From positions 1-46,574 of the forward strand of contig NZ_BKCF01000008.1 in assembly GCF_009014635.1 (NCBI RefSeq): DNA of 46,574 nucleotides, in the 5' to 3' direction. Position 1 is the stretch's first letter. Each line of letters opens with the position of its first letter. The notes below the pieces were generated by a model. That model searched no databases and was not told where the DNA came from. It saw only the letters and a program-made list of their open reading frames with translations. This document shows positions 1 through 46,574 of the stretch, in pieces. Made by a program: the position numbers and the translations under genes. This stretch comes from Patiriisocius marinistellae (GTDB taxonomy: Bacteria; Bacteroidota; Bacteroidia; Flavobacteriales; Flavobacteriaceae).

Positions 1-542
1 TAAAGTTTGCATCTGGAGTAAAAGTGATCACTCCTGCTGCATCAATCGTTACTGTTCCGTTGTCTACTGCAATGGTTTGCGCAGTTCCAGGTGTTAACGC
101 TGTTCCGTTGATAGACTCAATTGTTAACGTATCACCGTCTAAATCTGTATCTAGATCTAAAGGAGTTAATACGACTGAATCATCTTCATCTACGGTATAA
201 TCATCATCTACGGCTACCGGAGCATCGTTGATTTCTTTTACTGAGATGGTTTCATTGGCTGTCGCTGTACCACAATCTGAATCAGTTATTACGTAAGGAA
301 TCACAACATCTCCATTAAAGTTTGCATCTGGAGTAAAAGTGATCACTCCTGCTGCATCAATGGTTACTATTCCATTATCTACTGCAATGGTTTGCGCAGT
401 TCCAGGGGTTAACGCTGTTCCGTTGATAGATTCAATCGTTAAGGTATCACCGTCAGGATCTGAATCTAAATTAAGTGGCGTAAGTACCACTGAGTCATCT
501 TCATCAACGTCATAATCATCATTAACCGCAATTGGCAAGCCT
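1..542 (-). repeat. 315-bp repeats (105 residues) at the window edge, inside the adhesin gene
   Basis: Bases 1 to about 227 repeat as 316 to about 542, an exact 315-bp phase (the string TAAAGTTTGCATCTGGAG starts at 1 and 316). About 1.7 units are visible and the array clearly continues beyond base 1. Each unit encodes a cadherin-like or Ig-like domain with the landmarks APVAVDD, TVDEDDSVVLTPLDLD, ESINGTALTPG and VITFTPDANFNGD. The acidic residues suggest calcium binding, as known for related domains. Total copy number cannot be told from here. Confidence 0.92.
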
Positions 543-3500
543 TTAATTGTCACTGAAGCAATAGAACTATTTGGACATGCTCCTGTCGTTGTATAGGTTA
601 TTGAATAGGTTCCAGGTGTTGAAGCACTCACATCAATTGCTCCTGTTGAAGAAGTAATTGATAAGCCTGCACCACTTGTAAATGTTCCACCGGCTAATCC
701 AGTGATGGTTGGCGTTGGATCTGAATCGTCTGTACAATACGCTGCAGCATCATAACTGAAACTTGCATCGTCTAGGGCATTAATTGTAACTGAAGCAATA
801 GAACTATTTGGACATGTTCCTGTCGTTGTATAGGTTATTGAATAGGTTCCAGGTGTTGAAGCGCTCACATCAATTGCTCCTGTTGAAGAAGTGATTGATA
901 AGCCTGCACCACTTGTAAATGTTCCACCTGCTAATCCTGTAATCGTTGGCGTTGGATCTGAATCGTCTACACAATACGCTGCAGCATCATAACTGAAACT
1001 TGCATCGTCTAAGGCATTAATTGTTATTGAAGCAGTCGAACTATTTGGACATGTTCCTGCCGTTGTATAGATTACCGAATAGGTCCCAGGTGTTGAAGCG
1101 CTCACATCAATTGCTCCTGTTGTAGCATTAATAGATAGTCCCGTAGTACTTGAAAAAGTTCCACCTTCAACTCCTGTTATTGTTGGTGTTGGATCTGTTG
1201 CATCTTCACAATACGCTGCAGCATCATAACTGAAACTTGCATCGTCTAGGGCATTAATTGTTATTGAAGCAGTCGAACTATTTGGACATGTCCCTATCGT
1301 TGTATAGGTTACTGCATAGGTTCCAGGTGTTGAAGCACTCACATCAATTGCTCCTGTTGAAGAAGTAATTGATAAGCCTGCACCACTTGTAAATGTTCCA
1401 CCTGCCAATCCAGTGATGGTTGGAGTTGGATCTGAATCGTCTACACAATACGCTGCAGCATCATAACTGAAACTTGCATCGTCTAAGGCATTAATTGTTA
1501 CAGAAACATTTGAACTAGCTGGACAAACTCCTGAGGTTGTATACGTAACTGAATATGTGTTTGGAGTTGATGCACTCACATCTATCTGACCGGTCGATGC
1601 ATTTATGGTTAATCCTGCCGGTGCACTACTAAAAGTACCTCCTGCATCTCCAATAATTGTAGGAGTAGGGTCTGAAGCATCTACACAATAAGCAGCTGCA
1701 TCATAATTAAAACCTGCATCTTCAACATTAACAGTTAAGGTAGCTTCCGCTTCAGCTCCACAAATATTAGCTTCATTCGTAAATAAGACTTTGTAAATAT
1801 TACCGTCCATTGCCTCGGTCACTCCTGTTAACACAAGAGAAACTGTTGCACCACTCGCTACTGTTCCTGTTTCAGAAGCTAAATCTGAAAAATTTATCCC
1901 ATCTGTGCTAACCGACCATTGGTATGTTACATTTGTACTTGCTGTAGCAACTGGAGTGTTTGTTGCGACTGGAGTGGCATTAGCTACTGCATCAAATTGT
2001 GCTATTTCCGTTTCACATATATCTTCATCTTCAGGTGTCGTTGCAATCACGACATTCATTCCTTCTTCAAATGTATTTAACCCTGCACCTGTAGCCGTTG
2101 GCGCTACATATGATGCTGCTACTACTGTACCATCAACAGGATCTACTGCTGGAGTTCCATTTCCGAAGAAACCATTATTATCAAAATCTGTATCACTATT
2201 ATTATAGGCCTCGTCTGCATCATTACAACCATCTCCATCACTATCTTCATCAAAGATATTTGGTATACCATCCATATCAATATCACAGGCTAAATCTGGA
2301 TTCGTAAGGAATGGCACTAATTCACTTTCTAAAATTCCTTGATTACCACCCCAAAATTCTGCTCGAATATCAATGAAATCTAAATTTGAAATAACAGCCT
2401 CAAATGCTGTTTGTGACACACCAAAATTAGCAGCGGTCAATTGATAACTAACTGGAAAATCTCCAATCGCCTCAGTTGTTAAAAAAGGATCTTGATTCAC
2501 ATCTGAAATTAAGGTAGTTCCTCCAGAGACAAGACGAATGTCGTTATTAATAGCCTGCAAATTATTAAACCAAGATTGCCCTTGATCTTCAATATAAATT
2601 CGAAAATTTAAAAAATTACCATCTACACTAGAATAATCATCACCATTTAAATTTAATCTATACCAAGTCAATCCTAAATCTTGATCTAAATATCTTAATC
2701 CTGGCTCGTCACTCCCAGGGCCAGCATCTTGAACCAAAGGTGTTCCTGAAGCACCGCCACCAACAACAGTTAAATTACCCGAACTAAGAGAATTAATTAT
2801 GATATCTGACGAAAGAGATATATTTGGACATTCTACTGTATCTAGAATCCCATCATTATCATCATCAAGGTCACAACCATCCGGCACTAAATCGTTATCA
2901 TTATCTGCAGTATCATCAAATCCAGGGCAAACATCAGCCGTATCTGGAACTCCATCACCATCACTATCAGTAATATTTTCGATTGAATTTAAAGTAACTG
3001 ACAACTGTACCGTTTCAATTTCATCAATTGTTGTATTATTACCTCCACCAGCATTATTACCTGGAAAGAAAGTAAAATCTAAATCTGTAGCTGTTGCAGT
3101 AAAAACTATTTTATCTGTCTGCCATGTATTTTGACCACTAATAGCAATACTGGTAATAGCTTGCCCCTCTACAAGGTATCTATACGAATCATTAAAATTA
3201 GCAGCGTAAGCTATATTATTTCCATTAAAAACCGCTCCATTTCCATTCCCCAAAGCCGTTAAAGTATATACCGTTATCTCATAAGTATCACCTACAATAA
3301 GCTCTTCCATAGTTGTACGGACAGTTTCTTCTCCTGCTAAATCCCCTAAATCTCTTAAAGACAACCATGTTTCATGCCCATTAGGAGGGAGAGGCAAAGG
3401 ACCACTTAGCCAAGTATCACCACCACCACCACCCGCAGCAGCGGTAGAACAATTATTTCTATCCGAAACATCTGGAGAACCACCAGCATCCACCCACCCT

Positions 3501-3637
3501 GGAGGCGCACAGTTACCACAAATTCCACGTCCATTTGTTGCAGAAATAGTTTGTGAATATGATGAAATACTGAATAAAAAAATTAGAAACAGCGACAAGC
3601 AAATATTTCTATTAAGTAATTGAGTAAAATTTTTCAT
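1..3637 (-). CDS. Giant secreted repeat adhesin, 5' part (C-terminus beyond the window)
   Basis: Open reading frame of about 1,212 codons with no stop down to base 1; it starts at the ATG at 3637-3635. Residues 1-29 form a signal peptide ending near SYSQT. A unique domain follows, with the motifs GWV, GSPDVSD and a glycine run. Thrombospondin type-3-like calcium-binding repeats lie at about residues 232-275 (DSDGDGVPD, DNDNDLVPDGCDLDDDNDG), then a second unique domain, more such repeats near 450-480 (DIDMDGIPN, DEDSDGDG) and an Ig-like region. Five tandem 79-residue beta-domain repeats fill about 637-1031, followed by 105-residue cadherin-like repeats (VDEDDSVVLTPLD) running off the window. 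This architecture is typical of flavobacterial cell-surface adhesins exported by the type IX secretion system. The sorting domain that would prove this is not in view. Surface export is inferred; binding target unknown. Confidence 0.9.
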   Translation of the reverse strand, partial: MKNFTQLLNRNICLSLFLIFLFSISSYSQTISATNGRGICGNCAPPGWVDAGGSPDVSDRNNCSTAAAGGGGGDTWLSGPLPLPPNGHETWLSLRDLGDLAGEETVRTTMEELIVGDTYEITVYTLTALGNGNGAVFNGNNIAYAANFNDSYRYLVEGQAITSIAISGQNTWQTDKIVFTATATDLDFTFFPGNNAGGGNNTTIDEIETVQLSVTLNSIENITDSDGDGVPDTADVCPGFDDTADNDNDLVPDGCDLDDDNDGILDTVECPNISLSSDIIINSLSSGNLTVVGGGASGTPLVQDAGPGSDEPGLRYLDQDLGLTWYRLNLNGDDYSSVDGNFLNFRIYIEDQGQSWFNNLQAINNDIRLVSGGTTLISDVNQDPFLTTEAIGDFPVSYQLTAANFGVSQTAFEAVISNLDFIDIRAEFWGGNQGILESELVPFLTNPDLACDIDMDGIPNIFDEDSDGDGCNDADEAYNNSDTDFDNNGFFGNGTPAVDPVDGTVVAASYVAPTATGAGLNTFEEGMNVVIATTPEDEDICETEIAQFDAVANATPVATNTPVATASTNVTYQWSVSTDGINFSDLASETGTVASGATVSLVLTGVTEAMDGNIYKVLFTNEANICGAEAEATLTVNVEDAGFNYDAAAYCVDASDPTPTIIGDAGGTFSSAPAGLTINASTGQIDVSASTPNTYSVTYTTSGVCPASSNVSVTINALDDASFSYDAAAYCVDDSDPTPTITGLAGGTFTSGAGLSITSSTGAIDVSASTPGTYAVTYTTIGTCPNSSTASITINALDDASFSYDAAAYCEDATDPTPTITGVEGGTFSSTTGLSINATTGAIDVSASTPGTYSVIYTTAGTCPNSSTASITINALDDASFSYDAAAYCVDDSDPTPTITGLAGGTFTSGAGLSITSSTGAIDVSASTPGTYSITYTTTGTCPNSSIASVTINALDDASFSYDAAAYCTDDSDPTPTITGLAGGTFTSGAGLSITSSTGAIDVSASTPGTYSITYTTTGACPNSSIASVTIKGLPIAVNDDYDVDEDDSVVLTPLNLDSDPDGDTLTIESINGTALTPGTAQTIAVDNGIVTIDAAGVITFTPDANFNGDVVIPYVITDSDCGTATANETISVKEINDAPVAVDDDYTVDEDDSVVLTPLDLDTDLDGDTLTIESINGTALTPGTAQTIAVDNGTVTIDAAGVITFTPDANF
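543..1727 (-). repeat. Five tandem 237-bp repeats (79 residues each) inside the adhesin gene
   Basis: The unit begins with the plus-strand string TTAATTGT (or a near variant) at 543, 780, 1017, 1254 and 1491, and the next block starts with the same phase at 1728. The spacing is exactly 237 bp each time, so every unit is 79 codons. The four copies between 543 and 1490 are nearly identical at the DNA level. The copy at 1491-1727, nearest the protein N-terminus, is clearly more diverged. Each unit encodes a beta-rich domain with the landmarks ALDDASFSYDAAAYC, DPTPTI, GGTF and STPGTY, a type common in flavobacterial adhesins. The pattern suggests recent in-frame expansion from an older first copy. 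Confidence 0.95.
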
Positions 3638-4270
3638 AAGTAGGAAATATCAAATGATATAAATTCTTTAAAAATTAACTTAACAATCAATTGGTCTTAA
3701 AAAATGACATTCAATTGGATAGTAAATCAAGATGCGAATATAGTTATTAACAATATCAACACTATTATATACGACAAAACTAGACATATAGTTTCGTTTA
3801 AATACATTTTTAATCGTTTATTTACGTAAGGTTTTACTTACTTAACCTAAAAACAACCACTAAACAGTGTTAAACTACACTTAAACCTCTAAATATTTCT
3901 TAAAAAAACAATAGAAAATTATCAGTAAATAAGAACTAAAAAAGGGATAAAATTGTTTAAAAGATTAAGAAAAAATTAAAGAAAAATACAAATCACTCTT
4001 AAAAAAGGGGTAAAATCTATTTAAAGCGATTTAAGAGACTTTTAAAATTTATGTATACACACATATTTAAGCTTCTCAAAAACGCATAAAAATAGCTACA
4101 AATAGATGTTCTGAAATAGTATTTTTATATGTTATTTGGAATTTAGATAGACAAAAACTATTAAATTACTATTTAATGTAAGTTTTCACAAGACAAGCTC
4201 ACAAAGTGTTTTAGATTTGAAAAAATTAATAATGAGGTAAGCCTATGAGCAAATCTACTCTGTAGAAAAT
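3638..4270. other. AT-rich gap upstream of the adhesin gene, no gene seen
   Basis: About 630 bp with no convincing open reading frame on either strand. It should hold the adhesin promoter. A minus-strand match to the Bacteroidota -7 element, TAGTTTTG, lies at 3782-3775, but I see no good -33 element at the usual distance, so it is only a candidate. A pair of spaced direct repeats sits at 3938-4025 (separate entry). The rest is A- and T-runs. Confidence 0.5.
3938..4025. repeat. Two imperfect direct repeats 63 bp apart upstream of the adhesin gene
   Basis: The string AAAAAAGGGATAAAAT at 3938-3953 recurs as AAAAAAGGGGTAAAAT at 4001-4016, and both continue into similar T-rich then A-rich sequence. 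The offset is 63 bp, close to six helical turns, so the two boxes would lie on the same face of the DNA. They lie 300-390 bp before the adhesin start codon. A role as a regulator-binding pair is inference; in sequence this AT-rich, chance similarity is possible. Confidence 0.4.
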
Positions 4271-4300
4271 AAAAAACCGAATCTTTCGATTCGGTTTTTT
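4271..4300 (-). terminator. Intrinsic terminator of the tRNA operon
   Basis: Perfect 7-bp stem (CCGAATC at 4277-4283 with GATTCGG at 4288-4294) and a 4-nt loop, flanked by an A-run on one side and a T-run on the other. On the minus strand the hairpin is followed by a U-run, right after the tRNA-Leu gene. The symmetry means it could also work on the plus strand. Confidence 0.85.
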
Positions 4301-4304
4301 AAAG

Positions 4305-4390
4305 TACTGAAGACGGGACTTGAACCCGTACGGACATTACTGCCCACTGGATTTTAAGTCCAGCGTGTCTACCAATTCCACCACTTCAGC
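4305..4390 (-). tRNA. tRNA-Leu (anticodon UAA)
   Basis: On the minus strand the sequence begins GCTGAAG at 4390. The acceptor stem pairs with CTTCAGT ending at 4306 (closing G-U pair), and the discriminator base A is at 4305. The D-arm is GGTAGACACGC-like, the anticodon loop ACTTAAAAT gives anticodon TAA, a long variable arm is present as expected for leucine, and the T-loop is GGTTCAAGTCC. CCA is not encoded. It is the second gene of a two-tRNA transcript, 39 nt after tRNA-Gly. Confidence 0.95.
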
Positions 4391-4429
4391 GATTAAATAG
4401 CTACAAAAATGTAACTAGGTAGATACTTG

Positions 4430-4502
4430 AGCGAAAAACGGGATTTGAACCCGCGACCTCCACCTTGGCAAGGTGGCGCTCTACCAGCTGAGCTATTTTC
4501 GC
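4430..4502 (-). tRNA. tRNA-Gly (anticodon GCC)
   Basis: A 73-nt tRNA on the minus strand starting GCGAAAA at 4502, paired with TTTTCGC ending at 4431, discriminator T at 4430. The D-arm is AGCTCAGCTGGTAGAGC, the anticodon loop CTTGCCAAG reads GCC, and the T-arm is CGGGTTTGAACCC-like. CCA is not encoded. It is the first gene of the tRNA operon, about 50 nt from the likely transcription start. Confidence 0.96.
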
Positions 4503-4560
4503 AAATTATACCAATTTAATGGTAAGTATTTAAGAACGTACTTCGCTGTTAAAGCGGTTG

Positions 4561-4590
4561 CAAATTTAAAATAATTAGTTTAAACTCAAA
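4561..4590 (-). promoter_or_regulatory. Bacteroidota-type promoter of the tRNA operon
   Basis: On the minus strand TTTG (4590-4587), an 18-nt spacer and TAAATTTG (4568-4561) match the Bacteroidota housekeeping sigma-factor consensus TTTG-N19-TAnnTTTG. The expected start site is near 4554, about 50 nt before tRNA-Gly. Confidence 0.7.
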
Positions 4591-4950
4591 CCCTTTTTTA
4601 ACTTAAAATAATATTTTTTTTTAATTAAAACACAACACTTTAAATATTAACTCATTATGAAATAAAAACGTTCACAGTAAAAATTTATAAAAATTAAAAC
4701 TCCAATTTTAAATTTACTGTTCATTGGTTTTACAAAAAATGATTGAAATCAAGGGTTGACAACATGAAAAATTATTTTTTTTTAAATAACATTTAATAAA
4801 AAATGGATGTTAGGACATTAACATCAAATTAAAAAAATTAACATAATCCAAATTAAAATTAACACTTTAACGGATTTATTTGTTTTTAAACGTATTTTAT
4901 TCATATATTTACAATCTCCTCGCAAATAGTTTTAATTAAACTTTAAAGTT
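4591..4950. other. AT-rich gap between the tRNA operon and the C1q-like gene
   Basis: No gene seen. It holds the tRNA promoter at its left edge and, on the plus strand, a weaker promoter candidate for the following gene: TTTG at 4879-4882 and TATATTTA at 4904-4911 with a 21-nt spacer, which departs from consensus in the last base and in spacing. The middle is A- and T-runs without clear structure. Confidence 0.45.
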
Positions 4951-5610
4951 ATGAGATACATATTTATTTTTTTAGCCCTTAGCAGTACATTATATTCTCA
5001 AGTAGGAATAAACACAAGTAATCCACTTGCAACGTTAGACGTCAATGGAAGTTTAATGGTAAGATCTATACCTCTCGAAAACGACGCATCAAATGCAAAG
5101 AATTCAATTTTAATCACAAATAATAATGAAATAAAACAAATCCCATTATTAGAAATTTATAAAGAAGAATTTAAAACAGCAGTTAAAGGTAGTTTTGATA
5201 GCGCTTCTGCAATTAGTATTTCTTTATTAGGTGGATCAGGCATTGTACCTTTTGATAATGAAGATTTTGACATTAATGATGAGTTTGATACAACTACGCA
5301 TAAATTTACAGCTAAACAAGATGGAATTTATAGAATTTATGTTCAGGTTAAACAAAACAATCTACATATATCAACTAACTATGGAGTAAGAATCCTAAAG
5401 AATAACACTGTGATTCAAAAAAACTCATTTGCTAATTTAAGCGTAGCCTTAGTAAACATAACAACGCCTGTAAGAACTGTACAAACTCTTGTAGAATTAA
5501 ATGAAAATGATGAAATTAAGTTTGAAATTGAAAGTAGTTTAGTGAGTGTAGCTACAAATCTTGTAGGATCATCTGCTAATAGCTTCTTTACAATAGAGAG
5601 AATTCGTTAA
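4951..5610 (+). CDS. Secreted protein with a C1q-like domain
   Basis: 219 residues. Residues 1-16 are a short signal peptide ending in LYSQ, followed by the VGINTSNPLATLDVNG segment often found at the start of exported Bacteroidota proteins that resemble tail-fibre or adhesin pieces. From about residue 70 to the end the pattern is that of a C1q/TNF-like jelly roll: FDTTTHKFTAKQDGIYRIYVQV, then RILKNNTVI, then the closing SSANSFFTIERIR. C1q-like domains usually form trimers and bind ligands; the ligand here is unknown. It stands alone, converging on mutS with a 12-bp gap and no hairpin between them. The function is inferred from fold pattern only. Confidence 0.75.
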   Translation: MRYIFIFLALSSTLYSQVGINTSNPLATLDVNGSLMVRSIPLENDASNAKNSILITNNNEIKQIPLLEIYKEEFKTAVKGSFDSASAISISLLGGSGIVPFDNEDFDINDEFDTTTHKFTAKQDGIYRIYVQVKQNNLHISTNYGVRILKNNTVIQKNSFANLSVALVNITTPVRTVQTLVELNENDEIKFEIESSLVSVATNLVGSSANSFFTIERIR

Positions 5611-5622
5611 TTAAAATTAGTA

Positions 5623-8265
5623 TTACTTACTTTTTTTAATTTTTGCACTTCTTAACAACATACGTTTCATTTCGTTTAATTTCATTAGCGCTTCAACAGG
5701 AGTTAATGTGTCAATATCCACCTCTAAGATTTCTTCACGTAGCTCCTCTAGCAATGGATCATCAAGATTAAAAAAGCTTAGTTGCATTTCTTCTTCGGAA
5801 ATTTGCTTCATCTTGTCACTTAATTCTTCGGAAGAATGACTTTTTTCAAGCCGCTTCAAAATTTTATTGGCTCTATTTAAAACGGCTTGCGGCATTCCAG
5901 CCATTTTTGCAACGTGAATTCCAAACGAATGATGTGAGCCCCCCGGAACTAATTTCCGAAGAAATAATACATCATCTTTCAACTCTTTTACTGAAACATT
6001 ATAGTTTTTAATCCTGTTAAACGTTTCGGTCATCTCATTAATTTCATGATAGTGCGTTGCAAATAATGTTTTTGCATGACTGGGATGTTCATGTAAATAT
6101 TCACTAATAGCCCAAGCAATGGATATACCATCATAAGTGCTGGTTCCTCTACCTATTTCATCTAGAAGCACAAGGCTACGCTCACTAATATTATTTAAAA
6201 TACTCGCCGTTTCATTCATCTCTACCATGAATGTAGATTCGCCCATAGATATATTATCGCTTGCTCCCACTCTAGTAAAAATCTTATCTACTACACCTAA
6301 TCGTACCTCGCCAGCAGGGACAAAACTCCCCATTTGAGCAAGCAACACTATTAGTGCTGTTTGACGTAAAATAGCGCTTTTACCACTCATATTAGGCCCG
6401 GTAATCATAATGATTTGCTGACGCTCTCTATCAAGAAAAACATCGTTAGCAATAAATGGGGCATCTGGCGGTAACTGTTTTTCTATTACAGGATGACGGC
6501 CATCCTTTATATGCAGATCTGTAGTTTCGTCAAAAACTGGTCGTACATATTTAGCTGTTTTTGCATGAGAAGCAAATGAACACAAACAATCAACCTCAGC
6601 AATTAAAGACGCATTTTGTTGAACCGGTGCTATAAATTGAAGCATCCACTTAACTAATTTTACAAAAATTCCTTGTTCTAAAACTCCTATCTTTTCCTCA
6701 GCACCTAGAATTTTTGATTCATATTCTTTTAGCTCTTCAGTTATATATCGCTCTGCATTTACTAGTGTTTGTTTGCGTATCCACTCCTCTGGAACTTTAT
6801 CTTTATGGGTATTTCTCACTTCTATGTAATACCCAAACACATTGTTACTAGCAATTTTTAATGATGAAATTCCCGTACGCTCAGTCTCTCTTGCAAGCAT
6901 TTTATCTAGATATTCTTTTCCTCCAGTTGCAATGGCACGCAACTCATCAAGCTCAACGTGAAAACCAGAAGCAATAGCGTTTCCTTTTAAAATGTTGACA
7001 GGCGCTTCTTCATTTAAAGTTTCCTTTATTTTATCACGTAACAATTGACATTCATGTAATTGCTCACCTATTATTTTGAGTGATTCATTATCTGAATTTA
7101 TCGAAGCAATTTTTACAGGACTAACAGCTTCTAAAGAATTTTTTAACTGTATAACTTCTCTCGGGCTAATCTTTCCTGTTGCTACTTTTGAAATTAGCCT
7201 TTCTAAATCACCTATCCTTTTTATATGCGACTGTACATTAGTAAGCACCTTTTCGTTTTCGAGCAAATAACTTACCACCTCATGACGGCGATTAATTTTT
7301 TCTAAATCTTTTAACGGCAATGCCATCCATCTTTTCAATTTACGACCACCCATTGGCGAAATCGTTTTATCAATCACATCAAGTAATGTAACAGCATTTT
7401 GTTGATTTGAATGATACAGTTCAAGATTACGAATGGTAAATCTATCCATCCACACATACGCATCTTCGGCAATGCGAGACACTCGTGTAATGTGTTCTAA
7501 TTTATTGTGCTGTGTTTCTCCTAAATAATGAAGCGCAGCACCACTGGCAATAATTCCATTTTCTAAATGGTCGATTCCAAAACCTTTTAAATTTTTTGTG
7601 CCAAAATGTTTCTGCAATGTCTCTTTTGAGTAATCCATTTGAAATACCCAATCCTCCAAATGAAAAACATGAAAGTTATCTCCAAAAGTTTCAGAAAACT
7701 GTTTCTTTTTTTGTTTACTGAAAAGCACTTCGCTAGGATTAAAGTTTTGCAACAATTTATCCACATACTCAGCATTCCCTTCTGAAGTAAGAAATTCACC
7801 TGTCGAAATATCTAAAAAAGAAACTCCTATTTTTCTAGAATCACCAGAACTTTTTGAGGCGCCAAAATGTATCGCGGCTAAAAAATTATTTGACTTTGAT
7901 TGTAAAATATCATCGTTCAAAGCAACACCTGGCGTTACCAACTCGGTCACACCTCGTTTAACAATATTTTTTGTAAGCTTTGGGTCTTCGAGTTGGTCAC
8001 AAATAGCAACCCTACATCCTGCCATTACTAACTTAGGCAAGTATGTATTTAAAGAATGATGTGGAAACCCAGCAAGCTCAACAGCATCGCCCCCATTATT
8101 TCTTGCAGTTAAAGTAATATTCAAAATACCCGCCGCCCTTACTGCATCTTCCCCAAAAGTTTCATAAAAATCCCCTACTCTAAACAATAATAATGCATCA
8201 GGATATTTCGCCTTGATGGTATTGTATTGTTTCATTAAAGGGGTCACTTTTTTGGGCTTGCTCAT
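5623..8265 (-). CDS. mutS: DNA mismatch repair ATPase MutS
   Basis: 880 residues, a normal length for MutS. It recognises base mismatches and small loops and starts repair with MutL in the cytoplasm. The N-terminal mismatch-binding domain carries the Phe-X-Glu region in [15 protein letters not shown]. The P-loop GPNMSGKS lies near residue 622, and the Walker B and signature region [14 protein letters not shown] near 700. The C-terminus is the usual helix-turn-helix dimer region. It is the last gene after metF on the same strand, 207 bp downstream, and a long hairpin sits directly before its start codon (separate entry). It holds two exact copies of the CTTCGGAAA motif, at 5793 and 5953. Whether it shares the SAM-controlled transcript or has its own promoter is open. 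Confidence 0.98.
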
Positions 8266-8272
8266 CTTGTCT

Positions 8273-8324
8273 CTTCGGAAATTTTAAACATCTCAAAAAT
8301 ACCGAAATATTAAAATTTCCGAAG
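8273..8324 (-). repeat. 15-bp inverted repeat (long hairpin) just before mutS
   Basis: CTTCGGAAATTTTAA at 8273-8287 is perfectly complementary to the arm at 8310-8324, with a 22-nt loop. On the minus strand the hairpin ends 7 nt before the mutS ATG, so in a transcript reading through from metF it could block ribosome access or act as a weak processing or stop signal; no U-run follows. The loop contains TATTTTTG (8301-8294), a -7-like element without a clear -33. Each arm is a copy of the dispersed 9-mer. Confidence 0.8.
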
Positions 8325-8472
8325 AAATCATTACCCGTAGTTATGCACTTTTGAAAGCAGGATTGATCGATTTATCAACAAAAACCATTTGGAGTAAAAA
8401 CTGAAAGCTAAATAAAAGATAAAAAACATTCTAAATTTGAGCTTAAAAATGCTCAATAACACACAAAAAAAA

Positions 8473-9435
8473 CTAGAACAACTCCCCAGCAATGGATCTA
8501 ATATTATCACTCTTCCCCATTGAATAATAATGTAAAACAGGGACGCCAGCCTCAATAAGCTCTTTGCTTTGAGCAATGCTCCATTCAACACCTACTTGAC
8601 GGACGGCTTTATTATCATTACATTTTACAATTTCCATAATAAGGTCATCCGGTAACTCACAAGCAAAGCGATGCGGAATTAAATTAAGTTGTTTCTTAGT
8701 TGCAATTGGTTTTAACCCTGGAATAATAGGCACTGTAATTCCTTCTTTCCTACATTTATCGACAAATTTAAAGTACTTTTTATTATCATAAAAAAGCTGT
8801 GTCACTATGTAAGTAGCGCCACTTGCTATTTTCTTTTTTATAAAATGAATATCGCTATCAAGACTGGGAGCTTCAATATGCTTTTCAGGATAACCTGCAA
8901 CGCCAATGCAAAAATCTGTTTTTGATTGGTTTTGTATTTCTGCATCTAAATACTCACCATTATTGAGTGCTTGAATTTGACTCACTAACTCGCTGGCATA
9001 TGTATGTCCTTCCCCTTCGGGTGTAAAATACGTTTCGTTCCTAACGGCATCTCCTCGTAACGCCATCACATTATCAATCCCTAAAAAACCCAAGTCAATC
9101 AAAAAGTTTTCTGTATCCTCTTTAGTAAAACCACCGCATAATATATGCGGTATAGCATCTACTTGATATCTATTTTGAATCGCAGCGCAAATACCCACTG
9201 TTCCAGGACGCTTACGTACTATTTTCTTTTTTAACAATCCATTTTCTTGTTCTTGATATACATACTCTTCTCTGTGGTATGTTACGTCAATAAACGGCGG
9301 TTTAAATTCCATCAAGGGGTCAATATTGTCAAATATTTGTTGAATATTCTGCCCCTTTAAAGGAGGTAAAATCTCAAAACTAAACTGAGTTTTACCGTTG
9401 GCTTCTTTTATGTGTTCTGTTACTTTCATATTCAA
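8473..9435 (-). CDS. metF: Methylenetetrahydrofolate reductase
   Basis: 320 residues, slightly longer than the E. coli enzyme. It reduces 5,10-methylene-THF to 5-methyl-THF using FAD and NAD(P)H, supplying the methyl group for methionine synthase. Family landmarks are FSFEILPPLKG near residue 20, PPFIDVTYH near 48, GDAVR near 128 and YIVTQLFYD near 203, all in the TIM-barrel flavin site. The gene follows the second metH gene by 28 bp and is part of the methionine operon. The start MNMKVTEHI fits the family; the second Met is equally possible. No odd features apart from the 207-bp gap to mutS. Confidence 0.96.
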   Translation of the reverse strand: MNMKVTEHIKEANGKTQFSFEILPPLKGQNIQQIFDNIDPLMEFKPPFIDVTYHREEYVYQEQENGLLKKKIVRKRPGTVGICAAIQNRYQVDAIPHILCGGFTKEDTENFLIDLGFLGIDNVMALRGDAVRNETYFTPEGEGHTYASELVSQIQALNNGEYLDAEIQNQSKTDFCIGVAGYPEKHIEAPSLDSDIHFIKKKIASGATYIVTQLFYDNKKYFKFVDKCRKEGITVPIIPGLKPIATKKQLNLIPHRFACELPDDLIMEIVKCNDNKAVRQVGVEWSIAQSKELIEAGVPVLHYYSMGKSDNIRSIAGELF

Positions 9436-9463
9436 TTATGCTCTAAGGCATGGAGTTTTTTTT

Positions 9464-12259
9464 CTAGTCAGCAATATTGGGCGCAAGCCATTTTAATGCT
9501 TTTCCTTCGGAAATTTGCCTGCGATTAGCAAAATCCTTTACTTGATCTTCTTTTATTTTTCCGAGTCCAAAATAGCGAGCTTCGGGATTTCCAAAATAAT
9601 ATCCACTTACCGATGCCGCTGGCCACATTGCTAATCCCTCTGTCAACTCCACTCCTATTTCCTCTTTCACATTTAAGACCTCCCAAATAGTTAGTTTTTC
9701 TAGATGGTCTGGACATGCTGGATATCCTGGCGCAGGGCGAATGCCTTTATAACTTTCTTTAATTAAATCTTCATTTGTTAATGTTTCATTCTCAGCATAG
9801 CCCCAATGTTTTGTGCGCACTTGTTTGTGTAAATATTCGGCGAAGGCTTCTGCGAGTCTGTCTGCTATTGCTTTTACCATTATCGAATTATAATCGTCAT
9901 TTTCTGCTTCATATTTTTTGGCTAATTCTTTAGTTCCAAAGCCTGTGCTCACACAAAAACAACCCACATAATCCTGAATGCCTGTATTTAGTGGTGCGAT
10001 AAAATCTGCTAATGCAACATTAGGCCTTCCAGTTGCTTTTTTTGATTGTTGCCGAAGAGTGTGAAATATAAATTTATCTGCACCAAGAGAGTTTTCTTCT
10101 ACGCTGGAACAGACAACATTTTTTAATTCAATATCATCATCATTGATTGTATTTGCTTCAAACAGTCCAAAAATTGCTTTTGCAGTCAACAGCTTTTCTG
10201 AAATAATTTTATTGAGAATAACTTGAGCATCATTAAACAACTCAGTAGCTTGCGAGCCCACAACTGTATCTGATAATATCTGCGGAAATTTGCCGTGTAA
10301 ATCCCAGCTTCTGAAAAATGGACTCCAATCAATGTAATCCCTCAATAACTCTAAATCAAGTTTCTCTATTTTTTGAATTCCTAATGTCCTCGGTTTAAAA
10401 ATTCCCGAAGTATTCCAATCAATTTTTAATTTATTAGTTCTGGCTTGCTTAACACTCAAGTATTCTTTAGTGCGCTGCCTTCCCAGAAAATTATTTCTAA
10501 ATACCGCATAATCTGCTTTTAAATCTTTCTTGTAATTATCTTTTTTTTCTTTTTGTAATAAATCTCCAACAACCGTAACTGCTCTTGACGCATCATTAAC
10601 ATGCACAACTGCATGTTTATATTCTGTATCAATTTTTACTGCTGTATGTGCTTTGCTTGTTGTTGCTCCACCAATCATGAGTGGAACTTCAAAATTTTGA
10701 CGTTGCATTTCTTTTGCTATAAAAACCATCTCATCAAGCGACGGTGTAATCAATCCACTTAACCCAATAATATCTACATTGTGCGCTTTTGCTTCTGCAA
10801 TAATTTTTTCAGGAGGCACCATTACTCCTAAATCTACAATCTCATAATTATTACAAGCAAGTACTACCGAAACAATGTTCTTCCCTATGTCATGAACGTC
10901 TCCTTTTACCGTTGCCATTAATATTTTACCTGCACCTCTTTGCTGTACCTTTGCATCCTTATTCGTTAATAAATCTTGCTTTAGTTGTTTTTGCTTTTCG
11001 GCTTCAATAAAAGGCTCTAGATACGCTACAGCTTTTTTCATTACACGAGCACTTTTTACTACTTGAGGAAGAAACATTTTCCCACTCCCAAAGAGGTCTC
11101 CCACCACATTCATTCCTGTCATTAAATTGCCTTCGACAACTTCAATTGGAGCGTTCGCTTCTTGCCTTGCTTGTTCTACATCTTCAATAATATATTGGTC
11201 TATTCCTTTTACTAATGCACGAGTAATTCGGTTTTGGAGAGGTTCCATTCTCCAACTTAAATCAACAGTGTTTTCTTTTACCTGTCCTACTACGGTTTCG
11301 GCAAATTCTAATAGTCTTTCAGTGGCATCATCGCTACGGTCAAAGATGACATCTTCAACGTGTTTTAATAAATTTTTTGGGATGTCATCATAAATCTCAA
11401 GCATCGTAGGATTTACAATCCCAATATTCATTCCTGCTTTTATTGCATGGTATAGAAACACTGAGTGCATTGCTTCCCGCACGGTATTGTTCCCACGAAA
11501 ACTAAATGACACATTACTCACTCCACCACTTACACTACAATACGGTAGATTTTCTTTTACCCACCGAGTAGCTTCTATAAAATCTATAGCATTTTTACGG
11601 TGTTCTTCCATTCCTGTTGCCACAGGAAAAATATTTAAATCAAAGATGATATCTTCAGGCTTAATGCCTACCGAGTTTACTAAAATATCATACGAGCGTT
11701 TTGAAATTTCACAACGGCGATTAAAATTATCCGCTTGTCCCACCTCATCAAATGCCATTACAATTACGGCTGCTCCATAGCGTTTTATTTTTCTTGCATT
11801 TTCAATAAATTCTGTCTCACCTTCTTTTAAGCTAATTGAATTGACAATACATTTACCTTGTACTACTTGAAGTCCAGCTTCAATAATTTCCCACTTAGAG
11901 CTATCAATCATTATGGGTACGCGAGCAATATCTGGCTCCGCAACTATCAAGTTTAAAAACCTGACCATCGCAGCCTTACCGTCAATGAGACCATCGTCCA
12001 TATTGATGTCAATTATCTGTGCACCATTTTCAACTTGATCACGCGCAATTGCAAGTGCTTCTTCAAATTTTTCCTCTTTAATTAAACGTAAAAACTTTCG
12101 GGAACCGGCTACGTTTGTTCTTTCGCCAACGTTGATAAAATTACTTTGGGGGGTTATAATTAAAGGTTCTAAACCAGATAATTTTAGCACTCGATTTTGG
12201 GTGTTATTCATTTCCGAAGAACATAAAACACTATTTTTTATTTCTGAAATATTAGACAT
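9464..12259 (-). CDS. metH: Cobalamin-dependent methionine synthase, folate, B12 and reactivation domains
   Basis: 931 residues, equivalent to the C-terminal three-quarters of a one-piece MetH. The pterin-binding barrel starts with [16 protein letters not shown] near residue 40. A helical cap precedes the B12-binding domain with DVHDIGKN near 455 (the His that ligates cobalt) and the later GLSGLITPS and GGATTSK loops. The C-terminal reactivation domain has the SAM-binding signature [12 protein letters not shown] near 845. It moves the methyl group from 5-methyl-THF through cobalamin to homocysteine, which is bound by the separate partner encoded just upstream. Its ATG overlaps the upstream stop codon by 8 bp (ATGTCTAA), so the two are probably translationally coupled. 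It contains the 9-mer motif at 9505 and 12211. Confidence 0.97.
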
Positions 12260-13271
12260 ACAAAACAGGGGAATTTAATGGACGAGGTTTGTATTCACTT
12301 GCAATTTTTGCGATGGCCTTAATATGTGGTGGTGTTGTACCACAGCATCCTCCAATTATATTAATAAGCTTTTTATCAAGATACTCCCTGATTTGTTCTG
12401 CCATTTGCTCTGGAGATTCGTCATATTCACCAAAGGCATTTGGCAATCCTGCGTTGGGGTAAGCGCTTATCGCAATATCAGTGCGATTGCTTACCACCTC
12501 TAAATGGGGTGTTAATTGTTTAGCGCCCAAAGCACAATTGAATCCAACGCTCAATAATGGAATATGCGAAATTGAGATCAAAAAAGCCTCAGCCGTTTGA
12601 CCAGATAGCGTTCGCCCAGAGGCATCTGTAATTGTCCCGCTGACCATTATGGGAATGTCTATTTGACGTTCCTCTTTAATTTCTTCAATTGCAAATAATG
12701 CAGCTTTTGCGTTGAGTGTATCAAAAATAGTTTCTATTAAAAGCACATCAACACCGCCGTCAAGTAATGCTTCTGCCTGTTGCTTATATGCAACTCGTAG
12801 CTCATTAAAAGAAACGGCTCTAAACCCCGGGTCATTTACATCTGGGCTCATGCTAGCCGTTTTATTTGTTGGCCCAATTGCTCCTGCTACAAATCTGGGT
12901 TTATGCGGTTCTTTTTTAGTAAAAACTTTTGCAACTTCTCTCGCTATTTTAGCGCTTTCAAAATTGAGCTCGTATACTAAGTCTTGCATGTCATAATCTG
13001 CCATAGCAATTGTTGTCCCTGAAAACGTATTTGTCTCCACAATATCTGCACCAGCTTCAAAATACTTGGCGTGTACTTCTGCAATTGCTTTGGGTTGTGT
13101 GATAGAAAGCAAGTCATTATTTCCTTTTACGGATGTATGAAAATCTTTAAATCGCTCACCTCTAAAATCTTCTTCGGTAAAATTATAACGTTGCAACATG
13201 GTTCCCATCGCTCCATCGAGTATTAGGATTCTGTCGCGCAATGCTTGATTTAATTTGCTGGTGTTCTTCAT
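12252..13271 (-). CDS. metH: Homocysteine S-methyltransferase subunit of split methionine synthase
   Basis: 339 residues, matching only the N-terminal zinc-dependent homocysteine-binding barrel of MetH. The N-terminus has [12 protein letters not shown]. The zinc-binding cysteines are visible in GFNCALGA near residue 244 and [10 protein letters not shown] near 309. It activates homocysteine as a thiolate and must work with the folate/B12 polypeptide encoded by the overlapping next gene. A MetH divided at this point is common in Bacteroidota, so it is not a frameshift: both halves have proper starts and stops and an 8-bp overlap. Third gene of the methionine operon, 9 bp after the homoserine dehydrogenase gene. 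Confidence 0.95.
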
Positions 13272-13280
13272 TCTCTATAT

Positions 13281-14426
13281 TTAGTTTTTAATCTGTTCAC
13301 TCAGCCTCAAAATATCTCCAAAAACTCCCCTTGCCGTAACCTCAGCGCCAGCACCAGCTCCTTGAATTACAATTGGGTTTTTATCGTAGTTTTCTGTATA
13401 AATTTCAAATATGGTGTCGCTACCTTTTAATTGACCAATGACCGAATCCTTAGCAACTTCAACTAACCTTACGGCAAGATTGGCTCCATCATTTTTGGCT
13501 AAATTGCCAGATAATTCGGCTACATAACGCAATACATTCCCTTTTCTACAATTGGTTTTTTTGATTTTATAAGGAACGTCTAAATAAAATAGAGAATTAA
13601 GAAACTCTTCTTTTGAGCTATTTCTTAAACTTTTTGGGACTAGATTTTCAACCATTACGTCCTTTAATTCATTGTGCAAATCTAACTCTCGAGCGAGAAT
13701 TAATAATTTTCTTGCTACATCATTTCCATTTAAATCTTCACGAGGGTCTGGCTCTGTAAAACCTTTTTTAATAGCGCGGCTTAGCACCTCACTAATGGGT
13801 AAATTACTATTACCAAAAGTGTTAAAGATGTAGCTTAATGAGCCTGAGAAAACACCTCTAATTTTAGTGATATTTTCACCACTAGCATGCAATAATGAAA
13901 TGGTATCGATTAAAGGTAATCCTGCGCCTACATTAGTCTCGTACAAATATTTTTTATGATTAACTTGTAGCGTTTTCCTTAAATTTTGATAAAATTGTAA
14001 CGACTGTGTATTCCCTTTTTTGTTTGATGATACTAAGTGAAAACCTGCATTGATTAAAGTAGTGTATTCATGAACTATGTTATCATCTGCAGTGTTATCA
14101 ACTGCAATTACATGTTCAAACTCATGTAATTTTACAAAATCAATTATTGTTTGTACTGAGTATCTAGTTCCATATGTATGTTTTTCTAGCTGCCAATTTT
14201 TATTAATACCGTCTGGTCTTAAAAGTAATTTAGTAGAGTTTACTACCGCAATAATTTTTACATTTAAATCCCTACGTTTCCATAGTGATAGATGTTTATC
14301 TAAAATTTGCTCTATTAATGTACTTCCTACTTTCCCATGACCAAAAACAACTACATTAATATTTGTTTTTTTTAGTGCAACTAAATCAATCTTTTCTCTT
14401 TCTACAGTTTCTATACTTGTACTCAT
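13281..14426 (-). CDS. hom: Homoserine dehydrogenase
   Basis: 381 residues. It reduces aspartate semialdehyde to homoserine, the branch point for threonine and methionine. The NAD(P)-binding loop is VVFGHGKVGSTL near residue 27. The catalytic region carries VSSNKKGN, YETNVGAGLPLIDT, RGVFSGSLSYIFNTF and KGFTEPDPREDLNGNDVARKL. It matches the dehydrogenase part of bifunctional aspartokinase-homoserine dehydrogenases but has no kinase domain and no C-terminal ACT domain, so feedback by threonine is not expected. Placement inside a SAM-riboswitch operon suggests a copy dedicated to methionine synthesis. Second gene of the operon, 81 bp after the PLP enzyme gene. Confidence 0.93.
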   Translation of the reverse strand: MSTSIETVEREKIDLVALKKTNINVVVFGHGKVGSTLIEQILDKHLSLWKRRDLNVKIIAVVNSTKLLLRPDGINKNWQLEKHTYGTRYSVQTIIDFVKLHEFEHVIAVDNTADDNIVHEYTTLINAGFHLVSSNKKGNTQSLQFYQNLRKTLQVNHKKYLYETNVGAGLPLIDTISLLHASGENITKIRGVFSGSLSYIFNTFGNSNLPISEVLSRAIKKGFTEPDPREDLNGNDVARKLLILARELDLHNELKDVMVENLVPKSLRNSSKEEFLNSLFYLDVPYKIKKTNCRKGNVLRYVAELSGNLAKNDGANLAVRLVEVAKDSVIGQLKGSDTIFEIYTENYDKNPIVIQGAGAGAEVTARGVFGDILRLSEQIKN

Positions 14427-14507
14427 AACTTTAATTATTTTTAGTCTAATGCAGCCAGAACTGTTACCACTTTGACTGCATTAAATTCATTTTCTTGTTT
14501 GATTTTT

Positions 14508-15677
14508 TTAAATAGCCTGCACTAATTTTTTTGAAGCAACCCTCTTAAAAGCACTTTCTAAATCTTTAATTAAATCTTCTGCCTCTTCGATACCACAACT
14601 CAATCTAATTAATGAATCTTTGATACCCGTTTGCAATCTTTTTTCTCTGGGTACAGATGCGTGTGTCATCTGTGGTGGATGGCATAATAAACTTTTAACT
14701 CCGCCTAAACTTTCGGCCAGTTTAAAGTAGTTTGTATTTGTTACAAATACATTTGCAGCAGCAACAGTGTCGTCTTTTAGCGTAAATGAAATAATACCAC
14801 CAAACAATCCATTTTGTTGTCTTTTTGCAATTTCATGATTTTTATGTGCTGTTAATCCAGGAAAATAAACGTTGTCAACTTGGTCACATTTCAGAAGAAA
14901 CTCTGCAACTTTTTGTGCATTTTCACATTGCTTTCTGTATCGAATATCAAGTGTTTCAATACCGCGAATAGTTAAAAAACAATCCCATGGTCCAAGGATT
15001 CCGCCAGATGCATTTTGAATAAATTTAATTTGCTCGCTAAGCTCTTGCGTTTTAGTCACGACAAGACCAGCGACTAAATCACTGTGACCACCTATGTACT
15101 TTGTACCACTGTGAATCACAATATCTGCTCCAAGTGCGAGTGGCTGCTGAGCTATTGGACTTGCAAACGTGTTATCCACTACGAGTAATGCGTTGATGCT
15201 TTTTGCAATATTAGCAATCGCTTTAATATCACTCACTTTTAATGTGGGGTTTGTGGGAGACTCAATCCAGATAAATTTGGTTTTACTACTTACGGCATTT
15301 GCTACGTTTTCAACAATAGTAGTGTCCACATATTTAATATTTAAACCTAATTTTTCATAAACATGTGTAAATAAACGGTATGCACCACCATAAATATCAT
15401 CTACCGCAACAATCTCATCTCCAGATTTTAAAGTTTTTAAAACTGCATCAATGGCAGCAAGTCCTGTTGCAAAAGCAAATGCTGCGTGACCGCCTTCGAG
15501 TCCAGCAACTACATCTTCCAATGCTTTACGAGTGGGATTGTTACTACGGGCATAATCGTAGCCTTTGTTTACGCCAGGGGCATCTTGAATAAATGTTGAT
15601 GTTTGGTACACAGGTACCGAAATTGAACCCGTTAATGGGTCGCTTGGAATGGAATGGATAATTTTTGTTGCACTCAT
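14508..15677 (-). CDS. metB: PLP-dependent trans-sulfuration enzyme, cystathionine gamma-synthase family
   Basis: 389 residues, the usual length for cystathionine gamma-synthase or lyase and shorter than most O-acetylhomoserine sulfhydrylases. Landmarks are the N-terminal VYQTSTF and YDYARSNNPTR, the PLP-contact FATGLAAIDAVL, VDNTFASP, and the lysine that binds PLP in HSGTKYIGGHSD near residue 197. It would join an activated homoserine to cysteine or sulfide. The first gene of the methionine operon, directly behind a SAM-I riboswitch, which favours the biosynthetic gamma-synthase role over the lyase. The exact substrate cannot be read from sequence, so the symbol is a best guess within the family. 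Confidence 0.88.
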   Translation of the reverse strand: MSATKIIHSIPSDPLTGSISVPVYQTSTFIQDAPGVNKGYDYARSNNPTRKALEDVVAGLEGGHAAFAFATGLAAIDAVLKTLKSGDEIVAVDDIYGGAYRLFTHVYEKLGLNIKYVDTTIVENVANAVSSKTKFIWIESPTNPTLKVSDIKAIANIAKSINALLVVDNTFASPIAQQPLALGADIVIHSGTKYIGGHSDLVAGLVVTKTQELSEQIKFIQNASGGILGPWDCFLTIRGIETLDIRYRKQCENAQKVAEFLLKCDQVDNVYFPGLTAHKNHEIAKRQQNGLFGGIISFTLKDDTVAAANVFVTNTNYFKLAESLGGVKSLLCHPPQMTHASVPREKRLQTGIKDSLIRLSCGIEEAEDLIKDLESAFKRVASKKLVQAI

Positions 15678-15697
15678 TTTTCTAAAATTTACTTCGA

Positions 15698-15793
15698 TTT
15701 CGCTTTTTTATTTTGAGCGAAACCTATTAATAATTGTTTAAGAAAAATGTTATAAGAATTGACAACAATACACTGCTAGCATATTGTGTTGTC
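15698..15793 (-). promoter_or_regulatory. Candidate expression platform of the SAM riboswitch
   Basis: Between the aptamer and the first start codon (ATG at 15677) are three structures. A hairpin at 15793-15761 pairs GACAA/TTGTC and CAATA/TATTG with a small bulge and begins on the last base of P1. Then ATAACATTT (15753-15745) is perfectly complementary over 9 bases to AAATGTTAT (15927-15919), which contains most of the 5' strand of P1; the two pairings exclude each other. Finally TTTCGCT/AGCGAAA forms a 7-bp hairpin at 15722-15698, ending 20 nt before the ATG. No classic terminator U-run is seen, so control at translation or by a non-standard stop is more likely. Confidence 0.5.
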
Positions 15794-15924
15794 GTTATCT
15801 ATCTTCGATTAAAAAAATCGCTGTAGAATGTAGCACCTTCTTGATATTCTATACTTAGATAAGTAGAATAACAAGGGTTGCTAAGGCTTCAATGGGTCTA
15901 ATCCCTCCGCCTTTCTTGATAACA
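15793..15924 (-). ncRNA. SAM-I (S-box) riboswitch
   Basis: In the minus-strand leader of the methionine operon. The conserved core reads TTATCAAGAAAGGCGGAGGG (15922-15903), then GACCC, GAAGCC and TTAGCAACC, and after the P3 hairpin AAGGTGCTACATTCTAC, all close to the S-box consensus. P1 closes with TGTTATC (15924-15918) and GATAACG (15799-15793). P3 pairs the segments around CCTTG..ATTCTA and TAGAAT..CAAG, and a P4-like hairpin with a T-rich loop follows at about 15807-15823. SAM binding is expected to lower expression of the operon. It lies 116 nt before the first start codon. Confidence 0.95.
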
Positions 15925-15953
15925 TTTCAATAAAGTTTTGAACTTTGTGAGGA

Positions 15954-15986
15954 CAAATATTGTGAAATTAATTATTATAAAACAAA
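15954..15986 (-). promoter_or_regulatory. Candidate promoter of the methionine operon
   Basis: Minus-strand TTTG at 15986-15983 and AATATTTG at 15961-15954, spacer 21 nt. The -7 element differs from TAnnTTTG in its first base. The predicted start, near 15947, would place the riboswitch about 20 nt into the transcript, which fits. Confidence 0.4.
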
Positions 15987-16119
15987 TAAAATTAGATTTA
16001 TTTTCTGAAATATTAAAAATTTAAATAATTTAAAAGAAAAATATTCTGTTTTGCTTAATTAAAATCTCAAGTATTCGGTGTATTATATTTCCGACGGAAA
16101 TAAATTCTATTTTTGTATT

Positions 16120-16659
16120 ATGAAATATCGTAAACTAAAAAATAGTGAGCTTGATCGCATCGATGCCGAAACTTTTAAAGCTCAAGAAAAAACACCTTTA
16201 ATTATTATTCTTGATAACATAAGAAGTTTAAACAACATAGGTTCGGTCTTTAGAACGGCCGACGCTTTTTTAGTAAAAAAAATATACCTATGCGGAATTA
16301 CTGCGCAACCTCCTCACAAGGATATTCAAAAAACAGCATTGGGAGCAACTGATAGTGTTGCTTGGGAATACGCTGAAAACACAATAGATGTAGTAAAAAA
16401 ACTGCAAGCAGAAGGTGTATTTGTTGCAAGTATAGAACAAGCTGAATTATCTATTCCTCTACAGGAATTTTCTACGCAAAAAGCATTGACATACGCCATA
16501 GTTTTTGGTCATGAAGTAAAAGGGGTACAGCAAAAAATAGTAACCGAAAGTGATGCTGTTATTGAAATTCCACAATACGGGACCAAGCATTCTTTAAATA
16601 TTGCGGTAAGCACGGGAGTAGTAGTTTGGGATTTGTTTTGTAAGCTTAATCAAGAATGA
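16120..16659 (+). CDS. SpoU/TrmH-family RNA methyltransferase
   Basis: 179 residues from the ATG at 16120. An in-frame ATG at 16078 exists, but the 14 extra residues do not look like the family, and a -7-like TATTTTTG lies at 16108-16115, between the two, which would give an almost leaderless message from 16120. All three SpoU knot motifs are present: NIRSLNNIGSVFRTADAF near residue 30, FGHEVKGV near 128, and IPQYGTKHSLNIAVSTGVVVWDL near 150. These enzymes add a methyl group to a ribose 2'-OH of tRNA or rRNA using SAM. The short length without an N-terminal extension resembles tRNA-type members, but the target cannot be told. Divergent from the methionine operon. Confidence 0.87.
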   Translation: MKYRKLKNSELDRIDAETFKAQEKTPLIIILDNIRSLNNIGSVFRTADAFLVKKIYLCGITAQPPHKDIQKTALGATDSVAWEYAENTIDVVKKLQAEGVFVASIEQAELSIPLQEFSTQKALTYAIVFGHEVKGVQQKIVTESDAVIEIPQYGTKHSLNIAVSTGVVVWDLFCKLNQE

Positions 16660-16728
16660 TACAGAAAGTATTAATTGTTAGGTTGTATTAATAATCTTTC
16701 AACACATTAATTTTTATTTTTCAAACAA

Positions 16729-17814
16729 TTAATTTAAAATCTGATTTAAAATAGAGAGATAATCTTCTCTATTTTTAACAAAATCTAAAGCCGAAATATC
16801 GATGATTTTGATATTATCATTATGCTGGTTTTTGATAAACTCTAAATAACCATCATTAATTTTTTGAAGGTACTCTGGTGCAATTCCTTTTTCGTAAGAC
16901 CTTCCTCGTTTTTTAATGTTTTCTAACAAGCGTTCCGTATTTTGATATAGATAAACATACACGTCTGGCTTAGGTAGTTCTTTATGCATTAAATGAAACA
17001 ACTTTTTATACAAGTTAAACTCTTCTGCTTGCAAAGTTACTTGTGCAAATATTAAAGATTTATACGCGTCGTAATCTGCGATGACGCAATCATTAAATAG
17101 ATCAAATTGTGTAATATCTTCTAATAACTGTTGGTATCGGTCTGCTAAAAATGACATCTCCAACGGAAATGCATAACGCGCTTGGTCTTCATAAAACTTA
17201 GGTAAAAATGGATTATCCTTGAAACGTTCTAATATTAATTTGCCATTAAAGTCTGAAGCCATTAAGTGCGCTAGACTTGTTTTCCCCGCACCTATGTTTC
17301 CTTCAATAGCTATATAATTAAGTTTGCTAAAATCAAAATCTTTTTGAGGGTTTCGAAGCCATTTTGATTGCTTTGCAATTATAGTTACATCAATAGTTTC
17401 AATTAACAATTGATCAATAGTTTTCTTAAAAATGGGATGTTCTAGTTTACCATTGATCTCAGCAAGTGGTTGTAAAACAAATTTGCGATCAAGCATTCTA
17501 GGGTGAGGAATACTCAACGCTTTCTTTTCTATTACTTCATCGTTATAAAGCAATATGTCTATATCAATTGGTCGAGACTCGTATGCCGTGATTTTTTTAT
17601 CTTCTCTTCCTATCTTCTTTTCAATCTCCAAGATATTTTTATGCAGTTTTGATGTTGAATAATTTGATTGTATTAATAGTACACAATTTAAAAAATCACC
17701 TCCTTCAAATCCTATTGCAGGGGTTTCATATACTGAAGAAATTTTAACTACAGAGCCTATTTTTTTAAAAATAGCATCTACAGCAGCTTGTAGGTGTTCA
17801 AAACGATTACCCAT
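16729..17814 (-). CDS. folK: Fusion of dihydropterin pyrophosphokinase (FolK) and deoxynucleoside kinase
   Basis: 361 residues from the first ATG. Residues 1-145 are 6-hydroxymethyl-dihydropterin pyrophosphokinase (folate synthesis), with the metal-binding RPIDIDIL at 81-88 and PHPRMLDRKFVLQPL at 103-117. Residues 165-361 are a deoxyadenosine/deoxyguanosine-type kinase, with P-loop GNIGAGKT at 172-179, the ERF segment, DRYQQL and the lid region KKRGRSYE. Such fusions are known from some flavobacteria. The first ATG lies inside the conserved first strand of FolK: the 14 in-frame codons before it read P-L-N-N-I-Y-L-G-L-G-S-N preceded by two ATT codons (17851-17856) and a stop at 17860-17862, with no ATG, GTG or TTG. 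The true start is therefore probably an ATT near 17853 or 17856. Confidence 0.92.
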   Translation of the reverse strand: MGNRFEHLQAAVDAIFKKIGSVVKISSVYETPAIGFEGGDFLNCVLLIQSNYSTSKLHKNILEIEKKIGREDKKITAYESRPIDIDILLYNDEVIEKKALSIPHPRMLDRKFVLQPLAEINGKLEHPIFKKTIDQLLIETIDVTIIAKQSKWLRNPQKDFDFSKLNYIAIEGNIGAGKTSLAHLMASDFNGKLILERFKDNPFLPKFYEDQARYAFPLEMSFLADRYQQLLEDITQFDLFNDCVIADYDAYKSLIFAQVTLQAEEFNLYKKLFHLMHKELPKPDVYVYLYQNTERLLENIKKRGRSYEKGIAPEYLQKINDGYLEFIKNQHNDNIKIIDISALDFVKNREDYLSILNQILN

Positions 17815-18026
17815 ATTACTGCCTAGCCCTAGATATATATTGTTTAGAGGAATAATTTGTTAAGAGAATTTAAGTTCATTTTAAGAAAAACAAAACTACT
17901 CGCAATTATCTTTGTTGGCAAATGAAAATTGAAATCTTAAAGTATTTAACAGTACTTCTCATTAAACATTCTGTGTTCAATATAGGTTTCGACTGCGCCC
18001 AACCAGATGACTAGAGTACTTTAAAA

Positions 18027-18770
18027 ATGAGAAAATTATCACTCAAGGAGCATTTATTCGCGCAACGCATCTATTTAATTTTAGCTGCGTTGTTTATTTG
18101 TTCTCTAGTAGTTTCTAATTTAATATTTCAGAAATTCTTCTATTGGGATTTTTTTGGGCTTTATACTTTTGAAATTTCAGTGGGGATTTTACCCTATCCC
18201 ATCACCTTTTTAATAACCGATATTATTAGCGAGGTATATGGCAAAAAGAAAGCAAACCAAGTAGTGACCGCTGGAATTTTTGCGTCATTTTTCTCTTTAC
18301 TAATCGTCTTTATTGCAGATGCTGTTCCTGCTACTTCTTGGAGTCCTATTGATGACGGTGTTTTTAGTAAAGTTTTTGGGGCAACTGCCATTGCAGTTTT
18401 TGCTTCAATGGTGGCATACTTATTGGCGCAATATATTGACATTCAAATATTTCATTTTTGGAAACGAATTACAAAAGGAAAACATTTATGGATAAGAAAT
18501 AATTTTTCTACTTTTCTTTCTCAACTTGTTGATACAGCAGCAGTATTGCTATTACTTTGTAGTTTTGGAAAAATTGAGTGGCAATTATTTGGTGGACTTC
18601 TTTTAAGCGGATTCCTATTTAAAGTATTGATTGCCGCATTAGACACACCATTTTTATATTTGTTTGTTGGATTGCTTCGGAAAAAACTTAACCTCAACAT
18701 TGGAGAAGAAATTCCAGAATTAGCAAACAACCTAGATACATTAAGTGCTTCACAGTTGAACGGAAGCTAA
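18027..18770 (+). CDS. yhhQ: Queuosine precursor transporter, YhhQ/VUT family
   Basis: 247 residues with about six hydrophobic membrane spans and a cytoplasmic-looking tail. Family landmarks include SNLIFQKFF near residue 32, PYPITFLITDIISEVYGKKKANQVV near 57-80, and the polar in-membrane LVDTAAVLL and AALDTPFLY. Members import 7-cyano- or 7-aminomethyl-7-deazaguanine for queuosine modification of tRNA. No queuosine genes or preQ1 riboswitch are visible nearby. The next gene follows after 15 bp, so they may share a transcript without an obvious functional link. Confidence 0.9.
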   Translation: MRKLSLKEHLFAQRIYLILAALFICSLVVSNLIFQKFFYWDFFGLYTFEISVGILPYPITFLITDIISEVYGKKKANQVVTAGIFASFFSLLIVFIADAVPATSWSPIDDGVFSKVFGATAIAVFASMVAYLLAQYIDIQIFHFWKRITKGKHLWIRNNFSTFLSQLVDTAAVLLLLCSFGKIEWQLFGGLLLSGFLFKVLIAALDTPFLYLFVGLLRKKLNLNIGEEIPELANNLDTLSASQLNGS

Positions 18771-18785
18771 AACATAAAAAATACT

Positions 18786-21446
18786 ATGAAAAAGTTTTTA
18801 AAAATTACCGGTATCGTCGTTTTGATTTTAATCATAGCGCTTGTTGCATCTCCATTTCTCTTCAAAGATTCGCTCGAAAAACTTCTTGTTAAAAACATTA
18901 ATAAAAATTTAAATGCTACCGTAGCATGGAATGATTTTGACCTTAGTTTATTTAGTAGTTTTCCTGATGCCGCCTTAGTAATATCTGACTTTAGTGTACT
19001 CAATAAAGCACCATTTGAAGGCGATACGCTAGCGAGCGGGAAGACACTAAAACTGGATATGGGTATTACGCAACTTTTTAAAAGTAGTGATGATCCTATT
19101 AAAATTGATGCACTTGAACTTGATGAGGCACTGGTTAATATTCGTTTAGATTCCCTCGGAAATGCTAACTACGATATAGCGCTTAAAGATGATGCACCTA
19201 TTGTAGACAAAACAATTTCTACCGAAGAAAGCACTGGTTTTACATTTGATTTACAACAATATGCATTGAAAAACTCTCGTATTAACTATAGCGATGACAG
19301 CACTCAAACTTACTTGATGCTTGCAAATGTAAATCATGAAGGTACTGGAGATTTTTCAGCAGCTAAATCAAAACTTGATACTGAGACTACCGCTGTGGTT
19401 AGTTTTAAAATGGGTGATGTTGCTTATTTAAGTGAAAATAATTTAACACTTGACGCAGTGTTTGATATGGACTTAGAAAATCAAAAATATACATTCTTAG
19501 AAAATGAAGCTAAGATTAATGAGCTGGCTCTAACTTTTGATGGTTTTGTAAAAATTAATGAAAGCAATAATGAGGTAGATTTAAAATTTAAAACACCTTC
19601 TTCAAACTTTAAAAATTTTCTTGGAGTAATACCAAAAGCATATGTCAAAGAACTTGACGGTGTTACAACCACTGGTAATTTTACTGTTAATGGAATTTTA
19701 AAAGGCATTATTGATGAAACAAAAATCCCTACGATGGATATAAAAGTACGTAGTGATAATGCGTCTTTTAAGTACCCTTCATTGCCTAAGGCTGTGCAAA
19801 ACATTTCGATAAATGCAGATTTAATTAATACAACTGGGTTATTACAAGACACGTATTTAAATATAGGAGGATTAACTTTTAAAATTGATGATGAAATTTT
19901 TAACGTGAACGGAAGTATTAAAAATTTTACCGATAATATGCTCGTAGATTTAGCATTAAAAGGAACGATAAATCTTGCCAATATTGAAAAAGTATTTCCC
20001 GTAGAACTTGACCAAGACTTGTCCGGAGTTTTTAAAGCAGATGTTACCACTAATTTTGACATGAATAGTGTTGAAAAGGAACAATACCAAAATATTAAAA
20101 CAAATGGAACAGCAAGTATTACAGACTTTAATTACGCAGATCCTGCGTTCCCTAATCCAATTAAAATAGAAAATGCAAACATTACCATGGCGACTGGAAA
20201 TATTGTTCTTAATGATATGAATGCAACCTCTGGACAGACAGATTTAAATGCAAAAGGGAGCATTCAAAATTTAATCCCTTGGGTGATGGCAAAGCAAGAC
20301 TTGAAAGGTAATTTTAATGTGACTTCAAATACGTTTAATGTAAATGATTTTATGATTGCTGAAACTAAAACAGCAACTAAAAATAGCAATGCAAGTAAAA
20401 TTTCAGCAGAAGAAATGGGTATCAAAATTCCAGATTTTCTTGATGCAACTTTAAATTTTAATGCAAAGAAAGTTATCTATGATGATTTAACGCTTGATAA
20501 TGCCAAAGGAACCGTTTCAATCAAAAATGAAACAGCACAATTAAGCAATGTCACGTCTTCAATTTTTGGCGGTAATATTGCTCTTAATGGAAATGTTACT
20601 ACAAAAAGCGATGTACCTACATTTACTATGGATTTAGATTTATCAAAAATTGATATTGATCAGTCGTTTTCTAAAATGCCTATGCTAAAGTTTTTAGCTC
20701 CCATTGCAAAAGCACTGCAAGGAAATATGAACACTACTTTTAAGCTCAACGGAAATTTAACTAAAGATTTAACTCCCGTTCTTGAAAGTCTAGGCGGCTC
20801 AGCCTATGCTCAAATTATAACAGCACAAGTTGATGGAAATCAAACTCCTTTACTAAATGCTCTAGGGAGTCAATTATCATTTTTAAATTTGGATAAGCTT
20901 GAATTGAGAGACATTGACACAAATCTTTCTTTTGACAATGGAAACATTGTTGTAAAACCATTTGATTTTGATGTAAAAGGAATTAAAATTACCGCTGCAG
21001 GCTCGCATAGTCTTAGTAACAGCATTAATTATAACTTAAAAATGGATGTTCCAGCAAAATATTTGGGTAGCGATGTCACAAAGATACTTACAAAGCTGGA
21101 CCCAACAGAAGCAGATAAAATGACAGTAGCATTACCCGTAGGTCTTACAGGCAGTTTCACTAATCCTAAAGTAAACCTCAACACAAAAGCTGCAGTAACA
21201 GAACTTACACAGCGGATTGTCGCAAAACAGAAAGACAATTTGATTGAAAAAGGAACTGGAATCCTTGGTGATTTGCTAGGTGGAAATTCTAATAGCAATA
21301 ATGCTGGAAACTCAACAAACGGAAATACAAATACAGGTACAACAACTACTCCGCCCAAAGACGAAAAACCTAAAGAAATTATTAAAGACGTATTAGGAGG
21401 TCTCTTTGGTGGTGGAAAGAAAAAAAAGAAAGACAGTATTAATTAA
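18786..21446 (+). CDS. AsmA-family envelope protein
   Basis: 886 residues. A single N-terminal membrane span (residues about 7-26, VVLILIIALVASPFLF) is followed by a long beta-rich periplasmic region with the typical opening VAWNDFDLSLFSSFPDAALVISDF and SLGNANYDI. The C-terminal AsmA-like part includes GNMNTTFKLNG and LSNSINYNLKMDVP. It ends in a low-complexity Asn/Thr/Gly stretch and a lysine-rich tail. AsmA-like proteins are thought to form grooves that carry phospholipids between membranes; that role is inferred here from family. It lies between a transporter gene (15 bp) and a LysE-type gene (35 bp). Confidence 0.88.
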   Translation: MKKFLKITGIVVLILIIALVASPFLFKDSLEKLLVKNINKNLNATVAWNDFDLSLFSSFPDAALVISDFSVLNKAPFEGDTLASGKTLKLDMGITQLFKSSDDPIKIDALELDEALVNIRLDSLGNANYDIALKDDAPIVDKTISTEESTGFTFDLQQYALKNSRINYSDDSTQTYLMLANVNHEGTGDFSAAKSKLDTETTAVVSFKMGDVAYLSENNLTLDAVFDMDLENQKYTFLENEAKINELALTFDGFVKINESNNEVDLKFKTPSSNFKNFLGVIPKAYVKELDGVTTTGNFTVNGILKGIIDETKIPTMDIKVRSDNASFKYPSLPKAVQNISINADLINTTGLLQDTYLNIGGLTFKIDDEIFNVNGSIKNFTDNMLVDLALKGTINLANIEKVFPVELDQDLSGVFKADVTTNFDMNSVEKEQYQNIKTNGTASITDFNYADPAFPNPIKIENANITMATGNIVLNDMNATSGQTDLNAKGSIQNLIPWVMAKQDLKGNFNVTSNTFNVNDFMIAETKTATKNSNASKISAEEMGIKIPDFLDATLNFNAKKVIYDDLTLDNAKGTVSIKNETAQLSNVTSSIFGGNIALNGNVTTKSDVPTFTMDLDLSKIDIDQSFSKMPMLKFLAPIAKALQGNMNTTFKLNGNLTKDLTPVLESLGGSAYAQIITAQVDGNQTPLLNALGSQLSFLNLDKLELRDIDTNLSFDNGNIVVKPFDFDVKGIKITAAGSHSLSNSINYNLKMDVPAKYLGSDVTKILTKLDPTEADKMTVALPVGLTGSFTNPKVNLNTKAAVTELTQRIVAKQKDNLIEKGTGILGDLLGGNSNSNNAGNSTNGNTNTGTTTTPPKDEKPKEIIKDVLGGLFGGGKKKKKDSIN

Positions 21447-21453
21447 CCAAATG

Positions 21454-21469
21454 ATGAGCATTATTGCTC
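21454..21469 (+). other. Small perfect hairpin before the LysE-type gene
   Basis: TGAGCA and TGCTCA pair around a TTAT loop, 12 nt before the ATG at 21482 and 8 nt after the AsmA-family stop codon. It is followed by an A-run, not a U-run, so it is not a plus-strand terminator. It overlaps an alternative TTG start at 21464. It could modulate initiation of the next gene. Confidence 0.45.
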
Positions 21470-21481
21470 ACAAAAAAAATA

Positions 21482-22138
21482 ATGAGCGATTCAGTACTAT
21501 TAATTCTTTTTGCCGGTTGCGGATTTTTAATATCTGCACTAGGAGCACTACCTGCTAGTTCATCAAATGTTGCGATGGTGACTACTACACTAGAAAACTC
21601 TTTTAAGAAAGCAGTAAATATTGCCTATGGAGCAGGACTAGGTAGCACACTTATAGCATTTATTGCACTGTGGTATAGTAGAGCATTTACAGACTATTTT
21701 GAAAATAATCTTTGGATTCAGATTTCGTTTCTTGTTTTATTTTTCATCATTGGTTTACTTATTGTTTTAAGAAATTACTTTGATTTTGGCATCGAAAATC
21801 CATTAGCAAAAGAATGGAATGTAGGAAGTTTTTATAAAGGATTGTTGTTAGCTATTTTAAATCCTCCAGCATTACTCTTTTGGATTTTCATATTATCGCT
21901 TGCTAATCAATTTTTATTTTCAATAACAAAATTTAGCCCCATATTTGTGCTAATTAGCTTTTTTACAGGTGTTTTTGTAGGAAAATTTAGCGTATTATAT
22001 ATGTATGGAAAGTTAAGCAAGAAAATAAATACAAAAGACTCAAAAAACAAAAAAAGAGTACACACCATAATTGGGTATTTGCTTGTTATAGGGAGTTTAG
22101 TTCAAGGAGTAAGAATGATATTTGACGCTTACGCTTAG
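21482..22138 (+). CDS. LysE/RhtB-family export protein
   Basis: 218 residues from the ATG at 21482; a TTG at 21464 would add six lysine-rich residues and lies in a hairpin, so the ATG is preferred. About six membrane spans with the family layout: an N-terminal helix, a re-entrant segment SALGALPASSSNVAMV in place of the usual glycine-proline motif, GAGLGSTLIAFIALW, and a middle helix after LLLAILNPPALLFW, the Asn-Pro motif typical of this superfamily. Members export amino acids or related small molecules. The substrate is unknown. Last gene of the yhhQ-asmA-like-lysE-like run; it converges on an acetyltransferase gene. Confidence 0.8.
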   Translation: MSDSVLLILFAGCGFLISALGALPASSSNVAMVTTTLENSFKKAVNIAYGAGLGSTLIAFIALWYSRAFTDYFENNLWIQISFLVLFFIIGLLIVLRNYFDFGIENPLAKEWNVGSFYKGLLLAILNPPALLFWIFILSLANQFLFSITKFSPIFVLISFFTGVFVGKFSVLYMYGKLSKKINTKDSKNKKRVHTIIGYLLVIGSLVQGVRMIFDAYA

Positions 22139-22156
22139 TAATAAATACTCTATGTA

Positions 22157-22756
22157 TTAGTTATTAGTGCCATTATAAATTGATTTAAGCAGTAATTGTT
22201 TGCATTCTGCCCACTCTGTTTTTATTATACTTAAAATAATACTATCTCTCCTTTTATTTGCTATTGCAAAATTTTGACGCAACACCCCTTCCTCTTTACA
22301 CCCTATACTTTTCATTGCACGAATACTACGTAGATTATTTACATCTGCTCTAAACTCAACACGTTCCATTTGTAGTATTTCAAATGCATATTCTAAAAGT
22401 AACAGCTTTACATTTTTATTTAATCCAGTACCTTGAAATTCTTTGCCATACCAAGTATACCCTAACATAAGAGTTTTATGAACATCATCAATATTATAAA
22501 AACGTGTGCAGCCTGCGTATTGTTTTTTTAGTTTATCAAACACGGTAAATGCATAAGTACTCCCTAGCTTTTTAAGTCTAAGTGCTTCGGAAATATAATC
22601 GTTTAAATCACTCGTCGTTTGAAGTTGCCTTAGAGAATATGTCCAAATTTCGGATTCTTCTTTTACAAATCCTAGAAGAGCGGAAGCGTCTTTTGCAACC
22701 AAAGGTCTCAACAGTACTCTGGCATTTTCAAGCTGTACCGTTTCCGAAGTTATCAT
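22157..22756 (-). CDS. GNAT acetyltransferase, RimJ/RimL type
   Basis: 199 residues of a GCN5-related N-acetyltransferase. The N-terminus has the RimJ/L-type opening TVQLENARVLLRPL. The acetyl-CoA-binding motif A is GYTWYGKEFQGTGLNKNVKLLLLEYAF near residues 94-120, followed by VEFRADVNNLRSIRAMKSIGCKEEGVLR, the usual motif B. It transfers an acetyl group from acetyl-CoA to an amine, possibly a protein N-terminus or a small molecule; the target is not predictable. Two copies of the dispersed 9-mer lie in this gene, at 22585 and 22741, as an inverted pair. Confidence 0.88.
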   Translation of the reverse strand: MITSETVQLENARVLLRPLVAKDASALLGFVKEESEIWTYSLRQLQTTSDLNDYISEALRLKKLGSTYAFTVFDKLKKQYAGCTRFYNIDDVHKTLMLGYTWYGKEFQGTGLNKNVKLLLLEYAFEILQMERVEFRADVNNLRSIRAMKSIGCKEEGVLRQNFAIANKRRDSIILSIIKTEWAECKQLLLKSIYNGTNN

Positions 22757-22859
22757 TGTTGGATTTATTTTTTTTGTAATTAGACCTTTTTAATATAAAA
22801 TAAGATTTTGGTTTTAATCACTCTATAATCTTCTAAAACATTTAAAATAGATACTTAAA

Positions 22860-23651
22860 CTAAACATTTATTGTCACAACAAAACCCTCGTTACTTCGTA
22901 CATTAAACACGGTATTATCCTCAAAAATAAAGTACTGTCCTTTTATTCCTTTAAGCACGCCTTCAAAATCTGGCGTCTTTGTGAGGTTAAGTGTTTTTAG
23001 TTTTTTAGGGTATTGTAAAACTGGGAATTCTAGATTTGTTTCGGTATTATTTTCTATAAAATATTGTTGCGCTTCTTCTGGGATGTATTGTTTTAATTTG
23101 TCACGCCACTCCACTAGATTTTCATCTTGTACTTCATTTTTAAGCATGGTGCGCCAGTTTGTTTTATCTCCTACGTAGTCTTTTAATGCAACCTCAGTAA
23201 TACCCGCTAAATAGCGATTAGGCACCTCTACAATTTCAATAGCTTCATGGGCACCCTGATCAATCCAGCGTGTAGGCACTTGGGTTTTTCTGGTCACACC
23301 TACTTTTACATTACTGCTATTTGCAAGATAAACAATGTGAGGTTTTAACTGTACGCGCTGTTCGTATTCTAAATCTCTTTCTTCAATGCCTAAATGCGCT
23401 TTGCTCAGTTCTGGTTTCATTACCCAATCTGCCGCTTGTGGAATTTCAAAAAAACAGTCGTAGCAAAAACCTTGTCTATAAATTTTTTTCTCTTTTTTAC
23501 AATTAAGACATTGATAGCCAACAAAATTAATACTCATTTTTTTATCTAGTAACTGATTGACATTCAGAAAATCATTTTCAAAGACAAGATAGTACTGGAT
23601 GGGTGAGCCTATTTCGGTTTGCATTTTTGTAAGAACCCCTTGGTATTGCAT
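22860..23651 (-). CDS. DUF2797 family protein with zinc-ribbon-like cysteines
   Basis: 263 residues. Near residues 48-65 the cysteines C-X2-C (QCLNCKK) and C-X2-C (GFCYDCFFEIP) suggest a zinc site. The central segment HIVYLANSSNVKVGVTRKTQVPTRWIDQGA resembles the start of a GIY-YIG-like fold, as found in this family; a nuclease role is only inference, and no function is established that I know of. The protein is divergent from the GH3 gene with 42 bp between start codons, a gap that must hold both upstream regions. No signal peptide. Confidence 0.82.
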   Translation of the reverse strand: MQYQGVLTKMQTEIGSPIQYYLVFENDFLNVNQLLDKKMSINFVGYQCLNCKKEKKIYRQGFCYDCFFEIPQAADWVMKPELSKAHLGIEERDLEYEQRVQLKPHIVYLANSSNVKVGVTRKTQVPTRWIDQGAHEAIEIVEVPNRYLAGITEVALKDYVGDKTNWRTMLKNEVQDENLVEWRDKLKQYIPEEAQQYFIENNTETNLEFPVLQYPKKLKTLNLTKTPDFEGVLKGIKGQYFIFEDNTVFNVRSNEGFVVTINV

Positions 23652-23693
23652 AGAAATTTAATGTATTTTTAAAGTCTAAAGATAGGTCAAAAT

Positions 23694-25208
23694 ATGCCAA
23701 TCCCCATTGTAAATTCGATTGCTTCGTGGTTTTTAAAGAAACGCTTCCATCAAATAGAGTTGTTTCTTAAATACCCAATTGACGTACAAAATGAACTTCT
23801 TGAATATCTTTTAAATACAGCAAAAAATACTGAAGTTGGGAAAACATACGACTTTGCTTCCATTAAAACCTATAGAGAATTTGCTGATAGGATTCCAATT
23901 ACAAGTTACGAAGAAAACAGTGCTATGATTGAGCGTTCTCGCCATGGAGAAAGCAATATATTCTGGCCTTCACCTATTAAATGGTTTGCTAAATCTAGCG
24001 GAACTACAAATGCAAAAAGCAAGTTTATTCCCGTGAGTAATGAGTCTTTAGTAGATTGCCATTATGCCGCAAGTAAAGATTTACTATGCATGTATCTCAA
24101 CAATAATGAGGATGCAAAATTATTTGTAGGAAAGAGTTTACGTTTAGGTGGTAGCAAGGAATTGTATAAAGAGAACGGAACTGTTTTTGGAGATTTATCT
24201 GCAATTTTAATTGACAATATGCCATTCTGGGCAGAATACAGTAGTACGCCGAGTAACGAAATTTCTTTAATGGGAGATTGGGAAGTGAAGATGCAGGCAA
24301 TTGTTAATGAAACTATTAACGAGAATGTGACAAGCCTACTAGGAGTACCTTCTTGGATGCTTGTACTACTTAATAACGTAATTAAAACAACAGGCAAAGA
24401 CAATTTATTTGATGTGTGGCCTAATCTTGAGGTTTATTTTCACGGTGGCGTGAGTTTTGATCCTTATATTGAACAGTACAATAAAATACTACCTAGAGAT
24501 AATTTTAGATATTACGAAACTTACAATGCTAGTGAAGGCTTTTTTGCAATACAAGACCGTAATGCAAACAAAGAACTTCTACTAATGTTAGATTACGGCA
24601 TTTTCTATGAATTCATACCGATGGATTCCTACGGAAATGAGGCACAGAAAGTAATACCGTTAAGCGATGTAGAGATTGGAAAAAATTATGCAATTGTTAT
24701 TACAACAAACGCTGGTTTATGGCGGTATAAAGTAGGCGACACAATTAGATTTACCTCTATTACCCCACACCGCATTAAAGTTACTGGAAGAACTAAGCAC
24801 CACATAAATGTATTTGGTGAAGAGCTTATTATTGAAAATGCTGAATCTGCCCTAAAAAAAGCTTCAATATTAAGTGACTGCGAAATTGTAGAATACACGG
24901 CTGCTCCCATTTTTATGAAAGACAAAGAAAAAGGTGCTCACGAATGGATTATTGAATTTAAAAAACCACCAATAAACTTTGAAGTATTCTCACGAGAGTT
25001 AGACAAAGCATTAATGCAAGTTAATAGTGATTATGAGGCAAAGCGTTTTAATAACCTAACTTTAAACGCACCAACAATTCATATAGGCAGGGATAAATTA
25101 TTTTATGATTGGCTAAAGAAAAGAGACAAACTGGGTGGACAACATAAAGTACCTAGGTTATCTAATAGTCGTGATTTTTTAAACGAATTATTAGACCTCA
25201 ACAAATAG
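23694..25208 (+). CDS. GH3-family acyl-adenylate/amidosynthetase-like protein
   Basis: 504 residues related to plant GH3 enzymes, which adenylate a carboxylic acid and join it to an amino acid. The phosphate-binding signature is WFAKSSGTTNAKSKFIPVS near residue 99. Later landmarks are the acyl-site YYETYNASEGFFAIQD near 272 and the nucleotide-binding TTNAGLWRYKVGDTIRF and TGRTKHHINVFGEEL near 340-380. Bacterial members are widespread in Bacteroidota, but their substrates are unknown, so the plant hormone role should not be carried over. Divergent from the DUF2797 gene. Confidence 0.9.
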   Translation: MPIPIVNSIASWFLKKRFHQIELFLKYPIDVQNELLEYLLNTAKNTEVGKTYDFASIKTYREFADRIPITSYEENSAMIERSRHGESNIFWPSPIKWFAKSSGTTNAKSKFIPVSNESLVDCHYAASKDLLCMYLNNNEDAKLFVGKSLRLGGSKELYKENGTVFGDLSAILIDNMPFWAEYSSTPSNEISLMGDWEVKMQAIVNETINENVTSLLGVPSWMLVLLNNVIKTTGKDNLFDVWPNLEVYFHGGVSFDPYIEQYNKILPRDNFRYYETYNASEGFFAIQDRNANKELLLMLDYGIFYEFIPMDSYGNEAQKVIPLSDVEIGKNYAIVITTNAGLWRYKVGDTIRFTSITPHRIKVTGRTKHHINVFGEELIIENAESALKKASILSDCEIVEYTAAPIFMKDKEKGAHEWIIEFKKPPINFEVFSRELDKALMQVNSDYEAKRFNNLTLNAPTIHIGRDKLFYDWLKKRDKLGGQHKVPRLSNSRDFLNELLDLNK

Positions 25209-25345
25209 CAAAATTACTATTCCCGATTAACGACACACTTCTCTCGATTAAAAAAACTCCGTTAACCCCTGTTATTGTTCACTTTACCGAACATTTAAAA
25301 ATTCTATGTATTTCAACGAATTTAGCTCATCGTTCAACTAAAAGT

Positions 25346-25377
25346 TTTGGTAGTACTTTTCTTACGAGGTATGTTTG
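25346..25377 (+). promoter_or_regulatory. Bacteroidota-type promoter of the small lipoprotein gene
   Basis: TTTG at 25346-25349, a 20-nt spacer and TATGTTTG at 25370-25377 match TTTG-N19-TAnnTTTG. The expected start is near 25383, about 20 nt before the ATG at 25404. Confidence 0.65.
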
Positions 25378-25403
25378 TCTTGTTCAAATGAAGCAATAGA
25401 GAC

Positions 25404-25589
25404 ATGAAAAAAGTAATTTTTATCTTAGCAGCAGTAATCTTAACAAGCACAATGACATCTTGTGGGACTACTTCTTCAATCCAAAATAACGAGACAGATG
25501 TTGCAGGTTATACATTGAAAGATAAAAAACAATTAATGGAACAAAAAATTTTAAACACATCATCAAAAAAGGTAATAGCATTGCCTTAA
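25404..25589 (+). CDS. Small predicted lipoprotein
   Basis: 61 residues. It has a clear lipoprotein signal: a basic start MKKV, a hydrophobic stretch FILAAVILTSTM, and lipobox TSC with the lipidated cysteine at residue 20. The mature part is about 41 polar residues with no family I recognise. A good promoter upstream and a strong terminator 24 bp downstream show that it is an independent, probably well-expressed unit. Small lipoproteins of this kind are usually anchored in the inner or outer membrane. Function unknown. Confidence 0.8.
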   Translation: MKKVIFILAAVILTSTMTSCGTTSSIQNNETDVAGYTLKDKKQLMEQKILNTSSKKVIALP

Positions 25590-25612
25590 AAATAAGTAAG
25601 TAAGTTAAGTTT

Positions 25613-25647
25613 AAAAAGCCCTGATATTGAGAGAGTCAGGGCTTTTT
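25613..25647 (+). terminator. Intrinsic terminator of the small lipoprotein gene
   Basis: The 12-bp stem AAAAAGCCCTGA (25613-25624) pairs with TCAGGGCTTTTT (25636-25647), loop of 11 nt, ending in a T-run. It could also work on the minus strand. Confidence 0.88.
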
Positions 25648-25675
25648 GTATTTATTATATTCGGGAATTTTTTTT

Positions 25676-25715
25676 AAAATAAAAAGCCCGCAGTTCAATG
25701 AAAAACTGCGGGCTT
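25676..25715 (-). terminator. Intrinsic terminator of clpX
   Basis: The 12-bp stem AAGCCCGCAGTT (25684-25695) pairs with AACTGCGGGCTT (25704-25715), loop of 8 nt. On the minus strand it is followed by a run of U residues, 26 bp after the clpX stop codon. Confidence 0.88.
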
Positions 25716-25740
25716 GAATATTATATATTTCGGCGTATGC

Positions 25741-26973
25741 CTATGAAACTGCTTTCAATTTTTTAATAGTTGATTTATTTAATTTCGTTTCAGCATATTC
25801 TTTTGTTACTCTAAGGATTTTAGTGTCTGACCCTGGCAGCTCAAACATTCCGTCTGTCAAAATGGCCTCACACAGTGATCTTAGACCTCTAGCTCCTAAT
25901 TTATAAATAATAGCTTGTTCCACGATAAAATCTAACGCCTCTTCTGTAATTACAAGCTCTATATCATCCATTTCAAACAACTTTACGTATTGTTTGATAA
26001 TTGCATTTTTAGGCTCTGTTAAAATGGCTCTAAGCGTTCCTTTGTCTAATGGATTCATATATGTTAGAACTGGAAGTCGACCTATAATTTCAGGAATCAA
26101 TCCAAAATCTTTTAAATCCTTTGGAATAATATATTTAAGCATATGACTGCGTTCTAAATAATCTTCTTTTTTAGAGGCACTAAAACCTACAGCTTGCATA
26201 TTTAGTCTTTTTGTGATATGGCGTTCAATACCATCAAAAGCACCACCTGCAATGAATAAAATATTTTCTGTATTTACTTCGATAAACTTTTGGTCAGGAT
26301 GTTTACGACCACCTTTAGGCGGAACATTAACAACAGTTCCTTCAAGCAACTTGAGCAACGCTTGTTGAACACCTTCTCCACTCACATCTCTAGTTATTGA
26401 TGGATTATCACTCTTGCGGGCAATTTTATCAATTTCATCAATGAATACAATTCCGTTTTGTGCTTTTTCTAAATCATAATCTGCAGCTTGTAATAAACGC
26501 GTAAGGATACTTTCAACATCTTCACCTACGTATCCTGCTTCAGTCAAAACAGTTGCATCTACAATTGCTAATGGCACATTTAACATACGCGCTATTGTTT
26601 TAGCAACAAGTGTTTTTCCTGTTCCAGTTTGCCCTACTATAATGATATTACTTTTTTGAATATCAATATCATCTTCAGTTTTAGGTTGCAACAATCTTTT
26701 ATAGTGATTATAAACAGCAACACTCATTACACGCTTGGTGTGGTCTTGCCCTATAACATAGTCATCAAGAAAAGCTTTAATGGTTTTTGGTTTCTTAAGC
26801 ATTAAATCCTTGCTAATCTCCTCACCTTTATTATGCACTGCTTCTTCAACAACAATACCGTGAGCTTGCTCAATACAACGATCACAGATGTGCGCATCTA
26901 AGCCAGCAATTAGCAAACTTGTCTCAGCTTTCTTTCTTCCACAAAAAGAACATTCTAATATTTCTTTAGCCAT
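25741..26973 (-). CDS. clpX: ATP-dependent Clp protease ATP-binding subunit ClpX
   Basis: 410 residues, normal for ClpX. It unfolds tagged proteins and feeds them to ClpP in the cytoplasm. The N-terminal zinc-binding domain has CSFCGRKK and the second pair in [10 protein letters not shown]. The AAA+ domain carries Walker A GQTGTGKT near residue 114, Walker [11 protein letters not shown] near 180 and the ClpX signature [19 protein letters not shown]. The C-terminal substrate-sensing helices end at KLKAVS. It follows clpP by 26 bp in the conserved tig-clpP-clpX order, and a strong terminator closes the unit. Confidence 0.98.
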
Positions 26974-26999
26974 AGTATTTTCCTATTGTCAATCTATTT

Positions 27000-27683
27000 T
27001 TAGAGAGATTTATTACGGGATAAAATCTCATCAATCATTCCATATTCTAGTGCCTTGTCTGCTTTCATCCAATAGTCTCTATCACTATCTTCATAAACTT
27101 TTTCATAAGATTGCCCACTATGCTTTGCGATAATTTTATAAAGCTCTTCTTTGAGTGTCATTATCTCTCTCGCAGTAATTTCAATATCACTTGCTTGTCC
27201 TTGTGCCCCACCTAATGGTTGGTGAATCATAACTCGTGAATGTGTTAAACCGCTTCTTTTTCCTTTTGCTCCAGCACATAATAACACAGCTCCCATAGAT
27301 GCTGCCATACCAGTACAAATTGTCGCCACATCTGGTTTTATAAACTGCATGGTATCATATATACCTAACCCAGCATAAACACTCCCTCCTGGAGAGTTGA
27401 TATAAATTTGAATATCCTTTGCAGCATCTGTACTTTCTAAGAAAAGTAATTGTGCTTGCACAATATTTGCAACTTGATCATTTATACCAGTTCCTAAAAA
27501 GATAATACGATCCATCATAAGCCTTGAAAAAACATCCATTGCTACCGCGTTCATCTGGCGCTCTTCAATAATATTTGGTGTAAGCCCCACTGGAGTCATA
27601 CTACTAGTTATTTTGTCGTAGTAATTACTATTAATCCCGTGGTCACTAATTGCGTATTTTTTAAACTCTTTTCCGTAGTCCAT
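27000..27683 (-). CDS. clpP: ATP-dependent Clp protease proteolytic subunit ClpP
   Basis: 227 residues, with the N-terminal extension usual in Bacteroidota. The serine protease triad is Ser129 in GMAASMGAVLL, His154 in MIHQPLGGAQGQ, and the Asp near 203 in DRDYWM. The substrate-strand motif INSPGGSVYAGLGIYD lies at 95-110. It forms the double-ring chamber served by ClpX from the next gene. About 220 bp separate it from tig; that gap contains the tig terminator, so clpP-clpX probably has its own promoter. Confidence 0.98.
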   Translation of the reverse strand: MDYGKEFKKYAISDHGINSNYYDKITSSMTPVGLTPNIIEERQMNAVAMDVFSRLMMDRIIFLGTGINDQVANIVQAQLLFLESTDAAKDIQIYINSPGGSVYAGLGIYDTMQFIKPDVATICTGMAASMGAVLLCAGAKGKRSGLTHSRVMIHQPLGGAQGQASDIEITAREIMTLKEELYKIIAKHSGQSYEKVYEDSDRDYWMKADKALEYGMIDEILSRNKSL

Positions 27684-27850
27684 ATATTCTTTTGTCCTTT
27701 AATTCTTTGTATTAATCTTTTTCTCTTCTGAAATTTTAATAAATTTAAAAATAGCTATATGTCAAATAAAGTGCCTAAATACTAATGACTGACATATTGT
27801 AGGTATGTCAAAAAATAATCTGTCAAATATCTAAAATTTCAGAAATAAAT

Positions 27851-27880
27851 AGGGCGCTCTATCATTGTATAAAGCGCCCT
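27851..27880 (-). terminator. Terminator hairpin after tig
   Basis: The 8-bp GC-rich stem AGGGCGCT (27851-27858) pairs with AGCGCCCT (27873-27880). On the minus strand it is followed by the T-rich ATTTATTTC, and lies 24 bp after the trigger factor stop codon. The U-run is broken, so termination may be partial and allow some read-through to clpP. Confidence 0.7.
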
Positions 27881-27904
27881 AAAGATAACTAAATTCTTAT
27901 TGAA

Positions 27905-29221
27905 TTACTCGTAAGCCTCTTTGATGAATTTCTCATAAGTCACTTCCTTAGTTTTCAATTTTGCTTTTTCCTTAAAAAACTGAAGTAATTTATTTGTATT
28001 CAGTTGTTCACCCATGCGTTGAACTTCCTCTTGGTTTGACATAATACGAGCTGCAATATTATCAAGCTCTTCATCACTAGGATCCATTTGACCAAACTGC
28101 GCCATCTGTGCCTTAATCATCCCACGACTATACTCTTTTAATTCCTCAAAACTAGCCTGTAAATTATTCTCTGCTCTTAACTTTCCTTCGATAAGCTGGT
28201 AGCGTAATCCTTTTTCACTTCTTTCATATTCTGCCTTAGCCTCTTCATCTGTCATAGGCTTCTCTGATGATACTTGGATCCAACGCTCTAAAAACTCTTT
28301 AGGAAGGTCAAATTTTGTGTTTTCTATTAACGACTCAACTACGTCATTTAGCATTTTTTGATCACTTTGTTGCTCAAATTGCTTTTCTGCATCTTCTTTG
28401 ATCTTTGATTTTAAATCAGCTTCAGATTTTACAACACCTTCACCAAAAAGCTTATCAAATAACTCTTGGTTCATTTCTGCCATCTCGCGAGTGTTTACTT
28501 CTTCTACCTTGAATGTAAGTTCATCAACGTCTTTAGCATCCTCAGGAGTTAATCCTATATGCTTTTGAATTTCGTGATCTTCAGCAAACATCCCTTTTGT
28601 TTTCAAAGTAATTACATCTCCCACTTTAGCACCGGTTAAAGCTTTAATTTGAGATTTACCTTTTAACTCATCTAACTCTAAAGTTGTACTTTTTTCAACT
28701 CCTTTTTCCTCATTAGAAAATGTTCCTGTAATCTCATCTCCTTTTTCCGCTTTATCTTTACTTGTAAGCTTACCGTATTGCTTACGAATAGTCTTTACTT
28801 GATTATCAAGCATTTTATCATCTGCAACTACTTTATAATTTGTAATTGCTTTTTTAGTTACATCTACTTCAAACTTAGGAGACATTCCCAAATCAAACTC
28901 AAACGTAAAGTCCTCACTTTTCCAGTCAATTTCGTTTTCATTTTTAGGAAGTGGGTTACCTAAAACATCAAGCTTTTCTTCTGTCAAAAATTTTTGTAAT
29001 CCTCCTTGTAAAAGCTTATTTACTTCTTCTACTAACACAGCTTGACCGTATTGTTTTTTAACCATTCCCATTGGGATATGACCTTTTCTAAATCCAGGAA
29101 TATTAGCAGTCTTTCTATAATTGGCTAATACTTTTTTAACCTCTCCTTCATAGTCTTCTTTTTTAATTTCGACTGTTACCACTGCATTTAATGCATCAAT
29201 ATCCTTTTTTGTAATATCCAT
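27905..29221 (-). CDS. tig: Trigger factor (ribosome-associated chaperone)
   Basis: 438 residues. It binds the ribosome exit tunnel and shields nascent chains. The ribosome-binding loop is GFRKGHIPMGMVKKQYG near residues 43-60, where the usual signature is G-F-R-x-G-x-x-P. A central FKBP-like domain is recognisable by position (about 150-235), though diverged from the E. coli form as is usual for Bacteroidota. The C-terminal arms are long charged helices. First of the conserved tig-clpP-clpX cluster, with a good promoter upstream and its own terminator. Confidence 0.96.
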   Translation of the reverse strand: MDITKKDIDALNAVVTVEIKKEDYEGEVKKVLANYRKTANIPGFRKGHIPMGMVKKQYGQAVLVEEVNKLLQGGLQKFLTEEKLDVLGNPLPKNENEIDWKSEDFTFEFDLGMSPKFEVDVTKKAITNYKVVADDKMLDNQVKTIRKQYGKLTSKDKAEKGDEITGTFSNEEKGVEKSTTLELDELKGKSQIKALTGAKVGDVITLKTKGMFAEDHEIQKHIGLTPEDAKDVDELTFKVEEVNTREMAEMNQELFDKLFGEGVVKSEADLKSKIKEDAEKQFEQQSDQKMLNDVVESLIENTKFDLPKEFLERWIQVSSEKPMTDEEAKAEYERSEKGLRYQLIEGKLRAENNLQASFEELKEYSRGMIKAQMAQFGQMDPSDEELDNIAARIMSNQEEVQRMGEQLNTNKLLQFFKEKAKLKTKEVTYEKFIKEAYE

Positions 29222-29293
29222 TCTTTACTATTTTTTTCTTTAGAAATTTTTCTTCGGAAACCGTTGGCAATTACCCCTTGATTTACGAGCGTG

Positions 29294-29325
29294 CAAAAAT
29301 ACGATTTATTTTATAGCCAAACAAA
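29294..29325 (-). promoter_or_regulatory. Bacteroidota-type promoter of tig
   Basis: On the minus strand TTTG (29325-29322), a 20-nt spacer and TATTTTTG (29301-29294) match the consensus. The start site would be near 29287, about 65 nt before the ATG. One copy of the dispersed 9-mer lies in the leader at 29252-29260. Confidence 0.6.
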
Positions 29326-29390
29326 GAATTTATCTAATGCAATATGAAGTATAATAATTTGATTTTTAATCAAGTGGAAATTTCCGAAGA

Positions 29391-29430
29391 TAAAAAAAGT
29401 CCCTATTAGTATTTCACCAATAGGGACTTT
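29391..29430 (-). terminator. Intrinsic terminator of the FadL-GDSL unit
   Basis: The 10-bp stem AGTCCCTATT (29398-29407) pairs with AATAGGGACT (29419-29428). On the minus strand a 7-nt U-run follows. It lies 24 bp after the stop codon of the GDSL lipoprotein gene. Confidence 0.88.
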
Positions 29431-29451
29431 ATTATTTAAGTTGTTTATACC

Positions 29452-30999
29452 TTAATTAAGATTATTGTTTAATGAAACAGTACCATAAGTACCAATATTT
29501 ACGTTAGGTATAGTTGCATTATACACACGATTAATCTCATTAATTATCACGTTTGCAGTATAAGCATATCCTCTAGGAGATGGGTGAACACCATCAAGTG
29601 AAAAAGCCCCACCTGTAACATATGTAGAAGTTAATTGACCTCCATCAAAGCCTATTCCTCCAGCAGCAACTTGTGCTAATGCTCCTCTTGCATCAACATA
29701 CCCAATTCCTTTTGCCGAAGCGAGTGCTTGAATTGTTGAATTATATGCAGCAGATGCAGTTGACACACGGCCTTGCTCAACAGCTGTCAAAACAAATTGA
29801 TCTCCCAATGGAATAGAAACTCCTACAACACCTTGCGGGTTTGCAGGATCTGGCGTAGAACCTAACACACTAGATGCAGGCAATACAACTAAATCACTAT
29901 TATTTGCCTGACGCAACTGCCCTAATAGACCAGCAGTAGCTGCAGGTAAACCAAAAGGAGGTCCTTGTAAAATACCAGAAATATCAGTCAAGTCATCATC
30001 CATTATAATAGGGAAATTCACACCCGCATTAAAGTTAATCATTCTAGAAGCAGCTTCTTCTGCAGTAATCACACCAGCACCAACTAATCCAGGTAACACC
30101 TGTGTATTATATAATGCAAATTGAGCATTTACAGCTCCAGCAGTTGCTGCATCTAATGGAATAGATTGAGCAGGCACAGTTGTGAAATAAGGAATTGAAG
30201 TTACATCTGGAATATTAATTAAAACACCACCAGCTCCATTAGCAGTTAATGCATCAACATATCCTGAATATACAGAAGCAAAAACGTTAGGGTCTGTAAT
30301 ATCAGCAGAACCATATGTTAATGGATTTAAGTTACCTGTTTGATCAACACCAGCACCACCAGCAGTAGCGTATCCTAAAATATCATTGTTTCCAATCCAA
30401 AGACTGAAAAACGAAGGACTTTGCGCAACCGCATCACCGATTACTGTTGCATTAGGATTTGTAGCCATACGTACATAATATGGATTTGCGCTAGGTGGGT
30501 TTGAAGAAAGCCCCGCAATGTTACCGTATCCTTCAGCTCCTAAATGAAAACTCTTAGCACCAGGAACACCCATATTATTGAACGGTCCAGAAATTACATT
30601 TGATACTTCAGTAGTACCTTGACCCTCTAATGTAACAGGCCCTGGATTTCCATTATCATCAACCGAAAGAACTAATCTATTACCAAAACCAGGTAATGGA
30701 GCTCCACCAATTAATAGTCCACCTAAGTTATCATTCATTAAAGGTTGTGTAAATTCACCTCCACCAGCTAAAGCAAATTGCTGAGCCATAATGTTTGGAT
30801 ATGAATCTTCTTGTCCAGAAATAAATAATGCACTACTTGCATATCCAGCAGTAAGTGAATTACCTACAGCTACATAATTTGAGAAATCAGCATCACCATT
30901 TGTATAAAAACCATCTTCAACTGGCGTTTCAAATTCTGGCTCACAGCTTACAAACCCAACGGCAAGTAAACCAATCATTAATTTTATAGTATTTTTCAT
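29452..30999 (-). CDS. GDSL/SGNH-hydrolase-like lipoprotein
   Basis: 515 residues. The lipoprotein signal ends at Cys19 (GFVSC). The SGNH blocks are visible: VAVGNSLTAG with the nucleophile Ser48, the glycine block in NNMGVPGAKS, the asparagine block SLWIGNNDILGYA, and the catalytic pair Asp469/His472 in LDGVHPSPRGYA. It is therefore probably an active esterase or lipase on the cell surface or facing the periplasm. It follows the FadL-type porin gene by 18 bp; such pairs recur in Bacteroidota and suggest release of fatty acids followed by uptake. The substrate is unproven. Confidence 0.9.
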   Translation of the reverse strand: MKNTIKLMIGLLAVGFVSCEPEFETPVEDGFYTNGDADFSNYVAVGNSLTAGYASSALFISGQEDSYPNIMAQQFALAGGGEFTQPLMNDNLGGLLIGGAPLPGFGNRLVLSVDDNGNPGPVTLEGQGTTEVSNVISGPFNNMGVPGAKSFHLGAEGYGNIAGLSSNPPSANPYYVRMATNPNATVIGDAVAQSPSFFSLWIGNNDILGYATAGGAGVDQTGNLNPLTYGSADITDPNVFASVYSGYVDALTANGAGGVLINIPDVTSIPYFTTVPAQSIPLDAATAGAVNAQFALYNTQVLPGLVGAGVITAEEAASRMINFNAGVNFPIIMDDDLTDISGILQGPPFGLPAATAGLLGQLRQANNSDLVVLPASSVLGSTPDPANPQGVVGVSIPLGDQFVLTAVEQGRVSTASAAYNSTIQALASAKGIGYVDARGALAQVAAGGIGFDGGQLTSTYVTGGAFSLDGVHPSPRGYAYTANVIINEINRVYNATIPNVNIGTYGTVSLNNNLN

Positions 31000-31017
31000 T
31001 TTGTATTTTTTTTGGGA

Positions 31018-32271
31018 TTATAATTTATACGTGATACCTAAACCTGGTGAAAATGCACTAGACTTATAAGTTCCTTCAAAAGGAACTGACTGTCCATTCT
31101 CAAAATAGAAATCGTAAGAAGCGTCAACTTCCTTAAAGTGTAAGTATAAAAATGAAGCGTCAATTTCAAAACGACTTCCTAGGTTTAATGTTAAACCTGC
31201 AGTATAACCATTACTATCGTTACGAGGTGTTTCAGGAGCAAAATATCCTGATTGTACTGGAGACTCATCAAAGTAATAACCAGCTCTCAATGTAAACGTT
31301 TTAGTTGCTTCGTATTGTAACCCAAATCTATAAGAAGAAGAGTTTTTGTAATTACGAGCATTTTGTGAATCTGGCACAGTCTCACTAGCGAAATCAATAT
31401 TTAGAGATTCATAAACATCCCAAAACTGTCTGTTAAAATCAAATGCAAATAACCACTTATCGCAAAACTCATAAGAAAGACCTACAGTTAATTCTGCTGG
31501 TAAAGGTAAACGAGCATCAAAAGTTGTTGTGTCTGGGAAAGGCGTTAAAGGAGAATTTGGCACATTTTCAAATGTAGCATCTCCATCTTCTGCTTCAAGA
31601 ATAATTTTTGAACGATAATTCATTCCTAAAGTTAATTCTTCGGTTGGATTAAACATCCATCCTGCAGTCCATCCCCATTTTGTAACACCAGTGGCATCAA
31701 TAGTAACTTCAGAACGTTCACCTTCTAAGTTAGACGTAGTTCTATTTAAATTACGGTTAAAGTTCACATTACCCGTAGCAAAGATAGGTCCACCACCAAT
31801 ACTAAAATACTTGCTCAACTTAATAGATACTGTTGGTTGAATAAAAATTGCTTGAAGGTCAATATTGTTTACTAAATGAGAACCAGCCCAATCATCTTCG
31901 TAAGTAACACCACTTCCATAAGGCGTGTATACACCAAGACCTAGTGCTAGCCAATCTGTAGCTTGATATGATATGTACGCATAAAAAGGAGTTGCTACAT
32001 CACTGTCTGTAACAGCCGCATCTCCAGTTGCAGTATTTTGATAAGCCACATCAGCAAAGACACCATGTGCTCCTAGTGACACGCTTAATCTATCCTCAAG
32101 ATAAACTAATCCTGCTGGATTAAAAAATACAAGTTCACTGCTGTTGACAACAGCAACACCTGTGTGACCCATCGCCAAGGCTTTGTTTCCTTGAAGACTT
32201 ACCCTATACCCTCCGGCATAGGTTACTGCTGCAGTAAGAATAAAAACAGCAAGAAGTAAAACTTTTTTCAT
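31018..32271 (-). CDS. OmpP1/FadL-family outer membrane transporter
   Basis: 417 residues. Residues 1-19 form a signal peptide (VLLLAVFILTAAVTYA). The mature start GGYRVSLQGNKALAMGHTGVAVVNSSELVFFNPAGLVYLEDR is the typical hatch and NPA motif of the FadL/TodX family. The rest is a run of amphipathic beta strands ending in an aliphatic C-terminus (GLGITYKL). These 14-strand barrels bring hydrophobic compounds such as long-chain fatty acids across the outer membrane. It is the first gene of a two-gene unit with the GDSL lipoprotein, which supports a lipid-related role. Confidence 0.92.
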   Translation of the reverse strand: MKKVLLLAVFILTAAVTYAGGYRVSLQGNKALAMGHTGVAVVNSSELVFFNPAGLVYLEDRLSVSLGAHGVFADVAYQNTATGDAAVTDSDVATPFYAYISYQATDWLALGLGVYTPYGSGVTYEDDWAGSHLVNNIDLQAIFIQPTVSIKLSKYFSIGGGPIFATGNVNFNRNLNRTTSNLEGERSEVTIDATGVTKWGWTAGWMFNPTEELTLGMNYRSKIILEAEDGDATFENVPNSPLTPFPDTTTFDARLPLPAELTVGLSYEFCDKWLFAFDFNRQFWDVYESLNIDFASETVPDSQNARNYKNSSSYRFGLQYEATKTFTLRAGYYFDESPVQSGYFAPETPRNDSNGYTAGLTLNLGSRFEIDASFLYLHFKEVDASYDFYFENGQSVPFEGTYKSSAFSPGLGITYKL

Positions 32272-32387
32272 AATAGTTTTCAGTTAAATTAAAATTAAAG
32301 TTTGTTTGTTTTATTGCCTCTAAAATAAGCATTCTATTTGATTATTAACAAATACTATGCATACATAATAAATTGAGACTTGCAATG

Positions 32388-33152
32388 TTATAAAAAATTC
32401 ATAACAATTTGGTAATATTCATCAGGATTTTCTGCATGCAGCCAATGACCTGCATTTGAAACTGTTTTTATTTTACTCTTCGGAAATTGTTTTTTGATTC
32501 CCCACTCATCTTCGTCTTCAATATATCCAGACTTAGCTCCTCTTACAAATAGTGTATCTCCTTTAAAGACTAAAGTTTCTGACAATGCCTTGCCAACTTC
32601 TTCTATTTTTTCTGAAACTACAGGTAAGTTAACCCGTAACGCTAAAACTCCTTTTTCTTTCCAATATAAATTTTTAAGCAAAAATTGTCTTGTACCCACA
32701 TCTTTAATATAATCACTCAAAACATCATCTGCCGCTCCTCTACTTTTCAATTTAGAAAAATCTAATAGCGACAATGCTTTCAAAATATCTTGATGATGTT
32801 GAGGATATGACTTAGGACCAATATCTGCAATTACTAACTTAATTATTCGGTCCGGGTATATTGCAGCAAATTCCATTGCAACCTTTCCCCCCATAGAATG
32901 CCCCATTAAATAGATGTGTTCCAACTCATGCTCATCGCAATACCCCAGTAAATCATCAGCCATTAATTGATAGTTCCAATCGTCACTATGAAAACTACGA
33001 CCATGGTTTCTCTGATCAACAAGGTGAACTTCAAATCCATCATTCGCAAATTGATTTGCCATCGTTTTCCAATTATCGCCCATACCCATAAAACCATGTA
33101 AAATAACTAATGGCTTTCCTTCGCCTATAATTTGTGAATGTAGTATCTGCAT
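32388..33152 (-). CDS. Alpha/beta hydrolase (YbfF-like esterase)
   Basis: 254 residues without a signal peptide. The oxyanion region is VILHGFMGMGDNW at 16-28. The nucleophile elbow GHSMGG holds Ser86, an acid lies near 208 in the VRGAKSGYIEDED region, and the catalytic His lies in SNAGHWLHAENP near 235. The N-terminal layout and DQRNHGRS match the YbfF group of cytoplasmic esterases. Its start codon overlaps the pdxJ stop codon by one base (TAATG), so the two are translationally coupled. The substrate is unknown and a link to vitamin B6 is not implied by the family. Confidence 0.88.
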   Translation of the reverse strand: MQILHSQIIGEGKPLVILHGFMGMGDNWKTMANQFANDGFEVHLVDQRNHGRSFHSDDWNYQLMADDLLGYCDEHELEHIYLMGHSMGGKVAMEFAAIYPDRIIKLVIADIGPKSYPQHHQDILKALSLLDFSKLKSRGAADDVLSDYIKDVGTRQFLLKNLYWKEKGVLALRVNLPVVSEKIEEVGKALSETLVFKGDTLFVRGAKSGYIEDEDEWGIKKQFPKSKIKTVSNAGHWLHAENPDEYYQIVMNFL

Positions 33153-33868
33153 TATTTCAATAGTTTTAGATATTCTTCAACAGTAGGCTTGAGTCCTTTA
33201 TATATAGCCTCTGCAATTAATGCATGCCCTATACTTACTTCGGCCAGATGGGGGACGTTTTGTTTAAAAAACTTAATATTATCTAATGATAAATCGTGAC
33301 CCGCGTTTACTCCTATACCCAACTCATTTGCTTTTTTCGCGCATGCGGCATAAGATGTAATGGCTTTAATATTTCCGAGGGTATACTGCTTTGCAAACTC
33401 TTCAGTATATAATTCAATACGATCTGCTCCTGTTTTCTTTGCTCCGTCAATTTGATTAAGAATTGGGTCAACAAAAATGGAAGTACGAATGTTATTTCTT
33501 TTAAATTCGGAAATCACTTCTGCTAAGAAATCTTTGTGTTTGATGGTGTCCCAACCCGCATTTGAAGTAATTGCATCAACACTATCTGGCACCAATGTGA
33601 CTTGAGTAGGCTTGATGGCTAACACCATATCTACAAATTTTTTGATTGGATTTCCTTCTATATTATACTCTGTAGTCACAACGCTCTTTAAATCGTATGC
33701 ATCTTGATACCGAATATGTCGCTCGTCTGGACGTGGATGAATAGTAACTCCATGTGCACCAAATGCCTGTACATCTTTTGCTACTTGTACCACATTAGGA
33801 TAATCACCTCCGCGCGCATTGCGAAGTGTAGCTATTTTATTAATATTTACACTAAGTTTTGTCATCAT
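33152..33868 (-). CDS. pdxJ: Pyridoxine 5'-phosphate synthase
   Basis: 238 residues, the normal length. It condenses 1-deoxyxylulose 5-phosphate with 3-amino-2-oxopropyl phosphate to pyridoxine 5'-phosphate in the cytoplasm. Landmarks are VNINKIATLRNARGGDYP near residue 7, GVTIHPRPDERHI near 40 with the phosphate- and substrate-binding His and Arg, and GVNAGHDLSLDN near 190. A -7-like TAAATTTG lies at 33905-33898 on the minus strand without a clear -33. It is the first gene of a two-gene unit with the hydrolase. Confidence 0.96.
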   Translation of the reverse strand: MMTKLSVNINKIATLRNARGGDYPNVVQVAKDVQAFGAHGVTIHPRPDERHIRYQDAYDLKSVVTTEYNIEGNPIKKFVDMVLAIKPTQVTLVPDSVDAITSNAGWDTIKHKDFLAEVISEFKRNNIRTSIFVDPILNQIDGAKKTGADRIELYTEEFAKQYTLGNIKAITSYAACAKKANELGIGVNAGHDLSLDNIKFFKQNVPHLAEVSIGHALIAEAIYKGLKPTVEEYLKLLK

Positions 33869-34099
33869 GTATCGCTTTTGTAAATTTTTATTAGATTCAA
33901 ATTTATATCTATTCTGAGGTAATCTTTTTAGTTGATTGCTTTGAATACGACTTGTTTGAAATTATTTCGTTTTCACCATCAAACAACTTTATTTCAATGT
34001 TTAAAATTTCAGAAGTCAATCTCCTTAAAAAACAAAAATACAATCCTTATATACAGTGACGAAGCTATATTTTGAGTAATTTGCATAAAAAATAACGCT

Positions 34100-34756
34100 T
34101 TGAATACATTACACTATATCATTAATGACATCCAGCCTTTTGACAAAACCGCACCTATAAATACGGTTCAAAAAGCATTTAATCAATTAACGTATTCACA
34201 TATTCCCGTGGTTCACGAAAATGATTTTATAGGAAGTATATCTGAAACCGACGTACATTGTTTTGATGCAGATAAAGTTATAGGTGATTTTCAATACGCA
34301 CTTGAACCTTTTCATGTTAAAGATAACACTAACTGGCTGGATATTCTAGAAGCATTTGCTCTTCACCAAAGTAACATTATGCCTGTGCTCAACACTCAAA
34401 ATAAGTACTTGGGGTATTATGAATTGAGTGATATAATGGATCTTTTTAATGACACTCCATTTTTAAGCGAAGCTGGGGGAATTATCGTTGTTGAGAAAGG
34501 AATACGTGATTATTCTTTTTCTGAAATGTGCCAAATAATAGAAAGCAATGACGCTAAAGTATTAGGTATTTTCATATCAAAAATGAGCAATGACTTAATG
34601 CAAGCGACTATTAAAATAGGGCATACTGGGATGAATGCAATTGTCCAGACATTTAGACGCTACAGTTACAACGTGGTTAGCAATCATGAAGAAGATAAAT
34701 TTTTAGAAGATTTGAAAATGCGCTCAAATTATTTAGACAAATACCTAAATATGTAA
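34100..34756 (+). CDS. CBS-domain protein
   Basis: 218 residues starting at a TTG: the frame is stopped by TGA at 34073 and holds no ATG or GTG before the TTG, and the family-like sequence begins at once (NTLHYIINDIQPF). Two CBS motifs cover about residues 5-120 (SHIPVVHENDFIGSISETDV and NIMPVLNTQNKYLGYYELSDIMDLF), followed by an ACT-like tail of about 90 residues. CBS pairs usually bind adenine nucleotides and sense energy or redox state. It lies 3 bp before nadK, and this pairing is conserved in flavobacteria, so a regulatory link to NAD kinase is plausible but unproven. Confidence 0.87.
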   Translation: MNTLHYIINDIQPFDKTAPINTVQKAFNQLTYSHIPVVHENDFIGSISETDVHCFDADKVIGDFQYALEPFHVKDNTNWLDILEAFALHQSNIMPVLNTQNKYLGYYELSDIMDLFNDTPFLSEAGGIIVVEKGIRDYSFSEMCQIIESNDAKVLGIFISKMSNDLMQATIKIGHTGMNAIVQTFRRYSYNVVSNHEEDKFLEDLKMRSNYLDKYLNM

Positions 34757-34759
34757 TCG

Positions 34760-35644
34760 ATGAAAATAGGGATTTACGGTCAATTTTATCATAAAAACAG
34801 TGAACATCATATTCAGTCAATTCTAGATGTTTTGCAAAGCCGAAATGTGACTATTTTAATTGAAGAGAATTTCATGGCACTAATGAATGAACATCAAAAA
34901 TTTCATTCAGACTTAACGAACATTAAAACATTTACAAAGCTTGATAGCTCTTATGACCTGTTTTTTAGCATAGGCGGCGATGGAACAATATTAAAATCTG
35001 TAACATTTGTACGAGATTTCAATATTCCAATTGTAGGCATTAATACAGGTCGATTAGGTTTTCTTGCGACAATACAAAAAGAAAATATAGCCGAAAGTAT
35101 TTCTGAAATTTTAGAAGGTGATTATTATATTTCAGAAAGAACATTACTTTCGATTGAAACAGACCCAGGACATCAAGAAATTGTACCATTAAATTTTGCT
35201 TTAAATGAAGTAGCCGTAAATCGAAAAAACACCACTTCAATGATTAAAGTAGAAACATTTATTGATGACAAGTATTTAACATCATATTGGTCAGACGGTT
35301 TAATAGTAGCAACACCCACAGGCTCCACAGGCTACTCACTAAGCTGTGGCGGCCCCATCATTGACCCTACTAATGATTGCATTATTTTAACCCCAATAGC
35401 GCCACATAATTTAAGCGCTAGACCTTTAGTTGTTCAAGGCGACAGTAAAATCACCCTTAAAGTCACAGGAAGAGAAAAAGAATATCTATGTTCTCTAGAT
35501 TCTAGAATACTTGCACTAGATAATGAAACTTCAATTACAATAAAGAAAGCTCCTTTTAAAATTAAACTCGTTCAGCTCACAGAAGAAAGCTTTGTAAAAA
35601 CACTCAGAAAAAAACTTCTTTGGGGTGAGGACAAAAGAAACTAA
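34760..35644 (+). CDS. nadK: NAD kinase
   Basis: 294 residues. It phosphorylates NAD to NADP using ATP. The catalytic GGDGT motif is at about 73-77 ([12 protein letters not shown]). The NAD-binding segments are NTGRLGFLA near 95, LNEVAVNR near 148, and [19 protein letters not shown] near 188. It follows the CBS gene after 3 bp in the envelope cluster, and the next gene begins 100 bp downstream behind a separate -7-like element. Confidence 0.97.
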
Positions 35645-35718
35645 ACAATAAAACACTTCAAAAAAAGTTAACAAAATAGACTATTCCCCTTATAATGGGG
35701 TAAAGCAAAGTTTATTAT

Positions 35719-35726
35719 TATATTTG
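35719..35726 (+). promoter_or_regulatory. Candidate -7 element before the porG-uppS-bamA cluster
   Basis: TATATTTG is an exact match to TAnnTTTG, 17 nt before the ATG. I see no TTTG at the normal -33 distance. A short inverted CCCC/GGGG pair lies just upstream at 35686-35700. It suggests a promoter inside the cluster but is weak by itself. Confidence 0.4.
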
Positions 35727-35743
35727 CAAACTTTTGAAATTTT

Positions 35744-36436
35744 ATGAGGTATATAACACCCCTTATTTTACTTTTTACCTGCTCATTCTTAGCACATTCG
35801 CAAACCTACGAAATTGGTGGGTTTGTAGGCGGAGCTAATGTTATAGGAGATGTAGGAAATACCGCCTACATTAATCCAAACGCCCTTGCTGTTGGAGCTA
35901 TTTTTAAATGGAATCGAAGTGAACGTCATTCCTTTAGATTTTCTGCAACCTATGCTAAAGCTGAAGGTGATGATTTAGATAGTGATGAAGAGCGTAGACA
36001 ACAACGCGGCTATTCTTTCCAGAACAACATCAAGGAAGCTTCTTTAGGCATGGAATATACTTTTTGGGAGTTTAACTTAAATACTGGGAATCCAGCATCG
36101 GCACCTTATTTATATACTGGAATTACTTATTTTCTTTATGAAGCATCTTACATAAGAGCAAATGGCACTTATAGAGACTATGATCAAGCTGGTTCATTTG
36201 CAATTCCTATGACACTTGGCTACAAAGCAACAATAAGCACAAAATTAATTGCCGCTATCGAAATAGGTGCGCGTTATACATTTACAGACGATCTTGATGG
36301 TAGCTATCCTGTAAAAGGGCTGGCTGACAGCGAAGGCTTTAGATTTGGCAATGTCAATAATAATGATTGGTATGTCTTTACAGGCTTTACTTTATCGTTT
36401 ACCTTTGGTCGTGAACCATGTTATTGTAATTTCTAA
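35744..36436 (+). CDS. porG: PorG-like outer membrane protein (DUF6089 family), type IX secretion
   Basis: 230 residues. Signal peptide 1-19 (LILLFTCSFLAHSQ), then an eight-strand-type beta barrel opening with YEIGGFVGGANVIGDVG and ending in the FTGFTLSFTFGRE strand and a Cys-containing tail. It matches the family located directly before uppS and bamA in Bacteroidota; in Porphyromonas gingivalis the gene in this position is porG, needed for the type IX secretion complex in the outer membrane. The identification relies on gene order plus a general family pattern, and so is probable rather than certain. It lies 4 bp before uppS. Confidence 0.72.
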   Translation: MRYITPLILLFTCSFLAHSQTYEIGGFVGGANVIGDVGNTAYINPNALAVGAIFKWNRSERHSFRFSATYAKAEGDDLDSDEERRQQRGYSFQNNIKEASLGMEYTFWEFNLNTGNPASAPYLYTGITYFLYEASYIRANGTYRDYDQAGSFAIPMTLGYKATISTKLIAAIEIGARYTFTDDLDGSYPVKGLADSEGFRFGNVNNNDWYVFTGFTLSFTFGREPCYCNF

Positions 36437-36440
36437 AAAA

Positions 36441-37181
36441 ATGAGTCGTCTCTTAGATCAAATAGATACAAAAAAACTTCCAAAGCACTTGGCTATTATC
36501 ATGGATGGTAATGGTCGATGGGCAAAACAAAAGGGGTTTTTGAGAGCTATAGGTCATGAAAATGGCACAAAAGCAGTTAGGGAAATTACTGAGGCATGCG
36601 CCGAAATAAATATTCCATTTTTAACTTTATATGCTTTTTCTACTGAGAATTGGAACCGTCCTAAAATAGAAGTAGAATTACTAATGAAACTTTTAGTTTC
36701 TTCTTTAAAAAAAGAGATTAAAACATTGCAAGAAAATAATATCAAATTAAATACAATTGGTAATATTGAAGCATTGAAACCTAAAGTTAAGAAAGAGTTG
36801 CTTGACGTTATTGAAAAGACCAAAAACAATAATAGAATGACCTTAACACTCGCATTAAGTTACGGGTCTAGAGAAGAAATAACAAAAACAATAAAAGAGA
36901 TTAGTCTTAAAGTTAAAAAAGGACTAATTTCGCCGGGCGATATTGATGAGCAAATAATACAAAATCACTTATATACAAACGATCTACCTGATGTAGATTT
37001 ATTAATAAGAACAAGTGGTGAACAACGCATTAGTAATTTTCTTTTATGGCAAATTGCATATGCTGAGTTATATTTTACAAATGTACTTTGGCCAGATTAT
37101 ACTAAAGAACATTTATTTGAATCAATATTGAATTATCAAAACAGAGAAAGAAGATTTGGAAAGACAAGTGAGCAACTTTAG
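36441..37181 (+). CDS. uppS: Isoprenyl transferase (undecaprenyl diphosphate synthase)
   Basis: 246 residues from the ATG at 36441. An upstream in-frame ATG at 36345 would overlap porG by 92 bp and add sequence unlike the family, so it is rejected. It adds isopentenyl units to make the C55 lipid carrier for peptidoglycan and other glycans. The catalytic Asp22 lies in IIMDGNGRWAK, followed by LTLYAFSTENWNRP near 69 and the C-terminal DLLIRTSGEQRISNFLLWQIAYAELYF near 191. The next gene, bamA, starts within or just after its end. Confidence 0.97.
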   Translation: MSRLLDQIDTKKLPKHLAIIMDGNGRWAKQKGFLRAIGHENGTKAVREITEACAEINIPFLTLYAFSTENWNRPKIEVELLMKLLVSSLKKEIKTLQENNIKLNTIGNIEALKPKVKKELLDVIEKTKNNNRMTLTLALSYGSREEITKTIKEISLKVKKGLISPGDIDEQIIQNHLYTNDLPDVDLLIRTSGEQRISNFLLWQIAYAELYFTNVLWPDYTKEHLFESILNYQNRERRFGKTSEQL

Positions 37182-37194
37182 GAGAATTCAGTTT

Positions 37195-39780
37195 TTGAAA
37201 TTACATACAAAATTATATAGCATTGTACTCTTTACAATGCTATCGGTTTTTTCAGCACAAGCACAAAAAAAAGAGCTTGACTCTGGTGTTAAATATGAAA
37301 TTAATGACATCAAAGTTATTGGAACACAAAGTTTCAATGAACAAACTGTTATTGCATTTACTGGCTTAAAAGTAGGTGAACGCATCTACATTCCTGGAGA
37401 GCGTTTAAGTGAAGTCACTAAAAAATTATGGGAACAAAATCTTTTTAGCGATATTGCTATCTATGTTGCTGCCATGGAGGAAGATATGGTTGATTTAGAA
37501 ATTTATATTGTTGAACTACCTAAGTTAAATAAAATCACCTTTGAAGGAAAAGGAATGCGCAAAGGGGTTGTTAAAGAAATCAAGAAAGAAACAGATCTTA
37601 AATCAGGTCTTAAAATCACTAAAAACTTACTTACGACAACCAAAAACAAAATTAAAAACAAATACGTAGAAAAAGGTTTTTATAATACTGAGGTTATTAT
37701 AACCACTACACCTGAAATTGACTCCACTGGTACCGAGATTGCTAAAAACATGAGCATACTCGTAGATAAAGGCAAACGTGTTAAAGTAAGTCCACTTGAA
37801 TTTGAAGGAAACGAAAACCTATCTGATGGTATATTAAGACGTTCCATGAAAAACACAAAACGAAGAAACCCTATACGATTGTGGAAAATGTCTAAATTCA
37901 CCGAAGCTGGCTATGAAGAAGATAAAGCTTCAATCATAGAAAAGTATAAGTCTAATGGATATAGAGATGCAAGAATAATTAGTGATAGTGTTTTTGAAAA
38001 AAACCGAAAAAATTTAGGTATTAATATAGAAATCGAAGAAGGACAAAAATATTATTTTGGGGATATAAAATTCTTAGGAAATAGTGTTTATACAGATGGT
38101 CAATTACGTCAAACATTAGGAATCACAAAAGGGGAAGTTTATAATGGTACATTACTAAAAAAACGTATTGAAGACAATACAGATCCAGAAGCTTTTGACT
38201 TAACAAACTTGTACCAAAATAATGGTTATTTATTCTCACAAATAAATGCTGTAGAAGTTGCCGTACGTCAAGACACTATTGATTATGAAATAAGAATACG
38301 TGAAGGAAAAAAGGCATATTTTGATCATATTACAGTAGTTGGGAATACTAAAACAAACGACCATGTCATTTATCGTGAATTAAGAACACGTCCTGGTCAA
38401 GAATATAGTAAGAGAGACGTTGTTCGTACCATTCGCGAATTAAGTCAACTTGGATTTTTTGATCCAGAACAAATTTCACCAAATTTTAAAAACGTAGACC
38501 CTAATAACGGTACTTTGGATATGGAATATTCAGTAGTTGAAAAAGGGTCTAGTCAAATTGAATTACAAGGTGGTTATGGTGGTGGTGGATTTGTAGGTAC
38601 GCTTGGACTTTCATTCAATAATTTTTCATTAAGAAATATCTTAAATAAAGAAGCATACACACCTATACCTATGGGAGATGGCCAAAAACTATCACTTCGC
38701 GCACAAGCCAGTAGTTTCTATCAAACATATAGTGTTTCATTGACAGAGCCTTGGCTAGGTGGCAAAAGGCCTGTACAACTAAGTACATCTTTCTCTCATA
38801 CAGTTCAATATCAGTATGATTTTCAAAATAGAGAAGCAGATCGTGATCAACGATTTTTAATTACAGGTGGATCTATAGGACTTGCTAAGAGACTGACTTG
38901 GCCCGACGACAGCTTTACTTTTTCTAATGCAATTAGCTTCCAGCATTATAATCTCAAAAACTATAGTACAAACTTGTTTACATTCCCTAATGGAGAATCA
39001 AACAATTTAGCTTACACTATAGGATTAAGTAGAAATAATGTAGGTAACAACCCTATATATCCTAAGTTTGGTGCAGATTTTAGCTTAACAGCAAAGCTCA
39101 CCCTTCCTTATTCTGCCTTTGATGGTGTTGATTACAGTCAACTTGCTGATGATAGAGCAGTTCAAGAATCAATACTATTAGACAATGATGCTACAGATGG
39201 CTCAAGAACAGATGCTGCTATTAGGCTCGGGGAAATTGATCAAAAAAGATTTAAATTATTAGAATACTATAAAATTAAATTTAGTGGTGACTGGTATACA
39301 AAACTTTATGGAGATTTAGTATTAAAAACAGGAACTGAATTTGGTTTCTTAGGAGCTTATAATAATGATAGAGGTACTGTTCCGTTTGAAAGATTTTTTG
39401 TTGGTGGTGACGGCCTTGGAGCTTATAGTTTAGATGGAAGAGAGGTTATTCAATTACGTGGATACCCTAACCAATCTTTATCTAGTCAAGATGGAAATAC
39501 CATTTTCAATAAATTTTCGTTAGAAGTTAGGTATCCAATTACATTGAAACAATTAGCATCAATTTATGTTCTTGGTTTTGCAGAAGGTGGAAACTCTTAT
39601 GATGGATTTAGAGATTATAATCCATTTAGTATTAAGAGGTCCGCTGGAGCAGGATTACGTATATTTATGCCCGCATTTGGATTACTAGGAATTGATTTTG
39701 GATACGGATTTGATCCAGTACTCGGTGGAGTTGAGCCTAATGGCTGGGAGACACACTTTATTATAGGACAACAATTTTAA
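37195..39780 (+). CDS. bamA: Outer membrane protein assembly factor BamA (Omp85)
   Basis: 861 residues from a TTG at 37195. This start has a purine-rich GGAG 10 nt upstream, does not overlap uppS, and begins the signal peptide directly (KLHTKLYSIVLFTMLSVFSAQA). A TTG at 37156 would give 874 residues and overlap uppS by 26 bp. The POTRA region covers about residues 30-430 (YEINDIKVIGTQSFNEQTV, KRVKVSPLEFEGNENL, YYFGDIKFLGNSVYT, AYFDHITVVGNTKTNDHV). A 16-strand barrel follows, with GGYGGGGFVGTLGLSFNNFSL and the conserved lid motif near FVGGDGLGAYSLDGREVIQLRGYP, ending in aromatic Phe (GQQF). It inserts beta-barrel proteins into the outer membrane. Confidence 0.96.
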   Translation: MKLHTKLYSIVLFTMLSVFSAQAQKKELDSGVKYEINDIKVIGTQSFNEQTVIAFTGLKVGERIYIPGERLSEVTKKLWEQNLFSDIAIYVAAMEEDMVDLEIYIVELPKLNKITFEGKGMRKGVVKEIKKETDLKSGLKITKNLLTTTKNKIKNKYVEKGFYNTEVIITTTPEIDSTGTEIAKNMSILVDKGKRVKVSPLEFEGNENLSDGILRRSMKNTKRRNPIRLWKMSKFTEAGYEEDKASIIEKYKSNGYRDARIISDSVFEKNRKNLGINIEIEEGQKYYFGDIKFLGNSVYTDGQLRQTLGITKGEVYNGTLLKKRIEDNTDPEAFDLTNLYQNNGYLFSQINAVEVAVRQDTIDYEIRIREGKKAYFDHITVVGNTKTNDHVIYRELRTRPGQEYSKRDVVRTIRELSQLGFFDPEQISPNFKNVDPNNGTLDMEYSVVEKGSSQIELQGGYGGGGFVGTLGLSFNNFSLRNILNKEAYTPIPMGDGQKLSLRAQASSFYQTYSVSLTEPWLGGKRPVQLSTSFSHTVQYQYDFQNREADRDQRFLITGGSIGLAKRLTWPDDSFTFSNAISFQHYNLKNYSTNLFTFPNGESNNLAYTIGLSRNNVGNNPIYPKFGADFSLTAKLTLPYSAFDGVDYSQLADDRAVQESILLDNDATDGSRTDAAIRLGEIDQKRFKLLEYYKIKFSGDWYTKLYGDLVLKTGTEFGFLGAYNNDRGTVPFERFFVGGDGLGAYSLDGREVIQLRGYPNQSLSSQDGNTIFNKFSLEVRYPITLKQLASIYVLGFAEGGNSYDGFRDYNPFSIKRSAGAGLRIFMPAFGLLGIDFGYGFDPVLGGVEPNGWETHFIIGQQF

Positions 39781-39815
39781 TTTGGCACGATATTTTCTTA
39801 ACCATAACCATCACT

Positions 39816-40691
39816 ATGAAAACTAAACAATTTTTACTTTTAGCGATCACTTTAATGACTGTTACATTTGCAGCACAAGCCCAAAGAGGTGTGCGCATAG
39901 GGTATATTGATATGGAATATATTCTTGAAAATGTTCCAGAATACAAAGAAGCATCTACTCAATTAGACGGGAAAGTGCAACGCTGGAAATCAGATATTGA
40001 AAAAAAGCAAAAAGAAGTTGATTTAATGAAATTGAATCTTACAAACGAGCGTGTTCTTTTGACTAAAGAACTTATTGAAGAACGTGAAGAGGAAATTAAA
40101 ATTAAAGACGACGAAATGATTAAATATCAACAAGATCGTTTTGGTCCAGGTGGGGATTTAGTTATTCAAAGAAGACAATTAGTGCAACCTATTCAAGACC
40201 AAGTTTTTAATATTGTTCAAGAAGTAGCTGAAGGAAAAAAATACGATTTTATCTTTGACAAATCTGCAGATGTGGTAATGCTTTTTGCTGCAGAAAGAAA
40301 TGATATAAGCGACATCGTTTTAAGAAGCATTAACAGAGCAGAAAAAAGAAAAGAAGCCGTAAATAAAAGAGAGAAAAGAGAAATACAGCAACGTGATGAT
40401 CTTTCTATGGAGGAAGATAAAGAAGTTACAAAAAGAGAAGTTGAAAATGAAGCTAAAAAAAGTGCTCGTCAACAAATTATGGACGAACGTAAAAGAGAAC
40501 GTGATTCTATAAGAGCTGCTAAAAAAGCTGAGTATGACGCAAAGAGAGCTAGACTTTTAGCCAAGAGACAACGTGTAAGAGACTCAATAAAAGCAGTAAG
40601 AGCAGGACAACCTTGGCCACCAGAAAGTAATACCAACAGTGAAGGTGGTAATGGAGCGCCAGGCTTACCTGACGGAGAAGGAGGAAATTAA
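39816..40691 (+). CDS. OmpH/Skp-family periplasmic chaperone with a long charged tail
   Basis: 291 residues. Signal peptide 1-22 (LLAITLMTVTFAAQAQ). The Skp/OmpH core follows to about residue 165: RIGYIDMEYILENVPEYKEAS, long alpha-helical arms, and YDFIFDKSADVVMLFA. Unlike its neighbour it carries about 120 extra residues: a coiled-coil tail very rich in Lys, Arg and Glu and a Gly/Pro/Asn-rich end. It probably holds unfolded outer membrane proteins on the way to BamA, encoded 35 bp upstream. The role of the tail is unknown; a basic helix could contact the peptidoglycan, membrane or cargo. Confidence 0.9.
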   Translation: MKTKQFLLLAITLMTVTFAAQAQRGVRIGYIDMEYILENVPEYKEASTQLDGKVQRWKSDIEKKQKEVDLMKLNLTNERVLLTKELIEEREEEIKIKDDEMIKYQQDRFGPGGDLVIQRRQLVQPIQDQVFNIVQEVAEGKKYDFIFDKSADVVMLFAAERNDISDIVLRSINRAEKRKEAVNKREKREIQQRDDLSMEEDKEVTKREVENEAKKSARQQIMDERKRERDSIRAAKKAEYDAKRARLLAKRQRVRDSIKAVRAGQPWPPESNTNSEGGNGAPGLPDGEGGN

Positions 40692-40740
40692 AAAAATAGT
40701 AACCTAAATTTTATATAACACTTAATTTAATACAATTACA

Positions 40741-41250
40741 ATGAAAACAATGAAATCATTATTCTTAGCAGTAGTACTTTTTGTAGGAGCTACAAGTTTT
40801 ATGAACGCTCAGTCAAAGACAGCTCACATCGACACTCAAGCGTTAGTTGAAGCAATGCCAGAAATGAAAGCAGCACAAAATCAATTAGAAAAACTGCAAA
40901 AAACATACGACACTTCTATCAAAGACATGGTAAAAGAGTTTGAAGCAAAAGTTAAGCAATACGGTAGCGAAGAAACTACTAAAACAAATGAAGAAAATGC
41001 AAAGCGCGTACAAGAAGTACAAGGCATGGAGCGTAACATCGCTGCATACAGACAACAAGCTTTACAAGACCTTCAAAAGAAAGAAGTTGATGTGTATCAG
41101 CCTATTCTAGAAAAAGCACGTACAGCAATTCAAAAAGTAGCAAGAGCTAAAGGATATCAGTATGTTCTTGACTCTGCAACTGGTAACGGAGTAATCCTTG
41201 CTGATGGTTTTGACTTAATAAATGACGTTAAAAAGGAATTAGGAATTTAA
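40741..41250 (+). CDS. OmpH/Skp-family periplasmic chaperone
   Basis: 169 residues, the usual Skp length. Signal peptide 1-21 (SLFLAVVLFVGATSFMNAQ), then TAHIDTQALVEAMPEMKAAQNQLEKL, a charged coiled-coil region at about 45-115, and the C-terminal strand segment KGYQYVLDSATGNGVILADG. It is the second of two adjacent Skp-type genes after bamA, an order kept across Bacteroidota, and the unit ends in a terminator 23 bp downstream. Expected to form trimers that hold outer membrane proteins in the periplasm. Confidence 0.93.
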   Translation: MKTMKSLFLAVVLFVGATSFMNAQSKTAHIDTQALVEAMPEMKAAQNQLEKLQKTYDTSIKDMVKEFEAKVKQYGSEETTKTNEENAKRVQEVQGMERNIAAYRQQALQDLQKKEVDVYQPILEKARTAIQKVARAKGYQYVLDSATGNGVILADGFDLINDVKKELGI

Positions 41251-41272
41251 TACCCCCTAATCTCATAAAATT

Positions 41273-41310
41273 AAAATCCCAATTCACTATAAGTGGTTTG
41301 GGATTTTTTT
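41273..41310 (+). terminator. Intrinsic terminator after the ompH genes
   Basis: AAAATCCCAA (41273-41282) pairs with TTGGGATTTT (41298-41307), with an inner CACT/AGTG stem, and a T-run follows. It closes the envelope cluster before murI. Confidence 0.87.
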
Positions 41311-41421
41311 ATTCTGAAATTTTAAACATTAGAAAAATTTCTAAAGATTTTAAAACCTACGTTCTTAAATAATTTTCACACAAAACAAATACCTAAAACC
41401 CGAAACATTATCTTTACAATA

Positions 41422-42213
41422 ATGAATAAAGAGGCTCCCATAGGTATATTTGATTCTGGTGTAGGCGGTACTTCCATCTGGAAAGAGATACATGCCTTAC
41501 TTCCATTTGAAAACACTATCTATCTAGCAGATAGTAGAAACGCACCTTACGGGTATAAATCTGCCCAAGAAATCCTCCAACTCTCTATTAAAAATACAGA
41601 ACAGTTATTAAAAATGGGATGTAAAATAATCGTCGTTGCTTGCAACACTGCAACTACAAATGCGATAGATTATCTAAGAAAAAACTACAATGTGCAAATT
41701 ATAGGTATTGAACCAGCAATTAAACCAGCCGCGTTACAAACAACTACAAAAAGCATAGGTATACTAGCCACAAAAGGCACACTAAGCAGCGCATTGTTTC
41801 ACAAAACATCACAAGCATTTGCAAAGGATTTAAAAGTTGTAGAGGTCATAGGAGAAGGATTAGTGCCACTCATAGAAAAAGGAGCTCTAAAAAGCCCTCA
41901 AATGACAGCGCTTTTACAAAAGCTTTTAGCCCCCATGATAGCTGTAAACATTGACCACCTAGTTTTAGGTTGTAGCCACTATCCATACTTAATTCCGCAA
42001 CTAGTAAAATTACTCCCTAAAAGTGTGAAAATTATTGATAGTGGTGGCGCTGTAGCTAGACATACACAAAGATTATTAATAGAAAATAAACTTTTAAATA
42101 CTTCGGAAACGGAACCTTGCCTTGAATTTTTCAGTAATTCGAAAACTGATACCCTAGCATTACTATTAAATTTGTATAAAAACAAGATAAATATTACAAA
42201 TCTAAATTTTTAG
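41422..42213 (+). CDS. murI: Glutamate racemase
   Basis: 263 residues. It converts L- to D-glutamate for peptidoglycan. Landmarks are GIFDSGVGGTS with Asp11, YLADSRNAPYGYKS, the first catalytic cysteine Cys74 in VVACNTATTNA, and the second near 184 in LVLGCSHYPYL. It lies 171 bp after ompH, beyond a terminator, so it probably has its own promoter; a weak TATCTTTA element is at about 41409. The 9-mer motif occurs in the gene at 42101 and, inverted, just after it at 42236. Confidence 0.97.
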   Translation: MNKEAPIGIFDSGVGGTSIWKEIHALLPFENTIYLADSRNAPYGYKSAQEILQLSIKNTEQLLKMGCKIIVVACNTATTNAIDYLRKNYNVQIIGIEPAIKPAALQTTTKSIGILATKGTLSSALFHKTSQAFAKDLKVVEVIGEGLVPLIEKGALKSPQMTALLQKLLAPMIAVNIDHLVLGCSHYPYLIPQLVKLLPKSVKIIDSGGAVARHTQRLLIENKLLNTSETEPCLEFFSNSKTDTLALLLNLYKNKINITNLNF

Positions 42214-42261
42214 CAGATTAAATGGTTGTCTAATATTTCCGAAGAAATTTTAAAGAATATT

Positions 42262-42993
42262 TTAACCAAAGAAAGATAACAACTCCTTTTTGCGAGATGG
42301 ACTTACCATTACTTGCTTTCCGTTAGATAAGACTACGCTCCCTCCTTTTCCCTTTTTATATTCTACAACTGCATTGACATTTACTAGATATGATTTATGA
42401 ACGCGTGCAAAACCATTTTCTTTTAAAATATCTTCAAAGTATTTGAGTGTTTTGCTAACGAGTTTCTTTTTATCACCAACGTAAATATTTGTATAATTAT
42501 CATCTGCTTGACAATATAAAATATCGTTTATTTGAAGAACCTCAAATCCGTTTTGGAGGGGTATTGTAATTTTACCGGCTACTTGATTAACTTTAGGTTG
42601 TAGAACGACATCCTGTAATTCATTCTCTTTTTGTTTTATTTCGGCAACGTAATCCACCGCTTCTATGAGTTTGTCAATAGAGATGGGTTTAAGCAAATAA
42701 TATGCAGCATGGGCATTTAGAGCATCAATAGCATAATGATTGTATGCCGTTACAAAAACGGTTTCAAACTGGCGGTCTCCTACTTTGTCTAACAAATCAA
42801 AAGCATTTCCGTAGGGCATTTCTACGTCAAGAAAAACTAAATCTAATTCATGGTTACGAATAAGTATGAGTGCTTCTTCTACGTTGCTTGCCTCTCCTTT
42901 AATAGTCACCTTTGGGCAATATTTAGCAATATAGTTGCGTAGAATCTCCCTACTTGTTTCCTCATCTTCTACAATTATTGCGTTCAAATTCAT
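42262..42993 (-). CDS. LytTR-family response regulator
   Basis: 243 residues. The receiver domain (1-120) has the acidic pair ED at 9-10, the phosphate acceptor Asp56 in LVFLDVEMP and the Lys in YYLLKPISI near 102. The LytTR DNA-binding domain (about 140-243) has the features ITIPLQNGFEVLQINDILYCQADDNYTNIY and FARVHKSYLVNVNAV. It is encoded 16 bp after its likely partner, a LytS-like kinase. LytTR regulators bind short direct repeats; the target genes are unknown, and the adjacent T9SS locus is only one candidate. Confidence 0.95.
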   Translation of the reverse strand: MNLNAIIVEDEETSREILRNYIAKYCPKVTIKGEASNVEEALILIRNHELDLVFLDVEMPYGNAFDLLDKVGDRQFETVFVTAYNHYAIDALNAHAAYYLLKPISIDKLIEAVDYVAEIKQKENELQDVVLQPKVNQVAGKITIPLQNGFEVLQINDILYCQADDNYTNIYVGDKKKLVSKTLKYFEDILKENGFARVHKSYLVNVNAVVEYKKGKGGSVVLSNGKQVMVSPSRKKELLSFFG

Positions 42994-43009
42994 ACAACTT
43001 GTTTAAAAA

Positions 43010-45196
43010 TTAATCTTTTTTTACCATAAGGACTACGCGTGTACCTTCGGTATTTTCTTGAACATCGGTGATAGTTACATCTACTTTATCTTTATACATT
43101 TCGTTAAGGATAGAAATTCGTTTTTTTATATTTCCCATCCCTTTTGATTTTTGCTTTTTTTGATTTTCGGTTTTAAAACCTGCAGATTTTGCTCTTCCTA
43201 TTCCGTCGTCCTCAATAGTAATTTTTACTGTTGAATCATTAACTTTCTTAAAGTCAATAACCAAATGTCCACGCTCTTCTTTATATCGCAATCCATGCCA
43301 CACAGCATTTTCAACATAGGGTTGCAACAACATAGGGGGTATAACAAAATCATCATGTAATAATTTTTCGTCTACATTTATTGCATAATCAAACTTATCC
43401 TTAAAACGGAAATGTTCTAGCTTTGTATAAATTTCAAGCAATTCAATTTCTTTAGTGAGCGGAATAAAATCTTCTTCACTATTCTCTAAAACCGAACGCA
43501 TCAATTGTGAAAATTCACTCAAATATTTATTTGCTGCTCGTTCATCATTTGTAGCAATAAAACTATTAACCGAATTCAAAGCATTAAAAATAAAATGTGG
43601 ATTCATTTGCGAACGCAGTGATTTAAGTGCTAATAAATTATTTGCAAACTTTTGCTGCTTGATGTTTTTAAATTGAGTGTATGCTGTAAATAACAACAAT
43701 AAAGCAATCACTATTAATGAACCAATAATCCATTGTTGGGTACGATTATTTGTCTCAATGAGTTCTTGATTTTCAAATGCTAATTTATATCTACTCTCAT
43801 TTAATTCGCGTTCGTTTTCAAGACCTGCAATTCTGTTTTGTTTCGTTAAAATTTCGCGAGAAAATCTTGCCGCTTGTGAAATTTCTTGCTCCTTTTTAAT
43901 GTAAAGCTCATCAACAACTTCAACATAGCGCTCATAACCTTCTGCCGCTTTATCAAACTCACCTATGTCTCTATATACTTCAGACAATTTTCGTCTTGCA
44001 TCTTTTTCAACATATAAATCTGCTTTTTCATCAGCTTCTTCAATACTTCGCTCTAAGTATGGGATTGCCTCTGCATATTTTTCTTGACCAATAAAAGCAT
44101 TAGCTATTTTATAATTTTGACGTTGTGGTGAAAGTGCCGGATTGTCTTCAATACTTTCATCATTCTTTGATATATTCTCAACTTCGGTCAATGTTTCTTC
44201 TCTAAGCTCAATCTCCTTTTCGTATTCACCATTTAGATTATAAAAATCTGCTACTTTATTTTTCTCTTCGGTAGCACGTTTTGGACTTTCTTTTTTTGAC
44301 AAGTCCAGTGAATTTCCGAAGTAATTGTTTGCATCTTGTTTATTTCCGCTTTGCGAATATGCGACAGCTATTTTAGAGTTTAAATCTATTACAGAGGGTT
44401 TAAAATCATTTTCAGAGGCTATTTTTAATGCTTTTTTAAAATTAGAAATACCGGTGTTTGTTTCGCCTATGGCAGTGTATATATCTCCCAATCCTTCAAA
44501 CACGGCTATTTTTTGAATTTCTGTAAGCGTTTTTTGTTGTAGAATTTTATAAAGTGAAATTGCTTCTTGGTAGTTTTTATTTTTAGTAAAAGAAACAGCC
44601 AATTTTATATTTCTTCTATTTGTTGATTGATTGACAATGCTTCTTTTATAATTTTCACTTGCTAAATCATAAAGTTGCCAAAACATGTAAGTATCTCCAA
44701 GGGTTTCAAAAGCTAGACTTTTTTGTAGTGCAGTAGGCGTTTTTCCTGTATCACTTTGTAGTGCTTTTGTTATGTACTCTATACTTTTTTCTGCATCCCG
44801 CTTAGAGAAAAACTTTGCTGAATCTAAATAAACAATAAAATTATTTTGACTATTAAATCTCCTCTTATTAGTTTTAGTTAAATGTAATTGGCTTTCAACT
44901 AAAATAGTGACATTTTCTTTGGTGTTTACTTCGTAATACACTGTTTTAAACGCATCACTTTTGATAACTAAGTTGTCACCTAAACTTGCATTAATAATAA
45001 ATGAACCATCTGCAATAGTTGTGGTATAATCACCGCCTTCTATCTCAACATTTACTTTAAAGATAGGTGCATTTGAATCTTTCTCAAGCACTTTACCCTT
45101 TAGCCGAAATGTATTTTCTGAATATTTTTTCACCTGTCCATTAACACTAAAGGTGAGTAATGAAAGCATAAAAAAGACTATTACTAATTTATTCAT
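43010..45196 (-). CDS. Sensor histidine kinase with carboxypeptidase-like and TPR domains (LytS type)
   Basis: 728 residues. Signal peptide 1-20 (VIVFFMLSLLTFSVNGQ), then a carboxypeptidase-D-regulatory-like beta domain (FRLKGKVLEKDSNAPIF, TTTIADGSFII) at about 30-105. A long TPR solenoid covers about 115-450 (repeated GDIYTAIGETNTGISNFKKALKIA-type helices), then a coiled coil, one membrane span near 488-508 and the kinase core: QMNPHFIFNALNSVNSF with the phospho-His near 535, PPMLLQPYVENAVWHGL and IEDDGIGRAKS for ATP binding. The sensor region faces the periplasm. It is co-transcribed with the LytTR regulator. Signal unknown. Confidence 0.93.
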   Translation of the reverse strand: MNKLVIVFFMLSLLTFSVNGQVKKYSENTFRLKGKVLEKDSNAPIFKVNVEIEGGDYTTTIADGSFIINASLGDNLVIKSDAFKTVYYEVNTKENVTILVESQLHLTKTNKRRFNSQNNFIVYLDSAKFFSKRDAEKSIEYITKALQSDTGKTPTALQKSLAFETLGDTYMFWQLYDLASENYKRSIVNQSTNRRNIKLAVSFTKNKNYQEAISLYKILQQKTLTEIQKIAVFEGLGDIYTAIGETNTGISNFKKALKIASENDFKPSVIDLNSKIAVAYSQSGNKQDANNYFGNSLDLSKKESPKRATEEKNKVADFYNLNGEYEKEIELREETLTEVENISKNDESIEDNPALSPQRQNYKIANAFIGQEKYAEAIPYLERSIEEADEKADLYVEKDARRKLSEVYRDIGEFDKAAEGYERYVEVVDELYIKKEQEISQAARFSREILTKQNRIAGLENERELNESRYKLAFENQELIETNNRTQQWIIGSLIVIALLLLFTAYTQFKNIKQQKFANNLLALKSLRSQMNPHFIFNALNSVNSFIATNDERAANKYLSEFSQLMRSVLENSEEDFIPLTKEIELLEIYTKLEHFRFKDKFDYAINVDEKLLHDDFVIPPMLLQPYVENAVWHGLRYKEERGHLVIDFKKVNDSTVKITIEDDGIGRAKSAGFKTENQKKQKSKGMGNIKKRISILNEMYKDKVDVTITDVQENTEGTRVVLMVKKD

Positions 45197-45371
45197 AATA
45201 ATTTAAAAAGTAAACATACATACATTATAAGAGGATAAAAAATACACTATTCCCTAATCATAAATTTAATCACATCAATTTACCTAGTTTACTCATTTAA
45301 AATAACCATTTGCTAACTGAAAGTTCGATCTTACTCAAGAACTGTTTTAAATTAAAAAATATTATTCCATT

Positions 45372-45399
45372 AAAAAAGCCTCTTTAAAAGAGGCTTTTT
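45372..45399 (-). terminator. Intrinsic terminator after the PorP/SprF gene
   Basis: The 12-bp stem AAAAAGCCTCTT (45373-45384) pairs with AAGAGGCTTTTT (45388-45399), with a very short loop. On the minus strand a U-run follows, 2 bp past the stop codon. Confidence 0.88.
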
Positions 45400-45401
45400 A
45401 A

Positions 45402-46424
45402 TTAATTTACTGCTGGACAATTACAGTCATATGGTTCAGGTCTATTCCCTAAGAAATCATACCCTAATGTTATTTGATGAAAACCACCGTTTGCAAATTT
45501 CACTTCACCAAGTTGTATGCTATACGTATATGCGAATACAAATTGTTTATAATTAACTCCTATCACTGGAGTTATCAATTGTTGCTTTTGTGCGTCAATT
45601 TGACCTGTACTTATAAACTCCGCACCATCAAAACTTCTTCTGTATGACAATGCTCCCCATAATTTACCAAAATCCATTTCTCGGTATGCCTTAAAGTTTA
45701 CATCAAATGCTTGCTCACCCGTTGCTTCAGAAAATTGAAACAAAAATGATGGCTCATAACTCCACGTAGAGCCGTAGCTACCTATAGCATAAGCCGCTGA
45801 AATTAAATAACGCCTTTGATTGTTTGACTCATTTCGAGGATCGTATAAGTCTCTATTCTGAAATATTAAATTCTTTACAGTGAAATGAGATGAAAAATTT
45901 AAAAAGTTATACGACAAACTTGCATCTATATTAAAGTAAGAACTAGATTGCTCAATTCCACCTAATGAAATAGCTGGATCAAAATTATCATTGTCTGGAT
46001 AAGAAGTAGCAAATGTAGATTCATCTAATCTATTTTGAGATAACCCTGCACTTAAACCAAAAGACAATTGATTTAAATCTGCATCTGTTCTAGAAAACAT
46101 TAAATGGTATGCAAAAGTAAGGTACCCACCAGATTGTGAATGAAATCCATTCTTATCACTATAAACGATTCCTCCTAATCCTATTCGTTCTCCCACTCTG
46201 GCATTAAAACTCAAGGTTTGTAAATTAGGAGCTTCATCTTGATCGAACCACTGCTGCCTTGCTGTCAATCTCACTTGATTATGACTTGCAGCACCCGCCA
46301 TGGATGGATGTAATATATATAGATTATCACTAAGATATTCTTGATATAAAGGTATTCCGTCTTGAGAAAACGCAAATTGGCTTAATAGCAGGAATAATAC
46401 AATGTAGGTCTTTTTAATTTTCAT
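45402..46424 (-). CDS. Type IX secretion system membrane protein, PorP/SprF family
   Basis: 340 residues. Signal peptide 1-20 (YIVLFLLLSQFAFSQ), then the family opening DGIPLYQEYLSDNLYILHPSMAGAASHNQVRLTARQQW, GLGGIVYSDKNGF and many amphipathic beta strands, ending with the GFHQITLGYDF strand and a Cys-containing tail (CNCPAVN). SprF-type proteins are needed to bring their partner adhesin to the cell surface. It sits 23 bp after the stop codon of a gene ending in a type-B sorting domain, the standard SprB-SprF arrangement, so that protein is its likely cargo. Confidence 0.93.
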   Translation of the reverse strand: MKIKKTYIVLFLLLSQFAFSQDGIPLYQEYLSDNLYILHPSMAGAASHNQVRLTARQQWFDQDEAPNLQTLSFNARVGERIGLGGIVYSDKNGFHSQSGGYLTFAYHLMFSRTDADLNQLSFGLSAGLSQNRLDESTFATSYPDNDNFDPAISLGGIEQSSSYFNIDASLSYNFLNFSSHFTVKNLIFQNRDLYDPRNESNNQRRYLISAAYAIGSYGSTWSYEPSFLFQFSEATGEQAFDVNFKAYREMDFGKLWGALSYRRSFDGAEFISTGQIDAQKQQLITPVIGVNYKQFVFAYTYSIQLGEVKFANGGFHQITLGYDFLGNRPEPYDCNCPAVN

Positions 46425-46447
46425 AGTTTTCTTAATCTAATTCTATC

Positions 46448-46574
46448 TTATCTCTTTAAGGTAAAATGTCCTTTTATTTCTTTTCTTACTTCTTGTTCTG
46501 TGTACTCTACTCTAAACCAGTAGTCACTCGATGGTAACATATTACCATTGTACGTACCGTCCCATCCTGGGGTA
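46448..46574 (-). CDS. C-terminus of a T9SS cargo protein (type-B sorting / gliding-motility C-terminal domain)
   Basis: Partial: only the last 41 codons and the TAA stop (46450-46448) are in the window; the start lies beyond 46574. The visible end contains GWDGTYNGNMLPSSDYWF followed by RVEYTE and a basic finish GHFTLKR. This is the usual end of the gliding-motility-associated C-terminal (CHU_C, type-B) sorting domain, which directs proteins through the type IX secretion system. The PorP/SprF gene directly downstream fits. The length and nature of the passenger cannot be seen. Confidence 0.88.
   Translation of the reverse strand, partial: TPGWDGTYNGNMLPSSDYWFRVEYTEQEVRKEIKGHFTLKR

What the first reader, a model, noticed from the sequence alone, without database searches (positions are those of the whole stretch)
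2160..44321. A 9-bp DNA motif, CTTCGGAAA, is strongly over-represented across the window
I find 16 exact copies. On the plus strand: 5793, 8273, 9505, 18675, 22585, 29252, 32478, 42101. As TTTCCGAAG: 2160, 5953, 8316, 12211, 22741, 29381, 42236, 44313. With about 34% GC and independent bases I estimate about 0.3 expected on both strands. Inside genes the motif is read in all three frames and both directions (as I-S-E, L-R-K, S-E, F-P-K, F-G-N), often through codons that are rare in AT-rich flavobacteria (CGG, CCG, TCG, TCC), so protein constraint does not explain it. Near misses add to the family (CTTCGGAAG at 5825, TTCGGAAA at 33506). It resembles signature sequences such as DNA-uptake, chi-type or nucleoid-protein motifs; I do not know of one with this sequence in Bacteroidota.
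Basis: seen in the sequence. Interest (0 to 1): 0.75.

Follow-up and report, generated by a model that had tools for sequence, protein, structure and literature searches.

The report
Probable DNA-uptake tag in marine flavobacterium
A nine-letter DNA word is scattered about a thousand times through the genome of a flavobacterium, in the way that bacteria of two unrelated families tag their own DNA for uptake; it is probably such a tag, in a phylum where I found none reported, but uptake itself has not been tested.

Summary
In detail: 16 exact copies in the window (shuffles 0.34) and 967 in the 3.34 Mb genome (control word 42). The element is longer than nine bases: TTnCTTCGGAAAT[T/G/A]T[T/G]A. 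It is not codon-driven (160 in sampled genes against 7 after synonymous shuffling). It lies in genes and, about sixfold denser, between them, without strand bias and more evenly spaced than chance. It is heavily enriched in five of eleven genomes of this genus (one is a record titled Ulvibacter), weakly in a few other Flavobacteriaceae genera, and at control level in six small-genome congeners.

Best explanation: a DNA-uptake (self-recognition) sequence like USS in Pasteurellaceae or DUS in Neisseriaceae, accumulated through biased natural transformation.

Unexpected: copies avoid one another within 1 kb unless they face each other. Convergent pairs 10-300 bp apart are in 4.4-fold excess (36 against 8.2), with the same skew in four congeners. 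A motif acting in one direction would explain part of this. Exact conservation at orthologous sites is modest (3 of 11 comparisons, all one mutS site).

The parts
2160..2168 (-). motif copy, in a gene (my gene call) that runs off the window edge
5793..5801 (+). motif copy in mutS; convergent pair with 5953 (160 bp)
5953..5961 (-). motif copy in mutS; present in the 4 other enriched congeners, absent in the 3 non-enriched ones examined
8273..8281 (+). intergenic motif copy; convergent pair with 8316 (43 bp), able to form a hairpin
8316..8324 (-). intergenic motif copy; partner of 8273
9505..9513 (+). motif copy in metH-like gene (B12-dependent methionine synthase domains)
12211..12219 (-). motif copy near the start of the metH-like gene
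18675..18683 (+). motif copy in ORF 18027-18770
22585..22593 (+). motif copy in ORF 22157-22756; convergent pair with 22741 (156 bp)
22741..22749 (-). motif copy; partner of 22585
29252..29260 (+). intergenic motif copy; convergent pair with 29381 (129 bp)
29381..29389 (-). intergenic motif copy; partner of 29252
32478..32486 (+). motif copy in ORF 32388-33152
42101..42109 (+). motif copy in ORF 41422-42213; convergent pair with 42236 (135 bp)
42236..42244 (-). intergenic motif copy; partner of 42101
44313..44321 (-). motif copy in histidine-kinase/TPR gene 43010-45196

Best explanation
CTTCGGAAA is the core of a roughly 15-base DNA-uptake (self-recognition) sequence, TTnCTTCGGAAAT[T/G/A]T[T/G]A. 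Inferred steps: free DNA from the same lineage is bound at the cell surface by a receptor that prefers this motif, is imported, and replaces the homologous chromosomal stretch, so that any point mutation creating the motif tends to be copied into other cells (molecular drive). The importer is probably the Flavobacteriaceae-type outer-membrane system (TonB-dependent-receptor-like protein with a DUF5689 protein, then ComEC); this is inferred, not shown. Shown here: the motif's abundance, extended shape, placement, spacing and lineage distribution, and that the genome encodes such proteins. Not shown: biased uptake, transformation, or the receptor.
For: 967 copies against 42 of the control word. 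Extension with flanking T- and A-rich positions (149 copies; 270 copies), stronger between genes (T at +9 in 0.94 of 110) than within (0.79 of 160), as expected where coding limits it. Single-base neighbours are rare: 229 of CTTCGGAAAT, 64 of CTTCTGAAAT, each of the other 29 at most 25. 110 of 270 copies lie in the 10% of bases between genes; 160 in genes against a synonymous-shuffle mean of 7.0, maximum 13 of 20 shuffles. No strand bias. Even spacing of clusters on 600 kb of C1: CV 0.68 against null 0.89, 0 of 500 nulls as low. A 20-kb stretch of contig C9 without a copy is a type I restriction/GmrSD/RhuM island, and a 12-kb gap on C1 holds two O-antigen ligase genes. Lineage-specific: 5 of 11 genus genomes strongly enriched. 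The genome has a DUF5689 gene next to a receptor-like gene, a pair of the kind essential for R. anatipestifer transformation (PMC8459023 abstract, sections 19-20), and a ComEC match below the curated cut-off. R. columbina prefers its own DNA (PMC7965970 section 16).
Against: No uptake or transformation data for this genus. ComEC and DUF5689 are also found in congeners without the motif, so gene presence does not track enrichment. Exact conservation at orthologous positions is modest: of 11 comparisons with three enriched congeners, 3 were identical, all the same mutS site, and each of the three congeners also had one copy that the window lacks; background identical 9-mers are 7-10%. The largest site-free gap on the sampled C1 holds ordinary genes (5 of 12 ORFs scanned: regulator, metallo-beta-lactamase fold, tyrosyl-tRNA synthetase, two transporters). 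At Markov orders 6-7 the excess nearly vanishes. The convergent-pair excess is not predicted by the ordinary uptake-sequence model.
Confidence: 0.7

Rival explanations
1. A genome-wide binding site for a chromosome-organising, nucleoid or repair protein that acts on pairs of convergent sites (for example by bridging DNA), unrelated to DNA uptake.
For: Orientation-dependent pairing; near-palindromic core TTCNGAA; even spacing.
Against: No polarity along the 600 kb examined; no helical phasing of pair distances (48 and 73 distances, Rayleigh nR2 0.6 and 1.0 at 10.5 bp; best 2.3 at 9.7 bp); most copies are not in close pairs; the motif is at control level in six congeners.
Confidence: 0.14
2. Chi- or KOPS-type polar signal for recombination or chromosome segregation.
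For: Abundance, and lineage-specific sequence.
Against: 499/468 strands genome-wide, p=0.33; 105/97 on 600 kb of C1, p=0.62; no relation to GC skew in 12 bins. The assembly is in 30 contigs, so replichores were not resolved.
Confidence: 0.03
3. Transcription terminators or other RNA hairpins.
For: Two close convergent pairs (25 and 43 bp) that I folded form strong hairpins: -17.4 and -14.4 kcal/mol, z -6.9 and -5.9.
Against: 160 of 270 copies are inside genes; intergenic density is similar in all four gene arrangements (1.1-1.5 per kb, computed counts); most close pairs are over 50 bp apart.
Confidence: 0.04
4. Codon/dipeptide usage or base composition.
For: In G022 and G017 the 9-mer excess lies almost only in genes and lacks the 3' extension, so some coding cause may act there; expectation rises at Markov orders 5-7.
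Against: In G000, 160 in genes against 7.0 after synonymous shuffling; 110 between genes against 2.0 expected. Even in G022 and G017 synonymous shuffling gave 9.9 and 9.3 against 106 and 53.
Confidence: 0.01
5. Dispersed mobile element or its terminal inverted repeats.
For: Convergent pairs resemble terminal repeats.
Against: In 29 between-pair stretches the 12 commonest 7-mers were only AT-rich words; 17 of 36 close pairs lie wholly in genes; several copies differ from congeners by a single base.
Confidence: 0.02

Closest known systems
Haemophilus influenzae / Pasteurellaceae uptake signal sequence (USS)
   Same: 9-bp core, AT-rich flank, over a thousand copies, 65% in open reading frames, no orientation bias, described as evenly spaced; some overlapping inverted pairs form hairpins (PMC7811141 passages and section 19; PMC1939737 passages).
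   Different: Unrelated core sequence and phylum; lower density (967 in 3.34 Mb, against 1,465 copies of the core in H. influenzae). PMC7811141 section 19 reports 230 USS pairs within 100 bp, 109 of them inverted and within 14 bp; it does not give the orientation of the rest, so whether the wider convergent excess is special to this genus is open.
Neisseriaceae DNA uptake sequence (DUS)
   Same: 10-12-base motif, spacing tied to transfer length, rare in recently acquired genes (PMC2397512 abstract and passages), lineage dialects (PMC3630211, search listing only).
   Different: Unrelated sequence; DUS is read by pilin ComP (recalled; the pairing is also in the title of a reference listed), whereas Flavobacteriaceae appear to use a different outer-membrane pair.
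Riemerella natural transformation system
   Same: Same kind of machinery: DUF5689 protein with adjacent outer-membrane protein, ComEC (PMC8459023 abstract, sections 19, 20); self-DNA preference in R. columbina (PMC7965970 section 16).
   Different: The k-mer table there lists only words of A and T with at most one C or G (PMC7965970 Table 3), no motif like this one. I did not compare the Riemerella protein sequences themselves.

Membership tests
DNA uptake sequence (USS/DUS) | Hundreds to thousands of copies of a short word, far above chance | tested here: met
   967 vs 42 control; (not at Markov orders 6-7)
DNA uptake sequence (USS/DUS) | Extended motif with AT-rich flank | tested here: met
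   extended form 373 vs 1 control
DNA uptake sequence (USS/DUS) | In genes and enriched between genes, no strand polarity | tested here: met
DNA uptake sequence (USS/DUS) | More even spacing than random | tested here: met
   clusters on 600 kb of C1
DNA uptake sequence (USS/DUS) | Rare in recently acquired DNA | tested here: inconclusive
   3 site-free stretches examined: one defence island, one O-antigen region, one ordinary (18 of 34 ORFs of 150 aa or more scanned); no genome-wide core/accessory split made
DNA uptake sequence (USS/DUS) | Conserved at orthologous places among relatives sharing the motif | tested here: inconclusive
   one mutS site in 5 of 5 enriched genomes, but 3 of 11 comparisons overall exact, all that site
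DNA uptake sequence (USS/DUS) | Raises uptake or transformation of DNA that carries it | not testable with these tools
   needs an assay
DNA uptake sequence (USS/DUS) | Cognate surface receptor | not testable with these tools
   candidate gene pair present, but DUF5689 is also widespread in genomes without the motif
Chi / KOPS polar signal | Strand bias relative to replication | tested here: not met
   draft genome, GC skew used as stand-in
Intrinsic terminator repeats | Located at gene ends as close inverted pairs | tested here: not met
   most copies in genes and not in close pairs

The most novel reading that the evidence does not exclude
An independently evolved uptake sequence in Bacteroidota, read by a pilus-independent, TonB-driven outer-membrane importer, in which the motif sets the direction of import. 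Copies then compete unless they point at one another, so the genome fills with convergent pairs that act as two-way loading points. In a toy drive model (6 runs per variant, arbitrary parameters) one-way import away from the pair, with every site able to start import, depleted same-direction and divergent pairs and left a 1.6-fold convergent excess; with only one starting site per fragment the convergent pairs were not in excess; non-polar import depleted all three alike. No variant gave the sharp 4.4-fold excess below 300 bp or the undepleted divergent pairs there (10 against 8.3), so another factor is needed.
Probability: 0.3. Interest if true: 0.9.

Novelty: new variant of a known kind. Interest (0 to 1): 0.75.

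Why it matters
Strong uptake-motif preferences were described as belonging to two families, Pasteurellaceae and Neisseriaceae (introduction passage of PMC7811141, 2020). A third, unrelated case in another phylum with a different outer-membrane importer would show that self-tagging of DNA evolves repeatedly and is not tied to type IV pili. It would give a way to spot natural transformation in uncultured flavobacteria from sequence alone, and a handle for their genetics. The orientation rule makes a mechanical prediction (one-way import) that can be tested directly.

Tried and rejected
Chi/KOPS polarity: no strand bias. Terminators: only the closest pairs fit. Codon usage: rejected in G000. G022 and G017, which I first took for further carriers, have copies almost only in genes, lack the 3' extension, and show little pair skew (7:4:7 and 2:1:3), so I do not count them; their excess is still above synonymous shuffling and is unexplained. 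Helical phasing of pairs: none. Partners with a changed centre base showed only a weak convergent excess (11 convergent, 5 divergent, 7 same within 300 bp). Other dialects in relatives: pooled mutS loci gave no clear candidate, several top words look to me like tRNA words; L208 and L212 overlap, so a G008 candidate word fell to 5 copies in 17 kb and was dropped. ComEC or DUF5689 as the discriminating factor: both occur in non-enriched congeners. Solved structures: none for the receptor-like protein; best match of the DUF5689 protein 8jiy, E 0.0026. Reciprocal-best orthologues between the G000 and G006 samples were only 8, so conservation was examined mainly around mutS. One of three folds (the L029 stretch) was mis-addressed and means nothing. 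One search leaves out pairs under 10 bp (one 9-bp pair). In some searches one G007 pair sharing a partner was counted once (4 listed, 3 used).
Full report
OBSERVATION. The window's genome (G000, 3,338,299 bases, 30 contigs) has 967 copies, 499 on one strand and 468 on the other; the word read backwards has 42. In an 846,574-base sample (window plus 40 stretches of 20 kb) there are 270. Markov models of order 0-3 expect 5-6, order 4 expects 23.4, order 5 expects 80.9, and orders 6-7 expect 229-254. I read the last as absorption of the signal, because the inner words occur mostly within the motif. It is the commonest of 7,560 words of its composition.

SHAPE. An unbiased word count puts ATTTCCGAAG, the same motif plus one base, first among 10-mers; a second group of high words is of the TTCTGAAAT type. 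Alignment of copies gives TT at -3/-2, then CTTCGGAAA, T, any but C, T, T/G, A, A/C (149 copies; 270 copies). The extension is stronger between genes than within. At the centre position T and, less, A are tolerated (64 and 14 against 229 copies of the 10-base form), and orthologous places that lost the exact word differ at that base alone in 4 of 8 cases.

PLACEMENT. 110 of 270 copies fall in the 10% of bases between genes (gene calls by my own script). In genes, 160 stand against a mean of 7.0 (maximum 13 of 20 shuffles) after shuffling synonymous codons, 5.4 if codon-boundary dinucleotides are kept; between genes 110 against 2.0. All frames and both directions are used, unevenly. There is no strand bias.

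SPACING AND PAIRS. Against a null that keeps the gene/intergenic classes (400 runs), convergent pairs 10-300 bp apart number 36 (null 8.2, none as high), divergent 10 (8.3), same-direction 5 (16.3). At 300-1000 bp convergent are 19 (14.5), divergent 4 (14.7), same 7 (29.3). At 1000-3000 bp they are 36 (41.6), 43 (41.8) and 65 (83.7). Of the 36 close adjacent convergent pairs listed (one of them 9 bp apart), 17 lie wholly in genes, 16 wholly between genes, 3 across. Whole-genome counts at 130-190 bp repeat this: convergent/divergent/same 23/1/9 in G000 (null 1:1:2), and 25/6/3 summed over G005, G006, G007, G009 (one G007 pair sharing a partner dropped); binomial p 9e-8 and 4e-9 for the convergent share. 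G003 has none of any kind; G022 (7/4/7) and G017 (2/1/3) show little skew. Clusters on C1 are evenly spaced (CV 0.68, null 0.89). Two of the closest pairs were folded and form strong hairpins, like the terminator pairs of USS/DUS genomes (PMC7811141 section 19; PMC2397512 passages). H. influenzae has 230 USS pairs within 100 bp, 109 of them inverted and within 14 bp; the orientation of the rest is not given there, and two USS within 100 bp gave no extra uptake (PMC7811141 section 19). So whether the excess at 60-290 bp is peculiar to this genus is not known. That paper reports uptake peaks centred on USS (summary passage).

A toy drive model (6 runs per variant, arbitrary parameters) shows that non-polar import repels all arrangements alike. 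Import of the DNA on the CTTCGG side only, away from a convergent pair, depletes same and divergent pairs and gives a 1.6-fold convergent excess if every site can start import, and no excess if one site per fragment does. Import of the other side favours divergent pairs. The data therefore suggest a directional motif. The sharp excess below 300 bp, and the lack of divergent depletion there, remain unexplained.

DISTRIBUTION. Of 11 genomes of the genus searched (G000 included), G000, G005, G006, G007 and G009 are strongly enriched (326-967 copies); six of 1.7-2.1 Mb have 18-57 copies against 37-53 of the control. The letters of G005 and the length of its contig match a record titled uncultured Ulvibacter sp.. 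The extended form CTTCGGAAATNTKA was counted in 349 family genomes, three of the genus among them: 373, 251 and 184 copies in G000, G006, G007, and 0-4 in most others. Excess of 9 or more appears in G316 (55), G299 (34), G078 (32), G368 (22), G306 (15), G087 (13), G060 (11), G234 (11), G286 (9). With one mismatch, five of these that were tested give 109-272 against controls of 21-36, and G000 800 against 37. With a free centre base, in 395 genomes of the order (only two of the genus), G000 (474) and G006 (360) stand out, then G078 (53) and G132 (25). In 88 other loci (80 mutS loci, one of which is G005 itself, and 8 DUF5689 loci; 1.52 Mb) the 9-mer occurs 38 times against 26 for a control word.

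ORTHOLOGOUS SITES. The mutS copy at 5953 is present in G005, G006, G007 and G009, absent in G003, G004 and G008, and also present in Aequorivita lipolytica, which lies outside the genus; the other three non-enriched congeners were not compared. Beyond that turnover is fast: of 11 window-site comparisons with G005, G006, G007, 3 are exact, all this site, and each of the three has one copy that the window lacks. This is weaker conservation than the abstract of PMC2397512 reports for DUS.

MACHINERY. On C1 the genome has a DUF5689 protein (L022 15784-17202, minus) next to a 916-aa protein that I read as a TonB-dependent receptor (L022 17238-19988, minus; its only Pfam match is a sub-threshold CarboxypepD_reg-like domain). 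In domain type and adjacency they resemble the R. anatipestifer pair essential for transformation (PMC8459023 sections 19-20); mutation of a tonB gene inhibits transformation there too (PMC8383284 abstract). I did not compare sequences with the Riemerella proteins or test orthology by a tree. DUF5689 is in 46 of 59 relatives and a sub-cut-off ComEC match in 27 of 30, enriched or not, so what changed in the enriched lineages is unknown.

LITERATURE. Open-access searches (capped listings) showed no uptake sequence in Bacteroidota in the titles and abstract starts that I saw. R. columbina prefers its own DNA, and its authors' k-mer table lists only A/T-rich words (PMC7965970 section 16). Subscription papers and preprints were not searched. 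PMC2346458 was seen as abstract and outline, PMC1939737 and PMC2397512 as passages, PMC7811141 as passages and section 19, PMC8383284 as abstract and outline.

VERDICT. Real, strong, lineage-specific; most likely an uptake sequence, function untested.

Noticed in passing
L020 1-20000 (G000 contig C9, 22,714 b): Motif-free defence island: type I restriction R, S and M genes, GmrSD, UvrD-like helicase, RhuM family and Z1-domain genes (8 of 11 ORFs of 150 aa or more scanned).
   Followed up: partly
G005:C36:31639, G006:C3:259858, G007:C7:81239, G009:C186:12014: Weak second DUF5689-like match in a roughly 580-600 aa frame (the G009 one is below the curated cut-off), found in four enriched congeners but not reported in G000 or the small-genome ones; could be a candidate reader or an unrelated secreted protein.
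   Followed up: no
G022 stretches L041-L044, L065-L079, L094-L103: Other strongly over-represented words (CATGATAGC, CAACGGTCC, CGCCTAAGC, GCCCGGACC); G022 and G017 also have CTTCGGAAA in excess almost only inside genes.
   Followed up: partly
G006 sample (L045-L064): CACAATCGG, 20 copies in only two 5-kb bins: probably a local repeat array.
   Followed up: no
window 4304-4502: tRNA-Leu and tRNA-Gly genes downstream of mutS; the tRNA-Gly stretch is identical in G005.
   Followed up: yes
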